This document shows, piece by piece, positions 1-64,000 of a DNA stretch of 64,000 bases. The notes beneath the pieces were generated by a model. It made no database searches, was not told where the DNA came from, and saw only the letters and a list, made by a program, of their open reading frames with translations. A program made the translations under genes and the position numbers. Within the stretch, counting starts at the first letter, position 1. Every line of letters starts with the position of its first letter. The DNA comes from Hyalella azteca (taxonomy: Eukaryota > Arthropoda > Malacostraca > Amphipoda > Hyalellidae). Where the stretch lies: NCBI RefSeq assembly GCF_000764305.2, contig NW_025944007.1:1-64000 (forward strand), given 5' to 3'.

Positions 1-767
1 AACTACGTTTCAACCGTTAACTATGTGGAATAGCAGCTTGTTAGCTGAAGCATTGTTGGTTTAAAGTTCGTGAGGTACGATGGGTCAATTGAGTACAGCT
101 GCTTAGGTGCCACTGCCAGGATGACTATATCAATAGCATTTAGAAGGTTGATGTTAGCTCCAGGTCCACTGTCCAGGGCTGATTTGAGGTAATTTGCTGG
201 TCTAGCTATGGGCTATGGCGCGGCACCTCTCGTTCGCCGTCGGTTTGGCGGCTCGGCGCAAGAAGTTGAGAGACGGTAGGTCGCAGCTGTTCACACGCTA
301 TTTCGTAAAATTGCCCGAGAACAGTAAATTCTTACCCGCGATTTTCGAGAAGCACCCGGGAGGACGAAAATTGCACCCGCGATTTTACAACTTCACCCTT
401 GAAGAGCCTCTTTTTACCCGCGGTATTCTAAAAAATCTGCCCATTATTCCTGTCTGGATTGCTGGCGCGTCGTGCGGTGTTTTGAGAGTCGTGTAAAGCA
501 AACAGAACTCAAGTATTGCATACGGTTATTTTTTTATAGTTTTTAATTTCTCCATGCATCCTTAATGTGTCAGAATATACCACGTTTACCCTAATATTAA
601 CTGAACGTTGCACTGTTTGGCGTGAGTGTGCACAGCCAAATGAGGAGGGCGTGATAGTAACTGCCCAGCAGACTCAGTCCTATAATTATCAAGATGTGTG
701 CTTAGTGACCAGGTAGTGTGCAATGTTAGTAAGTAAAGTTAGTAAACATGCAACTCAGCAATTGAAG
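1..767. other. Left-edge region, no gene recognised
   Basis: No protein family is recognisable here. A 93-codon open frame at 215-496 starts with ATG but has no family resemblance, and its middle contains a repeated phrase (CCCGCGATTTT twice, near 337 and 378), so it is more likely a repeat than a gene. The missing first coding exon of PPP1R8 could in principle lie here or further right, but I could not find it. Confidence 0.4.
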
Positions 768-934
768 CATAGTGGCAAAGCAGAGAGTTTTTTAGACTCT
801 CTCAAGTTCACTTCTAAGTCCTATAAGTAGACCAGTAAAGTATCCTGGATACCAGCATTATCATACTTTAGTAAATGAGGAAATTAAAAATGAAGTGATT
901 CTAAAAAAGCTCTGGTTTGCCAATTGCTGCTATG
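768..934 (+). mobile_element. Short hAT-like MITE, family TIR CATAGTGGCAAA
   Basis: The element begins CATAGTGGCAAAGCAGAG and runs to a decayed right end (CTGGTTTGCCA ... CTATG). It shares its interior with copies at 28164-28344, 32379-32757 and 32933-33113, including the phrase CAGTAAAGTATCCTGGATAC. The flanks AATTGAAG and ATTGAATG may be a decayed 8-bp target duplication. It has no coding capacity and would depend on a transposase supplied elsewhere. Confidence 0.65.
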
Positions 935-1169
935 ATTGAATGTGAGGCTCAAAATGGTTTATGAATTATGATGGCCTGAATGGAATTAACAGCTCAAAAG
1001 AATGTACTAACAACTCAAAAATACAAGAATTTGGGGCTCAAAAATAACAGTTGCAGCTTGCAGATTGAAGGTTTTTTTCCACACTATAAAATATAAATTG
1101 ACATCAAACATACACATTTTTTGTTAGTCACAGCCTGACAGGTAGCATCTGCCAGATTTTTCAATGTGG

Positions 1170-1320
1170 GCTAAGCAGGCATGGCATATATATCTAATTG
1201 GTGAGCCGCGACTGAATTTTTTGAGCCGTGGTTTAATGGATTTGCCAGCTGTGATTCAATTTCATTGAGATTGAGGTGTGATTCTATTTCTTCCCAGGCT
1301 GTAGAGTAGGGCCTTTCAGT
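1170..1320 (-). repeat. Fragment of CAGG-ended MITE family (reverse orientation)
   Basis: Starting at the CAGGCATGG near 1177, this segment is the reverse complement of the right part of the 445-bp element at 31137-31581 (shared phrases such as GACTGAATTTTTTGAGCC and GGATTTGCCAGCTG). Only the terminal part is present. What follows (1320-1450) is not matched to anything I recognise. Confidence 0.5.
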
Positions 1321-1451
1321 TCGAGATATCGGCGTCTTTTCAAGCTATCAGCCACATCGACCTTAAATTGGCGTCCATGGCCGATCATAAACTATGGCTC
1401 AGGCAGCCATGACCGATCATAAACTATAAATTGCTCAATCAGCCCCGCTGT

Positions 1452-2240
1452 CCAGGACGCAGAGGGTAGATGCAGTGTCGCCAATATATGGGTTTTTAAG
1501 CCCTAAGCGTTGCCGGGTGATTTTAAGATGCATTGCCAGGTAATTTTAAGATGCATTGCCAGGTAATTTTTAATGTAAAGCCATTTATGCTGAGTAATGA
1601 AAAATTATTTACAAGCCACAAACTTATTTACAAGGTTGCATGCACGTGTTATCCCAAATAACTAATTATACCCTAAAAACAGTCTGATTGTACAGCAAGT
1701 GTCAACTGAACATGTGATACCGTAAACTGGGGTAACTTTGACTCCCGGGGTAACTTTGACCACTTTTGATTTTTTAACAAAAACCCCCAAAACTCAAAAA
1801 CCATTTGACATAGAAAAATTTTGTCAATGGGCATTAAAGACCTAATACTTAGGCTACGTAACACAATAGAAAGATTTAAAAAGTTAGCATATCTAATAGG
1901 TTGAAAAAATTAAAATGTGACCCACAAAAAAAGCTATTTTTTAAAGCCTGTCAGAGTACCCCCTCCAATTTTTTTATTTTTTGGCAAAATAACTCCAGGT
2001 TTTGATGCATTGTAGTAGAACTCTTCTAGTTAATGTATTTTGCATGTTTCAATTTAAGTTTAACTTATCTAGTAAAAAATGGCATCATTTTGAAAAAAAA
2101 GTGGTCAAAGTTACCCCAGTTTACGGTAATGCAGTCTGACTGCTCTAATGTGACCGCAACTACTTAATCGGAAGCTTGATGTTTACATTTTTTTGGCGGG
2201 AACTCATCGCAACTGATTTCCGGACAAGCTTCACTCCACT
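1452..2240 (+). mobile_element. Short DNA element (family of 27585-28044), split by a mariner MITE
   Basis: This is a second copy of the 460-bp element at 27585-28044. It shares the start CCAG..GCAGAGGGT, the phrases AAGCCCTAAGCGTTGCCGGG and CAAGGTTGCATGCA, and the end phrase CAACTGATTTCCGGACAAGC near 2207-2226. Two copies of a phrase near 1530-1570 (GATGCATTGCCAGGTAATTTT) mark a local duplication absent from the other copy. A 407-bp element is inserted at 1720-2126. The right boundary is approximate. Confidence 0.6.
1720..2126 (+). mobile_element. Tc1/mariner-type MITE with TA target duplication
   Basis: The element is bounded by inverted repeats of about 23 bp: left CCGTAAACTGGGGTAACTTT, right the complement AAAGTTACCCCAGTTTACGG. 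It is flanked by TA on both sides (1718-1719 and 2127-2128). The sister copy of the host repeat near 27825-27835 lacks the insert and has a single TA (CATGTGATAATGCAG), which fixes the insertion point exactly. TA duplication is diagnostic of Tc1/mariner-type transposition. There is no coding capacity. Confidence 0.85.
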
Positions 2241-2307
2241 GCATCCTGATCCATGTAACATATCGGAAACCTTACTTTTTTTAAATAGTTGGCCGAAGAC
2301 TGACGAA

Positions 2308-2720
2308 TACCGTAAAATGGGGTAATATTGACCACTTTTTTTAAAAAAAATGATGCAATTTTTTTACTAGATAAGTTAAACTTAAATTGAAACATGCAAA
2401 ATACAGGTCTATACTAGCTTTACTCACCATAAATTGCTGGCTTCTGCCTCTCATAGTTTTGATGTAATTTCGAAAAAAGTGATGGTCTTTGTTACCCCAG
2501 CTCTTGGGGTTTCTTTGACCGGGTGGTAAAATCAATTTTATTTTCTTGTAAAATAACTCCAGGTTGTGGTGCATTGTAGTAGAACTCTTCTAGTTACTTA
2601 TGCAGAAGACAAATTTTAGGAAAGTGTCATAGTTTGCGAATGGGGGGCGCCGCCCTCAAATGTGCAAAATGTGACCATCTAATGGCAGCCGTGATGGGGT
2701 AACATTGACGCCGGAACTGC
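2308..2720 (-). mobile_element. Decayed relative of the 1720-2126 MITE, inverted
   Basis: The left end CCGTAAAATGGGGTAATATT resembles the inverted repeat of the element at 1720. The following sequence (TTTACTAGATAAGTTAAACT) is the reverse complement of that element's right part, then phrases from its middle (AATAACTCCAGG, GTAGTAGAACTCTTCTAGTT) appear in forward order. The copy is therefore rearranged. A weak end-like phrase (GATGGGGTAACATTGAC) occurs near 2694. The right boundary is uncertain. Confidence 0.5.
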
Positions 2721-4685
2721 GTGCTACATCGCGTACGTAGTTCAGGTGGCTATGAGCTCGTATGGTTGGGTGCTCAAATGTAGCTCTCACAGGCGCCGGA
2801 ACTACACGCTACAACACATAGTTACGATTGTAGCGTGTAGATCAATACGGCGCATCGGCCATATCGATCGTAAATCGCGATTTATGGAGAAGCATAATTG
2901 GCGACTGGCGTCCAGTGGTGTCCAGCGGTATCTTACTCGGCGTCTTTGGTGCATGAAATCGGCGTCCTCGACCTATGTTGTGCCATTCTCTACAGTCTGG
3001 ATTTCTTCAAGCCATGATTCCATTTCTTTGAGCAGTGAATTCCATTTCATTAAGCCGTGAATTCCATAGCTTTGCAATGAAAAGCCATTAATGAGCCATG
3101 AATGTATTTACAAAATCTGTGCACGTGTTACCTCCAGGCTGAAATTCTAAAATTTGTGGCTCACATAAAAAAAGCCTTCTGCCTTAAAAAAAACGTTCCA
3201 GGCAACTAGAAACAGGTTTGCAGGCTGTCAGAAATCAACTTTGGTTAAGGTAGCTATGATTGTATGAACGTCAAGTCAGGCAACACAGAGAAGGTCCCAT
3301 GCAAGATTGTTAATTGTGCTCGTCACTCACAGATGAGCAAGAGGGATGGATATACAGAAGGAAATACTATTTACTCTCAACATAATAGTTTCAAATTGAA
3401 TATAAAAAAACATTTATAGCACCTATTTGTTACCTCAGCTTTCAAATTGAGAAGAAACTCCTTGGCAGTTGGAGAAATTTCTCGAAGAAAAGGCAATGCA
3501 CAACAAAAAACATGACACTTCACAGTTGACTGACTAGAATAGACTCAATAGTCAATAGAGTACTCAAAAGTAAAAAATTTAGCATTCAAACCTTTAGATT
3601 CTGTGAACCTTGTGATTTCTTCATTATTAAAACTTTAGAAGGCTTATAATATATCACGTAAAGTTTTCACTCAATTATCGTTTCGAAGTTTGGGAGCTTT
3701 ATCTGCAGTAATATTCTGTAGTTACCTCACTCACCCGGTCCCACCACCACTGATTGCGTAATGAGAACTAACCACTAACCATCATTAGATTCCCACCACT
3801 GTTGCACACGATTGATTCTGCATGCATGTATAATATATATGAAGGTTATTAAACCATTCTGATTTCTGTTGAATGTCAGTTACTGATAAATTTTTAATAT
3901 AGAAGAATTCGCATCTTTCATTTTTCCACACGACTATATTGATGTCGGTTTCACATTGGTTGCTGGTGTGGTTGGTATCCCTGCTACATTCTTTGTTTAC
4001 GTTTTTTGTTTGGCTGATCGCAACAAAAGGAGATTGTATGTCTCAGCTGATTGCTTTGGTGGTCAGTTTTGTATTTGTGGATTGAATCATAGGCAGTTTT
4101 TCATGTATTTGTGAGTGAGTGTACATAGTGAAGATGTTATTCTTTGCAATTTCCATCAATAATGACATAACTACACTATTGTATTATGCTCTTGAAATAA
4201 GAATTGTAGCATGAGGCATTAAGTTAGCATCAGTGCGTTAACATTGTGTGCATTTGAGGCGGTCCCTTCTAGCTTTCTATTGCTGATTGGATTCCAGTGG
4301 CTGTGACGTTGCACACGTTCTAGCGATGATTGGATCCCTGTGACAGTACGTTGGATGCGTTCAAGCATTGATTGGATTCTTGGGACTGTTACATTTGGAC
4401 GCGTTCAAGCGTTGATTGGATTCTTGTTACTGTGATGATGCAAGCGCTGTTTTTTTTTTTAATGAAACAGCTGTGGCATCTTGCAGACTCATCAGTGATG
4501 ATGATGGACTGAAAGTGAAAGTGTGCTGGACATTCCAGATTTTTGGGTCATGCATTCTGATTTGCTTTGTTTACCAGTTGATATATTACCCCTCTAGAAT
4601 TCCACACTGGTTGCCTCAAATCTCTAATTTTATCCTAAAACACTCAAACAGCAAAACTAACATTTGGCTTCTCTTAAGTGGCAAC
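2721..4685. other. Repeat-derived and unassigned sequence
   Basis: The first part (2721-3120) shares phrases with other dispersed repeats in the window, for example the CCTATGTTGTGCCAT motif near 2970 that recurs near 26407. From 3120 to 4685 I see no gene or clear repeat; three similar short phrases with TTGATTGGATTC occur at 4290-4430. A 90-codon frame at 4416-4688 has no recognisable features. Confidence 0.35.
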
Positions 4686-5012
4686 TGAACACATGATAAT
4701 GCAGTCTGACCACTCTGACGTGGCCACAGCTATGTTATCTTCAAGGAAACATTTTGGGTTGACTTGTTGTAGCCTAATTACGTTTTTGCCGGATATTTTG
4801 GTGAGAACTTTGAATTAATGCGGATTGTGCCATCATTGCGGAAGTTGTAAATTTTATGAAGCGACATGTTTGCAAAGTTGCAAACCACAATTTTTCAATC
4901 AAACAAAAATACATGACATTAGAGCCACAAGATTTCATACGTACTGAAATTATATGATATTAGAGCTGGAATACAGTATTTCAGAAAAAAGTTGGACTTT
5001 TCCAGCCCTGAG
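4686..5012 (-). repeat. MITE fragment, relative of the 31137-31581 element
   Basis: In reverse orientation this carries the same terminal sequence as the CAGG-ended MITE at 31137: it ends (plus strand) GACTTTTCCAGCCCTG near 4995-5011, preceded by ATTATATGATATTAGAGCTG. Its left part has ATGATAATGCAGTCTGACC, which is the empty target-site context used to define the mariner insertion at 1720. Confidence 0.55.
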
Positions 5013-5340
5013 TTGAAGCAATAATGAATTTGAAATATTGTCCGCAACAGTGTGAGATTCTAGGAATGAAAGTTTGCTTATAAAAAAGCTTCCCACCCAA
5101 GGTGAAAAGCTTTCCTTAGATACAGCACAGTGGACACACTGTTTCAATTGTGTACTAGTACATCAGAATTATTATGAAATTGTTTAGCTGTCTATTGTTT
5201 GATTAATATTTTATATTTTTTTTACTAAAAGAGTTTCTGGAAATTGTCCAGGCCCTTTGTACATACGTTAATGATTAAGTTTAAAATAAGTACTATTAGG
5301 TTTAATAATTAAACTAACCAGTACACATACCATATTTGGG

Positions 5341-5545
5341 CACAACCAATCACAGCTGGAAAGGATGACCCCACAATCTCATCAACCAATCGGAGATTGT
5401 AAGGGCACGATATCACAATCTCACCAAATAATCACAGCTGGAAAGGGGATGAAATCACAATCTCACCAAATAATCACAGCTGGAAAGGGGATGAAATCAC
5501 AATCTCACCTAAAATCACAGCTGGAAAAGTACGGTATATCAATAA
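5341..5545 (+). repeat. Minisatellite, about 42-bp unit
   Basis: Four to five tandem copies of a roughly 42-bp unit containing AATCACAGCTGGAAAGG and CACAATCTCACCAA. The small open frame across it (5365-5568) is a by-product of the period being a multiple of three. Confidence 0.8.
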
Positions 5546-6418
5546 CAGACATGTATAAAATGGACTGAAAGCTGAAAGTTCCTAGCCTTTCTAAGCTTTC
5601 AGGTCTTGCTTTCCAAATTATTAGGTCTGAAGTCCCACTTTCCAATATGCTGTGTGTACTGGGGTATTTTATACCCCTCTAAAATTCCACACTGGTCCAC
5701 AAGCATAGGTAGGCATTTTTGTCTTATTAAAGGGCTGCTTATGCCCAAATTTCCACTTTAATGTAAAGCAGCATTAAACCTATAAAGAGAAAAATGTTGC
5801 TCACATCTTCTGAAGATATAGTTTTATACCTACTGATGTGTTGTCAAAGATTTTCAGATATTTGCCAAACTGGAAAAGTGAGAAGAAGCCATCTTTAAAT
5901 TAGACAAAGATACCTTTGTTTATGGTCAATTTCACCCATTCTTATAACCTTTCAATGATTTCTTCCAAAATAAATTACAAAAATGACCTTTTTCTTAGCT
6001 ATTTTCAAAAAATCATGCATGAAATAATCTTTTCACCTGCAATTTCTGGAAATTCTGCCCAATTTTATTGATTCTGTTATTTCCTCATCATTCTGATATT
6101 ATTGTGATTCATAAAATGAAAGCACTTGATGTTTCCTATAAATTTCATGTTTGAATATTTGTCTTTGAACCTGATTTTTAAAATGTATGAGTCCCCATCA
6201 TTACAATTAGAAAATATTACTGTCACTCATTGGATTTATTCCTGACATGAGACATGTGTTATAACTGTATTTGACTAACTTTTTGCTAGAGTTAAATTTT
6301 GATGAACTTTTTTGGTGAATTTTCCTAAGTTGAGAATCTTAGATTTCTGTTTTAATTTGCAGATATTCTGTAGGACAAAAATAAGTTTTAATGCAGAATT
6401 CAAATTGCCTATTTTCAG
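5546..6418. other. AT-rich sequence upstream of PPP1R8 exon, nothing recognised
   Basis: AT-rich, intron-like sequence with no repeat or coding signal I can support. It leads into the splice acceptor (TTTTCAG at 6412-6418) of the first recognised PPP1R8 exon. A donor preceded by TG, needed to complete the split tryptophan codon, was searched for by eye between 1 and 6400 without a convincing hit. Confidence 0.4.
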
Positions 6419-9400
6419 GGCTGGCAAGCCAGCTGTCGGCCTGCATTTGGATGTGGCAAAAGGAGATCGCCTCATTCAGGTGAAATTTCTATACTACATT
6501 TGACGATAATTTTTCTGCCCCCAAAATGTATTTGCCTAATTTAGTTCTCTTTTAAAAAATAAATATATAATATGGCAATAGTACATTATTATCTGCAAAT
6601 TTAGCTCAGCAAATTTATGGGAAGTGAACAAAAGTGATGTAAATAACTGATCAATACCGTACAGAGATCAAAAATCTTTTGTTTTATTAATACCGTATAG
6701 ATTTAACATGAGGTACCTACATACTGGAACAAAACCTCAAGTTTTTGTTGAATTTTTAAAGTATTGATGTATTGCAGAAACTCATGGTGGACGAGAAGAA
6801 ATGCTATTTATTTGGACGCAACCCACAACTAAATGACTTCTGCATAGACCATGCCAGCTGCTCTCGTGTTCATGCTGTGCTTGTCTACCACAAGGTGTTG
6901 CAGAAAGCCTTCTTGGTTGACCTGGGCAGCAGTAAGTGAATGTTGAAAGTTAAGTATAGCACAATTTGTATATTAAAATGCTTATTATTAGAGATATTAC
7001 AGATCTTGTTTTTATTAGAAAACAAAGTCCTAAAGATTAAGAAAAGTCATAAGCTAGCTGGACATTATAATAATTGAAGGCTGTAGTGTTTTAAATCAGC
7101 TAGTAATTATGATCAAACTGCATGAAGTAGGTATTTACAATTTGAATAGCACTGTCAGCTGATGTAAACTCATTGAACAAAAACATTTGTATTTGTAAGA
7201 CGAATTTAAATGTGATTTTGTCACAAATTGACATCAATTGTTGAGTAACATAGACATATTAGTTTACTTCCCTTCAGTATAGCATTGATGCAAACAAATT
7301 CATATTTAACATTGTCCAGAAGACTTCGATAACTTTACACTCATTGGGCACTCATCTCCTAAAATTACATATGCTAAAAGTCATCATTTTGAATAATATA
7401 ATATCAAAAAGATCTTAATTACTTTAACATAACAATTCATTCATTTGCAAAATACTTACCATAAACATTACACACCTGAGCATTGATATGTTTTCGTAAC
7501 TTGAATCAATTTTAGAGTCAGGACTATAGCTTTACAACAATTTGAAATGGGAACTTTAGGTTCTCATTCTTGGATGTAACTCACAGTTTCTGAATTAAAA
7601 ATGTCTGTTAGTAGTGGTGTTTATGTCCCCTCAAGGGGGGACTTCCGGCAAGTGTCTGTGCTCGTCAGAAGTCCTACGGGATTTGTCGCTTCTAGGGGAT
7701 TGTTCCTGAGCATCCCACTGCTGAGCTCGTGCTGTCTGACTGCGGGCTTCAGTTGTGGGGTCAAGTTATTATGTTGGTAGGATTCCTTGCATTTCCCTTC
7801 TCTGTCTCTCTCAATCGGGCAGCCAACATCCTGTGTAAGCGCTGCCTCTTGTCCAAGTATATCTTAGTTTCTGTTGCCTGTCACCTCTCCCTTCTTGTCA
7901 CTTCATCTCTCTCTTAAAATGCTAATGCTGCAGCCTTTGCCCAGCTTCAGCGGGCTGGACAATTGAGACCTTCTGCTCCTTGTGGGTCATGAAAATTTTT
8001 TTATTTAAGAAACTTTCATTAATTGAGACTGTCCGCCTTGTTGGTGATGTTCATCTTGATTTTCGGGGCGAGATAGCTAAATAGCTGAAGCGTTAGTAAA
8101 CATGTGGCCACTAAACTAACTATCTTGGTATTCATGTGCAACTCACTGGAAGTTCTTTGGTAAGACGCAACTCAATGGCCACATTTCAGCATAAAAATTG
8201 TAAGCAAACATTTTGTACGAACCAAGCTTGATGCTCAAATGCATTTGCTAAGATTGATAACCCAGCATTTACACCAATATTTTTTACATTAAAATATATG
8301 CTGACTTTATTATTCATGCTTAGCTCACGGGACGTTCCTTGGCAAGATGCGCCTTGAAGGCCACAAGCCCACCCAGGTGCCACTGAACTCAACATTTCAC
8401 TTTGGGGCGTCGACGCGCATGTACACGCTGCGTGAGCGCCCTCACTCTGCCCCCAAGCCCGTCATGGAGGAGCTGGAGAAAATGCCCACTGAGGATGGGG
8501 ATGGTGCCCTGCTGGGTCTGCCTGAGACAGAGACAGAACTTGATGTGGGTGCTGCTGGGTTGAAATAAGAGAACAGTAATTTGCTCTGTTGTATTTTTTT
8601 AAGAATATGCTGATAATTAAGGTGCCTACTGGGTCTGCCTGAGACAGAGACAGAACTTAATGTGGGTGCTGCTGGGTTGGAATAAGAGAACAGTAATTTG
8701 CTCTGTTGTTGTATTTTCTTAAGAGAATATGCTGATATTTAAGGTGCCTTGCTAGGTCTGCCTGAGACAGAGACGAAAATTTATGTGGGTGCCATGCATC
8801 TCAATGAGGACAGTAATAAGCTCCGATTCTGTATTTTTTCTAAATTGTACTTAAATTAGTGCATTTCTTGAATTTACCTAATAACATCCCAACCACTGTT
8901 GATCTTTTTAGATGCTTACATTCATTTTGTTAAAAATAAACGGCTCAATTCATTTATCGAATTCATTTTACATTGCAGTCTTGCACAAAATTTAAAAATA
9001 TTACCTATGGTATTTCTAATCTTTAGGTGTTCAGAGATTAATGCGTTCATGACCCTACCAGCAAAGTCAGCGATAATTTATGAACATGATTGTAGAACTA
9101 AATTAATTTTTGAATCTGATTACATCTAACATACATCAATAGATTTCATTCCACCAACTATGTAACTTTGTGAATTCACAATCCATTGTAATTAAACTCC
9201 CTGCAATAGATGTTTCTCCACCAACTAAATAATTTTCTGCATTCAGAATTTAATATCATTTAACACCCACAATAGATTTATTTCCAGCGACTAAGTATGT
9301 AACTATGCGTGCAGAACCTGACGGAGTTCAACACGGCGCACAACAGACGCATCACAATGCTGGGCATAGACGACGAGGAGGCAAGACCCAGGAAGAGACA

Positions 9401-10683
9401 CAAGTTCAACATCAGCTTCAAGGATGAGGAAGACGTCATTAACCCTGAAGACATCGACCCCAGCATCGGGCGGTTCAGAAACCTCCTTCAAACTACAGTC
9501 GTGCCCAATAAGGTATTGGTAGTCTTTTAGAGTCTTTTAATTAAGGTAGTCTTTTTGACACTTGTTCAACAATCGGTTTAGAGATAAATAACCCCCGCCA
9601 AAGTTTTTAATATGTTCAGAGACTAAGAATTAACTTCGCATTAATCACGTTATGTCGCCACGGACAGTCAATGCAAGTACGTAGTAGCGTTAAAAAAAAT
9701 TTAGTTGAATCCTGCTTACCTCAAGAACTCAACTGGGTTCTATTCCTGGTCTCTAAATAATAATAATGTGGAAGTGTCGATTCAGAATAACTGTGTTTCT
9801 CAGTTAGTTGAAGTTTCCCGTTTATTTATTAGAGTTATTGGTATCTAATATATAATTTATAACTGCAAAGGGACGAGTGGTTCAATTTGGCAAGGTACGG
9901 TATTTATTAGGATTATTGATATAAAATAATTGAATAATAATGTAATAAACATTGTCTGCTACAGAAGAGACGCATTGACGCTCCGACGGCCTCGATCGCC
10001 AGCGTTCGTGCCGGACACGGCCACCGGTCCACACTCCACCCCGACAGCGGGGGACTCTACGAGGACCTTCCCCCTGGGGAGGCTGGGGACTTCATGAGTC
10101 CCACGCCTTACCACCACACCCTCGGCAACCCCTTCTTCTCTCCCTTTATCTCCTCCAAACTGGGGCTGCCTCTCCCCAACCCTGCCCCTGAGGTAAGGCT
10201 ATAGTCAGATTTTGCTAGTTGCTGCTGATTTCATTATATAATTTTGATCCATCTGCGTAGTTGGAGGGAAAACATTGTCATGGAAACAGATTTGTTTGTT
10301 TCTAATGATCCAAATTCATTTTATGTCCTTTAACGAACGTATAATAAATTCATTAAGTACAATAATACTTAAAAAATAATTGTTACATGGTTTAGTTTAG
10401 TGACTAAATGTTTTCTAATATTTCAGCTATTTTGGTAGATTGAACACTGTAATTAATAGATCGACCTTTGCTATTGTTATTAGATACACCACAGCGATTA
10501 TTATTACAATGATTAATTATATTTCAGGTAGAGCTATTGCCTCCCGAGCCCCCGCCCTCTGCAGAGGTACCTGCTGTGCCCGCCGCTGGGGCCCCCGGAG
10601 CCGACCCTGATGAGCCCAAGAAGAAGAAATACGCCAAGGAAGCCTGGCCTGGCAAGAAGCCCGCGCCTGCGTTGCTTGTATAA
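6419..10683 (+). CDS. PPP1R8: Nuclear inhibitor of protein phosphatase 1 (NIPP1), 5' exon missing
   Basis: NIPP1 is a nuclear PP1 regulatory subunit and splicing-associated scaffold. Exons: 6419-6479, 6778-6931, 8324-8544, 9315-9512, 9965-10192, 10528-10683 (TAA); all junctions are GT-AG and phases agree, giving 339 residues from a split Trp (human NIPP1: 351 in all). Exon 1 here starts AGKPAVGLHLDVAKGD. The FHA domain spans exons 1-3 with FGRNP, SCSRVH and THGTFLG, the phosphopeptide-binding core. Exon 4 has LTEFNTAHNRR and the PP1-docking region FNISFKDEEDVINPED, then GRFRN. The last exon ends KKKKYAKEAWPGKKP, the conserved basic C-terminus. The RVxF motif of vertebrate NIPP1 (RVTF) reads NISF. 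A partial triplication follows exon 3, and a relic of exon 3 precedes it. Identity is very secure; the N-terminal exon was not found. Confidence 0.95.
7610..8000. other. GC-richer block in PPP1R8 intron, unassigned
   Basis: Between PPP1R8 exons 2 and 3 this block is less AT-rich than its surroundings and contains GGGGGGACTTCCGGCAAG and CTTCAGCGGGCTGGAC. It could be a decayed mobile element, but no terminal repeats, tail or domain could be identified. The 62-codon frame at 7729-7917 is not credible as a gene. Confidence 0.3.
8129..8182 (+). pseudogene. Relic duplicate of PPP1R8 exon 3 start
   Basis: This intronic segment aligns with the start of PPP1R8 exon 3 and the bases before it: ATTCATG, five unaligned bases, then CTCACTGGAAGTTCTTTGG against CTCACGGGACGTTCCTTGG, continuing to GGCCAC in both. 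In frame it reads THWKFFGKTQLNGH against the real THGTFLGKMRLEGH. The acceptor AG of the functional copy is replaced (GCAA before CTCAC), so it should not be spliced as an exon. Confidence 0.65.
8503..8846 (+). repeat. Triplication spanning the 5' splice site of PPP1R8 exon 3
   Basis: Three copies of a 118-122 bp unit start at 8503, 8621 and 8743 with GGTGCC. Copy 1 contains the real end of exon 3 (GLPETETELD) and its donor GATGTGGGT; copies 2 and 3 repeat the same coding phrase and a GTGGGT donor sequence inside the intron. Copies 1 and 2 are nearly identical, copy 3 more diverged. Reading on past the first donor meets a TAA 21 bases later, so use of later donors would truncate the protein. 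Confidence 0.9.
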
Positions 10684-13541
10684 ACCTGACTTCATCATCC
10701 CTTTTGTGTATTTTTATATCAGTGTCTTGTATCCTGCCATTAGCCGGGATGTTGCGTTCTTGAGTTTTGCACACAAAATTACCATTTTGACCATGAAAAA
10801 CTACAGGAAATTCATTAATTTGTTGTGGAGTGAACATAACAACGAGTATTCATTTGTAGGTGCGAACTCATGTCGGTCGTTTAGGAAGACACTGTTCAAA
10901 TTAAAAGCTTAAAAAATGTTACTAAACTGAAAGAAATAAGAAAACCTCGTCTAAAAGCATTGATGTCACCTATGTGATACGTAAAACTCGTTGGCTATCA
11001 AACGCTTGTTTTCGTTCTCAGAAATATCTTGCATTATCCTAATAATATCATTTCCCATAATGAGGTTGAGAGGAGTGAGTTATAGCAATAGGGTTGAGCG
11101 TCCAGACAACTACGACGGTAACTTATCATAGTATTTTTGTAATCATGCGCTCCATGTGAGTAATTGGATAATTTCTTTGATCCTGTCATTTGTTTTCGGT
11201 GTTGAAAATTGGATGGATAGTATAGCAATTTAATTGTGCTACTCAAGATAAATTAATTATTTCAGCCAAATTTATTGCCTGGCTTACAGGACAAATCAAG
11301 CCAAGAATGAAGATTTAGAACAAATTCTCATCTAGCCTATTCGCATCATGATCGAAGCATCCAGTGTTTTGAACTATGATTGAAATACCAAATTATCTCT
11401 ATTCGTATCTTATGTTCTTATCTCAAACGACATTCTTTCTCATAATGTCCTTGCAATGAACGAACGCATCGTTTCCTTGCTAACTCTTCTCGCCCATCAA
11501 CCATCACTGATCATCATTCTCATCACCTACAGGTCCATGTGCATCAATTCTCCGTTATTGTTGCATTTCCCCGTTATAAATAAGGTGCGACATAATTTTG
11601 TGCAACTAAATTAACCGTATGTTGTCGTTGCTTTTCTTATTCCTTGCCAGGTATACTCTCCCTGTGTGCTGGATAATGTAATCAGTTTCTCGCGCGCCTT
11701 TATATTGTTGCTTATGTTAACCAAAAATAATTTTTTTGGCAGTCTATTTTGTGTTGCTCGCCAGTCGTCATCGTGCGATTACTTCCAGGACTTCAGCAGC
11801 TGAACGTCTTATTTTTTTATTCATTAGGAAAATTTGACTGCCGGCAGAATTATTCATTCTCAAATGTATGATGAGGCTGGGCATCTCCTTTAGCCATGGT
11901 GAACTCTTGAATTATTGTGACATTTTGGTTTGTGAATACTTCTACATTTCTTATCAAAATGGTTCAAGACTAATATGGTTATATATGCATTTCTCTGCTA
12001 TATTCCCGAGAAAATGCGCGCATTATAAACATTTTGGCAATTCGCAATTAATTTGGCAAAATAAACAAGCCAATTGTGCGTGAAATTTAGAAGTTAGAGC
12101 ATGAAACCTCTGATTAACATTCAGGTTCGTTGAAATCAAACCATCCTCTATCCAGATAACCTTACGGGATGCTGGTGCATTCAGCCCCACCTGCAGGCTT
12201 ATACTATTTAATCGAACTATGTTGACTTAGAGAACACTGGTAGCCATGGTATGATTATTCATAATGTGGAGTCACTGGAGTGCGAATGTTTTATATGAAT
12301 TTTAAAACCACGCACGGTTACCTCATGTTCGTGTTGTCATCTCAAGGTAATAGCATCCGTACAATTACGTGTAATATTATTATTAAGCAACTAGTTTGAT
12401 TACCGAATGTTAGTAATCAGTTAATGTGATCTTTTCTTTGAGCGATTTTTGGATTGTCATTCGTTTTTTCTGAATTTCAGCTTTTATGATTCAAGATATT
12501 TGCCCGGAATTCAATTTGCGTAGCAAATGCACCAGCGTAGAGGGTTACGTGACTGCCCCTCGGGACCCGAAGTTAATTACTAATTTTATGACTCAATGAA
12601 TGCAAGCGTTCGGTATGAACAATATCATCAGTTCATTCATCAGTTCATTTCAAACGTCTTGGTGGCGCTGCAACTTGGGTAAGTGAGGGAATTTTTTCCC
12701 ACCTGCACCGCTGCTACAACAATAGTGAAGTACTTAAATCATTAGCTTGCTTAAATCGAAAGTTCACCGAGAATTTAAAAGCAAATAAAATTCACCGTAT
12801 CGTCATTGAAAACGCTTCGGAGATCAGCTTCATCAGCAGTTAAAAAAAACTTAATCGAGTTGGTCTTTGCAACGTTTTCAACGGCGATATGGTAAACAAT
12901 ATTGGGAAATTACAGCCCATAAATATCCAATGCCTCATTAGCCCCTTAGCTTCCTGTCCAGTAAAGCGCGCCGTATGCTCGGAAAATCTGGGATCGCAGA
13001 GACCCGCACCTCTGTACACGTTCAGGCTTTCCAATTTTAGTTGTGCTCATTGATTTGGATATATTCCCAACTTGAAAGAAAGGCAGTAAAATTAAGAAGA
13101 GTAGTTTCGATTGGAGAACGAGAGAAAAATTGTCGAGTTAAAGATTAATAAAAAAATATAACTCGGTACTCACTGCAGTGAGTGACAGAGAGCGCATTTT
13201 CTCGTCGATGAAAACTTGAGGTCACGGACAGACAGACAGACGGACATGGCGAGCACAATAGTGCATTTTTTCCATAAATGAGAAAATGAGCTAAAAACAA
13301 TGCGAAAATCTGCGGGCGCCTGTTTCTGGTTCATGTTTCCTACTTTTAGTTTTACTCAATTGAATATTTGAATAAATTCACCATTCAATGGCATATCTCG
13401 GTGCTTTAGATGACACGTTATGAATTCTTAAGCAAAGCTGTTATTAATAGTATGAAAATTGCAGGCGGGATTATTTTTGTTGATATATTACGAGTTGTGT
13501 TGCTCTAGTTGTACATTGAAGCCTCGGTGCTATCGTCGAAG
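10684..13541. other. Intergenic region PPP1R8 to SDHAF4
   Basis: This should hold the PPP1R8 3' untranslated region and the SDHAF4 promoter. AATAAA motifs occur near 12057 and 12784, but neither can be tied to a transcript end. No open frame here has recognisable homology and no clear transposon was found. No TATA box could be assigned to SDHAF4. Confidence 0.4.
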
Positions 13542-16500
13542 ATGTCGCTGAGAAGACTCCTCCTGGACGTTCGACAGTTGAGCGTGCAATATTCGGGTGA
13601 GTCTCTAATGGTGTTACTCTAGTCGGTAATGTATGGCCGTGGCATATTCAGTGCTCTTCATCTATAATTATTTATGGTTATCTTTTACTCTCTAATGGTA
13701 ACTCTAATTGTCAATCTCGTATACATTGTGTATTATTGATTATTTTATTTAGTTTGATTATTAATATATCCGTAAACAAAGGCGATATTAAATTTCCATT
13801 CATATGTTGGAAATTATGATAATGATTATTTAGGCACGCATTACCAGGCATGCCTAGTAATAATTCATTATTTATTGATGCTCTGACATACTAGATTTGA
13901 AAACTTAGGAAAGTTTAAAGCAATTTAAATGCATCATTCTGTGGCTGGGGCACCAAATAATGTACCATAAATGTAAGTCATCGAAAATTTTCCTTCGGAT
14001 TAAGAATTCATAGTAGATTAACTAGGAGGGAATATCACATAAATTCTATTACAACTCAAACTTTAAGTATCACGAATATTGAATAATCCGCTGTTCCTCT
14101 GGGCCAGTTCGCAGCTTCGGCAGTTCGGTAGCTGTGCGTCACGAGGCCAGCAGAGGCGGCGAGGCTGGCAAGACGTCGCTCAAGAAACCCAGCACTCCTG
14201 GTGGTGCGTGAGCCCAACACTCGTCCTGGCTATCTTATTACTCATATTAATAATTATTATGACAAATAGTATTGGTTAAACCGTACCTATCGACCTTAGC
14301 TCGATCAGTCGGTGCGTGAGCCCAACACTCGTCCTGGCTATCAAATTACTTATATTACTTATTATTATGACAAATAGTATTGGTTAAACCGTACCTATCG
14401 ACCTTAGCTCGATCAGTCGGTGCGTGAGCCCAACACTCATCCTGGCTATCAAATTACTTATATTAATTATTATTATGACAAATAGTATTGCTTAAACCGT
14501 ACCTATCGACCTTAACTCGGCCAGTCGGTGCGTGAGCCCAACACTCATCCTGGCTATCTTATTACTTATATTAATTATTATTATGACAAATAGTATTGGT
14601 TAAACCGTACCTATCGGCCTTGGCTCGATTATCTCAGACTTATTCATGAACAACTCCAATACCACTCGGACATTACAGTGCTGGAGTTGGTATCAATCTA
14701 TTTTGCAGTAATGGTATCTACGAGTTACACCTTACCAGCATTTGGAGAATAAACTCTAAACTAATTAGTGTCTGTCAATATTAAAGATAATTAGGTATTC
14801 ATACCAAAAATTGTTTCGTATTCATAATGATACACCAAATTTATTCATGGATAAAAATTCTGAGAGTAATTCCCGACGATATTTATACATCCATCAACTG
14901 TCATTCATGGTATTTCTATTCCAAAGCCTTGTAACCGGAGTGTTTGAATTATATCAGTGGTTCCCAAAGTGGGCGATATCGCCCCCCTAGGGGCGATGGA
15001 AAGATTTTGGGGGGCGGTAAGGAAGAAGAGGGCGGTAGGGGGGCGTAATCCGAAGTCAATGTCAGAAGTTCGAACGTTTGTTTGACGACACACACGTGCA
15101 CACATGACTCCCAGCGATGGTTTTTTTTCACCCAGATCTTTTTTTTAACCTCTCCTGGGTTTACGTCTCGAACAAATTAACGGCCGGACTCGCAGCCGGT
15201 CTCGCGGCCAGTTTCCAAATTCCATGATCAAGGAATATCTCTCAAACTAATGAACTTAACTCGATGAAACTTGGTTCACGTATTCATTATAGGACCTAAC
15301 AATAATGTTCTGCTAGTGAAAAGTGTTAGAATTTAGCCATCGTTTGTTTTTGCCATAGTTATATGGCAATACGGGCCGAAATTCACAGTGATCAAGTAAT
15401 TTCTTCCAAACTACTGAACAGATTCGAACGAAATTTTGAATTTACAGTCCTAACTACCAAACGGTGATGTTTAGCTCGTGAAATTTTTTCGATTGTGCCT
15501 TCGTTTGCGAGTTTTTTTTTTTCATTTCACCTTCATTCGTGATTTAAACAGCAATACGTGCTTAAATTTGCAGTAATCAAGAAATTTTTTCCAAACTACT
15601 GAACAGATTTGAACGAAACTTAGTATTTAAATACCTAACCTCAGCAACGGTGATGTGTAAAATTTTTCATCCTATATCGTTCCTCCTATATCTGTATAAC
15701 TCGTGAACGAAAGCAAAATAGAAAAATTTTCACGAGCTAAACATCACCGTTGAGAGGTTAGGAAATATACGGGCCGAGTATACGGAAGTGTGCAATCAAG
15801 AATGACGGGGAAAAAAAACTCGCAAACGAAGGTAAAATAAACAAAAAAATTTATAAGCTTAAAAATCACCGTTTGGTAGTAGGAATGTATATTCAAAATT
15901 TCGTTCAAAACTGTTCAATAGTTTGAAAGAAATTCCTTGATCACTGCGAATTTCTGCCTGTATCGCAATATACGCGTAACTCACAAATGAAGGTGAAATT
16001 AAAAAAAAAAGTCGAGCTAAACATCACCGTTAGGTTCTGATGAGTACATGTTTCAAGTTTCATAGAGCTGCGTTCATTAGTTTGAGAGATATTACTTGAT
16101 AATTGAATTTGGAGATTGGTCGTGAGACCGCTTACGAGTCCGGCCGTAAATTCGACCGAGACGTCCTAGGTTTCTAGTGCTGAAACAGTTAAAACAGCTG
16201 AAAAAACATATTGTTTCACTAAATGGGGTTCTATTTGTGTAATACACATTTGTGTTTAATATTTATATTTTAAAATTGCAGCGTACTAAATTTCAAGAAA
16301 GAGTCCTATGTCTGTGGGGGGCGTTAGAAATTCAGTAGGGAGCCCAAGGGGGCGCCGGCGCCAGCCTGAAAAAGGATGGGAACAACTGAATTATATAAAC
16401 CGCCCTTGTGTAAATGATTAATGCCATTTTCTACCTTACTTTGTAAATGGATATGCCCTTGTACAAATGATAAATGCCATTGTGTGCCTGACTTTGTCAA

Positions 16501-16740
16501 TAGTAGATATATAATAAAATATATAATAAAAGTGAAGTTATATTTCAATGGAATGCAGGCAAGCTTGACAGCGATGAGGCGGCCTCCCCCGCGACAGTTC
16601 ACCCGTTCCAGGAGAAGGAGCCTCTGCCGCCCTTCCCCAACAACACGAACCCCGCGACGGGGGAAGTGGGGGGACCCCGCGGCCCTGAGCCCACGAGATA
16701 CGGCGACTGGGAGAGGAAGGGCAGAGTCAGTGACTTCTAA
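13542..16740 (+). CDS. SDHAF4: Succinate dehydrogenase assembly factor 4
   Basis: SDHAF4 (yeast Sdh8) is a small mitochondrial matrix chaperone that binds flavinated SDHA and helps it join SDHB in complex II. Exons: 13542-13596, 14108-14203, 16559-16740; phases agree and give 110 residues, the usual family size. The N-terminus [19 protein letters not shown] is Arg/Leu-rich without acid clusters, as expected for a mitochondrial targeting peptide. Exon 3 carries the family signature: [36 protein letters not shown] and the terminal ERKGRVSDF. The start ATG is the only one giving the presequence. Exon 2 has two donors 3 nt apart (14201 GTGGTG, 14204 GTGCGT); the second fits consensus better, and the choice adds or drops one Gly. 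Intron 2 holds a donor-spanning tandem repeat and a palindromic hAT element. Identity is secure. Confidence 0.96.
14203..14631 (+). repeat. 108-bp tandem repeat spanning the SDHAF4 exon 2 donor
   Basis: Four copies of a 108-bp unit begin with GGTGCGTGAGCCCAACACTC at 14203, 14311, 14419 and 14527. The first copy begins on the last base of exon 2 and includes its real donor GTGCGTGAG, so each copy recreates a donor. The junction phrase CGATCAGTCGGTGCGTGAG shows where units join. The last copy is slightly shortened and diverged. Although 108 is a multiple of three, read-through from exon 2 meets TGA at once. Confidence 0.92.
14955..16388. mobile_element. Non-autonomous hAT-like element with a long palindromic interior
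   Basis: The ends are CAGTGGTTCCCAAAGTGGGC at left and the complement of CAGTTGTTCCCATCC at right; this end sequence is typical of hAT elements. It is flanked by a perfect 8-bp target duplication AATTATAT (14947-14954 and 16389-16396), the hAT hallmark. Inside, roughly 15176-16155 forms a long imperfect inverted repeat around a centre near 15700: for example CTCTCAAACTAATGAAC near 15240 against its complement GTTCATTAGTTTGAGAG near 16070. No transposase frame is visible. It lies in SDHAF4 intron 2, 170 bp before exon 3. Confidence 0.88.
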
Positions 16741-17100
16741 GGGGACGGGGAGGTAGGGGGATTTTTGAGGGGCGAGTTAGAGGCGATTTTTGAAGGATGA
16801 AGTAGAGGGATTTTTGAGGGGGGAAGTAGGGGGACTTTTTAAGGGGGGGAGGTAGGGGGATTTTTGAGGGGGATTTTTGAGTGGGGAAGTAAGGGGACTT
16901 TTTAAGGGGGAAGGTAGGGGGATTTTTAAGGGGGGGAGAGTGGGAGATTTTTTGATGGGGGTAGATAAGGGGACTTAAGAGGGTAGGGCAACTTCCGAGG
17001 GTAAGAGGAGGTAAGGGAACATCTGAAGGCACAAGGGAGGCAGGGTGACTTATGAGGGTAGGGGCCAGGGGGACATTAAAAGATAGGTGATATTTTAGGG
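16741..17100 (+). repeat. G-rich minisatellite directly after the SDHAF4 stop
   Basis: Starting with the base after TAA, the strand is a degenerate tandem array of units like AGGTAGGGGGATTTTTGAGG (about 20-40 bp), fading near 17100. The sense strand has many closely spaced runs of three to seven G, so the presumed 3' untranslated RNA could form G-quadruplexes. The open frame on the other strand (16727-17032) is only the repeat read in translation. Confidence 0.85.
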
Positions 17101-19104
17101 ATCAGACTGAGAGACATGGTAGGCTGAAATGACATAAATTAAAGAAGTTTGAACCCTCGTTGGCTGACGTACGAAGTAAGCGTAGCGCGACTGCTGGAAA
17201 TTTTGTTTCTCCTGAGAAATGTAGGGTCGAGACTCGACAAATGTTCGATGAGTTGCATGTATAGTGGCGATTGTATTAAAATTAAGTTTGTAATTACGCT
17301 ATGCAGTTTCAGACATTTAATTCAAAACAATTATTGTAAGTTGGAGAGTTCGTCTATTGTTCAAGCAGAGTAGCGATACAAAGTTTTTTATTATCCAATA
17401 TTTAAAGGTAGAAGTGAAAATTCACAATAAATACAGAAATATAAACTTTTTCGGAAATTTTCTACTAGTTACTTGAAATATTATAAGTGCCTCTGATGAC
17501 TACTCTGAAGAGGCGATTTACTTTGCCTTCCTAAAATTCCTGTATAAACACGATGACAGCATCGTGTCCCCGCTAGTGATACACTTGTGTTCATGTCTTT
17601 TTTGATGGTCTTTGAAATTGATGTAAGAAATTACCTAAATTTTAGTACGGTCCCCTGATGTACAAAGTCAGGCCGCTAGACGAAAGGAATACTTCGAACT
17701 CGAAAATACCTAAGGATCCAATTTCGAATTCAACGATTGGTTAAGAGATTTTTATGATAACGCTACTACACCTAACTCCATCTGTAAACTGGAAAAATGC
17801 AAGTAGAGTCACAAACATATAGGTACTAGAATGGAAGTTAAACTGGATTCGCAGGCAATAGACTCTTCGTTTCGTCCACTGCATTTTCCTCACCAAGCGC
17901 ATGTAACATTTCACATATTTGACCAAATTAGAAACGATCTAGGAAACTTACGAAAGCGTGGAGCAAGCGCGTCTCACGTGAATGTGTTTATAAATTATCT
18001 ATTCATACAAAAATCGTATTTATAATTTCGGGATGCAAGTGAAGACACTTCACGCCTTCAAGTGGCAATAAGTGGCGCATCCTATACTGTGTTACGTTGT
18101 ATACTGTGATGCATAGTATATTCAATTCATAACCCACTTTTCAGTGCAGAATAATTATTTGCGAGCAAGCAAAAGAGTTCAGATGCCAAGGGCTCTGGAT
18201 CCGGCTACATAAGAATAACGATTGCGTTTGACGACACTCTAAATGTGAAGCAAATACGATGCGTACAGATTAGGCCATACAAATCGGAGGGTTAGGGGTG
18301 AATAAGGCAATGCGTCTGTCTCAACTTTAACGACTGTTGAAAAAAAAGGCGACTTAATAATATCTTATTTGAGACAACCACTTCACAGCGCATGGCCATT
18401 ATCGTATGTTGAACAGTTCCATTATAAATTGAAAAGCATCTAGACTTTTGTTGCCTAACAAGAATCAGAAACAACTAAGACTTATTTCTAACTAAGTATT
18501 GCTTAAAATTATACATACCGTAGGTAAACTTAACTAGGTACTGAAAATTTCTCCATGGAAACGAAGCTGGAATAAAACTCATCACACTCTACCTGAGATA
18601 AAAATAAAATGGTGAAAAATTTTTCCAGCTAGCTAACACTGGGAAAAAATTGAATGCCTTTTTAATATCGGCACGAGCTCGCGCAAAACATTAAGTATTT
18701 TTAAGCACTATGCGTCATGTGTTACTTATGATGTTAGCTACACAACTTGAAAAGAATCAAAGATCGCTACGTCGATAGGTAATTGGCATCAAGTACCAAA
18801 TCTCCAAAATATAACAAGTAATGCATCGCATAACAGCAGTCTCGCATTATCTTTCTATACATCGAACACTCGACGAGCTTGCACGTTTGAAAAAAAAATC
18901 ATCGGTAATTAAAAGACATTGTACGATCGTGTATGCAGATAGAAGAAAGTTTAACAGCTTTCTTTTGAAAACGTACTTTAAAAGAAATAATAACATAGAC
19001 TTGATGTGCGGAAGTATTGTGTAACATAAAAATAAACAATGAGCTGATGCTGCCACAATTCCTCATAATGATACGAACTAAAACTAATATCATGAACTAA
19101 TAAA
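17101..19104. other. Convergent intergenic region, SDHAF4 to GTSE1-like gene
   Basis: AT-rich sequence between the 3' ends of two converging genes. An AATAAA at 17426-17431 is the first good polyadenylation signal on the SDHAF4 strand and is a candidate for its transcript end. No coding segment with recognisable homology or clear transposon was found; the frames at 17149-17373, 17831-18025 and 18821-19024 look random. Confidence 0.4.
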
Positions 19105-22100
19105 CTATTGATTCTTGGAGCCGAAGATGCCGGCGTAGGCAATGGAGCGTCGCTCGTGCACCGACACCTCCATGAGGGAGTCGTCTTCAGAGGAGCCCTT
19201 GGCCACCATCACGTGACCTGCCGAAGCAAAACATTAGTGACATTCAATACTGCAGGTGAACTGATAACATAACTAGTGATGCAGATTATAAGAGCACGAA
19301 CGGAGATTAATACTGCAGGTGATCTGAACGACTTTTGATACAGATCATACAGGTATACATATGACGTTGAAGTTATTCAAGTTTTTGGTGAACCTACATA
19401 AGGTAACAGATATTTTTTCAGAAGCAAAATATTAGAAAAAATCATTAGTGCAGGTGATCTAATAAGACGAATAGGAATGCAGATCAAAAGAGCAGGAGCA
19501 AAGTTAAATTCAAGTAATAATGGTTAAACTAATCATTTATCTACCAACATAAATCAATATCATTTGATTATCATAATTCAACTATAATTGAAATTTACAC
19601 AAGTAAGCGAATTAGAACAATTATGAGTTTCTGGCCTGACAACAGAGAATATATGAGCATTGTATTTCATCTCTGATTCATCTTTTAGTCTGAATATTGA
19701 AATCAGGGATGAAATGGAAGAAGATAAATTTTCCCTAACTCGAGACATTTCAGGAAAAATTTCTATCTACATGTAAGAAAGCTCTGGAATGCGGGGACTA
19801 ATAAAATCAAAAAGATAAATATTTCTAATGCATGAGGTGGAATTCCATGAATATCAGTGCACATGATCATGTTAGATCCAGCTCCATAACTTGCTCGCTT
19901 CAAAAATTCAACTTGAATTATACGATAAAACTATAGTTTCATGGTTTCCGATCCAATATGAAACGTGTACAAGTTCATATATGAAATGTGTACACGTTCA
20001 TTGCCCCCCCCCCTGTTCCATCATGCTTCTACTGCAAGGCGCTGAGTTTACCTGTGTGTCTGAGGACTTGCATATGTGGGTCATTGTGACTCAGCTCCTG
20101 AGGTTTGCCCTGACAGCATGGACGCTTGGGTGCGGCGTTCTCTTTGTTGTTCTGTGGCAAGAAGGTTGGATGTCTTACACCAGCACCATTAGGTATACTA
20201 ATGCAAGCACCATTAGTTACACCAGCATAATTAATTTCATTTAATTTATTACAATTAATTTCAATCTTATTCAAAAATAAGATTGTTTGTTTGCTTCCTG
20301 TTGCGTTTATCCTAAATAAATAATTTTCCGAATAGAACTAACATATGTACAGGACACAAGCTAGAATGGAATAATCGAAATGATAAATACAAGAAAGTAG
20401 TTAGTAAGGATAAATAATCAATTCAACAATAATATAAAAATAGCAATAATATGACCAGCTGCAAGGCAGGAGCGTTGGTGTAGCGCACGAAGGGCAGGGG
20501 CGTCTTGAGCACAGCTGGGGCCGCGGGTCTCGGGGGCGCGGAGTTGTGGGCACTCAGAGGGGATTGCTGGGGAATAATTATGGGTTTATAAGAGCCTAAT
20601 AAAAATAAGATCAGATTTTTGTGGGGAAAGCTCAAAGCACGAGTCTAATATATCTATAGGAATATACATCATAATCTGAGGGAAGATTTGTGAACAAACT
20701 CACGTATAACATCGTCACGATTCAATCTTTTGAGCTTCATTTTCATTCATGGAAGAATGGACCATCCCGAAGCAGGCGTCACATCATGAATTATTATCAC
20801 TACAATTTCAAAGCTAATCTCTCATTCAGCACGCAAGACTGATGAAAGTTACATAATATATATTCTATGTATACATCTACAAAAAATATCTTTTAGCTTA
20901 TGAACCAACCTTGGAGGTAAGTTGGTCCAGTGCTTTCTGGATGCGGTCAATTTTTTGGTTCCGTTCCCTTATGCTGTCATCAAGATCAACAGGAGAGGCT
21001 GCGTTCTGGCTGGCACTGCTTGGTTCGTTGCGAGGCTCATGGAGTCTGGTAGGACTAAGACAATACTTGGGTCTGACATTTGTGTAGAGCAATGGAGGAG
21101 GGTTTTTCGCGAGGGAACGAGCAACAGGACCTTGTGGAGTAGCAAACCTGGGCGTTTTGGGCGCAGTTCTGTTGGGTGTAGAAGCTAACGAGACTGGTTT
21201 GGCTGATGAGGCTGCGGAAGAATGAGAGAATTTGAGTACTTGAGGATTTGTTGTCTGCAGTGACGATTGTGTAAATGGCCGACGAGAGTTTTGTGGTATT
21301 TTCTTGGGAGGGAGGCTGTGGGTTTGGTTGACATTCTTGTATACTGGAACTGTTCGGACAGGGGTTCTGAAAATTCCAGTTTCGAGTGCATGACTGCTAG
21401 GATGACGGGACAAATTAGAAGATGATGAAGTGTTTTTTGGTGACTTGCAAGGGTTATTTGAAGACATTACTCGTCGAGATAGAAGACAGGTTGCTGAATC
21501 GGTAGGAGCACTTTTTGGAGCAGCCATGGGAGACCTGAGAGCTGGCCTTGGAGTTCTACTCTCCACGTCATCCTTCTGCCGATTCGACTCCGGAAGTGGA
21601 TGTTTTTTGCTCGTAGAATCGTTCATCAAACTTGGAGAAACAATAGCAATTGGCTTCACTTCTAGGTTAATCGGAGCTGACCGAGGAGGCTTGGCAGGAG
21701 TCACTTTAACTGAATGGCATTTACTTGATGGTTTTTCGAGGCTTTTGCGGGGTGTCTTAATCACAAGATCTTTTCTGTTAACACATGAACTATGTAGCTT
21801 GCTATTCTCCGTTGAAGAACCTATCGCATGTTCAACAATGCGATTTTGTTTGCCACCTAGCGTGGAGTTGGTAGAGGTTCTGACAGATTTTCCAGCCTCC
21901 CCAGAGGGCAGTTCATTTGGAATTACAGGGCGAGGGATGCACGACGTGTGAGTTGAATCGAACATGGGGGTAAAGGAGCAGTTCGATGCAATACTTGCCA
22001 AGCTATGTTTCTTACAACCAAGTATAGTTGACTCGTCCTCCAGCTTTATTTCATTTCGAAGATCAGTACCTACGGCTATTTCTTTGACATCCTCTCCACC

Positions 22101-25100
22101 AGAGACTTCATGGATGGCCAAATTGGCAGGTGCAACTTCAGAACTAGACGAGTTGTAGCTGCCAACATCCGATACAGTTTTGTTCACAGTGCCATCATGG
22201 TGTGACGACGTTGCAGTGATGCTACGCCCGTCTTCCTTCTCCTCAGGTATGGTGGAACAGCTTTTTGGTGGCTCTCGCACCAAATCTTCAACGACTTGTT
22301 GTTCCTCCTGCTTTTGAAGTCCTTCGTTGTACTCTTGGCTAGCTTTCAGTAAGTAATCCATTCTCTCCAACGTATCATTAAATTGCATCATGACATCATT
22401 AAGATCATGTGAAGCATCATAATTTTGGTCATTGAAGCTTTCATCCTCGTCTGACTCCCTAGCAGTTTCAAGTGCTTCCAGCAAATCCAAATTGTCGACA
22501 TGAGATGAATTTTGCACTTCAGAATGATTTTGTTCAACTAGGTCAACTTCGGGTTCATATTGAGTTTCAGAATTCCCCTCCGAGTCAGTCAAGAAAGTTC
22601 CATAAATATCAGGCTTGTGCACATCAATAACTTCTAAAGCAGAGAAGAAGCTCTGTCTTGGGACTGAATTATGTTCACCAAGAGAACGGATCACACTGTC
22701 AGCATCTTTCTTCAAATCCACAATACCAACCGCTTCATCTAAGATTTTGTTTTCAACCTTAGTATCAGCAGGAATATTTTGCACTTGCACACCAGAAGTG
22801 AGGTCAATATCTTGAAATCTATTTCTCAGAGCATTGCTTTGCAAGGCTTTAGAAGATGCACTCTCTTGCATCAGACCAAGTTCTTTGTTGATGTTTCTGA
22901 CAGGGGATCTTGTCGGCACTGAAGCAATGATTGCCTTGAAAGGGCTGGTATCTGATATTGTCCCTTCCTTCAATTCACGAGCAAATGTCAGAAATTTTTC
23001 CCGAGCGGGAGAACAGGGCTGCATTTTCACCGGAGTCGTGGTCATATTTCTGCAGATAAATGCGGGTACATTTGGCTGTGATGCCGTCGTAATATGAGAA
23101 TTCCTCTTAGTAGGAGATGGAAGGCTCAAAAGATTATCATCAGTAGAAAATTTATTAGTGTTGCAAGCTATTTCTTCTTGCATTCCAGTTTTTAAGTCAT
23201 TCAAAGCTTGACAACTATCACCCACGTCTGATTCGCCGCTCTGAAGTGTTTTGCGTTCTTGGTCCGCAATAGCAACATCAGCTAGAAGGCACAGTGACGA
23301 ATTTTCTGAGAGTGAATCAGAGCAACTCTTCCCTCTTGTACAATGATCAGATTTCTCAGATTCTTCCAATCCATTAGTTTGGGTTGAACAATTATCTTCA
23401 GATGGGGATGATTTGATATTAGAACACAACTCAATAGGATCATTATAATAAATATCATATTTTGGAGGTGGAGTGATGAGCTCTGATGGTGTGAGGGGTG
23501 TTGCAGCTCCACATGCCAGTTTTCTATGCATGATCATTGAGGGAGGAGTTACGGAGCATAAATCTGCACAGTCAGAAGGGACATTTTCATTAGATAAATC
23601 AATGGATATATCAACTTTCTCATTGAAACTTGAGTCATACTGAGCACTTGGTTCACCAAAACTATCAACTTCAGCCTCCAGTTTGGGTTGATTCATGTCA
23701 ACAGGCTCTTTTTCAACACACACGTCCCTGTTGTTATCATTTGAGATTTTACTTTCAGCACCTTCTTCAATGCAATCAAGATGAGTCGAAAGGTCCTGAA
23801 TATCATTTTCATCAATGCTGATGATGGAAAAGCGGTCAGATAGGTAACTGTAATCACAGGCAGCACCAGCAAGAGCATGCAAGTTGTTAGAAGCAATACT
23901 CGAGCCTGCGTTAGATGGCACATCAGGTCTGTGCTCTTCTTTGTCATGTACAGCTATTTCCATTGGTTCATTGTCGCTACTTCCCAAACAAGAGGCATCA
24001 GGAATATTCATGCCAGGAGTATGGCTAGGTGGATTCATTTCTTCAAAAGATTGACCAGTTGAGTTCATTACACACTTATTATCATTAGTTTCAGCAACAT
24101 TTGAGGTAAGGTTGGTGATTATATTATCAGATCCACAAGCCGAATACACAAACGAATGTGATGCAACAGTATGACTGTCATCAGAAGTTTCCCCACAGCC
24201 AAAGTAACCTGATGAGTTGATCTGACCACCATCACTCTCAACAGCAAGGGTGGCTTCACTAGAGTATCTTTTACTATCCTCCAAGTTGACAATTACAGAT
24301 GTGGTCGCACTGTTTCCACTGTCAGTCTCCATGACATCACTGGAAATAGCATGGGATTCAATAAGCACAGGCTCCTCACACATGGACGACTGATTGCTCT
24401 TCAGTGATGATCCTTCATTACATTTGCTTTCATCTAGGAGATGAACCATTGGCTGAATGCCAGGAGAAACACCCCCCAGGTCGCTGCTTCTGACAAGGGT
24501 CTCCTGTACATCAGTAAAATCAGGAATTGGAATAAAACTACTGGCAAGATCATCAGAATCGGGTCGCAATAACACCGGTTCAAAACATTCTGTGACACTG
24601 CAGGAAGCTCTTGAAGTTTGACAAGCATAATCCTGGCTGGAGGGGGATCCATGCTCAACGATCGTGCATGAAGTTGACTGGGGAGTCTTGAGATGAATCT
24701 GGTCGGCAACTGAAGTGGCTTCCTTGTTAGTGGCCTTCTCTTCTTCAGATGCAGCTTCTCCAGCATCAGGAATGGATTCGTCTCTGTTCAAAAGATTAGT
24801 GGAGTTGTACAAAGCTCCGTGAAAAATAACCATATAATCCATCAAACTTTTGCCACCAGGTCAAACAAGTATGATAAAATAACTGAGTGATAAATGAAAA
24901 CATATTAAAGGATAGATACGTGAGTGGCAATGATTTAGGAAATATATAAAAGCTATGTAACAAAGCTGTTCAAACATTGATCACTAGTAAGATAAATTAT
25001 TTTTATTGATAGCTCTGTATTACACAAATTGAAGAACCATGGCAGTGAAATGAAATGGAGCTCTCAATACTAGAAATATCTGGACAACAAAGATGCACTT

Positions 25101-25814
25101 TTTTTTTCATTTGGAAAATTCAAACATCCAGCTATCCAACATGTCATGAGGGCATTGAAAAATCATGAATACAATAATATTGTAAAGTAGGCTAACAAAC
25201 ATGGCCTTTATATAGGTACATGAACAGTACTTACAGTTTTGGACTAGCATCCACCTTAATTCAAGTTCTTGCAATTTATTTAATAATAAAAACACTTGGA
25301 TGATTTCTACACAGATCAAAGTGAGGTCTTCCTTTTAAGGAAAATTCCTAGAAGAGAAATCAGTTAACTACTCACTCAAGTTTATAGTCAACGAAAATTA
25401 TACCCACTGGACCCAGTAATCATTCTAATATGCTAATTCATTCTGGATCATGCCTATGAGACCTAGCCAAAGCTGGGCAATGCTAATGACACCTAGCAAT
25501 AGCTGGGCAATGCTAATGAGACCTAGCAATAGCTGGGCCATGCTAATAAGACCTAGCCACAACTAGGCAGGCCATGCTAATGAGACTTAATTAGGCACAA
25601 TCCCAAATAGACTATGCTAATGAGATCTAGCCCCAACTAGACCACAGAAAATAAGTGCTGAGTTAGAGTATCACAATGATAATTACTGGGAATGGAAGGT
25701 TGCTGGGTCTAAGAGCTGTGCCTTGCGCTCCTCCAGTTGCTGGATCTTCCGAAGTTCCTTCTCAGTTACAACAGGTCCGAAGAATATCTCGTCTTCACTG
25801 TCACTGCTAATCAT
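19105..25814 (-). CDS. Ser/Thr-rich cell-cycle-type protein, GTSE1-like N-terminus, KEN box
   Basis: Five coding exons in transcript order: 25814-25687, 24846-20910, 20566-20456, 20151-20052, 19217-19105 (TAG). All phases agree, giving 1462 residues. The start ATG reads MISSDSEDEIFFGPVV; DEIFFGP resembles the N-terminal DEVFFGP motif of GTSE1 (G2 and S phase-expressed protein 1), and a short charged helix follows. Exon 2 is a huge Ser/Thr/Asp-rich exon with a basic, Pro-rich C-terminal third holding many SP/TP sites (KTPRKSLEK, TPRPALRSP, FRTPVRTVP), a possible EB1-binding SxIP site (SCIPRPVIP) and a helix before its donor. Exon 4 starts NNKENAAPKRPC, a KEN-box form used for APC/C degradation. 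Exon 2 could also end at its own TAA (20898). A mitotic microtubule role is inference from motifs. Confidence 0.78.
25440..25635. repeat. Minisatellite in intron 1 of the GTSE1-like gene
   Basis: Five to six imperfect copies of a unit near 30 bp containing CCTAGC.A.AGCTGGGC and ATGCTAATGA. On the gene's own strand the array starts about 50 nt after the exon 1 donor (exon end 25687), so it belongs with the donor-proximal repeats seen elsewhere in the window. Confidence 0.8.
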
Positions 25815-25829
25815 TGTGATCACTGAAAA

Positions 25830-26765
25830 ATAATTACAACTTTATTAAAAACAAACTATAAAAAAATCTGGAAAAATAATCTTGCTGATTTATTATTGTG
25901 GGTAATTTATACATGCTATTCATTTCCACAATGTAGCATTTAAATTAAATTTCAATTTAAATTCACCTATAATATTCTATTTTCTTCTTTTATTAATTGA
26001 TATAAGAAGCACAAATACATATTAAATCAAATCAATAATTCATATCTACTGAAAACATTCTGAAGAACATGACAAAACATAAAAAATCCTTAACAGTGAA
26101 GCGCGGGCGTCTATGTCTATCATTTAGAAACAGCTGCATTGATCGCACAAGTGCGCGCATCGGTATCGATCATCAGGCATCAGTCAGAGTTGCACTTTTG
26201 TTTTTCTAGCAAACATACTGGCAACTTTCTGTCCTGGCGTACTGGTGTACATCCCAAAATAAACTTCCAGCGCCCACGCAACAACTTCCAGACCACGGAC
26301 AATCAATTTCGGGGTCCTTGGCAGCCGTTTGCTGCGAACATCAGCATCCACCGTCCGTTTAGATGGTGCCTTGGCATCTTCAGGACAGAATAATGGCATC
26401 CTCAACCTATGTTGTGCCATACTCTACAGACTGGGTGTAACTGCATAAGGACCATATCTATCTATTGGTCCTTGCTGTTTTTCAAAATTCTAATTTTTGC
26501 AGGTGGGGTGGGCATTTTTCAAAATAATATTGATTCCCCCCCCACCTTTTTGAATTTCCTCCCTTTTTTCAAATATTTTCAAAACTATAACGAAATTTGT
26601 CCGAGAGTAGGTCGCGGAAACAAGTCCTAATGTGTTTACCAACAGACCTAGTTAGCTATTGAGTCCACAAGTCAACATCTGATAGACACGTGATAGATCA
26701 CGCGATCAAGACCGCAGTAGTGGGCGGAAGCGAACGTTATAAAAGGGCTAGCAACCTAGAGCAAA
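25830..26765. other. Region upstream of the GTSE1-like gene, repeat-derived in part
   Basis: An acceptor-like AG lies just upstream of the start codon on the minus strand (25825-25826), so a non-coding 5' exon is probably further right, but it cannot be located. The 26100-26640 part shares phrases with the 2946-3000 and 46600-46640 regions (CCTATGTTGTGCCAT; AAGGACCATATCTATC), so it is a dispersed repeat. No promoter could be assigned. Confidence 0.35.
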
Positions 26766-27083
26766 CCCCCCAGTAGCTGATAAGCATTCCGCGATGTAGC
26801 GTGTAGCTTGAGTTCTCCGACCTTACGGTTGATGCCGTAGCTCATAACTCTGTATTACCACCCCGTATACAAGATACGTTATCTGAACTCATTATATTAA
26901 GCTCTATCTGAGGATCGGGTTACGTTGACTAAGGTAGTGAGGGATAAGTAAGACACATAAGTCCAGATAACGTATCTTGTATACGGGGTGGTAATACAGA
27001 GTTATGAGCTACAGCATCGACCGTAAGGTCGGAGAACTCAAGCTACACGCTACATCGCGGAGTGCTTATCAGCTACTGGGGGG
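26766..27083. mobile_element. Foldback element: two 123-bp near-perfect inverted arms
   Basis: The left arm 26766-26888 begins CCCCCCAGTAGCTGATAAGC and the right arm 26961-27083 ends with its complement. Arms match with few mismatches (for example ATCTGAAC against GTCCAGAT at the inner end), separated by a 72-bp loop. As RNA this gives a hairpin of about 123 bp. No target duplication is clear. A phrase of the arm (GATGTAGCGTGTAG) has relatives near 2719 and 2840, suggesting a family. Confidence 0.85.
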
Positions 27084-27584
27084 TAATTTAAAAAAAGCTA
27101 TAACCAATCTCAAGATCTTTTATTTGTGAATTAAATGGTATATCTTTCATTGCTGTAGCTTGAAAACTCTAGGAGGAGATAGGTTTGCAGTGACAATAAG
27201 TGTGAATGTTCAGTAAAGTGCGGCAAAGACCCAACTCCCAAGCGCCTTGAATTAGGCATTAAAGGTGGCATGGATACATGACTAGACGTTACTGGAGCTG
27301 AAATTCAGTCAAGGAGGGTGGAAACGACTGCATGAGAACCATCCCACATGACAGCAGCTAAGAAACTAAAGATCAGCGTCTTCAGGTTGTCTATTTACGT
27401 GCCCGGCCGGTGCCTATCTTAAATGTGAAATAACAAGGCCCCCTGAAGGATTACCTACTAGAACTTGAAACAAGAACCAACACCAGGGGCTATGGCTATA
27501 AACTAAAAAACCTGCGCTGCAACTTCTCCACGCGCCAACATTTCTTCTCACTTCGAATCACCGACATTCGGACAGTGGAACAGC

Positions 27585-28044
27585 CCAGAGTGCAGAGGGT
27601 GGATGCAGCATTGCCAATATACAGGTTTTCAAGCCCTAAGCGTTGCCGGGTAATTTTAAGATGCGTCGTTGGATAATTTTTAATGAAAAGCCATTTACGC
27701 TGAGTAATGAAAAACTATTTACAAGCCACAAACTTATTTACAAGGTTGCATGCATGTGTTACCCCATATAACTAATTTTGCCCTAAAAACAGTTCAATTG
27801 TACAGCAAGTGTCAACTGAACATGTGATAATGCAGTCTGACCGCTCTAATGCGACAGCAACTACGTAATCGTAAACTTGATGTTTACTTTTTTTGGCGGG
27901 AACTCATCGCAACTGATTTCCGGACAAGCATTAAATGCAAGAATTTCAATCTAAATGTGTCAGCAAGATCTTCTGAAGGCATAAATTTTGCTACTGAAGC
28001 ATTGCCAAAGATCTTGCAATATTCATCCACTCTCTGCTCAGTGG
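27585..28044 (+). mobile_element. hAT-like MITE, 460 bp, 8-bp TSD GGAACAGC
   Basis: Inserted in a LINE fragment. Ends CCAGAGTGCAGAGGGTGG and the complement of CCACTGAGCAGAGAGTGG match at 14 of 18 positions. Flanks are GGAACAGC at 27577-27584 and 28045-28052; the uninterrupted LINE at about 32816 reads AGAACAGCCTGCC across the junction, confirming the site. A related copy lies at 1452-2240. Confidence 0.8.
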
Positions 28045-28163
28045 GGAACAGCCTCCCAATGACATTGTTGGCGCTCCAAGTATGAACGCATTCAAGAACA
28101 GACTAGATAAAGCTATGGAAGAATATATGTTCAGATTTGAAATGCCTAGCACCATATCAAACC

Positions 28164-28344
28164 CACAGGGGCAAAGCAGAGTTTTTTAGACTCTCCTTCA
28201 AGTTCATTTTTGAGTCCTATAAGTAGACCAGTAAAGTATCCTGGATACCAGCATTATCATACATAAGAAATTGGCTTAAATCTTGAGTAAATGAGGAAAT
28301 TAAAAATGAACTAAATTCTAAAAAAGCTCTGGTTTGCCACTATG
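28164..28344 (+). mobile_element. hAT-like MITE, 181 bp, 8-bp TSD ATCAAACC
   Basis: Member of the CATAGTGGCAAA family. It starts CACAGGGGCAAAGCAGAG and ends GGTTTGCCACTATG, with an exact 8-bp duplication ATCAAACC at 28156-28163 and 28345-28352. Ends of form CA..TG with 8-bp duplications fit the hAT superfamily. No coding capacity. Confidence 0.85.
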
Positions 28345-28789
28345 ATCAAACCCAGTGGAAGTCTAGTACGGTAGCTACTTGAAACTATCATCAGTCATGA
28401 AAAGGTCCGATCAAATGAAATGATATTAGATCTTCTGTGAACAAGGCACAAAAAGGAAAAGAATTGACAACAGGCCACACTTCACACTTCAGCGCCGAGA
28501 TCAATATGTTATGTTATGATGTTTCTAGTCTAGGTACATCAATAATTGAACTTGCATACAAACCTAAATCACGCATAGTAGCAAATGAGCAGCTAAAAAA
28601 CTACTTACAGAACTTGATGAACTTATGAAGGTCAATATATAATTCTCTTCACTAGTTTTTCACTACTAGCTGATGGAAGTCATAGCCTACTACAGTACTA
28701 ACAGTAGGGCTACAAGATTAAAAAATTTTTGCAACTCCTGCAAAGCTGCCCAGCACATAATTTGAGTGTTTTCATAACTTAAATGAAGA

Positions 28790-31136
28790 GCAGTGCAGTG
28801 GAGGTGTTGCTTTGTGGGTTAGAACCTCTTATGGGGCCCAGCAAGTCAAGTTATCAGCAGAACATCAATAAGCTAGAGAATCAGTGTGGTGCAAACTTAC
28901 TCTAAAAGGCAAAGATAGCCTCCTCATAGGCGTTGTGTATAGATCACCAAACAGTTCTTCTGATAACGATAAAGTACTAAACAGTCATTGACCGCGCATG
29001 ACTTTCCATAGGTCACACACGTTGGTCGTTGGTGATTTTTATCATCCAGAGCTAGACTGGATAGATGGATCCTCTCCAAGGGAAGAGAATCACCCAGCAT
29101 CCTTGTTCATGGAGTCAGTAAGAGACTCCTTCCTAGTCCAGCACGTTACCAAATCAACCCATTATAGAAGTAAACAGACTCCCAATATTCTAGACCTGGT
29201 ATTTAACAGTGATGAATCAATGTTGGATGAGCTTCGTCATGAGGCTCCGTTGGGCAAAAGCCATCACCAATCATTGTTTTTCAGACTCAAGTGCTGTACA
29301 GAAAGGACGCCTCGGAAGCATGAGCGTTTGAATTTTGCGAAAGGCGACTATGATAAACTCCGTGAAGCAGTGAATATTTTTAACTGTATTAAGGACATGA
29401 ATGTGGCTGAGTCATGGTCACTTCTCAAGGACATGGTTATGTCAGCAGTTGATGCACGTGTACCTAAAATTAAGCTTAGTGGAGCCAAAAAAAACTCGGT
29501 GGATGAACAGTACAGTTTTAGCTAAGCTGAAAACAAAGAAGGAAGCATACCAGCATTATTTACAGACTCGTAGCAATGCTGACTATAACCTATACGCAAG
29601 AGCTTGAAATCAAGCTAAAGAAAGCTGTCACACCACAGTAAAAACCCTCAACGCTAGCTCAAAGTGCAAGACGAAGGATGGTATTTCTGATTTGAAAGTA
29701 GATCAGTGAAAGATATCCTCTGATGAGGGCAAAGCTAACGTATTTTTTTCAGTAGAGTACAGTATTCACTGAAGAGGACTTGAACAGTATTCCAGCTATT
29801 GAGGAGCGCCCAGTCAGCTCTAAATTAACAAGCTTTTAAATACAAGAAGAAGAGGTTCTCAAGCGCCTTATCGCTGTAAATCCAAACAAGTCATGTGGAC
29901 CAGATGGCTTCCACTCCAGATTACTCAAAGAGTTAGCAACTGTCATAGCCAGCCCTCTGACGTCACTTTTTCAAAATACTTTGAACAAAGGAATGTTGCC
30001 GGCTGACTGGAAAGAAGCTCAAGTGACACCATTGTTCAAAAAAGGTGACAAAAGCTGCCCGGGCAACTATGTGACGATAGCTGCCCGGGCAACTATCGCC
30101 CTGTTAGTTTGACAAGTGTCGTTTGCAAGGTAATGGAATCTGTTGCGAGGGATCGATTGATAGATCATTTGACTGCTAATAATCTCCTATCAGACTGTCA
30201 ACATGGCTTTATTGCCAGAAGATCCTGTACCACTAACCTCTTGTTGACTCTGAACAAATGGACCCACCTGCTGGACGAAAGGGAGCCAGTAGATGCAGTG
30301 TACCTTGATTTTGCCAAGGCATTCGATGGTGTCCCACATGAGTGGCTGTTGCATAAATTGAAGTCTTTGGGAATAGAGTAATGTACTCAAATGGATCAGA
30401 GATTTTCTAGTAGGGAGGCTACAACGTGTCAGCATTAATGGGTCCGTATCAGACTGGGCTTCAGTGCACAGCGGCGTGCCACAAGGAAGCGTTCTCGGGC
30501 CTATTCTATTCGTTGCATTTATAAACAATCTGCCAGAAGCTGTGTCTAGCATTTGCTCGATGTATGCCGACGACACAAAAATTTATAATACAGTGAAGAA
30601 TACGTCGCAAAAAGTATAGTTGCAAGGTGATCTTGACAGGCTGGTGGACTGGGCTGATAAGTGGCAGCTGCGCTTTAATGCTGACAAATGTAAAGTTCTC
30701 CACCTTGGCAAAAATAATGAACAGCAAGATTACAGTATGAGAAGACACGGTTGCAACGACAGAGTGATGATGTCGAAGTCAACAACGGAAAAGGATTTAG
30801 GAGTTAATATCGACAATGAGTTGAAATTTTCTAAGTATGTTGAAGGTCAAGTTAATAAAGCCAATAAACAACTTGGACTGATGAGAAGCTCTTTCAAGTT
30901 CATAGATGCAGAAACAATGAAGCATTTGTTTGTTGCTGTCGTGCACCCGAACCTAGAGTTTGGCAACATTGTGTGGTCACCAAAATTCGAAAAGGACAAA
31001 AAATTAGTAGAGAGTGTTCAAATATGCGCAACAAGGATAGTTCCGGGCTTGAAAAGCAAGTCCTATGAGGAAAGATTGAAGATTATGAAGCTTCCAAGCC
31101 TCAGTTATCGACATCTGCGTGGGGAGCTCATTGAAG
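28790..31136 (+). pseudogene. CR1/jockey-type LINE, endonuclease and reverse transcriptase, decayed (copy 2)
   Basis: The reading shifts between frames and meets several stops, so this is a dead copy. Order of domains: apurinic-type endonuclease (GVVYRSPNSSS near 28931, LVVGDFYHPELDW at 29025, NILDLVFNSDE near 29186), then reverse transcriptase (NPNKSCGPDGFHSRLLKEL at 29882, NYRPVSLTSVVCKVME, AVYLDFAKAFDGVPHEWLL, GVPQGSVLGPILF, and the catalytic box MYADDTKIY at 30561). It continues to the C-terminal tail LPSLSYRHLRGELIE. A short local duplication (GCCCGGGCAACTAT twice, 30057-30098) disrupts the frame. The element goes on after inserted MITEs, to about 33335. No 5' end or ORF1 is visible. Confidence 0.9.
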
Positions 31137-31581
31137 CAGGGCTGGAAAAGTCCTATTTTGGTCTGAAATATCGCAGCTCTAATATCATATAATTTCAGTA
31201 GGTATGAAATCTCGTGTCAAATGTCATAAATTTTTTTTATTGAAAAATCGCGGTTTGCACTTTGCAAACATGTCACTTCATAAAATTTTTAACTGTCAAA
31301 GCGGTCAGACTGCATCAACTTACAGTAAAGACAAATTTTATCATTGCCATTTGACTGTTTTGGGGTAAAATTAGAGATTTGGGGTAACACGTGCAACAGT
31401 GCATGGACTTTGTGAATAAATTCGCACCTCGTAAATGGCTTTTTATGGCCAAGATATGGAATTCACGGCTCGGTGAAATGGAATCACAGCTTGAAGAAAT
31501 GAAATCATGGCTGGCAAATCCATAAAACCACGGCTTGAAAAATTCAGTCGCAGCTTGCCAAGTAGATACATTACATGCCTG
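31137..31581 (+). mobile_element. hAT-like MITE, 445 bp, perfect TSD CATTGAAG
   Basis: Starts CAGGGCTGGAAAAGTCC and ends ACATTACATGCCTG; the ends form a short imperfect inverted repeat (CAGG...TG). The 8-bp duplication CATTGAAG is exact (31129-31136, 31582-31589). It splits the LINE coding tail between GELIE and VYK. Pieces of the same family occur near 1177, 4686-5012 and inside the nested element at 32440. Confidence 0.85.
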
Positions 31582-31597
31582 CATTGAAGTATACAAG

Positions 31598-32269
31598 TAT
31601 ACTCACCATGGTCAGGAAGATGTGCCAGGTGCGCGGGAATTTATTTTGTCATTTTAACGACCTGCGCGGTGCGCCATACTATGCTGGTAAAAAAATGTGC
31701 CGTGCGCCGTACTTTAGAAAGCTAAAATAGTTCTACTATTTTAGTCGACAATATACGCGAGTATATTGACTACGCGAGTCGAACTGACAATAATAAAATG
31801 TAAGACATGTCCGGGTTACTTCTGACTCTTCCGCTTGTCCGCCTTGTCGGATACGGAACATACGGTAATTGTAAACTGTGGCTATTATACATACAAAATG
31901 TAAACAGATTGTGTTCAGTGTTGCCATCTGACTTTGGAGAAAATTTCTTCTAAAACAAAGTTCTAGATTTCTCATTCACCAAATTTCCGTATCAAGAAAA
32001 ATCATATATTATTGAAAGATAATTAAAGGCATACTGTACTGAGTAATCAGTAATGCGAGTATTACGTCTGTTCCTCCACAAACTGCTTGTGCGCGGCAGC
32101 GCAACGTAGAATTGATGGCCGGGATTGCGCGAACACGTGCGCGAAGAGAATCAATTTTCATTATATTGCACCAACTGTCAACTGTGCACAGCAATAGCTT
32201 AAAAAAGTGAAAATGCGCGGGAAATTCACCGAAAACATACATCATCCTGAGTGTGGCATACTCATGGCT
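31598..32269 (+). mobile_element. DNA element, 672 bp, TSD TATACAAG
   Basis: Flanked by an exact 8-bp duplication TATACAAG (31590-31597, 32270-32277); deleting the insert and one duplication restores the LINE reading at VYK. Ends (TATACTCACCATGGTCAGG / CCTGAGTGTGGCATACTC) share a CTCAGG/GTCAGG core but only a poor inverted repeat. It contains CpG-rich stretches (GCGCGGTGCGCC) and no recognised protein. It abuts the duplication of the preceding MITE, so two insertions landed 8 bp apart. Confidence 0.7.
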
Positions 32270-32378
32270 TATACAAGGTCCCAGAAGAATTATTATTACC
32301 TACTAGAATTTGAAACAAGAACCAACACCAGGGGCCACGGGCACCCCACGGCTATAAACTAAAAAAACAACGTTGGAA

Positions 32379-32757
32379 CATAGTGGCAAAGCAGAGAGTT
32401 TTTTTAGACTCTCCCTCAAGTTCATTTTTGAGTCCTATACTAGTCTGGAAAAGTCCTATTTTTGTCTGAAATATCGCGGCTCTAATATCATATAATTTCA
32501 GTAGGTATGAAATCTCAGGTGAAATAGAATCACGGCTCGTAGAAATGGAATCACGGCTGGCAAATCCATAAAACCACGGCTCGAAAAATTCAGTCGCGGC
32601 TCGCCAAGTAGATATATTCCATACTAGATCCTATAAGTAAACAAGCAAAGTATCATGGATACCAGCATTATCATACATAAGAAATTGGTTTAAATCTTGT
32701 GTAAATGAGGAAATTGAAAATGAACTGATTCTAAAAAATCTCTGGTTTGTCACTATG
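32379..32757 (+). mobile_element. hAT-like MITE with another element nested inside
   Basis: CATAGTGGCAAA-family copy with ends CATAGTGGCAAAGCAG and TTTGTCACTATG. The 8-bp flanks CGTTGGAA and CATTGGAA differ at one base. It is interrupted at the phrase GAGTCCTATA by the 188-bp element at 32440-32627; the uninterrupted family sequence elsewhere reads GAGTCCTATAAGTAG. Confidence 0.8.
32440..32627 (+). mobile_element. Nested 188-bp DNA element, TIR CTAGTNTGGAA
   Basis: Inserted inside the MITE at 32379-32757. Ends CTAGTCTGGAA and the complement of CTAGTATGGAA match at 10 of 11 positions. Flanks GTCCTATA (32432-32439) and ATCCTATA (32628-32635) are an 8-bp duplication with one difference. Its interior is a shortened version of the 31137 element (AAATATCGCGGCTCTAATATC; GGCTGGCAAATCCATAAAAC). 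Confidence 0.75.
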
Positions 32758-32932
32758 CATTGGAACACATCCATGCGACAACATTTCTTCTTGCTTTGAG
32801 TCACCGACATGTAGAACAGCCTGCCTCATAGCATCGTTGACGCTCCAAGTATGAACATCTTCAAAAACAGACTAGACGAAGCTATCAGCTATGCAGTAAT
32901 CATGAGAATGCAGGAGCATTATGCTCCTGCAT

Positions 32933-33113
32933 AATAGTGGCAAACCAGAGCTTTTTTAGAATCAGTTCATTTTTAATTTCCTCATTTACTCAAGATTTAA
33001 ACCAATTCCTTAAGTATTATAAGCTGGTATCCAGGATACTTTACTGGTCTACTTATAGGACTCAAAAATGAACTTGGGGGAGAGTCTAAAAAACTCTCTG
33101 CTTTGCCACTATG
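32933..33113 (-). mobile_element. hAT-like MITE, CATAGTGGCAAA family, reverse orientation
   Basis: Reverse-complement copy of the family, from ATAGTGGCAAACCAGAG to GCTTTGCCACTATG. A convincing target duplication is not visible. Immediately to its left lies a small perfect hairpin (GCAGGAGCA-TTA-TGCTCCTGC at 32910-32930). Confidence 0.75.
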
Positions 33114-33339
33114 GGCCGCCCCCCGAGCATATGTCATGATGTCAAGTCTTAAAATGCCTAGCAAATTACGGACCAGGCAATAAGTCCAGCAGCTATCTCA
33201 ATCAATCGTCAGCTATGGAAAGATCGGGTTCCAAAGGCCAGATCTCTTGTGAATCAAGTCACGAAAAGTTCAAGAATCGGCAACAGGCCATGGGCCTATT
33301 TCTTCAACGCCGACACTTCTATTCTATAAAGTAAAAAAC

Positions 33340-34600
33340 ATCTAATCCTAAGCGATAGTTATTTAGGCTCGCGATTTTACAACAGATGAATTTATAAATA
33401 CATACCTAGAGGCTAGACAGAGTGCATGTTAGGTACTTACCGAAATCCGAATACCGATTTTTTCTCGTTTCCTACGTAGTACCGCCTTGATGGGCTGCCA
33501 CTGAGTCACTGACGTTCTCACTTTTCACTTTTCAGTTCAAATTGAGCACGCAACGGGTGTCGAATAAATAACCCTAAACGTATATCAACTTACCCTGAAA
33601 AATGTAATCACATTCAAGAATTGAGGTAATATAGAATAACTGGCTTTGTTCACTCGGATGTGAATAAAAGATGTGTGAAATGTGAATGATTATTCCCCAA
33701 ATTATGGAACAGTCCTTTATTCATTATTTTTCGAAAGCGTATAGTTATATGAAGGAATGTCAAACTTATTTCTAATCCTTCGCATAAATTTAAGAAAAAT
33801 GCTGAAGACTCGAAACCGACCAAAGTTATTTCCATCTGAAAGTATAATTCAGAGGGAATACAGTAGGTTAGAAAAAAGTGCGGATTGTTGAAAAATTACA
33901 CATAACGACGAAAATAGATGCAACAGCACACACGCAGTACCAAATCATTTGCTGAATTAGGTCAACCTTTCTATATCTACTTCGGAGCTTTTCAATACTT
34001 ATATAAAAATAAAGATCTTTATCTTTGCTTCAATATCAACATTGGTCCGTGCGTGGCAGCTACGAGCGCCACAGCAGGATACGTGGGTGGCTCTAATTGG
34101 TTTAAAAATACCGTTTCTGGCAGTATATTATATATTGTAACAAAGAGCTGGAGTAATAAACAAGTTTGTTTCCGGCGTTATTTATACACACATTGTAAGA
34201 AAAATACATAAAAATATGCGGAGTTAAATATGCTGATATTATGAATTGAAAATTTATGCAGCAATATAAAACCCCATTTCAAAACGTAGTCGCGATATTA
34301 TTTTTCAACAACAGTGCTTAAGAAAACTATTGACAACCAACAGACGGTCGTTGCACAACAAGAGTATGTACATTATTTATATGCAGTATGCCATATAAAT
34401 ATTGAGATTATTATTTATCATTTTTATGAATTGATTATACTCCATTGAGGCATATAATAAATTAATGTATTTTATAAAATCAATTTTTTAACAAATTTAA
34501 ATATAGGCGTATTAAAAACATATCTGCTAACTCTAGAGCGTATTCTTTGGTAGGCGTGTTCCAGGAATGCGCAAGAAAAATAAGGTACCCAACTTCAGTG
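33340..34600. other. Region downstream of the zinc-finger gene, nothing recognised
   Basis: AT-rich sequence beyond the LINE remnant and before the zinc-finger gene's last exon, read on its opposite strand. It probably holds the 3' untranslated region of that gene, but no polyadenylation site could be placed. The 97-codon plus-strand frame at 33918-34211 has no recognisable features. Confidence 0.35.
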
Positions 34601-34635
34601 TGTGAAATGACGCTTAAATGGCGATGTTAATGGCC

Positions 34636-34806
34636 TATCGTGCCTCAGAGGCAAGCGTAACGTGTCTCAGAGGCCCGCCTCTCGTGCCTCAGAGGCCCGC
34701 CTCGTGCCTCAGAGGCACGCCTCTACTGCCTCAGAGGCCCGCCTCTCGTGCCTCAGAAGCAAGCCTCTCGTGCCTCAGAGGCCCGCCTCTCGTGCCTCAA
34801 AGGCCC
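34636..34806. repeat. 22-bp minisatellite across the zinc-finger gene's stop codon
   Basis: About eight copies of AGGCCCGCCTCTCGTGCCTCAG with few changes, one shortened to 20 bp. On the minus strand the array begins in the last codons of the zinc-finger protein (ending RAFEAREAGL) and continues past its TGA at 34777-34775. Because 22 is not a multiple of three, each added copy changes the frame, and open frames appear on both strands. Confidence 0.88.
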
Positions 34807-37800
34807 GTAACTCGAAGGTGACCTCAGCCCCCTCATCGTCGCCTTCGTCACCCTGTAGCAGCGCCACGTAACTCGGCGATCCTGAGTGGCTGCGCGCGTG
34901 TAACACGATGGCAGATTTTGCTCGCGAGGAGAAGGAACATTTAGTACAGGAATACTGGAACATCTGCTTGGTGTGGCACCGCATGTGGCGCTGCAGGAGG
35001 TACCGCAGGGTGGTGCGGTACCCACATATTGGGCAGCGGTGGGGCAGAGCGGCGGCGTGGAGGGCGGCTTGGTGGCGGTGCAGCTGACGGCGACTGGGGA
35101 AGCAAGCTGAGCAAACCTTGCAGCGCATGCCTGCACCAGAATATAATATAGTATGAATATGATATATAAAATATATATATAGTATAAACTATATTCATAC
35201 TATATTTAGATATAGTATGAATATTGTTAATTTGTAAACGTTTTCATAAAGTAAATTGAATAAATGTAAGAAGTAAAGCAATTGACAATACTAAATTATA
35301 GTTAATCTATAAGATTTTATTTATATTAATATATTGCAATTTCAATAATTATTATAAATTATAAATAAAGAATTTTCTTTATGTGTATAAATAAGTGTGA
35401 GTTAATTTTCAATGACCTTCAAGGCTACTAAAGTCTTCAAAAATTCTAACAACAAAACAATAACCATCGTAATTAAGAGAAGGCAGGAAGACCAAGGCAA
35501 AGAGCGCCAGCAGATCAAGCGTGGATTGATAAGAATGAGAGATAAGATGCAATAAATAAAGCAGAGCAAAGAACTGAGCGGGGGACAGTTGAAGCACGCA
35601 TCGTATATTACAAATGTAATATAAAACTGTCATATTTTAACACATCCTAATAACCGTTGGTGAACGGAATAAATTACGAGGGACGGCAATATCGTCCAGA
35701 AAACAGAAATAATATAACGAGGTGTCTTATCTGATAACTCAAACATTGAGTGCAACCGTGAGAATAGTCACATTTTGCAACCAGTTGTTAATTTCGCAAT
35801 AAAATATCATCTGTTTACGGTTTACGCCATTGTCTTAACAACGCTAGCAATCATGCACGGCAGAGAATAATATAACAATTGAAATATCACTTGATGATTT
35901 AATTGGAACGTAATAATTTTATTTATAATTATTACAGTGTTAAATATAAAATTATATTTTAATTTAGAATATCATATTTTAAATTATAATATTATGTATT
36001 TTTAATTATAAAATTAAATTTTCATGATAATTTCATTTTTAATCAGAATAATAAATAGGTACTAAAGTATCATATAACATTTCTATCTGGAATATTTACA
36101 GGACTCACCAGACAGTTGAGGATGACAGGCAAGTCTGTGTTTAACAAGAGTGCTTCTGCCGGCGCAGCGGAAATCACAAAGCTGGCACCCCACACCCGCG
36201 CCCCTAGGACTCACACCCGCGCCCCTGGGACTCACACCCGCGCCCCTGGGACTCACACCCGCGCCCCTGGGGCTCGGTCGCGCCCCCTGCAGGCTCGCAT
36301 CGCTGCCCGCGATGTCCGTGTAGTAGAGGAGGTCTTCGGGGAGATTGGGGATAGTCTTGGAACATGGAACCCCGGCGTTCGTCTCGATTTTAATATCGTT
36401 GCTGTTCGCAACGCTGTTGTTGATGGCCTCAACTTTACTACTGTTGTTTTCAGCGCTGTTGCTGTTGTTTTCAGCGCTGTTGCTGTTGTTTTCAGCGCTG
36501 TTGCTGTTGTTTTCAGCGCTGTTGCGGTTGTTTTCAGCGCTGTTGCTGTTGTTTTCAGCGCTGCTGCTGTCGTTTTCAACGCTATTGCAGTTGTTGTCAG
36601 CGTTATTGCTGTTGTTTTCAACGCTGTTGTCGTTGTTGTCAACGCTATTGCTATGGTTTTCAACGCGGTTGCGGTGGTTTTTAACGCTGCTGCTGTAGTT
36701 TTCAATTTTACAACTGCTGATTTCCGCTCTATTGCTATGGTTTTCAACTTCGCTGCTCTCCATGTTCCCAACTTCATGGCTGATGATATCGCTTTTAGCC
36801 TCATCTATATAGATGGTGTTCTCCAAGTCGTTATTTATACTGATGACATGATCATCCTCTGTAGGTATGACATTGCTAGAATCTGCTTCGTTAATAATCA
36901 TTTTTATTTTGACTCTTGTTTTACTTTCTTCTTCATTTTCAATTTCACTGAAAATAGATTGTCTGTTAAAGGCTTGCTCTGACGACTTGGAGCACTGCTT
37001 TGGAACGGTAATTTGTCGATTATTCGATCGTATTTTGTCGTCCGATGAATTCCCAGTCACGTGGCGGATATAATTAATATTTGCATCGATTGCAGTCGCA
37101 CTTTTCGTCGTCCGGCACTCCTCTTTCATATTTTGGCAATTCAGTGCAGTCTCAGGATGTCTAACTTTATTTTGACTGCAATTAGAGCCATCATCAACAA
37201 TTGTTTTAATCACACTATTGTTAATAAAATTCGTATCAGAGCAACGATGATTCACCAGTGTTTTTAACCTCGTCTTCGTTACTCTACAGGCACCAAAATC
37301 CCCCACTGCGAGTAGACTGCTAAATTTTCCAGGTTCTTCTCGCTCATCTACTGCCTCGTAACTTAATTGAGATTCCACCTCCACCTTCAGCGCGTCAGAC
37401 TTCAGATCATTATTACTACGCAAGTCTTTAGACAAAATACTGGCGTAGAAAGGAGAGGCCAGATGTCTGCGGATATGATGTTTCAGGACACTCGGGGAGT
37501 TTGTTCTATATCCACAGATGGTGCAGCCATAGCGCATTTCTTTTCGGTGCACCGGCATGTGGTGGCGGCGAGAAATGCTGTCATGGAACACCAAAGGACA
37601 GTATCGACAGCGATACAAACGAACATAGCGTTTGTCTACCTTAGTTTGATCAACTATTAACTGTTCCTCAGAACTGCGTACAACATCATCTGGGACTCCT
37701 TGCAGAAGACGTTCATTTATTTTCAGATTCTTTTCATTGTTTGGATTATTCAGATATACAACCGACTTGTCAAAAGAAATATTTTCTTTGGAATTATCCA

Positions 37801-40800
37801 TATTCATCATCTTTTCTCTTGTAAGAGGCTTCAGAGATGAATTAATTTTGCACTGAATTTGGCTCATTAAACTGGACTGGAAGGTCTTTTTACTATCGTG
37901 TAAATCAGTCTGATGAGCGATCGTAGAATGCTTACGGCGATGCCTCCGCCAACTAGACACGTGCGTTGACGAAAACTCACACATGGTGCAATTATAAAGA
38001 AGTTTAATTTCGGTATTTTTTCTACGATTCGTTGGATCATGTTTTAAACTACAGTGCTGAATTAATGAGCATTTGTATTTGGATCTGAACGGACACAATG
38101 CACACGTGAAAGGTTTTTCAGGCAAATGTGTTTTGCAGTGCGCGTTGAAGAGACGTTTTTGACCAGTTTCAAATGCACACACAGAGCATTTGAATGGGTA
38201 TTTGGAAACATGGTGAGCCAATTGCTCCTTTCTGATACTCTTCTCTGAATCCAGTGCAACATTTTTTGGATAAATTGCACCAGCATTACAATAAGGTTCT
38301 AAAGCAATATTCGCTTCGTTTTGTTCATTAATTTGAAGATTTTCTGTGACTTTCAAATTAGATTTAGTTGATCGTCGTGTAGCTCCGATACTTGGGTTCT
38401 CTCCAGGAAGCAGATTAAGTAGTGTTGCATTACGAAGTGGTACATCACCATTTTTTAAGTCATTTTCATGGGGCGCATGAACTTCATCAGAAGCTGATGT
38501 ATCAGTAGTGATGACGTTAAAGGTTGATTTGAGTTTTCCCAACTGAAAATCGGAAACTTCCTCCGAAGCAGGTTTTTCATTGCCTATAATTGTATTCCAT
38601 GTTTCTGGATGGTCTGGCTCGGAGATTTTGTGTTCCTGGGAGCGTTGTACAAAATTGGAAGAGCCATCAGTCGCCTGATGATGCACACAAATGTTAGTAG
38701 ATTCAACAGTTGCTTGAGTTTGCACGCAAATGTTATCAGATTTATAAATACCAGACGTTAAACATTTCGGGTCACATAACCCTGCTTTCAATGCATGAGC
38801 TCCAGCCTCTTCGTGAGGTTCGAGAACAATTCCTATAGTATCACACATTCCCTGTTGTTCAAATAAGTCATCAAATATGGTAGTATCTTCCATTGTGCAG
38901 TTTTCCATCGACTTTGGGAAACTTTTCGACATGGGATATGTTTCAGGGTTTTCCATCGACTTTGGGAAACTTTTCGACATGGGATATGTTTCAGGGTTCA
39001 GTTTACATCTTACTGGATGTGCAAAAATTTCATTTCGATTTTCACTCGAAAAATTCTGTTTTTCATTCACTAGGTTAGATGAGTACCTCCACAAACCAGA
39101 TTTGCTTGGACCACTTTGGTTTAATGGGTATTGAGTAGAACTTTCCGATTTCCCTTCAATATTTTGGTTTAGACACTTAGGCGAGCTGTATTTAGGTTTA
39201 TTAACATTTTCAGATTCTTGAAAAGTGAGGCGAGAAGGAGAATTCCCTTGATAAATACTTTTAGCACTGACAGATTCGCTTATGGTGGAACAAGATATAT
39301 TGTTATTAGAAGGAATATGATATATTGTGAGGGTGGTACATAGAGGGATGTTGTCATCTGAAGCAATGTTTGAGCCAGACTCAATTGGTAATGAACCTTC
39401 TTCATTCATTGTTGAATTAAGTGGCGCGTTCTTGATGGCAGCAGAAGTAGGAGGAGTGCCAATTGAATCAAATTCAGCCAAGGGTTCTTCAAATGATCCA
39501 CGTGGTGTGACTTGATTGCCCTGGTCACAAATAACGGTAGTAAAATCTTTAACACATGGCACAACGTTGGATGTCTCAATTATTGCTGGATCAGGATGCC
39601 TCTCATCAAGAGATTTCCCTCCTTTAGCAGCAAGATCATTCTTCTGAAAAAAAAAATTGTCGTAATTTTAGTGTGATAGAGGAAACTTGTGAAATATGTG
39701 AGTGTAAACAGTGGTACAGTAGCTCTCTGAGTCCTCTTTGACTCAGATACTACCCATATTGATTTCATTTGACTAACAATTTTCAACCTACACTTCAAAT
39801 TAGACTTTCCAATTAAAACCGCACACCAGAAGTGTCTTCTATGCCTAATATTTTAAGGAAATAAAGCTTCATCAAGAAATAAATCTCAATTATAACAACA
39901 TTGAAAATTGCATCAAAATTCCTCCTGAAAAGTTACAAATGTACAGATTGAGTTTGAATGAAACAGGATAAACTGAACATACAATCATGGTTCTATCTGT
40001 GTAACCACTAACCAATCATGGTTCTATCTGTGTATTCATAACCACTGTACAAACATGAATCTCTGTAAAAATATTTATTTTTCAACAGATATTTTGAAAA
40101 GTACATAAGTATTAAAATCCCTTGTTTGCTTGAATCACAAGTTAAGCAGGAATTTAAAAGCAAAGATAATACCACATTAATTCACCATATCTTTATAAGA
40201 GAAAACGTTGTGGAGTCCAGCTCCATCGTTAGTTCATAACACAAAATTCTGTTCAGAAAAAGTTCAGTCCTAGAAACACAAATACAATCAATTAGGGAAG
40301 TAAAATGCACCGTCATGTTTCAAAACGGAAAATAAATAAGACATGAAATTAATTCTAGTGAACGGCCTATCTATTTACTATTTCAACAGGAAAGGAGCTA
40401 AAATTCGTAGTCTGAATCAAGAGGAAAGGAACATTCAGACTAGGCTTCTGTTTGAATATATACCTACAGGGATTCTAAAATTTGTAGATCACTAACATCA
40501 CATGTGGAAGCTAGAATTTTGAAATCACTATCAGATACAGAGGTGTTGCACTGCTCGGCATGAACACGTACAGCAGAATGAGGTGGATGTGCAAGTAGGT
40601 TCTCTGTTCTATAACTCCTGCCCTTATACTCAGCCAGCCTAGTATAGAAATTGCGTGACGTCATACCAACGTATGCTGATGCGCACTGCGCACAATCTAT
40701 TTCTGACTACCGGATTTGTCTGAACTCTGAAAGAGTTTCCCGAGTAATTTTTGGTCCAAAATTTTACTGTTGTATCCTATTTACTTATATTATGTACTTA

Positions 40801-43684
40801 TTTCCACCAAAATTTCAATCTTTAATGCTTCTTCTAACTTGAAAATGAATGTTTGTTGCATTCGAAACGTCGTTAATAAAGAAAAACTACTTCCTGAAAC
40901 TTGCCTTTTTATCTACCGTCATCTGAAGAAAAGTTCCACTCCCTGATAATATAAACCAACGAATTCTCTGGTCATCAATCGCACGTGTGTACACAACTAT
41001 ATCTGTACACTAGTGATGATCGCATAAGAGCAGGTAGGTGAAAAGTACATATATATGCATTAACACAACTTGAATATAAAAATATTGAGTTCCCTTGTAC
41101 ATAGCCGGAGCACATTAGTATTACTGTCAAGTATACTTCCCAGCTTTTTGAAGGTAAATTTTTGACCACTTATATTCTCATTTCAAACTCATGTTCAATT
41201 TAAAGTAGCACATAATAGATGGAAGGAAGAATAGGGGAAATGAAAGCTAGCCCCTGGATGGCTGGATAGTAAATTTGGATAATACAAAATTTCCATTAGG
41301 GAAAAAATTAAAATTTATGAAGAAAACTTGATCCACATAGGTTTGCAATTAAAAGATATTTTTGCCCGACACCCAAGGCAGCATATATATCTTGCCTTGG
41401 GTGCCTTGTATACCTATATTATATACCTATACATAGGTACTCTACAATTCTACCTCAAAAATGAAACAAACACATTAATAACTGCAGAATAATAAACTAT
41501 TTCATGGATCTTGAACGCTTGTGACACAGGGAAATTTTTTAATAGTTTCTTTTAAACTATTATGTCATTTTTTTTGTAATTATTACAGAATTGATTGTGG
41601 TAAATAATGGGGAAAATTACATGTTGTGTGGAAAACATTTTTTGAAAATAAGTTTGAAAATAATCTGAGTTCTTGTCATTTGTGGCTCTGGCATGATAGC
41701 AGCAACAAAACATTCCACAACATACAATGGTGATTATTTAATTGATACAGTATTTAGAATTCAAAATAGCCCAAAACTAGATTCAAGAAACTTGGACCAA
41801 ATCTACATGTTGACAAGTACAATGCTTGACTTTTCAGAGGTTATAAAAGCTTGGTGTGACCGGCATGCCAGTTGATAACCTATATTTATAATATGGGCTA
41901 TTAGAAATTGCATGCATAATGATTTCAATATACTTTTTAATAAGCATTAAGTTACCTATATTTCATTTACAAGAAAATTTCAAACCTCTGATCATATATG
42001 CATGTAGTTTTTAAATATAATATATACGGTATGGTACCTAAATTATACATATTTGTTAATTTATATAATAATATAATATAGGTATATATAATAATTATAT
42101 TAATTTATATAATAAATATATAAATTTTGCAGCACACCTGTCGTTGAGGGCAATATTTGCGGCAATGTCTGGTCAAGTTACTCTTGTCGCAGGTGCTGTA
42201 GGGGCAGCGGGTGCAGCGCAAAGGCTTAGCTCCAATGTGGCGACGATTGTGCAGGTAGAATGACGAGCCATCATTGCATGCATATGAACACTTGGAACAT
42301 TGGTATCTGAAGGAAAAGAAATGATTTACTAAACACTTCAAGACATAGGTAACCAATACAATAAAATACATTTTGAATTTGCATTCATTCAACACTGACC
42401 ATTAAACCTTTTGCATCTATGATTAATGGTATGTGGATTACATGGCCACAAGATGCTTCTTCTCAGCATTATGCTAATCAACTAAAAACAATACCAAATA
42501 TAAAAAACATGAGTGAACATTCTTGCAAAGATTGAAGTAGAAAACACATTTAGTAATTTACAATGGATATCATAAGATTGAAAAGTAAAAAATTAAAATT
42601 CTTGATCATAATAATGCATCAATGTATTTTTAATATATGAGAAAAAAAATTTATTCATGGAATAGGGTTGAATTGAATAGAGAGTAGGGACAGATACCAC
42701 CAGATGACTGACATTTCTGTAAAGGAAGTACATATATGAAAACAATTAAATTCAGTTTAAAAATGGCAGAAAACCAAGTACAAGGTAATATGTATACCTA
42801 CAATGGCTATGCACTAGCAAGAACCATGTAACTGATGAAGTTGGTGTGCTGTAAAATGCAGTATGAAATTTATATACAGATAATTTGTATGACTAGTAAA
42901 TTTTGTTTAATTTGCTTAGCCCTTGGTTCCCAGTATAATTCTAGATGTATGCAGTGTTTCAGCCCTCTCTTTGCAGTTTGCACTATTATTGCTATAGGTT
43001 ACTCTTATCATAAGAATTTTACTTGTCACCTAACAAGAGCATTGAGGCTAAACAAAAACTATTAAACAAAGTTAATGATTTGGGAAAATATAATTTTTTT
43101 TCATTCAGATTTGTATTTTCTTTGAAATGGTCTCTAGAATACCACTATATAAAAAATTACATAATTTTAGTTCTATATTCATACTATTCCAAAAATTTAT
43201 TTCAAAGGATTGCATAAATTTCTATGAAATTTTTCATCATTTTTATAACAATTTGCAAATATCATACAGTGCTGAATAAATAAAATTCTGCTTACCTCTT
43301 CACAGGCAAATGGGAAAGTCGGTGCTTGGAGAGACTTTTGCGAGACTTTGTTTTAAAATTGCACAAGGTGCAAGGAAGCAGCTGGCTACCATGAAGGAGC
43401 TCATGGTCTTTAAGGTTTGCTGCGTAAGCAGTGCAAAAATTACACTGATTGCATTTGAACAATTTTCCTAGCCTATGTTTAGGAATATCACCTGGCTTAG
43501 TTTTATTACTGGAATGTCTTCTTAGAATATGTCTTTTTAGGATTGTCTTTATTTTGAAGCTTTCACCACAAGTATCACAGACAAAAGGCCTTTCAGTGGA
43601 GTGATGGGCTGATGTGTGACGGCTGAGACTCACACTGCTGGTGGTTTGGAAGTCACATGAACAACACATATATTTCTTCTTCAT
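34775..43684 (-). CDS. Multi-C2H2 zinc-finger protein, about 15 fingers
   Basis: Four coding exons in transcript order: 43684-43296, 42306-42138, 39643-36109, 35130-34775 (TGA). Phases agree, giving 1482 residues. The start MKKKYMCCSC follows an in-frame TGA three codons upstream. Fingers: four in exon 1 (e.g. FVCDTCGESFKIKTILKRH), two in exon 2 (the second, LRCTRCPYSTCDKSNLTRH, ends in Cys not His), six in exon 3 and three in exon 4. The spacing and the short CxxC-F/Y-x cores fit a nuclear DNA-binding regulator; target unknown. Exon 3 starts with some 480 residues of disordered Ser/Asn-rich sequence and contains three in-frame tandem repeats: a 16-residue duplication (38890-38998), Asn/Ser heptads (36430-36720) and SPRGAGV heptads (36180-36290). 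I cannot assign an orthologue. A 5' untranslated exon is likely, since an acceptor lies just before the ATG. Confidence 0.88.
36178..36290. repeat. In-frame 21-bp minisatellite (SPRGAGV)
   Basis: Four to five copies of a 21-bp unit (plus strand ACTCACACCCGCGCCCCTGGG) inside exon 3 of the zinc-finger gene, coding SPRGAGV repeats directly before finger 12 (VGCQLCDF). Copies are nearly identical, so copy number is likely polymorphic. Confidence 0.9.
36430..36725. repeat. In-frame 21-bp minisatellite (SAENNSN)
   Basis: About 14 copies of a 21-bp unit in exon 3 of the zinc-finger gene, coding Asn/Ser heptads such as SAENNSN. Copies nearest 36460-36540 are almost identical, those toward 36720 are diverged (KNHRNRV, ENYSSSV), so expansion appears directional. 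Frames on the other strand and frame are shadows. Confidence 0.9.
38888..38998. repeat. 48-bp in-frame duplication
   Basis: Two adjacent copies of a 48-bp segment within exon 3 of the zinc-finger gene, coding MENPETYPMSKSFPKS twice. The two are identical apart from the edges, pointing to a recent event. Confidence 0.9.
40460..40725 (-). pseudogene. Penelope-like element fragment, GIY-YIG endonuclease
   Basis: On the minus strand a frame reads CAQCASAYVGMTSRNFYTRL, with AYVG resembling the YxG half of a GIY-YIG nuclease, then a His-containing segment (VRVHAEQCNTS) and FKILASTCDVSDLQILESL, the usual order in the endonuclease tail of Penelope-like and related retroelements. A stop follows. It sits in the intron between exons 2 and 3 of the zinc-finger gene. 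A downstream phrase ATTCGAAACGTCGTTAATAA (plus strand near 40861) resembles sequences often found next to such elements. Fragment only. Confidence 0.65.
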
Positions 43685-43689
43685 GTTAG

Positions 43690-44100
43690 GTCACTAGCAC
43701 TGAACAGAAGAATAATCAATATGCTTCAAGAGAAAGCAATTAAAAATATTCATCTGCAAATGATCAAGACTTTTAATTAAAACATGGCATAATTTTTGAC
43801 AGTAATAAGAGTTATGACTCAAAGTCTCAAAATAGAACATTTAGCCAGGTACCGTACATAATAAATACATATATAGTATACCAGATATTTAACTTCGACA
43901 GCAAATAGTAGAGAACATTCCGTTATTGGAGAGCTTACGATGAAAAAAATATTGGGTATGCTATGAGAGGTGAGCATGAGCCAAATTGTCAAGTCTCAAG
44001 AAGTGGACACTAACTTGGGAGTCTCAGGTCTAAGGACTACAAGGGTTAAGTGTTAACTATAACTAATGTTTAAATTTAGTTCTGAGTCAGATGGCTTAAC
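43690..44100. other. Region upstream of the zinc-finger gene
   Basis: The minus strand has an acceptor (TTCTGTTCAG) about 15 bases before the ATG, so a 5' untranslated exon and promoter should lie further right. No TATA box, CCAAT box or donor could be assigned with confidence. Confidence 0.35.
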
Positions 44101-44129
44101 GGTTTCCCCATTTTCTAATGGGAGGTGTT

Positions 44130-44530
44130 TATGCTGGGATGCAACCTGCGTCGACACTTTTGCTGAGGGCCTGAGACTCTGAGTCGCATGTCAATAATTC
44201 GGCTATTTCTGCTGGGTTCGCGGCTTGTGCGGTGGACTGGCGGAGGGCCAGAGGATAGCAAGAGACCTAAATACATGGCGCTGGCAGCTCGGTATCGCTT
44301 TGAGCCAGTTGCATTAGAAACGACGGGCACATATGGTGAAACGACTGGTCCTTTAATATCACAGATTGGCCGTCGCATTACGGAATTGTCCGGCAAATGT
44401 AGAGAGACTCTATGGTAGGAGCAAAGGTAGGGTTTGGCTGTGCAGAGAGGCAATGTAGCTAGCATCATAACAGCAGTCAGAGAAAAGTTCGACATGGGCC
44501 CGCTCCTTGCTCGCATCACAGCTCAGTGAC
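44130..44530 (+). pseudogene. Reverse-transcriptase polyprotein C-terminal fragment, frameshifted
   Basis: Plus-strand pieces in different frames read WDATCVDTFAEG (44136-44175), then KYMALAARYRFEPVALETTG (44271-44325) and LISQIGRRITELSG, then GLAVQRGNVASI near 44450. This order (WDxTxxDT ... KY..L...Y.F.PVALET.G ... GRRI...SG ... QRGN) is the conserved tail found after the reverse transcriptase in many invertebrate retroelements. At least one stop and one frameshift separate the pieces. The 134-codon minus-strand frame here is a shadow. Confidence 0.65.
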
Positions 44531-44539
44531 CCTCGGAGT

Positions 44540-46360
44540 CAGTGTAGGCCACCATCAGAGGCATTAAGCGTGGGGCCCTGATCATTGACATGAAACCATT
44601 CCCTGTTTTTAATTAATAAAATTAATTGCTTTTTGTTGGAATGGTGAGTGTGGGACAGTGGGAGGCCTTTAAAAAAAAAGTAACAGACTAACAGCCCACC
44701 AAGCATCTGAAGTTCAATCAATATTGAATTAAACTTTGTAATGTTGAATCAATGTTAATTAAATATTTTAATTACCGGTACTATATTTTGACTGCTGGGA
44801 GTCTGGAAGTGGGTCTCGTCTCAGTAGGAAAATGAGAAACTGTCAGAGCTACAACAAACATCCTGAGTGTGAGTGGAAGATACAGTGCTTCAAGTTCAAT
44901 TACTGGAAACTTGGGAAGTAGGAACCCCTGATGCAAAGTTTGCAAACCTCCTGTAGTCTGCGGCTGAAATTCTTCTCGTTGTTTGACAAAATGTTTTGCA
45001 CATTTGAACCAATTTTGCATTAATGCAATACAATTACAACACAACACATTATTGCCAACTGCTGAGATAAATACAGTATACTCATGGCAAGGTGTACAGA
45101 CATTGCGGTATACTCCAGGTGGGGCTTGTGCAGTATACCTACCTACTCCTGGCAAGCCTGCGAGGTATCAGTTATCAGTATGTGCACTGCACTGGCACTC
45201 TGGCAGCACTGCACAGACCACAGTACAGTATATACCTGGGAGTCTTCTTCTTCTTCTTTGCAGGGTGTCCACTTGGAGTGGACTTAAAGCCGCAGGTCTG
45301 CCAGATGGATGACTGTAGGGTTGGGACTTGGGCCTGACTCCTGAGAGATTATAGCTTGTGGTTTTCAGCTTCTTTGTATATGAAATCAATTGCTGCCGTC
45401 TTGTGAGGTTGGCTGATGTAAGCTCAGTACAGGATTGGGTAGAAATTTACAGGGAACATATATTAGTAAATGAAATGAGTTACTGCTAATGTAATTTAGA
45501 TAGGTAAGTAAGGGCTGCTAATATAACAACTTTCATTAAATAAAAAACAAAAAAAAATTAATAATAGAAATATATACATAATTATGATAATATTAAAAAA
45601 ACCTAGATGATCTACTTGCTAAATTGAAACATATATCAGCAGTTGCCATTATGGATTGCCATCAATGCCATCATTGCCATGCATTAAGTAATTTAAGTGA
45701 TTAACAATTCTATTCTAACCTGCGTCCTGCGAGTGCGAGTAACTATCATCATTGACGTTATATGGACGGGTGTATAGTGCATACTACATATTAGATGAAA
45801 ATAGGAGCTTTCTATGTTAGTATATTAGCGCAGAGTCCGCAGACGCTACTTGTCAAGTTGTCCACTGACTCCACTCCACATCTGTCGGCATAAAATAGAT
45901 GATAAGATGAAGCTCTACGTAAGCTTCCTACTGTTATTACTAATACGATACCCAAAAGTGCAATCTTTCAAAAGATTTTGTAACGACATCATGCATGCTG
46001 CTATTGCTCGTCTAAAAGCGTGACGCTTCAGAGTTCAGACGAGGATGGTTTAAACGTAAAATGTTCCATGAGCGAGACAGAATCTATTCTGCCAGAACTA
46101 GCGGACGACCTGTACTCACGGAACTCTCAATTTATTGTAGTCATTCATCGAAGTTTGTATAAAAAAAAACGACCATTCATAGAAAATATATTCCTAGGGT
46201 AACTTCGGTAATAATGAGATTATGCCTGGCCTGACTCCAAGACATATTTTGAGAGAAGAACTTCACGTTATGAACATCAAAATTATTTAATAGAATTCAA
46301 TGTAGATTGCAATAAAAGCTGATGCAGGAGGAGTATTGATGGTCTAATGTCCCCATATTT
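44540..46360. other. Intergenic region, nothing recognised
   Basis: No family-level similarity is visible in any frame. Overlapping frames near 44781-45389 on both strands share the same GC-richer stretch and look incidental. The 46360-46850 part shares short phrases with dispersed repeats at 26440 (AAGGACCATATCTATC). Confidence 0.35.
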
Positions 46361-46704
46361 AAATTAGGTCGCCATAAGTCATCTGTAGGGGGAGCGTCTG
46401 GGTGGTGAAAAAACTTTTTTATTTACGGACGGATCACTTAGAAACTTGGTACACCTATGTAAAACAGAATTCTAAGACTTTTTTGTTCGTGTATTTTTCT
46501 AAAAAAGAAAGAAAACGTGAAATTATTAGAAAACTGCAAAAAGGGGTACTATAGAAATCTATTTCCTCCTAGGATTTTGAAGCCACAACATCGAGACGCA
46601 TATCATTCGATGCGTAAGGACCATATCTATCGATTCGTCTTCGCTTTTTTCGAATTTTTGTGGATGAGTAGCAAATTAAATAGAAATAGGATGAGCACAC
46701 TTCT

Positions 46705-46740
46705 CTTAAATAGAAGTGTTGATGAGCACTTCTATTTAAG
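46705..46740. repeat. Perfect 14-bp hairpin
   Basis: CTTAAATAGAAGTG at 46705-46718, an 8-base loop, then its exact complement at 46727-46740. Isolated; function unknown. Confidence 0.8.
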
Positions 46741-46984
46741 TGCTCGGCAGCTAATTTCCTCCGATCTAAAATGTTAAAGAACTCCCCCACCCGCCTCACT
46801 TTCGGAATATGACAAGAACGCATAAATCAACGTACAGAGATGGTTTTGGTTCCGTTGGTTGGCTCAGAACGTCAGCTTTAAGATGAGACTTGAAACTGGA
46901 AAAGCCAATACTGTTGATTTTGCACCCAGACGCTAACTTTAAATAAACCGCAGTCACCCTGAGCTGAGACTACGTAGCTATGTA

Positions 46985-47279
46985 CAGGGTGCGGCGTGGG
47001 AACTTACTCTTTTAAAAAAATCACAAAGTAAAAAGTATTAAAGATAGCGTTTTAATTCTTTCTTTTTTACAAAGAGCTACATTTAAAGTTTCGTTAGAAA
47101 AGTACACAGAGACTGCGAACGCGCGCTCCTCTCTCGACCACTGCATGGTCGCAACTGAACTGAGTGGACGAAAAACTTCATAGCCCGCGCACCATATTGC
47201 GCATGGCGCCACCTTCCTAGGACTAATGGCCGCCACGTGGCGCGCAATTCAAATAAGTAAGTTCCCGCGCCGCACCTTG
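46985..47279 (-). mobile_element. Mariner-type MITE retaining a transposase N-terminus
   Basis: Ends CAGGGTGCGGCGTGGGAACT (left) and the complement of CAAGGTGCGGCGCGGGAACT (right) match at 18 of 20 positions, flanked by TA at 46983-46984 and 47280-47281. On the minus strand the interior codes MQWSREERAFAVSVYFSNET, which looks like the N-terminal helix-turn-helix (DUF4817-type) found in some mariner-related transposases. The rest of the transposase is absent, so this is an internally deleted copy. Confidence 0.8.
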
Positions 47280-47464
47280 TATATGTCATCCAAAGTTATT
47301 TTGAAGTATTTCCCAGACGTAATAGCGTAACCAGCAGTGAAGCAAGGCGAGATATAACTCTAGGAGGTATTCTACAATCTGAGCAAAGTTGTACATATAT
47401 TTGCAATCTTGCTATATTTAAATGGCATTGCCGTATAGCAGACCTAAACGTTAGGTGAGAGGCA

Positions 47465-47695
47465 AATACTATGCTGTAATACTGTACTGTAATATTTTAT
47501 TATAAAACTGTACTGTAATACTGTACTGTAATATTTTATTATAAAACTGTACTGTAATACTGTACTGTAATATTGTACTGTAATATTGCACTGTAATACT
47601 GTATTCTAAAACTGTACTGTAATACTGTACTGTAATATTGCTCTGTAATATCGATATTACACTGTAATACTGCACTGTAATATTGTAATCTTACT
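47465..47695. repeat. Minisatellite of TACTGTAATA type
   Basis: Tandem array built on TGTACTGTAATACTG and variants with interspersed TTTTATTATAAAA; a 50-bp higher-order block repeats at the left. Confidence 0.8.
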
Positions 47696-47884
47696 TTATC
47701 GTCGGTCATGCAAGGTCTAATTAGTTCATCTCATATTAGCTCGCGTAATCCAAGCTTCTTTTAGTCACCATCAGTCAGGCTGCGTTCAAGTCTTTATCCT
47801 AGCGACCTGTGGCCGCCTTATGGTCGCCCCACCGACGACGCTGGTGGTGACGGCCATAAGTCGCCCTTAGTTTCTGTTTCCCTT

Positions 47885-48165
47885 GACACGTTGGTTAACT
47901 CAACCTATTTATAGCAAAAAGTTGGTTGATTCAAACTATTTATAGCAACACGTTGGTTGACTCAACCTATTTATAGCAATAAGTTAGTATAGTAGTAGTA
48001 TAGTATCTTCGGCATTAAAGAATAGGCCTAGATAGGCCTGTCGCCGAACCTCAAGTTGGTTGATTCAAACTATTTATAGCCACATGTTGGTTGACTCAAC
48101 CTACTTGTAGCGATGAGTTAGTAGACCCAGCCTATTTGTAGCGATCAGTTGGTTGATTCAGTTGG
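47885..48165. repeat. Minisatellite, about 33-bp unit
   Basis: Imperfect copies of a unit containing GTTGGTTGACTCAACCTATTTATAGC; interrupted near 47985-48050. Confidence 0.75.
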
Positions 48166-48520
48166 TTGTTAAGACGTGGCGGGAGTTGTTACGAGGCGGC
48201 GGGAGTTGTTAAGACGTGGCGGGAGTTGTTAAGACGTGGCGGGAGTTGTCAAGACGCGTCGGGAGTTGTTAAGACGTGGCGGGAGTTGTTAAGACGTGGC
48301 GGGAGTTGTTAAGACGTGGCGGGAGTTGTTAAGACGTGGCGGGAGTTGTTAAGACGCGGCGGGAGTTGTTAAGACGCGGCGGGAGTTGTGAAGACGCGGC
48401 GAGAGTTGTGAAGACGCGGCGGGAGTTGTTAAGACGCGGCGGGAGTTTTTAAGACGCGGCGGGAGTTGTTAAGACGCGGCGGGAGTTGTTAAGACGCGTC
48501 GGGAGTTGTTTCGACGCGTG
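48163..48520. repeat. 20-bp minisatellite (GTTAAGACGTGGCGGGAGTT)
   Basis: About 18 copies of a 20-bp unit; left copies carry GACGTGGC, right copies GACGCGGC, a gradient typical of local copying. The unit shares TAAGACG with the next array. Confidence 0.92.
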
Positions 48521-48619
48521 TAGTTTTATGAGTTGCTTGTGTTGCCAATGTATGGTAAGGCTGAACTAGTAGAGTGCAATGTAGTCACATTCTGCGCTGC
48601 TCTAGCGACCGGAGACGTA

Positions 48620-49350
48620 TAATGGTTCAATAAAACGCGTATTGATTCAATAAGACGTATAATGGTTCAATAAGACGTATAATGGTTCAATAAGACGTAT
48701 AATGGTTCAATAAGACGTATAATGACTCAATAAGACGTATAATGGCTCAATAAGACGTATAATGGCTCAATAAGACGTATGGTGGTTCAATAAGACGTAT
48801 AATGACTCAATAAGACGTATAATGGCTCAATAAGACGTATAATGGCTCAACAAGACGTGTAATGGTTCAATAAGACATATAATGGTTCAATAAGACGTAT
48901 AATGGTTCAATAAGACGTATAATGGCTCAATAAGACGTATAATGGCTCAATAAGACGTATAATGGCTCAATAAGACGTATAATGGCTCAATAAGACGTGT
49001 AATGATTCAATAAGACGTATAATGTCTCAATAAGACGTATAATGATTCAATAAGACGTATAATGGCTCAATAAGACGTATAATGGCTCAATAAGACGTGT
49101 AATGATTCAATAAAACGTATAATGGCTCAATAAGACGTATAATGGCTCAATACGACGTATAATGGTTCAATAAGATGTTTAATGATTCAGTAAGACGCAT
49201 TATGGTTCAATAAGATGTATAATGGCTCAATAAGACATATAATGCTTCAGTAAGACGTATAATGGCTCAATAAGACGTATAATGGTTCAATATGACGTAT
49301 AATGGCTTAATAAGACGTATAATGGATCAATAAGACGTATAGCTTCAATA
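48620..49350. repeat. 20-bp minisatellite (CAATAAGACGTATAATGGTT)
   Basis: About 36 copies of a 20-bp unit with variants at the GGTT/GGCT/GATT position that recur in blocks. Same period as the array 100 bp to its left and a shared TAAGACG core. Confidence 0.93.
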
Positions 49351-49439
49351 TATATCAGTCCATGACGGCATTCGCTACAATTAGCCACGACTCGTCGTGA
49401 CGTTACGTTGTGACCTAAATGCTCGTGGCCTTCAATGCT

Positions 49440-49530
49440 TCATAGTTATCGCCTGGTCTTGCCTGTTATCGCCTGGTCTTGCCTGTTATCGCCAGATCCG
49501 GCTCTGTTATCGCCTGATTGTGCAGGTCTT
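49440..49530. repeat. Short 20-bp minisatellite (GTTATCGCCTGGTCTTGCCT)
   Basis: Four copies of a 20-bp unit, the last two diverged. Confidence 0.85.
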
Positions 49531-49539
49531 GCCGGGAAG

Positions 49540-50005
49540 TATAGCGTTCTGTTGACACTTTTCAAGTCCTTATTAACATGCAAGGAAGGTGACGTTATTT
49601 TGATCAATGACTGTTGAGATAAGTGAGTCATACGATGTGCGGAAGCTTTGATCATATTATTGTGTTCGGAGAAATATAAAGGCTCAAGATTTTGTTGCAG
49701 GTGCGATATATTTTACGATTGTAAATTTACGATACCGAACATCAAGGGGCCTGCAGACGTTACAGCCTCTAATCGTAAGTAGGTGAATCATTTAAATTTT
49801 CGCATATATAGTGCATAGTGCTATGGAAATACGGGAAAATTAGGAGGCTTTCTAATTACGGTGGTTTCATGCATTGACACATTGATCTATAAGTATAAAT
49901 GTCGTAAAAAATAAAGAAGGGACAATACGGCAATTGTTTGTTCGTATTGAATTGAAGATTTATTGTTAAAATTAGGGGAAAAACTTGATTTTCATGAATT
50001 GAGAG
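49540..50005. other. Spacer between minisatellites, nothing recognised
   Basis: AT-rich sequence without coding signal or repeat structure that I can support. It separates the 20-bp arrays from the 21-bp array. Confidence 0.35.
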
Positions 50006-50009
50006 CTGC

Positions 50010-50508
50010 GTGGTGGTGGTGGTATGGTGCTGCGTGGTGATGGTATGGTGCTGCGTGGTGATGATATGGTGCTGCGTGGTGGTGGTATGGTGCTGCGTGG
50101 TGATGATATGGTGCTGCGTGGTGGTGGTATGGTGCTGCGTGGTGGTGGTATGGTGCTGCGTGGTGGTGGTATGGTGCTGCGTGGTGGTGATATGGTGCTG
50201 CGTGGTGGCGGTATGGTGCTGCGTGGTGGTGGTATGGTGCTGCGTGGTGGTGGTATGGTGCTGCGTGGTGGTGATATGGTGCTGCGTGGTGGTGATATGG
50301 TGCCGCGTGGTGATGATATGGTGCTGCGTGGTGGTGGTATGGTGCTGCGTGGTGATGATATGGTGCTGCGTGGTGGTGATATGGTGCCGCGTGGTGATGA
50401 TATGGTGCTGCGTGGTGGTGGTATGGTGCTGCGTGGTGATGATATGGTGCTGCGTGGTGATGATATGGTGCCGCGTGGTGATGATATGGTGCTGCGTGGT
50501 GGTGATAT
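50010..50508. repeat. 21-bp minisatellite (TATGGTGCTGCGTGGTGGTGG)
   Basis: About 23 copies of a 21-bp unit with GGT/GAT variants. Because 21 is a multiple of three, both strands give long open frames, but they encode only the repeat and have no flanking gene structure. Confidence 0.93.
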
Positions 50509-50597
50509 AAAGTTATACCTACTCTCCTTAATCAGATTTTGTTTTAGTTTTAAATTATAATTCATCTGAAGATCTGAATAGCGCGGTGGGCGACCGT

Positions 50598-50742
50598 CTG
50601 GGCAGGAGGCTAACTGGGCTGGAGGCTAACTGGGCTGGAGGCTAACTGGGCTGGAGGCTAACTGGATATGAGGCTAACTGGGCGGGAGGCTAACTGGGCG
50701 GGAGGCTAACTGGGCTGGAGGCTAACTGGGCTGGAGGCTAAC
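50598..50742. repeat. 16-bp minisatellite (GGCTGGAGGCTAACTG)
   Basis: About nine copies of a 16-bp unit. Confidence 0.9.
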
Positions 50743-50744
50743 TA

Positions 50745-50945
50745 AGCAGTCATCACACTTCACACGATGCCGTGATGCAGTCATCACACTTCAATCGATG
50801 CCGTGATGTAGTCATCACACTTCACACGATGCCGTGATGCAGTCATCACACTTCACACGATGCCGTGATGCAGTCATCACACTTCACACGATGCCGTGAT
50901 GCAGTCATCACACTTCAAACGATACCGTGATGCAGTCATCACATC
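50745..50945. repeat. 31-bp minisatellite (TGCAGTCATCACACTTCACA)
   Basis: Six to seven copies of a 31-bp unit ending CGATGCCGTGA. TGTAG/TGCAG and CAAT/CACA variants are scattered. Confidence 0.9.
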
Positions 50946-50949
50946 CATT

Positions 50950-51665
50950 AAAGAAATCCGTTGTGATGGCGGCAATATTCATCACAAGCACCGCCTTGTG
51001 GTGATAACATCACTGCCAGATAACAGGGGCCGCGTGTGTCACGCTGATAGCGCTTATCAGTTGAACTGAGCAGCGCCGCGGTCTTTGAAGATTTCGGTCC
51101 GGAAATTGATGCCTCGGAGCACAACATAACGTGAATAAATACTTAGTCGCATACCCATTAAATTAATTACTACTATTTTAAGCATACATCAATACTTTTC
51201 ATGCATATGTTAATACCCTATGATGAATAAGCACATCTGTGGGATATTTTCTGGTTATCAAATTTCCCACATAGTTCTGATTATTTTAGTTATAAATAAA
51301 TACTTCTGGTTCTTCTACGTCGTTTGTAACTTGCCTGTTCATGTCTTTCTGTTAGCGGTATTTAGGTTGTCGTATTAAGTTTTTTTATTAATTTATCCTG
51401 CATTTATTATTTGCCACAGTAAAATTAACTGAAGCACTGAGATATATCCAAGTTATCATGCATTTCACATTTGCCGCCATACAATTATTATAAGCATTGA
51501 TATACATATATCAAATCTTAGAACTATTAATTGCCTTCATTCCGACGTATGTGCTCATACGATCACATAATCACCTAAATAATGCTGGCAGGCTGCTTCC
51601 TATGGCATGTCTTCATTAATTAGCTTGTCTTTACTCCTCTTGTGAAGGATATTATCTTTGCCTTG
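50950..51665. other. Spacer between minisatellites, nothing recognised
   Basis: About 700 bp of AT-rich sequence with no gene, domain or repeat I can name. Confidence 0.4.
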
Positions 51666-51667
51666 CC

Positions 51668-51925
51668 TATCCAGATAACTTTTTGCCGATCCAGCTAACT
51701 TTTGTCTATGCAGCTAACTCTTTGCCTATCCAGCTAACTTTTTGCCTATCCCGCTAACTTTTTGCCTATGCAGCTAGCTCTTTACCTATCCAGCTAACTT
51801 TTTGCCTATCCAGCTAGCTCTTTACCTATCCAGCTAACTTTTTGCCTATCCAGCTAACTTTTTGCCTATCCAGCTAACTTTTTGCCCATCCAGCTAACTT
51901 TTTGCCTATCCAGCTAACTTTTTAC
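51668..51925. repeat. 20-bp minisatellite (CCTATCCAGCTAACTTTTTG)
   Basis: About 13 copies of a 20-bp unit, with CTAGCTC variants. Confidence 0.92.
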
Positions 51926-51957
51926 CATCTCTGGGATGTACCAAAAGTACTGAAGCG

Positions 51958-52511
51958 TTGACTACGTCGTTGGCTATGTCGTTGACTACGTCGTTAACTA
52001 TGTCGTTGACTACGTCGTTAACTATGTCGTTGACTACGTCGTTGACTACGTCGTTGACTACGTCGTTGACTACGTCGTTGACTATGTCGTTGACTACGTC
52101 GTTGACTACGTCGTTGACTATGTCGTTGACACCGTCGTTAACTATGTCGTTGACTATGTCGTTGACTACGTCGTTGACTATGTCGTTGACTACGTCGTTG
52201 ACTATGTCGTTGACTATGTCGTTAACTATGTCGTTGACAACGTCGTTGACTACGTCGTTGACTATGTCGTTGACACCGTCGTTAACTATGTCGTTGACTA
52301 TGTCGTTGACTACGTCGTTGACTATGTCGTTGACTACGTCGTTGACTATGTCGTTGACTATGTCGTTAACTATGTCGTTGACAACGTCGTTGACTACGTC
52401 GTTGACTATGTCGTTGACACCGTCGTTAACTATGTCGTTGACTATGTCGTTGACTACGTCGTTGACTATGTCGTTGACTACGTCGTTGACTATGTCGTTG
52501 ACTATGTCGTT
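51958..52511. repeat. 12-bp array with a 144-bp higher-order unit, running into the gap
   Basis: About 46 copies of TCGTTGACTACG and variants. A rarer ACACCGTCG variant recurs at 52131, 52275 and 52419, exactly 144 bp (12 units) apart, with the intervening variants in the same order. The array is cut by the assembly gap, so its true length is unknown. Confidence 0.92.
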
Positions 52512-52639
52512 NNNNNNNNNNNNNNNNNNNNNNNNNNNNNNNNNNNNNNNNNNNNNNNNNNNNNNNNNNNNNNNNNNNNNNNNNNNNNNNNNNNNNNNNN
52601 NNNNNNNNNNNNNNNNNNNNNNNNNNNNNNNNNNNNNNN
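52512..52639. other. Assembly gap (128 N)
   Basis: A run of N between two unrelated tandem arrays (12-bp units left, 22-bp units right). The real distance between them cannot be inferred. Confidence 0.99.
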
Positions 52640-52930
52640 TGCACACATCTGTCCTCCATCATGCACACATCTGTCCTCCATCATGCACACATCTGTCCTC
52701 CATCATGCACACATCTGTCCTCCATCATGCACACATCTGTCCTTCATCATGTACACATCTGTCCTCCATCATGCACACATCTGTCCCCCATCATGTACAC
52801 ATCTGTCTTTCATCTTGCACACATCTGTCCTCCATCCTGCACACATCTCTCCTCCATCTTGCACACATCTGTCCTCCATCCTGTACACATATGTCCTCCA
52901 TCCTGTACACATCTGTCCTCCATCGTGCAG
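52640..52930. repeat. 22-bp minisatellite (TGCACACATCTGTCCTCCAT)
   Basis: About 13 copies of a 22-bp unit, homogeneous at the gap side and diverged to the right. Confidence 0.92.
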
Positions 52931-53087
52931 TCCCAGTTTCGTAGGGCACGTCTAGCAGGTCGCAGAGACCGTCGAGCGTAAGAGGTATAAATGATTATGT
53001 GAAGAGATCACTTCACATAAGTGATAAAATGTCCTCGAGTTTTCACTCTAAATGCAGTAAAGTGGTCTGCGGAGTGTCACATTCCTC

Positions 53088-53230
53088 ATTGGTGACACAG
53101 AGTGTCTGTGATTGGCTGGATTGCGGGTAAAATGAACGATGAGTGTGAGTGCGGGCGATAAGACAATCGCTCGAGGAGTCGGGTGAACCAAAGGTATATA
53201 AGGCGGCGCGGGCGCGGCTTCTGTCACTCG
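53088..53230 (+). promoter_or_regulatory. Candidate core promoter: two inverted CCAAT boxes and a TATA box
   Basis: Inverted CCAAT motifs occur at about 53089 (ATTGGTG) and 53112 (GATTGGC), followed by TATATAAG at 53195-53202 and a CpG-rich stretch. Transcription would begin near 53225. The nearest plus-strand gene is the VWA7-like gene, whose first coding exon starts just after an acceptor-like AG (54311-54312), which fits a non-coding first exon starting here. This link is inference. Confidence 0.55.
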
Positions 53231-53512
53231 CGGTCACGCGGCGGACGTGGCGTGTTGCGTGTTGTGTGTCTGTTCTGGTGCCCTGGGTCGCGGGTTGTTC
53301 CCTAACGCAAGTGTTAGTTGTCATATAATCCTAAGCGGTGGAAACAGCTAATGTGTTGCGATCACATTTTTGGTTTACATTTCCAGGAATGATTCCTGCT
53401 ATTAAAAGTCACCAAAAGTTATTGATGTCATTGATTCAGATACCAATCTCTCCCAAAACCTGAATTTTATTAGAATATTTGTTATTCACTCCGACTGTGC
53501 ATTGTCAGTTGG

Positions 53513-53998
53513 TGTGGGCTGAATATACGAGCTGAATATTCGTGCTGAATGTACGTACTGAATGTACGAGCTGAATATACGTGCGTGCTGAATGTACGTG
53601 CTGAATACACGAGCTGAATATACGAGCTGAATATACGTGCATGCTGAATATACGAGCTGAATATACGAGCTGAATATACGTGCTGAATGTACGGGCTGAA
53701 TGTACGGGCTGAATGTACGGGCTGAATGTACGGGCTGAATATACGAGCTGAATATACGTGCTGAATATACGTGCTGAATATATGAGCTGAATATACGTGC
53801 TGAATATACGTGCTGAATATACGTGCTGAATATACGTGCTGAATGTACGGGCTGAATGTACGGGCTGAATGTACGGGCTAAATATACGAGCTGAATATAC
53901 GTGCTGAATGTACGGGCTGAGTATACGATCAGAATGCACTAGCTGAATATACGAGCTAAATATACGAGCTGAATATACGAGCTGAATATACGATATTA
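53513..53998. repeat. 12-bp minisatellite (GCTGAATATACG)
   Basis: About 40 copies of a 12-bp unit with TATACGT, TGTACGG and TATACGA variants in runs. The long minus-strand frame here is only the repeat read through. Confidence 0.92.
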
Positions 53999-54149
53999 TA
54001 CCGGTTTGTCGAACTCTCACTCTCCCTCTCCCCCCCTCCTGTGCAGCACGTAATCACATCACCAGGCCGCTAACAATCACAAAGACTCTGCCAATATTCT
54101 TGCATCGCAGCCAATAACGGCGCCAATACCGAGACTTAGGTAAACTTTT

Positions 54150-54306
54150 ATATACGAGACAGGTTACTCACTAGATACGAGACAGGTTACTCACTAGATA
54201 CGAGACAGGTTACTCACTAGATACGAGACAGGTTACTCACTAGATACGAGGCAGGTTACTCACTAGATACGAGGCAGGTTACTCACTAGATACGAGGCAG
54301 GCTACT
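54150..54306. repeat. 23-bp minisatellite (ATACGAGACAGGTTACTCAC)
   Basis: Seven copies of a 23-bp unit ending about 20 bp before the start codon of the VWA7-like gene. Confidence 0.9.
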
Positions 54307-54323
54307 AGTGCAGCAGCAACAAT

Positions 54324-57300
54324 ATGCTGGTGAAGCTAGTGCTGCTGGCCGCCATGGTGGTGGGGGGCGCGTGGGGGTTCCTGGGGCGCGGGGGTTTGCT
54401 GGAGGGCTATGGGGATGTGCTGGGGGTTGTGTGCCCCCAATTTGACCCCCGCACCCCCGCCTGGGACCACGTGGCCATCACGACGGAGGGGGCGACCCGT
54501 GCCCTCGTGGAGCTCTTCCAGGTGGGTCACCCTGACCCTTATATTGACCTTGACACTTACCCTTACCTTAACCCTCAACCTTACAATAACCCTGACCCTT
54601 ATATTGACCCTGACACTCACTCTGAATCCTTACAATGACCTTGACACTCACTCTGACCCTCACACTAACCCTGACCCTTATATTAACCCTAACACTCACT
54701 CTGACCTTTACAAGGTTCCTTATCTTGACCCTGACCCTAACACTAACCCTGACCCTAAAACTGACCCTGACGCGTAAGCAAATTCAAACCCTGAGGCAGA
54801 CTCTAAGTTCGAACTTAGGACCGTTAGGTCTTGAGACCCTATAAGGCTTGAGATTCCTAGCTTAATCCCATCCCAAACCCGGACCCTGAGATGGTCTCAT
54901 CCTGTGTGAGTCTTGCAACCAGCGTTCCATTGCCTTGAGAAGCTCTGCTAGTGTCTGTCTCCGACGGACTAGGCCCCGTCTCCGAAGGACTAGCCTCTAT
55001 CTCCGACGGACTAGTCTCTGTCAACAACAGACTAGTCTTTGTCTCCTAAGATCACTAGTGGATTCAGAAATTTTTTTATTCAGTCGCGGCAATTCTCACA
55101 AGCATTTCTCTCGAAATGCTGCGAACTTTTAGCCTGTTCTCCTCTGGGCATGACGTTCACACACCTGTGGTTGTTTTTTGCAAAGTTTTGTGTAAATTAT
55201 TTCTGCATATTTATCACGAAATTCTAATCTAAAGTCGATTTCAGCGAGTTTGTTTCTAATCCGTTCTTCGATAGTGCAAGTTAACTCCTGCCAGTCCCTC
55301 TTGGGGTTTAGACCTGGGCTGGGTATCAGTTCCAGTTGCCGTATCCACCCTCACCAGGCAGTGGTCGGACAGTGAAGTCTCTTCAACCCGAACGTCAACC
55401 ACCATTCTTTCATTATTAGTAAAGAAGAGATCGAGGATATTGTGTTTCATTTTCGGCTACCGTATTTGCAGACCGAGCAAGTGTTCCGCAGCAAACTTCA
55501 CTAGTTAGGCTGCCTGACTTCTGTCGAGGTCATTAACCTCGAAACCATCTGGGCTTGTCCAACGGTTACACTCCCCAAGTCCAGCCATATTAGTTTCTAT
55601 CTCCTTGAAAGTCTTACTTTTTTTATTTTTATATTATTATAAATTATTCTCTGGGCAAGCAGGTGGTCTTTAGACTATGGCTACGCAAAGGTCGAGTGTT
55701 TATTGTACCCGGCCTCTACCCGCTTACCTAAACCTCTGCACGCTTTACCTAACCCCTGCACGTTGTACCCAACCCCTGCACGATGTACTCAACCCCTGCA
55801 CGTTGTACTCAACCCCTGCAAAAACCGTTAGCTCAAATAAAAACTTTGGCCATCGTTGGTTTAGGACAAGAATCGTGTATCTACCTGTAAAATAATTAAT
55901 CGAATAGCACATATGATAACTATTATATAATTATAAATTTCCAATTTACATAATAACATAATATGTCATATTAGTACTTAGCAATAAAAATATGGTCACC
56001 ATGATTGATGACGACACTGAGAACCTGCTGCCCTCAGGAGGAGTCTGCCTCGTATGTCCACCGCCGGGGCATGACGCTGACGGAGGCCTACCAGGCCTAC
56101 AGCGGCGACCAGGCCTGCCCCCGTCGACTGCTGCTCGCCTTGCAGGACATCACCGACGCCGCCACCGCCACCCACGAGGGGGACATGGGGGCCACACCCA
56201 TGTGAGAAGGGAGGGGGAAAATGAAGCTGGTGGGAGTTTTGAGTTGCCACCCAAGCGGGGGAAATGGGGGCCACACCCATGTGAGAAGGGAGGGGGAAAA
56301 TGAAGCTGGTGAGAGTTTTGGGTTGTCACCCACGCGGGGGACATAGGGTCTATGCCCATGTGAGAAGGGAGGGGGAAGTGAAGGGGGTCTGGTGGGACTT
56401 CTGAGTTGCCACCCATGAGGGGGATTTAGGGGCTATGCCCATGTGAAGGTGAAGGGGAAGAGGGGGAATGTCAAGATTATGGGAGGTGTTCTGTGTGAAA
56501 TATGAGCTTTTGGAAGGCCGCTCAGTTTCGGGGTGAGTGGCAGCAGACCAGGTCTGCGGGTGTCGCTCTCTGCAGCTTCTGATTGGCTGCCTCACTCACC
56601 CGTCCCCCAATACGTCCTTTCACTCACCCGTCCCCAATACGTCCCCTCACTCACCCGTCCCCTAGAGTTTTATCACCCGTCCCCTCACCCGGAGCACCAG
56701 AGTTTTATCATCCCATTTGATTGGGTATATTCAAGCAATATGTGCGTTTGAAAGAAGGGTACGAAAATAAAACATTTTTAGCGAAATTATCAATGCGAAA
56801 TGAAGATAGAAAAGGTCTATAATTTTCTTTCTGAATGAGTTATAATATACGCCTAACTTACGTCTCTGTTTAACATCGTGCAGTCTACAACGGCAAAGAT
56901 TACGTTTAAGTTTTTAGCATCAAACACTGCATCACCCATTGATACACCCATCAAACACTGCATCACCCTTTGATATACCCATCAAACACTGCATCACCCT
57001 TTGATACACCCATCAAACACTGCATCACCCATTGATACACCCATCAAACACTGCATCACCCTTTGATACACCCATCAAACACTGCATCACCCATTGATAC
57101 ACCCAATAAACACTGCATCATTCAATGGTCTCTTCACCATTATCAGGCACAACTCCAACCACTGCCCCCACCAGGCATCACCACCATTACATCTCTCACC
57201 TCTGACACACACCACCACCACCCCTCACCACCTCAGCAGCACCACCACCACTCACCCTCCTCCCTATCAACACCGCTCACCCTCCTCCCTACCAACACCA

Positions 57301-60300
57301 CTCACCCCCCTCACCCCCACCACCACTCACCTCCCTCACCCACTCCTCACCACTCACCCCCCTCACCCACTCCTCACCACTCACCCCTCACCCCCACTCA
57401 CCCCCCTCCCCCCACCAGGTACAACTTCAACAACGAGCAGTTCTTAGCGGCGCAGGCGGTGCTGGAGGCGCGGTGGGGGCGGCTGGTGGGCGCCGTGCAG
57501 GCGCGGGACATGGCGGCGGCCCGCCTGCTGCTGGGCACGTCCCTGGCCGCCCTGCAGGACTTCTATGCCCACTCCAACTGGGTCGAGCTGGGCAGGAGCT
57601 CCATCCTGGAGGACCTGGGTCAGTCCAGTGCTAGGGTGGACATATATGCACCATACCCTGTCTGGGTGAGGGAAAATAGGCTCTATACCTTGTCTGGGTG
57701 GTAGTCTGGGCATCACACCGAGTCTGGGTTGGGGTCTGGGCATCACACTGAGTCTGGGGTAGTCTGGGCATCATACACTGTCGGGTTGGTAGTCTGGACA
57801 TCACACTGAGTCTGAGGTAGTCTGGGCATCATACACTGTCGGGTTGGTAGTCTGGGCATCACACTGAGTCTGGGGTAGTCTGGGCATCATACACTGTCGG
57901 GTTGGTAGTCTGGGCATCACACTGAGTCTGGGGTAGTCTGGGCATCATACACTGTCGGGTTGGTAGTCTGGGCATCACACTGAGTCTGGGGTAGTCTGGG
58001 CATCATACACTGTCGGGTTGGTAGTCTGGGCATCACACTGAGTCTGGGGTAGTCTGGGCATCATACACTGTCGGGTTGGTAGTCTGGGCATCACACTGAG
58101 TCTGGGGTAGTCTGGGCATCATACACTGTCGGGTTGGTAGTCTGGGCATCACACTGAGTCTGGGGTAGTCTGGGCATCATACACTGTCGGGTTGGTAGTC
58201 TGGGCATCACACTGAGTCTGGGGTAGTCTGGGCATCATACACTGTCGGGTTGGTAGTCTGGGCATCACACTGAGTCTGGGGTAGTCTGGGCATCATACAC
58301 TGTCGGGTTGGTAGTCTGGGCATCACACTGAGTCTGGGGTAGTCTGGGCATCATACACTGTCGGGTTGGTAGTCTGGGCATCACACTGAGTCTGGGGTAG
58401 TCTGGGCATCATACACTGTCGGGTTGGTAGTCTGGGCATCACACTGAGTCTGGGGTAGTCTGGGCATCATACACTGTCGGGTTGGTAGTCTGGGCATCAC
58501 ACTGAGTCTGGGGTAGTCTGGGCATCATACACTGTCGGGTTGGTAGTCTGGGCATCACACTGAGTCTGGGGTAGTCTGGGCATCATACACTGTCGGGTTG
58601 GTAGTCTGGGCATCACACTGAGTCTGGGGTAGTCTGGGCATCATACACTGTCGGGTTGGTAGTCTGGGCATCACACTGAGTCTGGGGTAGTCTGGGCATC
58701 ATACACTGTCGGGTTGGTAGTCTGGGCATCACACTGAGTCTGGGGTAGTCTGGGCATCATACACTGTCGGGTTGGTAGTCTGGGCATCACACTGAGTCTG
58801 GGGTAGTCTGGGCATCATACACTGTCGGGTTGGTAGTCTGGGCATCACACTGAGTCTGGGGTAGTCTGGGCATCATACACTGTCGGGTTGGTAGTCTGGG
58901 CATCACACTGAGTCTGGGGTAGTCTGGGCATCATACACTGTCGGGTTGGTAGTCTGGGCATCACACTGAGTCTGGGGTAGTCTGGGCATCATACACTGTC
59001 GGGTTGGTAGTCTGGGCATCACACTGAGTCTGGGGTAGTCTGGGCATCATACACTGTCGGGTTGGTAGTCTGGGCATCACACTGAGTCTGGGGTAGTCTG
59101 GGCATCATACACTGTCGGGTTGGTAGTCTGGGCATCACACTGAGTCTGGGGTAGTCTGGGCATCATACACTGTCGGGTTGGTAGTCTGGGCATCACACTG
59201 AGTCTGGGGTAGTCTGGGCATCATACACTGTCGGGTTGGTAGTCTGGGCATCACACTGAGTCTGGGGTAGTCTGGGCATCATACACTGTCGGGTTGGTAG
59301 TCTGGGCATCACACTGAGTCTGGGGTAGTCTGGGCATCATACACTGTCGGGTTGGTAGTCTGGGCATCACACTGAGTCTGGGGTAGTCTGGGCATCATAC
59401 ACTGTCGGGTTGGTAGTCTGGGCATCACACTGAGTCTGGGGTAGTCTGGGCATCATACACTGTCGGGTTGGTAGTCTGGGCATCACACTGAGTCTGGGGT
59501 AGTCTGGGCATCATACACTGTCGGGTTGGTAGTCTGGGCATCACACTGAGTCTGGGGTAGTCTGGGCATCATACACTGTCGGGTTGGTAGTCTGGGCATC
59601 ACACTGAGTCTGGGGTAGTCTGGGCATCATACACTGTCGGGTTGGTAGTCTGGGCATCACACTGAGTCTGGGGTAGTCTGGGCATCATACACTGTCGGGT
59701 TGGTAGTCTGGGCATCACACTGAGTCTGGGGTAGTCTGGGCATCATACACTGTCGGGTTGGTAGTCTGGGCATCACACTGAGTCTGGGGTAGTCTGGGCA
59801 TCATACACTGTCGGGTTGGTAGTCTGGGCATCACACTGAGTCTGGGGTAGTCTGGGCATCATACACTGTCGGGTTGGTAGTCTGGGCATCACACTGAGTC
59901 TGGGGTAGTCTGGGCATCATACACTGTCGGGTTGGTAGTCTGGGCATCACACTGAGTCTGGGGTAGTCTGGGCATCATACACTGTCGGGTTGGTAGTCTG
60001 GGCATCACACTGAGTCTGGGGTAGTCTGGGCATCATACACTGTCGGGTTGGTAGTCTGGGCATCACACCTACTGTGTCTGGGGTAGTCTGGGTGCTCAAT
60101 ATCACACAAGGCAGAGGGATGCTATGACCCGTGTCATGTGTGGGGAGTAAAGGACCTGTTATTAACTTATTCCCCAGGGCTGCCAGGGGGGAAGCTCCCT
60201 GAGGTGGCGCGCCCTGAGGACGAGGCCTGCGTCAGCTGCCCTCAGGAGAAGACCTCGGTGAGTGATCCCCATGCTTACTTCCCCAGCGTTCCTCCTCAAG

Positions 60301-63300
60301 CCTTGCTTCCCCAGCCTTACTTCCCTAGGCTTGACCTTTTGCTTCACGTCCACGGCCTTTAATTCTGTACTTAAATTCATAGCCTTATTTTCTATTCACA
60401 GCCTCAACAGCCAATATTTGGACCTAATTTATGCAGACTTATTACTGCAGGGTTGTCCACCAGACTTATTACTGCAGGGTTGTCCCCCAGACTTATTACT
60501 GCAGGGTTGTCCACAGACTAATTGATGCAGGGTTGTCCACAGACTAATTGATGCAGGGTTGTCCACCAGACTTATTACTGCAGGGTTGTCCACCAGACTA
60601 ATTAATGCAGGGTTGTCCACAGACTAATTGATGCAGGGTTGTCCACCAGACTTATTACTGCAGGGTTGTCCACCAGACTAATTAATGCAGGGTTGTCCAC
60701 AGACTAATTGATGCAGGGTTGTCCACCAGACTTATTACTGCAGGGTTGTCCACCAGACTAATTAATGCAGGGTTGTCCACAGACTAATTGATGCAGGGTT
60801 GTCCACCAGACTTATTACTGCAGGGTTGTCCACCAGACTAATTACTTCAGGGTTTTCGGCCAGGCTAATTACTGCAGCATTTTACTCAGACTTTGATTTT
60901 AGTGCCGAAATAATAGTTTTTTTGTGATGACCACTTGTGATGACACACATGTGATGACCTACTTATGATGACCTACTTATGATGACCCACTCATGATGAC
61001 CCACTCATGATGACCCACTCATGATGACCCATTTATGATGACCCACTCATGATGACCCACTTGTAATGACCCACTTGTGATGACAGGCAGGATGCACCAC
61101 TCGCCTCGCCGACTCCCTCTTGACCGCGGGTTTGCTAACGTCAGACTACGTCGCTGCCACAGGACTCACGCCACTGACAGGTGTGTGGCATGACCGTGTG
61201 GCGTGAGCATATACACGAGGCCAATAGTACGGTAACATGACCGTGTGGCGTGCGCCTATACACGAGGACAATAGTACGGCAAATTGCGGCATTTAGTCTC
61301 TGAATGTTTTACTGGCCGCCATTACTTTCCCCGTTACCCCGACACGGCAGGGTGGCCCAGTGGTTACAGTTCAGAGTACCAAGATTGGCGCAGAGAGGCG
61401 CGGGTTTGATCCCAGCTCTGTGCGCCAGTTTCTGGTCAGACTTGGCAAGGAGGCCGGGCGGTTAAGCACAGCAGAATTGTAGCAGTGCGTTGCGAGTTCG
61501 AGACCGCAAAATGCTGTGAATGATCTGCGATGTTAAGAATCGGCAACAAGCCTACGGCCTAATAAAAGCTAAAACCGCTATTATTATTATTATTATTATT
61601 ATTATTGATATTATTATTATTATTATCATTATTATTGTTATTTTTATTATTAGTATTATTATTATAATTATTATTATAATAATCACGTTTTGGATTACGT
61701 CTGGCAGGCAAGTGCGTGCTGCCACCCCGCCAGGATGGGGGAGATGCGCGAGTGGCAGGAGGCATCGGTAAGGACCTGCCATCAGCCTGCTTCAGCCCCC
61801 GCCCCGACCTGCACGACCGCGCCGCGCAGCTCGCCGCGCAGGTCGCCTTAATAGGACAAACTTTTATTTAAATAATTAATTAATTTAATGATGAAATAAT
61901 TTAAGCATATATTATAAATGAGGGATAAATTGGTATCAGATTGATATAAGATGGTAAATGCTGGAATAATATAATAGTGTCTTGTTAACGTTGAGCAAAA
62001 TTAATGTGTAGAAATATGATGTTTTTGATAAAGAAAATATTCAAGGTTTTAAATGAATCGAATTCATGCTGAGTCAAACATAGCTGGCAATGTTAATCAC
62101 AAATCTCACGTTGTTGGAGAAGTGAGTCACAGAAGTCACTACCCAAACAAAATTTAGAGTCGCCCCAGCTTCTGGTAATCCAAATCAGAAGCTGCCGCGT
62201 CTGTAAATTTTTACTGAGTAAACACCCTGCCGCCCGGTGCAGGCTACGACCCACTACCTGACGGTGCTGCGGCATGCGGTTGGTAACGACCTCTTCAGCC
62301 AGCTGATGGCCACCACACCGCGGCCAGCGCTGGCCATCGTGGCAGATGGACGGGCGGACTACACTCAAGTTGTCCTCAACATCCTGCAGAGCGGACAATG
62401 GACACGGCAGAACAACAAGGAGCCTGAGGAATATATCCTTGTGACCTACTCCGAGACACGTGAGTCATACCTCCTTGTGACCTACTCCGAGACACGTGAG
62501 TCATACCTCCTTGCGACCTACTCCGACACACGTGAGTCACACCTCCTTGTGACCTACTCCGACACACGTGAGTCATACCTCCTTGTGACCTACTCCGACA
62601 CACGTGAGTCATACCTCCTTGTGACCTACTCCGACACACGTGAGTCATACCTCCTTGTGACCTACTCCGACACACGTGAGTCATACCTCCTTGTGACCTA
62701 CTCCGACACACGTGAGTCATACCTCCTAGGGACCCGGTAATACCTTCCGGTATTCATAAATGTTTTTAAACATTTAAATAAATAAATTGAATTTAAATTG
62801 AAATAATAAATAAAATGATAAGTTGAGAAACAATAGGAAATATATTATGAAGTAAATTATAGTGCATATGTGCGAGGTATATATATTATTGTATTGTTGA
62901 GAAATATATATATTAATGTTGCAGTGCGGGGGGGCGGCGTGCTGCGGTCGACGTCGCGGGGGGCGCTCGTGGAGGCCCTCAAGACGGCCGCCCTCGACCC
63001 CTCGCCTGCGCTGAGGGTGGGTGAGGGGAGGGGTGGTGGTGGTGGTAATGGTGGTCGTGGTGATGGTTGTGCGGTGATGATTGTGGTGATGAAGTTTGTG
63101 ATGATGGTTATTTTGACAGTCCTAGTGATGACGGAAGGGTTGGTGCATCTGGTGACATGCAACAGGCGGTGAGCCTGCCGCTGGTGAGGCTGCCAGCGGT
63201 GAAAAGTTTTGTGTGTATCAGTGGGAGGTCTGGTAGCCTAGATACCACACAACTCTAACTTCCCCATTCCTACTGACTAATTAATTGACTAATTAATTAC

Positions 63301-63591
63301 TGACTAATTCTTCCACTGACTAATTCTTTCACTGACTAATTCTTCCCGATCTTCACCCAGAACCTTAACTCCCGAACCCATCTTCGCCTACCACCTTAGC
63401 TCCCCCACCCATCCTCACCCATCCCCCACCTCCCCCAGGACCCACTCTCCGCCCTTCACATGGCGGCACACGCGGCGCCCCCCGACGCGGAGGTGTTCAT
63501 GTTGACCAGCGACGCGTCCCTGGGGGCGACCACCACAGGGGGCGCCACGCCCCTGCACACGCAGGAGCTGCTGCTGCGCAAGAGGATCAAG
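54324..63591 (+). CDS. VWA7: VWA7-like secreted von Willebrand A domain protein, 3' partial
   Basis: Nine exons: 54324-54521, 56038-56201, 57419-57618, 60178-60257, 61087-61180, 61708-61841, 62243-62459, 62925-63016, 63439-63591; all phases agree (444 codons) and the gene runs off the edge. The N-terminus MLVKLVLLAAMVVGGAWG is a signal peptide. Exons 1-3 carry DHVAITTEGATRALVELF, YNFNNEQFLAAQ and LQDFYAHSNWVELG, the Het-C-like region of VWA7 proteins. Exons 5-6 have Cys-containing LLTAGLLTSDY and GGIGKDLPSACFSP. Exons 7-9 form a VWA fold: PALAIVADGRADYTQVV, EEYILVTYSET, LHMAAHAAPPDAEVFMLTSD. The metal-binding DxSxS of VWA domains reads DGRAD, so metal binding is probably lost. Most introns carry donor-linked tandem repeats. 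Later domains are outside the window; function is poorly known in the family. Confidence 0.88.
54525..54780 (+). repeat. CCCTGA-type degenerate repeat after the exon 1 donor
   Basis: Hexamer-based repeat (ACCCTGACCCTTATATTGA and variants) starting 8-10 nt after the donor of VWA7-like exon 1. It resembles telomeric CCCTAA only loosely and is interspersed with TTATATT. Confidence 0.8.
55250..55605 (-). pseudogene. LINE endonuclease fragment
   Basis: The minus strand reads GLGECNRWTSPDGFEVNDL, then, after stops, NILDLFFTNNERMVVDVRVE and LSDHCLVRVDT, the conserved C-terminal part of the non-LTR retrotransposon endonuclease. It belongs to a different subfamily from the LINE at 28790 (NILDLFFTNNE against NILDLVFNSDE). 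It lies in intron 1 of the VWA7-like gene, antisense to it. Confidence 0.75.
55730..55825 (+). repeat. 20-bp minisatellite (CCTGCACGTTGTACTCAACC)
   Basis: Four to five copies of a 20-bp unit in intron 1 of the VWA7-like gene. Confidence 0.85.
56170..56485 (+). repeat. 79-bp tandem repeat spanning the VWA7-like exon 2 donor
   Basis: Four copies begin ACCCACGAGGGGG or similar at 56170, 56249, 56328 and 56411. The first contains the end of exon 2 (THEGDMGATPM) and its donor CCCATGTGAGA; the same CCCATGTGAGA occurs in copies 2 and 3 and CCCATGTGAAG in copy 4. Read-through from the true donor meets TGA immediately. Confidence 0.92.
56590..57417 (+). repeat. Minisatellite mixture before VWA7-like exon 3
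   Basis: Contains CACTCACCCGTCCCC repeats (56590-56690), a 31-bp unit with CATCAAACACTGCATCACCC (56930-57125, about six copies) and a C-rich CACTCACCCCCCTCACC array (57180-57417) that runs straight into the exon 3 acceptor, where it serves as the polypyrimidine tract. The 213-codon frame from 57063 is mostly this repeat joined to exon 3. Confidence 0.85.
57690..60075 (+). repeat. 58-bp satellite-like array, about 40 copies
   Basis: A 58-bp unit containing GGGTTGGTAGTCTGGGCATC and ACACTGAGTCTGGGGTAGTC is repeated for about 2.3 kb. Most copies look identical; differences cluster at the left end (57690-57840) and the very right end. The unit itself is an imperfect dimer of TAGTCTGGGCATCA.ACACTG. 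It fills nearly all of intron 3 of the VWA7-like gene, starting about 75 nt after the donor. Confidence 0.96.
60430..60860 (+). repeat. Minisatellite of about 27-29 bp in intron 4
   Basis: About 16 copies of a unit with GCAGGGTTGTCCACCAGACT and TTATTACT or AATTGAT variants, which alternate in a higher-order pattern (period near 110-115 bp). Confidence 0.9.
60945..61085 (+). repeat. 14-bp repeat (GATGACCCACTCAT) up to the exon 5 acceptor
   Basis: About nine copies of a 14-bp unit reaching the acceptor of VWA7-like exon 5 (TGATGACAG at 61078-61086); the acceptor AG lies in a partly diverged last unit. Confidence 0.85.
61189..61285 (+). repeat. Tandem duplication just after the exon 5 donor
   Basis: Two copies of a unit near 49 bp (CATGACCGTGTGGCGTG ... 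ACACGAGG.CAATAGTACGG) beginning 8 nt after the donor of VWA7-like exon 5. Confidence 0.85.
61345..61605 (+). mobile_element. tRNA-derived SINE, possibly dimeric, with an ATT tail
   Basis: The head has an RNA polymerase III A box (TGGCCCAGTGG at 61353-61363) and B box (GGTTTGATCCC at 61403-61413). A second A/B-like pair (GGGCGGTTAAGC near 61455; GCGAGTTCGAGACC at 61491-61504) suggests a dimer. It ends with AAGAATCGGCAACAAGCCTA, shared with the LINE 3' end near 33270, then an ATT tail. No clear target duplication was found. It lies in intron 5 of the VWA7-like gene. Confidence 0.85.
61576..61685 (+). repeat. ATT microsatellite
   Basis: Interrupted ATT run of about 100 bp, grown from the SINE tail; it ends shortly before the exon 6 acceptor of the VWA7-like gene. 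Isoleucine- and asparagine-rich frames here are artefacts. Confidence 0.95.
61842..62242 (+). other. VWA7-like intron 6, AT-rich
   Basis: A 401-bp intron with donor GTCGCC, a weak match to consensus, and acceptor GTGCAG. No repeat or element recognised. The exon 6 boundary is supported mainly by phase and by the fit of LAAQ to ATTHYL. Confidence 0.5.
62436..62740 (+). repeat. 36-bp in-frame repeat of the VWA7-like exon 7 end and donor
   Basis: Eight copies of a 36-bp unit: ACCTACTCCGASACAC, donor GTGAGT, then CATACCTCCTTGTG. The donor of exon 7 is in the first copy (exon end 62459); equivalent exon ends fall every 36 nt to 62711. The frame stays open through all copies, reading TRESYLLVTYSD, and closes at a TAA shortly after the last. 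Copies 4-8 are almost identical. Confidence 0.94.
63017..63140 (+). repeat. GGT/GATG-rich simple repeat after the exon 8 donor
   Basis: Beginning about 10 nt after the donor (GTGGGT at 63017) of VWA7-like exon 8: GGTGGTGGTGGTAATGG, then GTGATGATTGTGGTGATG. G-rich on the transcript strand. Confidence 0.85.
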
Positions 63592-64000
63592 GTGGGCGAC
63601 CGCTTCAGGGCCTGTCATGCCTTACGATTACAATGGATAACATTTTTCCAATTCACAGTGAAGATCTTACTATGGATTAAATTTTTTCTATTCACAGTGA
63701 AGTTCAATCACATTCACATTCTCATTCATGGATCTTGATGGTGAAAATTAATGTGCATGCAAATGAAGTATCAAATAGATCCTCGCTTAAATGTTCGATA
63801 GTTAAAGTACTGAGCGTATAAATACAATGAAATTTATAACACTGTTTAAAGTAATAATACAATCGGTCATCTTCGCCAAGGACAAAAAACTTCGTTAAAA
63901 ATGATATATCATGAAAACTTGTCTCATGAGACCAAATATCCATATTGTTTATAAGGATCGTGAGAAGACTTCGTTTAGTTTAAGATAGGATCCGTATATC
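63592..64000 (+). other. Right edge, VWA7-like intron 9
   Basis: AT-rich sequence after the donor of exon 9 (GTGGGC at 63592). A short duplication (ATTCACAGTGAAG twice, near 63651 and 63690) is present. No further exon of the VWA7-like gene was recognised before the window ends. Confidence 0.5.

Follow-up and report, generated by a model that had tools for sequence, protein, structure and literature searches.

We analysed a window of 64,000 nucleotides, the whole stretch from position 1 to 64,000 of contig NW_025944007.1 of the amphipod Hyalella azteca. It carries PPP1R8-like, SDHAF4-like and VWA7 genes on the plus strand and, on the minus strand, a zinc-finger gene and a putative GTSE1-like gene. 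Tandem arrays were called with Tandem Repeats Finder (TRF) and exon models were built by hand. Rfam and tRNA scans of the window gave 0 matches, and a Pfam search of the long GTSE1-like exon gave no match at E 0.001. The features are:

8129-8183, plus strand: diverged upstream copy of the acceptor region and coding start of PPP1R8-like exon 3 (8311-8365), from probe score and alignment
8324..8544, plus strand: PPP1R8-like exon 3, ending in LPETETELD, with donor GTGGGT at 8545 (hand-built exon models; NIPP1 alignment to PDB 3v4y_B across the junction)
8529..8771, plus strand: donor-spanning array of PPP1R8 intron 3, TRF period 117 and alignment, three copies of exon end and donor
14203..14629, plus strand: SDHAF4-like intron 2 array, TRF period 108 x 4, 1 nt of exon inside, start at donor GTGCGTGAG
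25456..25557, minus strand: GTSE1-like intron 1 array, donor distance 129 nt by TRF
42058..42127, minus strand: AT-rich array in intron 2 of the zinc-finger gene, donor distance 10 nt
54527..54771, plus strand: VWA7 intron 1 array, donor distance 5 nt
56167..56446, plus strand: donor-spanning array of VWA7 exon 2 and intron 2, TRF period 79 x 3.5, 35 nt of exon inside, exact exon map
57206..57405, plus strand: acceptor-side array of VWA7 intron 2, acceptor distance 13 nt
57700..60092, plus strand: VWA7 intron 3 array, period 58 x 41, donor distance 81 nt and acceptor distance 85 nt, filling the intron
60266..60333, plus strand: weak array of VWA7 intron 4, donor distance 8 nt
60925..61084, plus strand: acceptor-side array of VWA7 intron 4, acceptor distance 2 nt
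61189..61279, plus strand: VWA7 intron 5 array, donor distance 8 nt
62436..62734, plus strand: donor-spanning array of VWA7 exon 7 and intron 7, TRF period 36 x 8.3, 24 nt of exon inside, exact exon map
63033..63109, plus strand: weak array of VWA7 intron 8, donor distance 16 nt
63628..63702, plus strand: VWA7 intron 9 array, donor distance 36 nt, intron end beyond the window

The window model of VWA7 is identical (100%) over all 444 aa to an NCBI Hyalella protein (P0001; 772 aa), which maps exactly onto 15 exons and uses the first-copy donors at introns 2, 7 and 11. The junction of PPP1R8 exons 3 and 4 matches NIPP1 in PDB 3v4y, and that of SDHAF4 exons 2 and 3 is consistent with a Trinorchestia protein (P0007). 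In VWA7 introns 2, 7 and 11 and in PPP1R8 the tandem unit takes in the donor of a genuine exon; about 30 nt of exon sequence are copied in PPP1R8, with further donors at +117 and +240 and a degenerate third copy extending to ~8867. The donor sequence persists in later copies, GT being retained in 3/3 copies of PPP1R8, 4/4 of VWA7 exon 2, 8/8 of VWA7 exon 7 and 4/4 of SDHAF4, and elsewhere in all four located copies (of about 15) of VWA7-11, three of four in C1428 and two of the three located in C684; a further donor copy was looked for in C2089 and L001 and none was located. The initial annotation had placed exon end and donor inside the unit in four introns, which holds for PPP1R8 and VWA7 exons 2 and 7 but only in part for SDHAF4, whose array includes the donor and a single nucleotide of exon. 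For its unit lengths (118, 108, 79 and 36) TRF gives periods of 117, 108, 79 and 36. A spacing of 8-80 nt after the donor, proposed for five further introns, fits VWA7 introns 5 and 8 (8 and 16 nt) and is narrowly missed by introns 1 and 3 (5 and 81 nt); for GTSE1-like intron 1 TRF lies well beyond it, and degenerate copies are seen by eye from about 45 nt.

The units are unlike from one array to another, each repeating the end of its own exon, in agreement with the earlier view that no single mobile sequence explains them, and a shared mobile unit or introner was rejected on these grounds. The genome-wide search (519 Mb), which covered the PPP1R8 array, used a 185-base query ending at the exon 3 donor and returned that exon and its own copy, nothing else. 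Intron gain was rejected for VWA7, because on contig C346 the donor corresponding to that of exon 2 is followed by an intron in both paralogues, as is the counterpart of the exon 7 donor in the plus-strand copy. No arrays are present at these homologous donors, and the arrays at VWA7 exons 2 and 7 therefore look young and not conserved; the minus-strand copy was mapped up to residue 174 of 306 of protein P0002, the map breaking before the exon 7 homologue.

Acceptors are not exempt from duplication. Arrays adjoin them in VWA7 introns 2 and 4, and the claim that acceptors are not duplicated with coding sequence is contradicted by PPP1R8 intron 2, by contig C2089 and by the random contig L001. 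The PPP1R8 copy at 8129-8183 is identical to 8311-8365 at 41/55 positions, has a probe score of 28 against a largest acceptor null of 24, and carries AA in place of the acceptor AG. Acceptor-spanning arrays with intact AG occur in C2089 (CCT4-like) and in L001, the latter holding, by eye, one donor-spanning and one acceptor-spanning array. Donor-spanning arrays also recur in unrelated genes on other contigs.

For comparison beyond the window, 8 of the 11 contigs with Cpn60/CCT matches were used (the labels CCT4, CCT5 and CCT6, after the human sequences, are presumptive), giving 37 donors, 33 resolved automatically and 4 by hand, and 36 acceptors, 33 and 3 respectively; three poor-fit introns, nine gaps between anchors and one unresolved pair were left out. 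Two myosin loci out of 90 matches added six introns, with one poor fit, two gaps and two unresolved pairs left out. The hand-resolved CCT introns had been inspected because arrays were there, and counts are therefore also given without them and without exon 4 of C346plus. De novo exon finding in random contigs L001-L016 yielded few usable exons, and the L001 arrays were excluded from the counts of 82 donors and 81 acceptors.

Boundary copying was scored with a symmetric 30-nt probe (24 exon nt and 6 intron nt) against at most 600 nt of adjacent intron, at a score of at least 25, just over the largest null scores (23 for donors, 24 for acceptors). A local copy was found at 9/82 donors and 2/81 acceptors; at score 30 the same set gave eight and one. 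In one of the nine donor matches, C346plus exon 4, the exon itself is doubtful, and another, C684-7, lies at the threshold; the SDHAF4 and C684-10 arrays, with 1 and 4 nt of exon, fall below it and outside the nine. Random intron interiors had a local copy in 114/942 cases forward and 117/942 backward, exon interiors in 1/342 and 2/342. Donors do not differ from the forward intron rate (Fisher P 0.86) and acceptors fall below the backward rate (P 0.004); the intron-by-intron expectation was 9.9 for donors (observed 9) and 10.2 for acceptors (observed 2, P 0.0001), and outside the window 6/60 donors (expected 6.1) and 1/59 acceptors (expected 6.3, P 0.002) had copies, these and all other tests here assuming independent positions, which are in fact dependent. 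The direct comparison of donors with acceptors gave only P 0.057, and 3/55 versus 1/55 in the strict outside set. Donor permissiveness is thus at the intron level and acceptors are depleted about fivefold, and the contrast between the two is due to the depletion of acceptors. The suggestion that some process favours duplication at exon ends is not upheld by these rates.

We consider it probable that the arrays arose by ordinary minisatellite duplication filtered by the polarity of splicing. In a genome rich in minisatellites, slippage or unequal exchange, the mechanisms we infer, would copy short segments anywhere, and selection would purge duplications within coding exons and most of those across acceptors, the latter because splicing tends to choose the upstream 3' site, so that extra sequence would enter the mRNA. 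Duplications across an exon end and its donor would be almost neutral, because the first donor would remain joined to the exon and be used, so that later copies of exon end, donor and intron start would all end up within the intron. That donors are copied at about the intron rate, with acceptors and exons largely spared, suggests that ordinary duplications are unevenly tolerated, more than that a special duplication process is at work; the acceptor-spanning arrays with intact AG indicate that the filter leaks. The rules of splice choice are human ones that we presume to be valid in an amphipod. With two identical 5' splice sites 52 nt apart in a human minigene, exon definition leads to exclusive choice of the upstream one (PMC9225289). 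The same source gives a less tidy picture overall: about 60% of all alternative 5' sites favour the downstream one, preference for the upstream one emerges at near-equal strength under exon definition, and the upstream site is favoured among alternative 3' sites, though less so under exon definition. With short introns (intron definition), the human data show preference for the downstream donor. This proximity rule predicts that the first of equal donors is used and that upstream acceptors are harmful, but it is a rule of human splicing and does not concern repeats or genome evolution.

One finding that speaks against such a filter is the position of arrays in the window, where 13 of 22 introns bear an array (TRF score at least 50, gene strand) and nine of the 13 have their first array no more than 20 nt from the donor, against a null mean of 2.6 under uniform placement (0/4000 placements reach 9) and against 2/13 for acceptors; with TRF run on the plus strand instead, the counts are 9/13 and 3/13. 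Donors might be true duplication hotspots, made so by a transcription- or splicing-linked process (R-loops, U1-bound RNA or short GT..GT direct repeats within donors). The combined CCT and myosin sample points the same way (5/9, null 1.0), as does an excess of copies 30-160 nt after donors (20-22% of positions versus 12% in interiors; at +30 nt 17/77 versus 114/942, P 0.02, and versus 8/77 on the acceptor side, P 0.08). We nevertheless regard a hotspot as unlikely, given that the boundaries themselves are copied at the intron rate. Without the hand-resolved introns and the doubtful exon, CCT and myosin fall to 3/7 (P 0.03) and the whole outside set to 5/17 (null 2.3, P 0.06), with 3/17 for acceptors (P 0.39). 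In the VWA7 paralogues, two copies with common ancestry, the array is closer to the acceptor in 6/8 array-bearing introns. A G-rich or R-loop cause, also proposed earlier, was rejected on the G-C skew of the nine donor-spanning units, a compositional proxy only, which is mixed: four positive, three negative and two zero (+0.36, +0.40, -0.26, -0.16, +0.41, -0.17, 0, 0 and +0.32). What is left of the hotspot idea is a weak residue, a modest excess of copies after donors.

Selection might also have retained the duplicated donors, as spare or decoy U1 sites for exon definition or as in-frame alternative exon ends, which would fit the full retention of GT in the located PPP1R8, VWA7 exon 2, VWA7 exon 7 and SDHAF4 copies and the VWA7 intron 7 array, which is open in frame throughout at 12 aa per unit (ORF 62222-62740). 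The exon-end and donor parts of inner copies are, moreover, less diverged than the rest in four of the five arrays with enough cells (PPP1R8: 5/40 versus 31/69; reversed in C1428, 15/70 versus 4/75; VWA7-11 has only 3 cells in the rest), but homogenisation could account for the low divergence, and the copy positions, picked by best boundary match, are biased towards it. In PPP1R8 and SDHAF4 read-through runs into a stop before the first copy ends, and the homologous paralogue donors examined lack arrays; together these make retention decidedly improbable. Frame-preserving unit length was rejected as a sign of selection, since multiples of 3 are found in 6/8 spanning arrays, yet also in 21/42 other intronic arrays. 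We give an outside chance to a combination in which donor-proximal sequence would be a true site of raised duplication and the copies would be kept as spare donors, forming a standing stock of stacked alternative 5' splice sites. It is very improbable that short-read scaffolding made or inflated the arrays: a 128-N gap (52512-52639) is flanked by two arrays and contig C310 lists the same CCT profile range twice, but copies within an array differ by up to 45% (31/69) and arrays recur on independent contigs, copy numbers still being uncertain.

The human ABCA7 and CBS VNTRs are precedents for these arrays. A functional report on the CBS VNTR is said to have been given by Lievers in 2001. As described in PMC5954066, the VNTR of ABCA7 intron 18 has a 25-bp unit that opens with the GT of the exon 18 donor; it directly adjoins the exon, later copies bear donors, and length variation, retention of one unit via a second donor and disease association are reported. 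The Hyalella azteca arrays are known from sequence alone; the ABCA7 copies begin at the donor, whereas three window arrays include exon, as noted for VWA7 and PPP1R8. The 31-bp VNTR of human CBS, a single locus, is named c.1444_1467+7(16_21) (PMC2630376), which by name gives a unit of 24 exon nt and 7 intron nt, with exon end and donor in the unit as in VWA7 exon 7. Intron gain by tandem duplication (PMC4974935, which cites examples from fission yeast where a 24-bp segment is present several times) likewise duplicates splice signals in tandem, but there the new intron arises within an exon, whereas the Hyalella azteca introns pre-exist and are also found in the VWA7 paralogues. Among titles and abstract openings, a partial coverage of the literature, no paper stating a donor/acceptor polarity of tandem duplication was found.

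What looked like a hotspot thus becomes a measurable rule: in this sample, duplication at donors occurs at about the intron frequency and duplication at acceptors and in exons is rare. Such a polarity would give an expectation for the positions of minisatellites within genes and for the ABCA7 and CBS VNTRs sitting on donors, and it could be checked in any annotated genome. Donor-spanning duplication may, in addition, be a source of stacked alternative donors.

Five genes were modelled in the window, with 22 complete introns in total and FHA, DUF1674, VWA7_N and zinc-finger domains among the Pfam matches; for the GTSE1-like exon, a Pfam match was not found. The genes and the arrays lying on their 5' splice sites are as follows.

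PPP1R8-like gene: 5 complete introns
8529-8771: PPP1R8 exon 3 end with donor, 3 copies spaced 117 and 123 bp
SDHAF4-like gene: 2 complete introns; array of 4 copies spaced 108 bp, beginning at the donor and including 1 exonic nt
GTSE1-like gene, minus strand: 4 complete introns
Zinc-finger gene, minus strand: 3 complete introns
VWA7 gene: 8 complete introns within the window
56167-56446: VWA7 exon 2 end with donor, 4 copies spaced 79-83 bp
62436-62734: VWA7 exon 7 end with donor, 8 copies spaced 36 bp

The initial annotation had placed both exon end and donor inside the repeat unit at all four arrays, which holds for PPP1R8 and the two VWA7 arrays, while the SDHAF4 unit takes in that single exonic nucleotide. 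GT is retained in every copy of the four. The segment comprising exon end and donor is less diverged among inner copies than the rest of the unit, both in PPP1R8 (5/40 vs 31/69) and in VWA7 exon 2 (30/129 vs 39/100 pairwise cells). In a protein search the hand-spliced VWA7-like protein was identical to a Hyalella azteca NCBI protein at 444/444 residues, and this protein maps exactly onto 15 exons in the window together with a neighbouring 7.5 kb, taking the first donor at every array. The frame is open across all copies in intron 7 (ORF 62222-62740), so each further donor would add 12 residues with the frame intact. Past the window, VWA7 intron 11 carries another donor-spanning array (30-bp unit x 14.9, 19 nt of exon; C3832:66403-66860).

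The window, a contig's first 64,000 bases in a 519-Mb assembly of 4890 contigs, holds 63 merged arrays covering 11,997 bp, or 18.7% of the sequence (Tandem Repeats Finder score 40), and arrays make up about 8% of 16 stretches of other contigs (10,116/126,845 non-N bases), where a score of 50 was applied. Upstream of VWA7 (47465-54306) lies a minisatellite-dense stretch of 14 merged arrays in 6.8 kb, two of them separated by a 128-N assembly gap (52512-52639). A 22-bp array (34633-34807) shares 33 nt with the 3' end of the zinc-finger coding sequence, and other coding arrays occur at 36191-36275, 36441-36704 and 38900-38998. By eye, open frames on the plus strand at 28992-31192 look like the endonuclease and reverse transcriptase of a non-LTR retrotransposon.

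An outside sample was chosen to escape selection by the annotation's author: starting from 61 listed Cpn60/CCT matches, it comprised 8 of the 11 contigs that carry them. Myosin (two loci) and VWA7 (two paralogues, as well as the remainder of the gene itself) were added, and introns were resolved. CCT genes on contigs C684 (two), C1428 and C2089 possess donor-spanning arrays, the last two resolved by hand; one C684 array repeats a 21-bp unit, GGCACCACCAAG/GTCAGTTCT, and the other starts 4 nt upstream of the donor. A random contig stretch (L001) also repeats an exon end and donor in a 128-bp array, the exon being, as we take it by eye, acyl-CoA synthetase-like. The phenomenon is thus not restricted to the window. 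Among the CCT matches, profile range 54-114 appears twice on contig C310 (27699-27884 and 30576-30761), about 2.9 kb apart and with near-equal scores (54.3 and 54.2 bits), reflecting exon duplication or an assembly artefact. VWA7-like loci on other contigs comprise two on opposite strands of C346, single ones on C108 and C2872, and a short match on C727.

Donors are copied at the rate of intron sequence, and acceptors and exons are mostly spared. Each boundary that had been resolved supplied a 30-nt probe (24 exon + 6 intron), which was compared with up to 600 nt of adjoining intron at a cut-off score of at least 25 (largest null scores 23 and 24). Local copies were detected at 9/82 donors (PPP1R8-3, VWA7-2, VWA7-7, VWA7-11, C684-7, C684-9, C1428, C2089 and, doubtfully, exon 4 of the plus-strand VWA7 paralogue on C346) and at 2/81 acceptors (PPP1R8-2 and C2089), compared with 1/342 and 2/342 exon interiors. 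Matched intron by intron, 9 donors were observed against 9.9 expected and 2 acceptors against 10.2 (P 0.0001); outside the window the values were 6/60 against 6.1 and 1/59 against 6.3 (P 0.002), and 3/55 and 1/55 once hand-resolved rows and the doubtful exon were omitted. Compared directly and alone, donors and acceptors differ at P 0.057. The claim that acceptors are not duplicated with coding sequence is contradicted by three cases. Two were recognised by eye: on C2089 the exon's true start is preceded by about four copies resembling ATTACAG/ATGGACAACACTG, and in L001 several CAG/GTGTGCAGCG-like copies precede an exon. The third lies in the window, where PPP1R8 intron 2 holds a single diverged copy (41/55 identical) of the beginning of exon 3.

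That donors are true hotspots of tandem duplication seems unlikely to us. No more than 20 nt separate the donor from the first array in 9/13 of the array-bearing introns of the window (null 2.6) and 5/9 of those in the CCT and myosin set (null 1.0), as a hotspot would have it; however, random intron positions were copied about as often as donors (114/942 forward, 117/942 backward), and arrays in the VWA7 paralogues lie closer to the acceptor in 6/8 array-bearing introns. Without hand-resolved rows the CCT and myosin count is 3/7 (null 0.8, P 0.03), and the proximity to donors described for the window fades to 5/17 over all outside introns (null 2.3, P 0.06). Copies occur 30 nt after donors in 17/77 and 30 nt before acceptors in 8/77, with 12% in the interior. 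A donor-side excess beyond tolerance is thereby weakly indicated, strongest in the gene behind the original finding.

We regard ordinary minisatellite duplication, filtered by the polarity of splicing, as the probable explanation. According to a human study (PMC9225289), exon-definition minigenes carrying two identical donors at a distance of 52 nt used the upstream one exclusively, and the upstream of alternative acceptors is favoured. If amphipod splicing obeys the same rule, as we presume, a duplication spanning a donor would leave the mRNA unaltered, since the upstream donor is used, and one spanning an acceptor would tend to enter it; with upstream sites favoured at both ends, a donor-tolerant and acceptor-depleted polarity is predicted, as seen. 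The rule is only a tendency, because about 60% of all human alternative 5' sites favour the downstream one, the upstream 5' preference arises at near-equal strengths under exon definition, and the upstream 3' preference is reduced there (PMC9225289).

The arrangement is of an already known kind, judging from two human reports: in the ABCA7 VNTR the donor GT opens the unit, and retention of one unit was observed (PMC5954066), and the CBS VNTR, by its name c.1444_1467+7, consists of 24 exon and 7 intron nt (PMC2630376), so that the repeats include the donor, and in CBS the exon end as well, like the window arrays. What is added here is a measured difference in tolerance among donor, acceptor, intron and exon.
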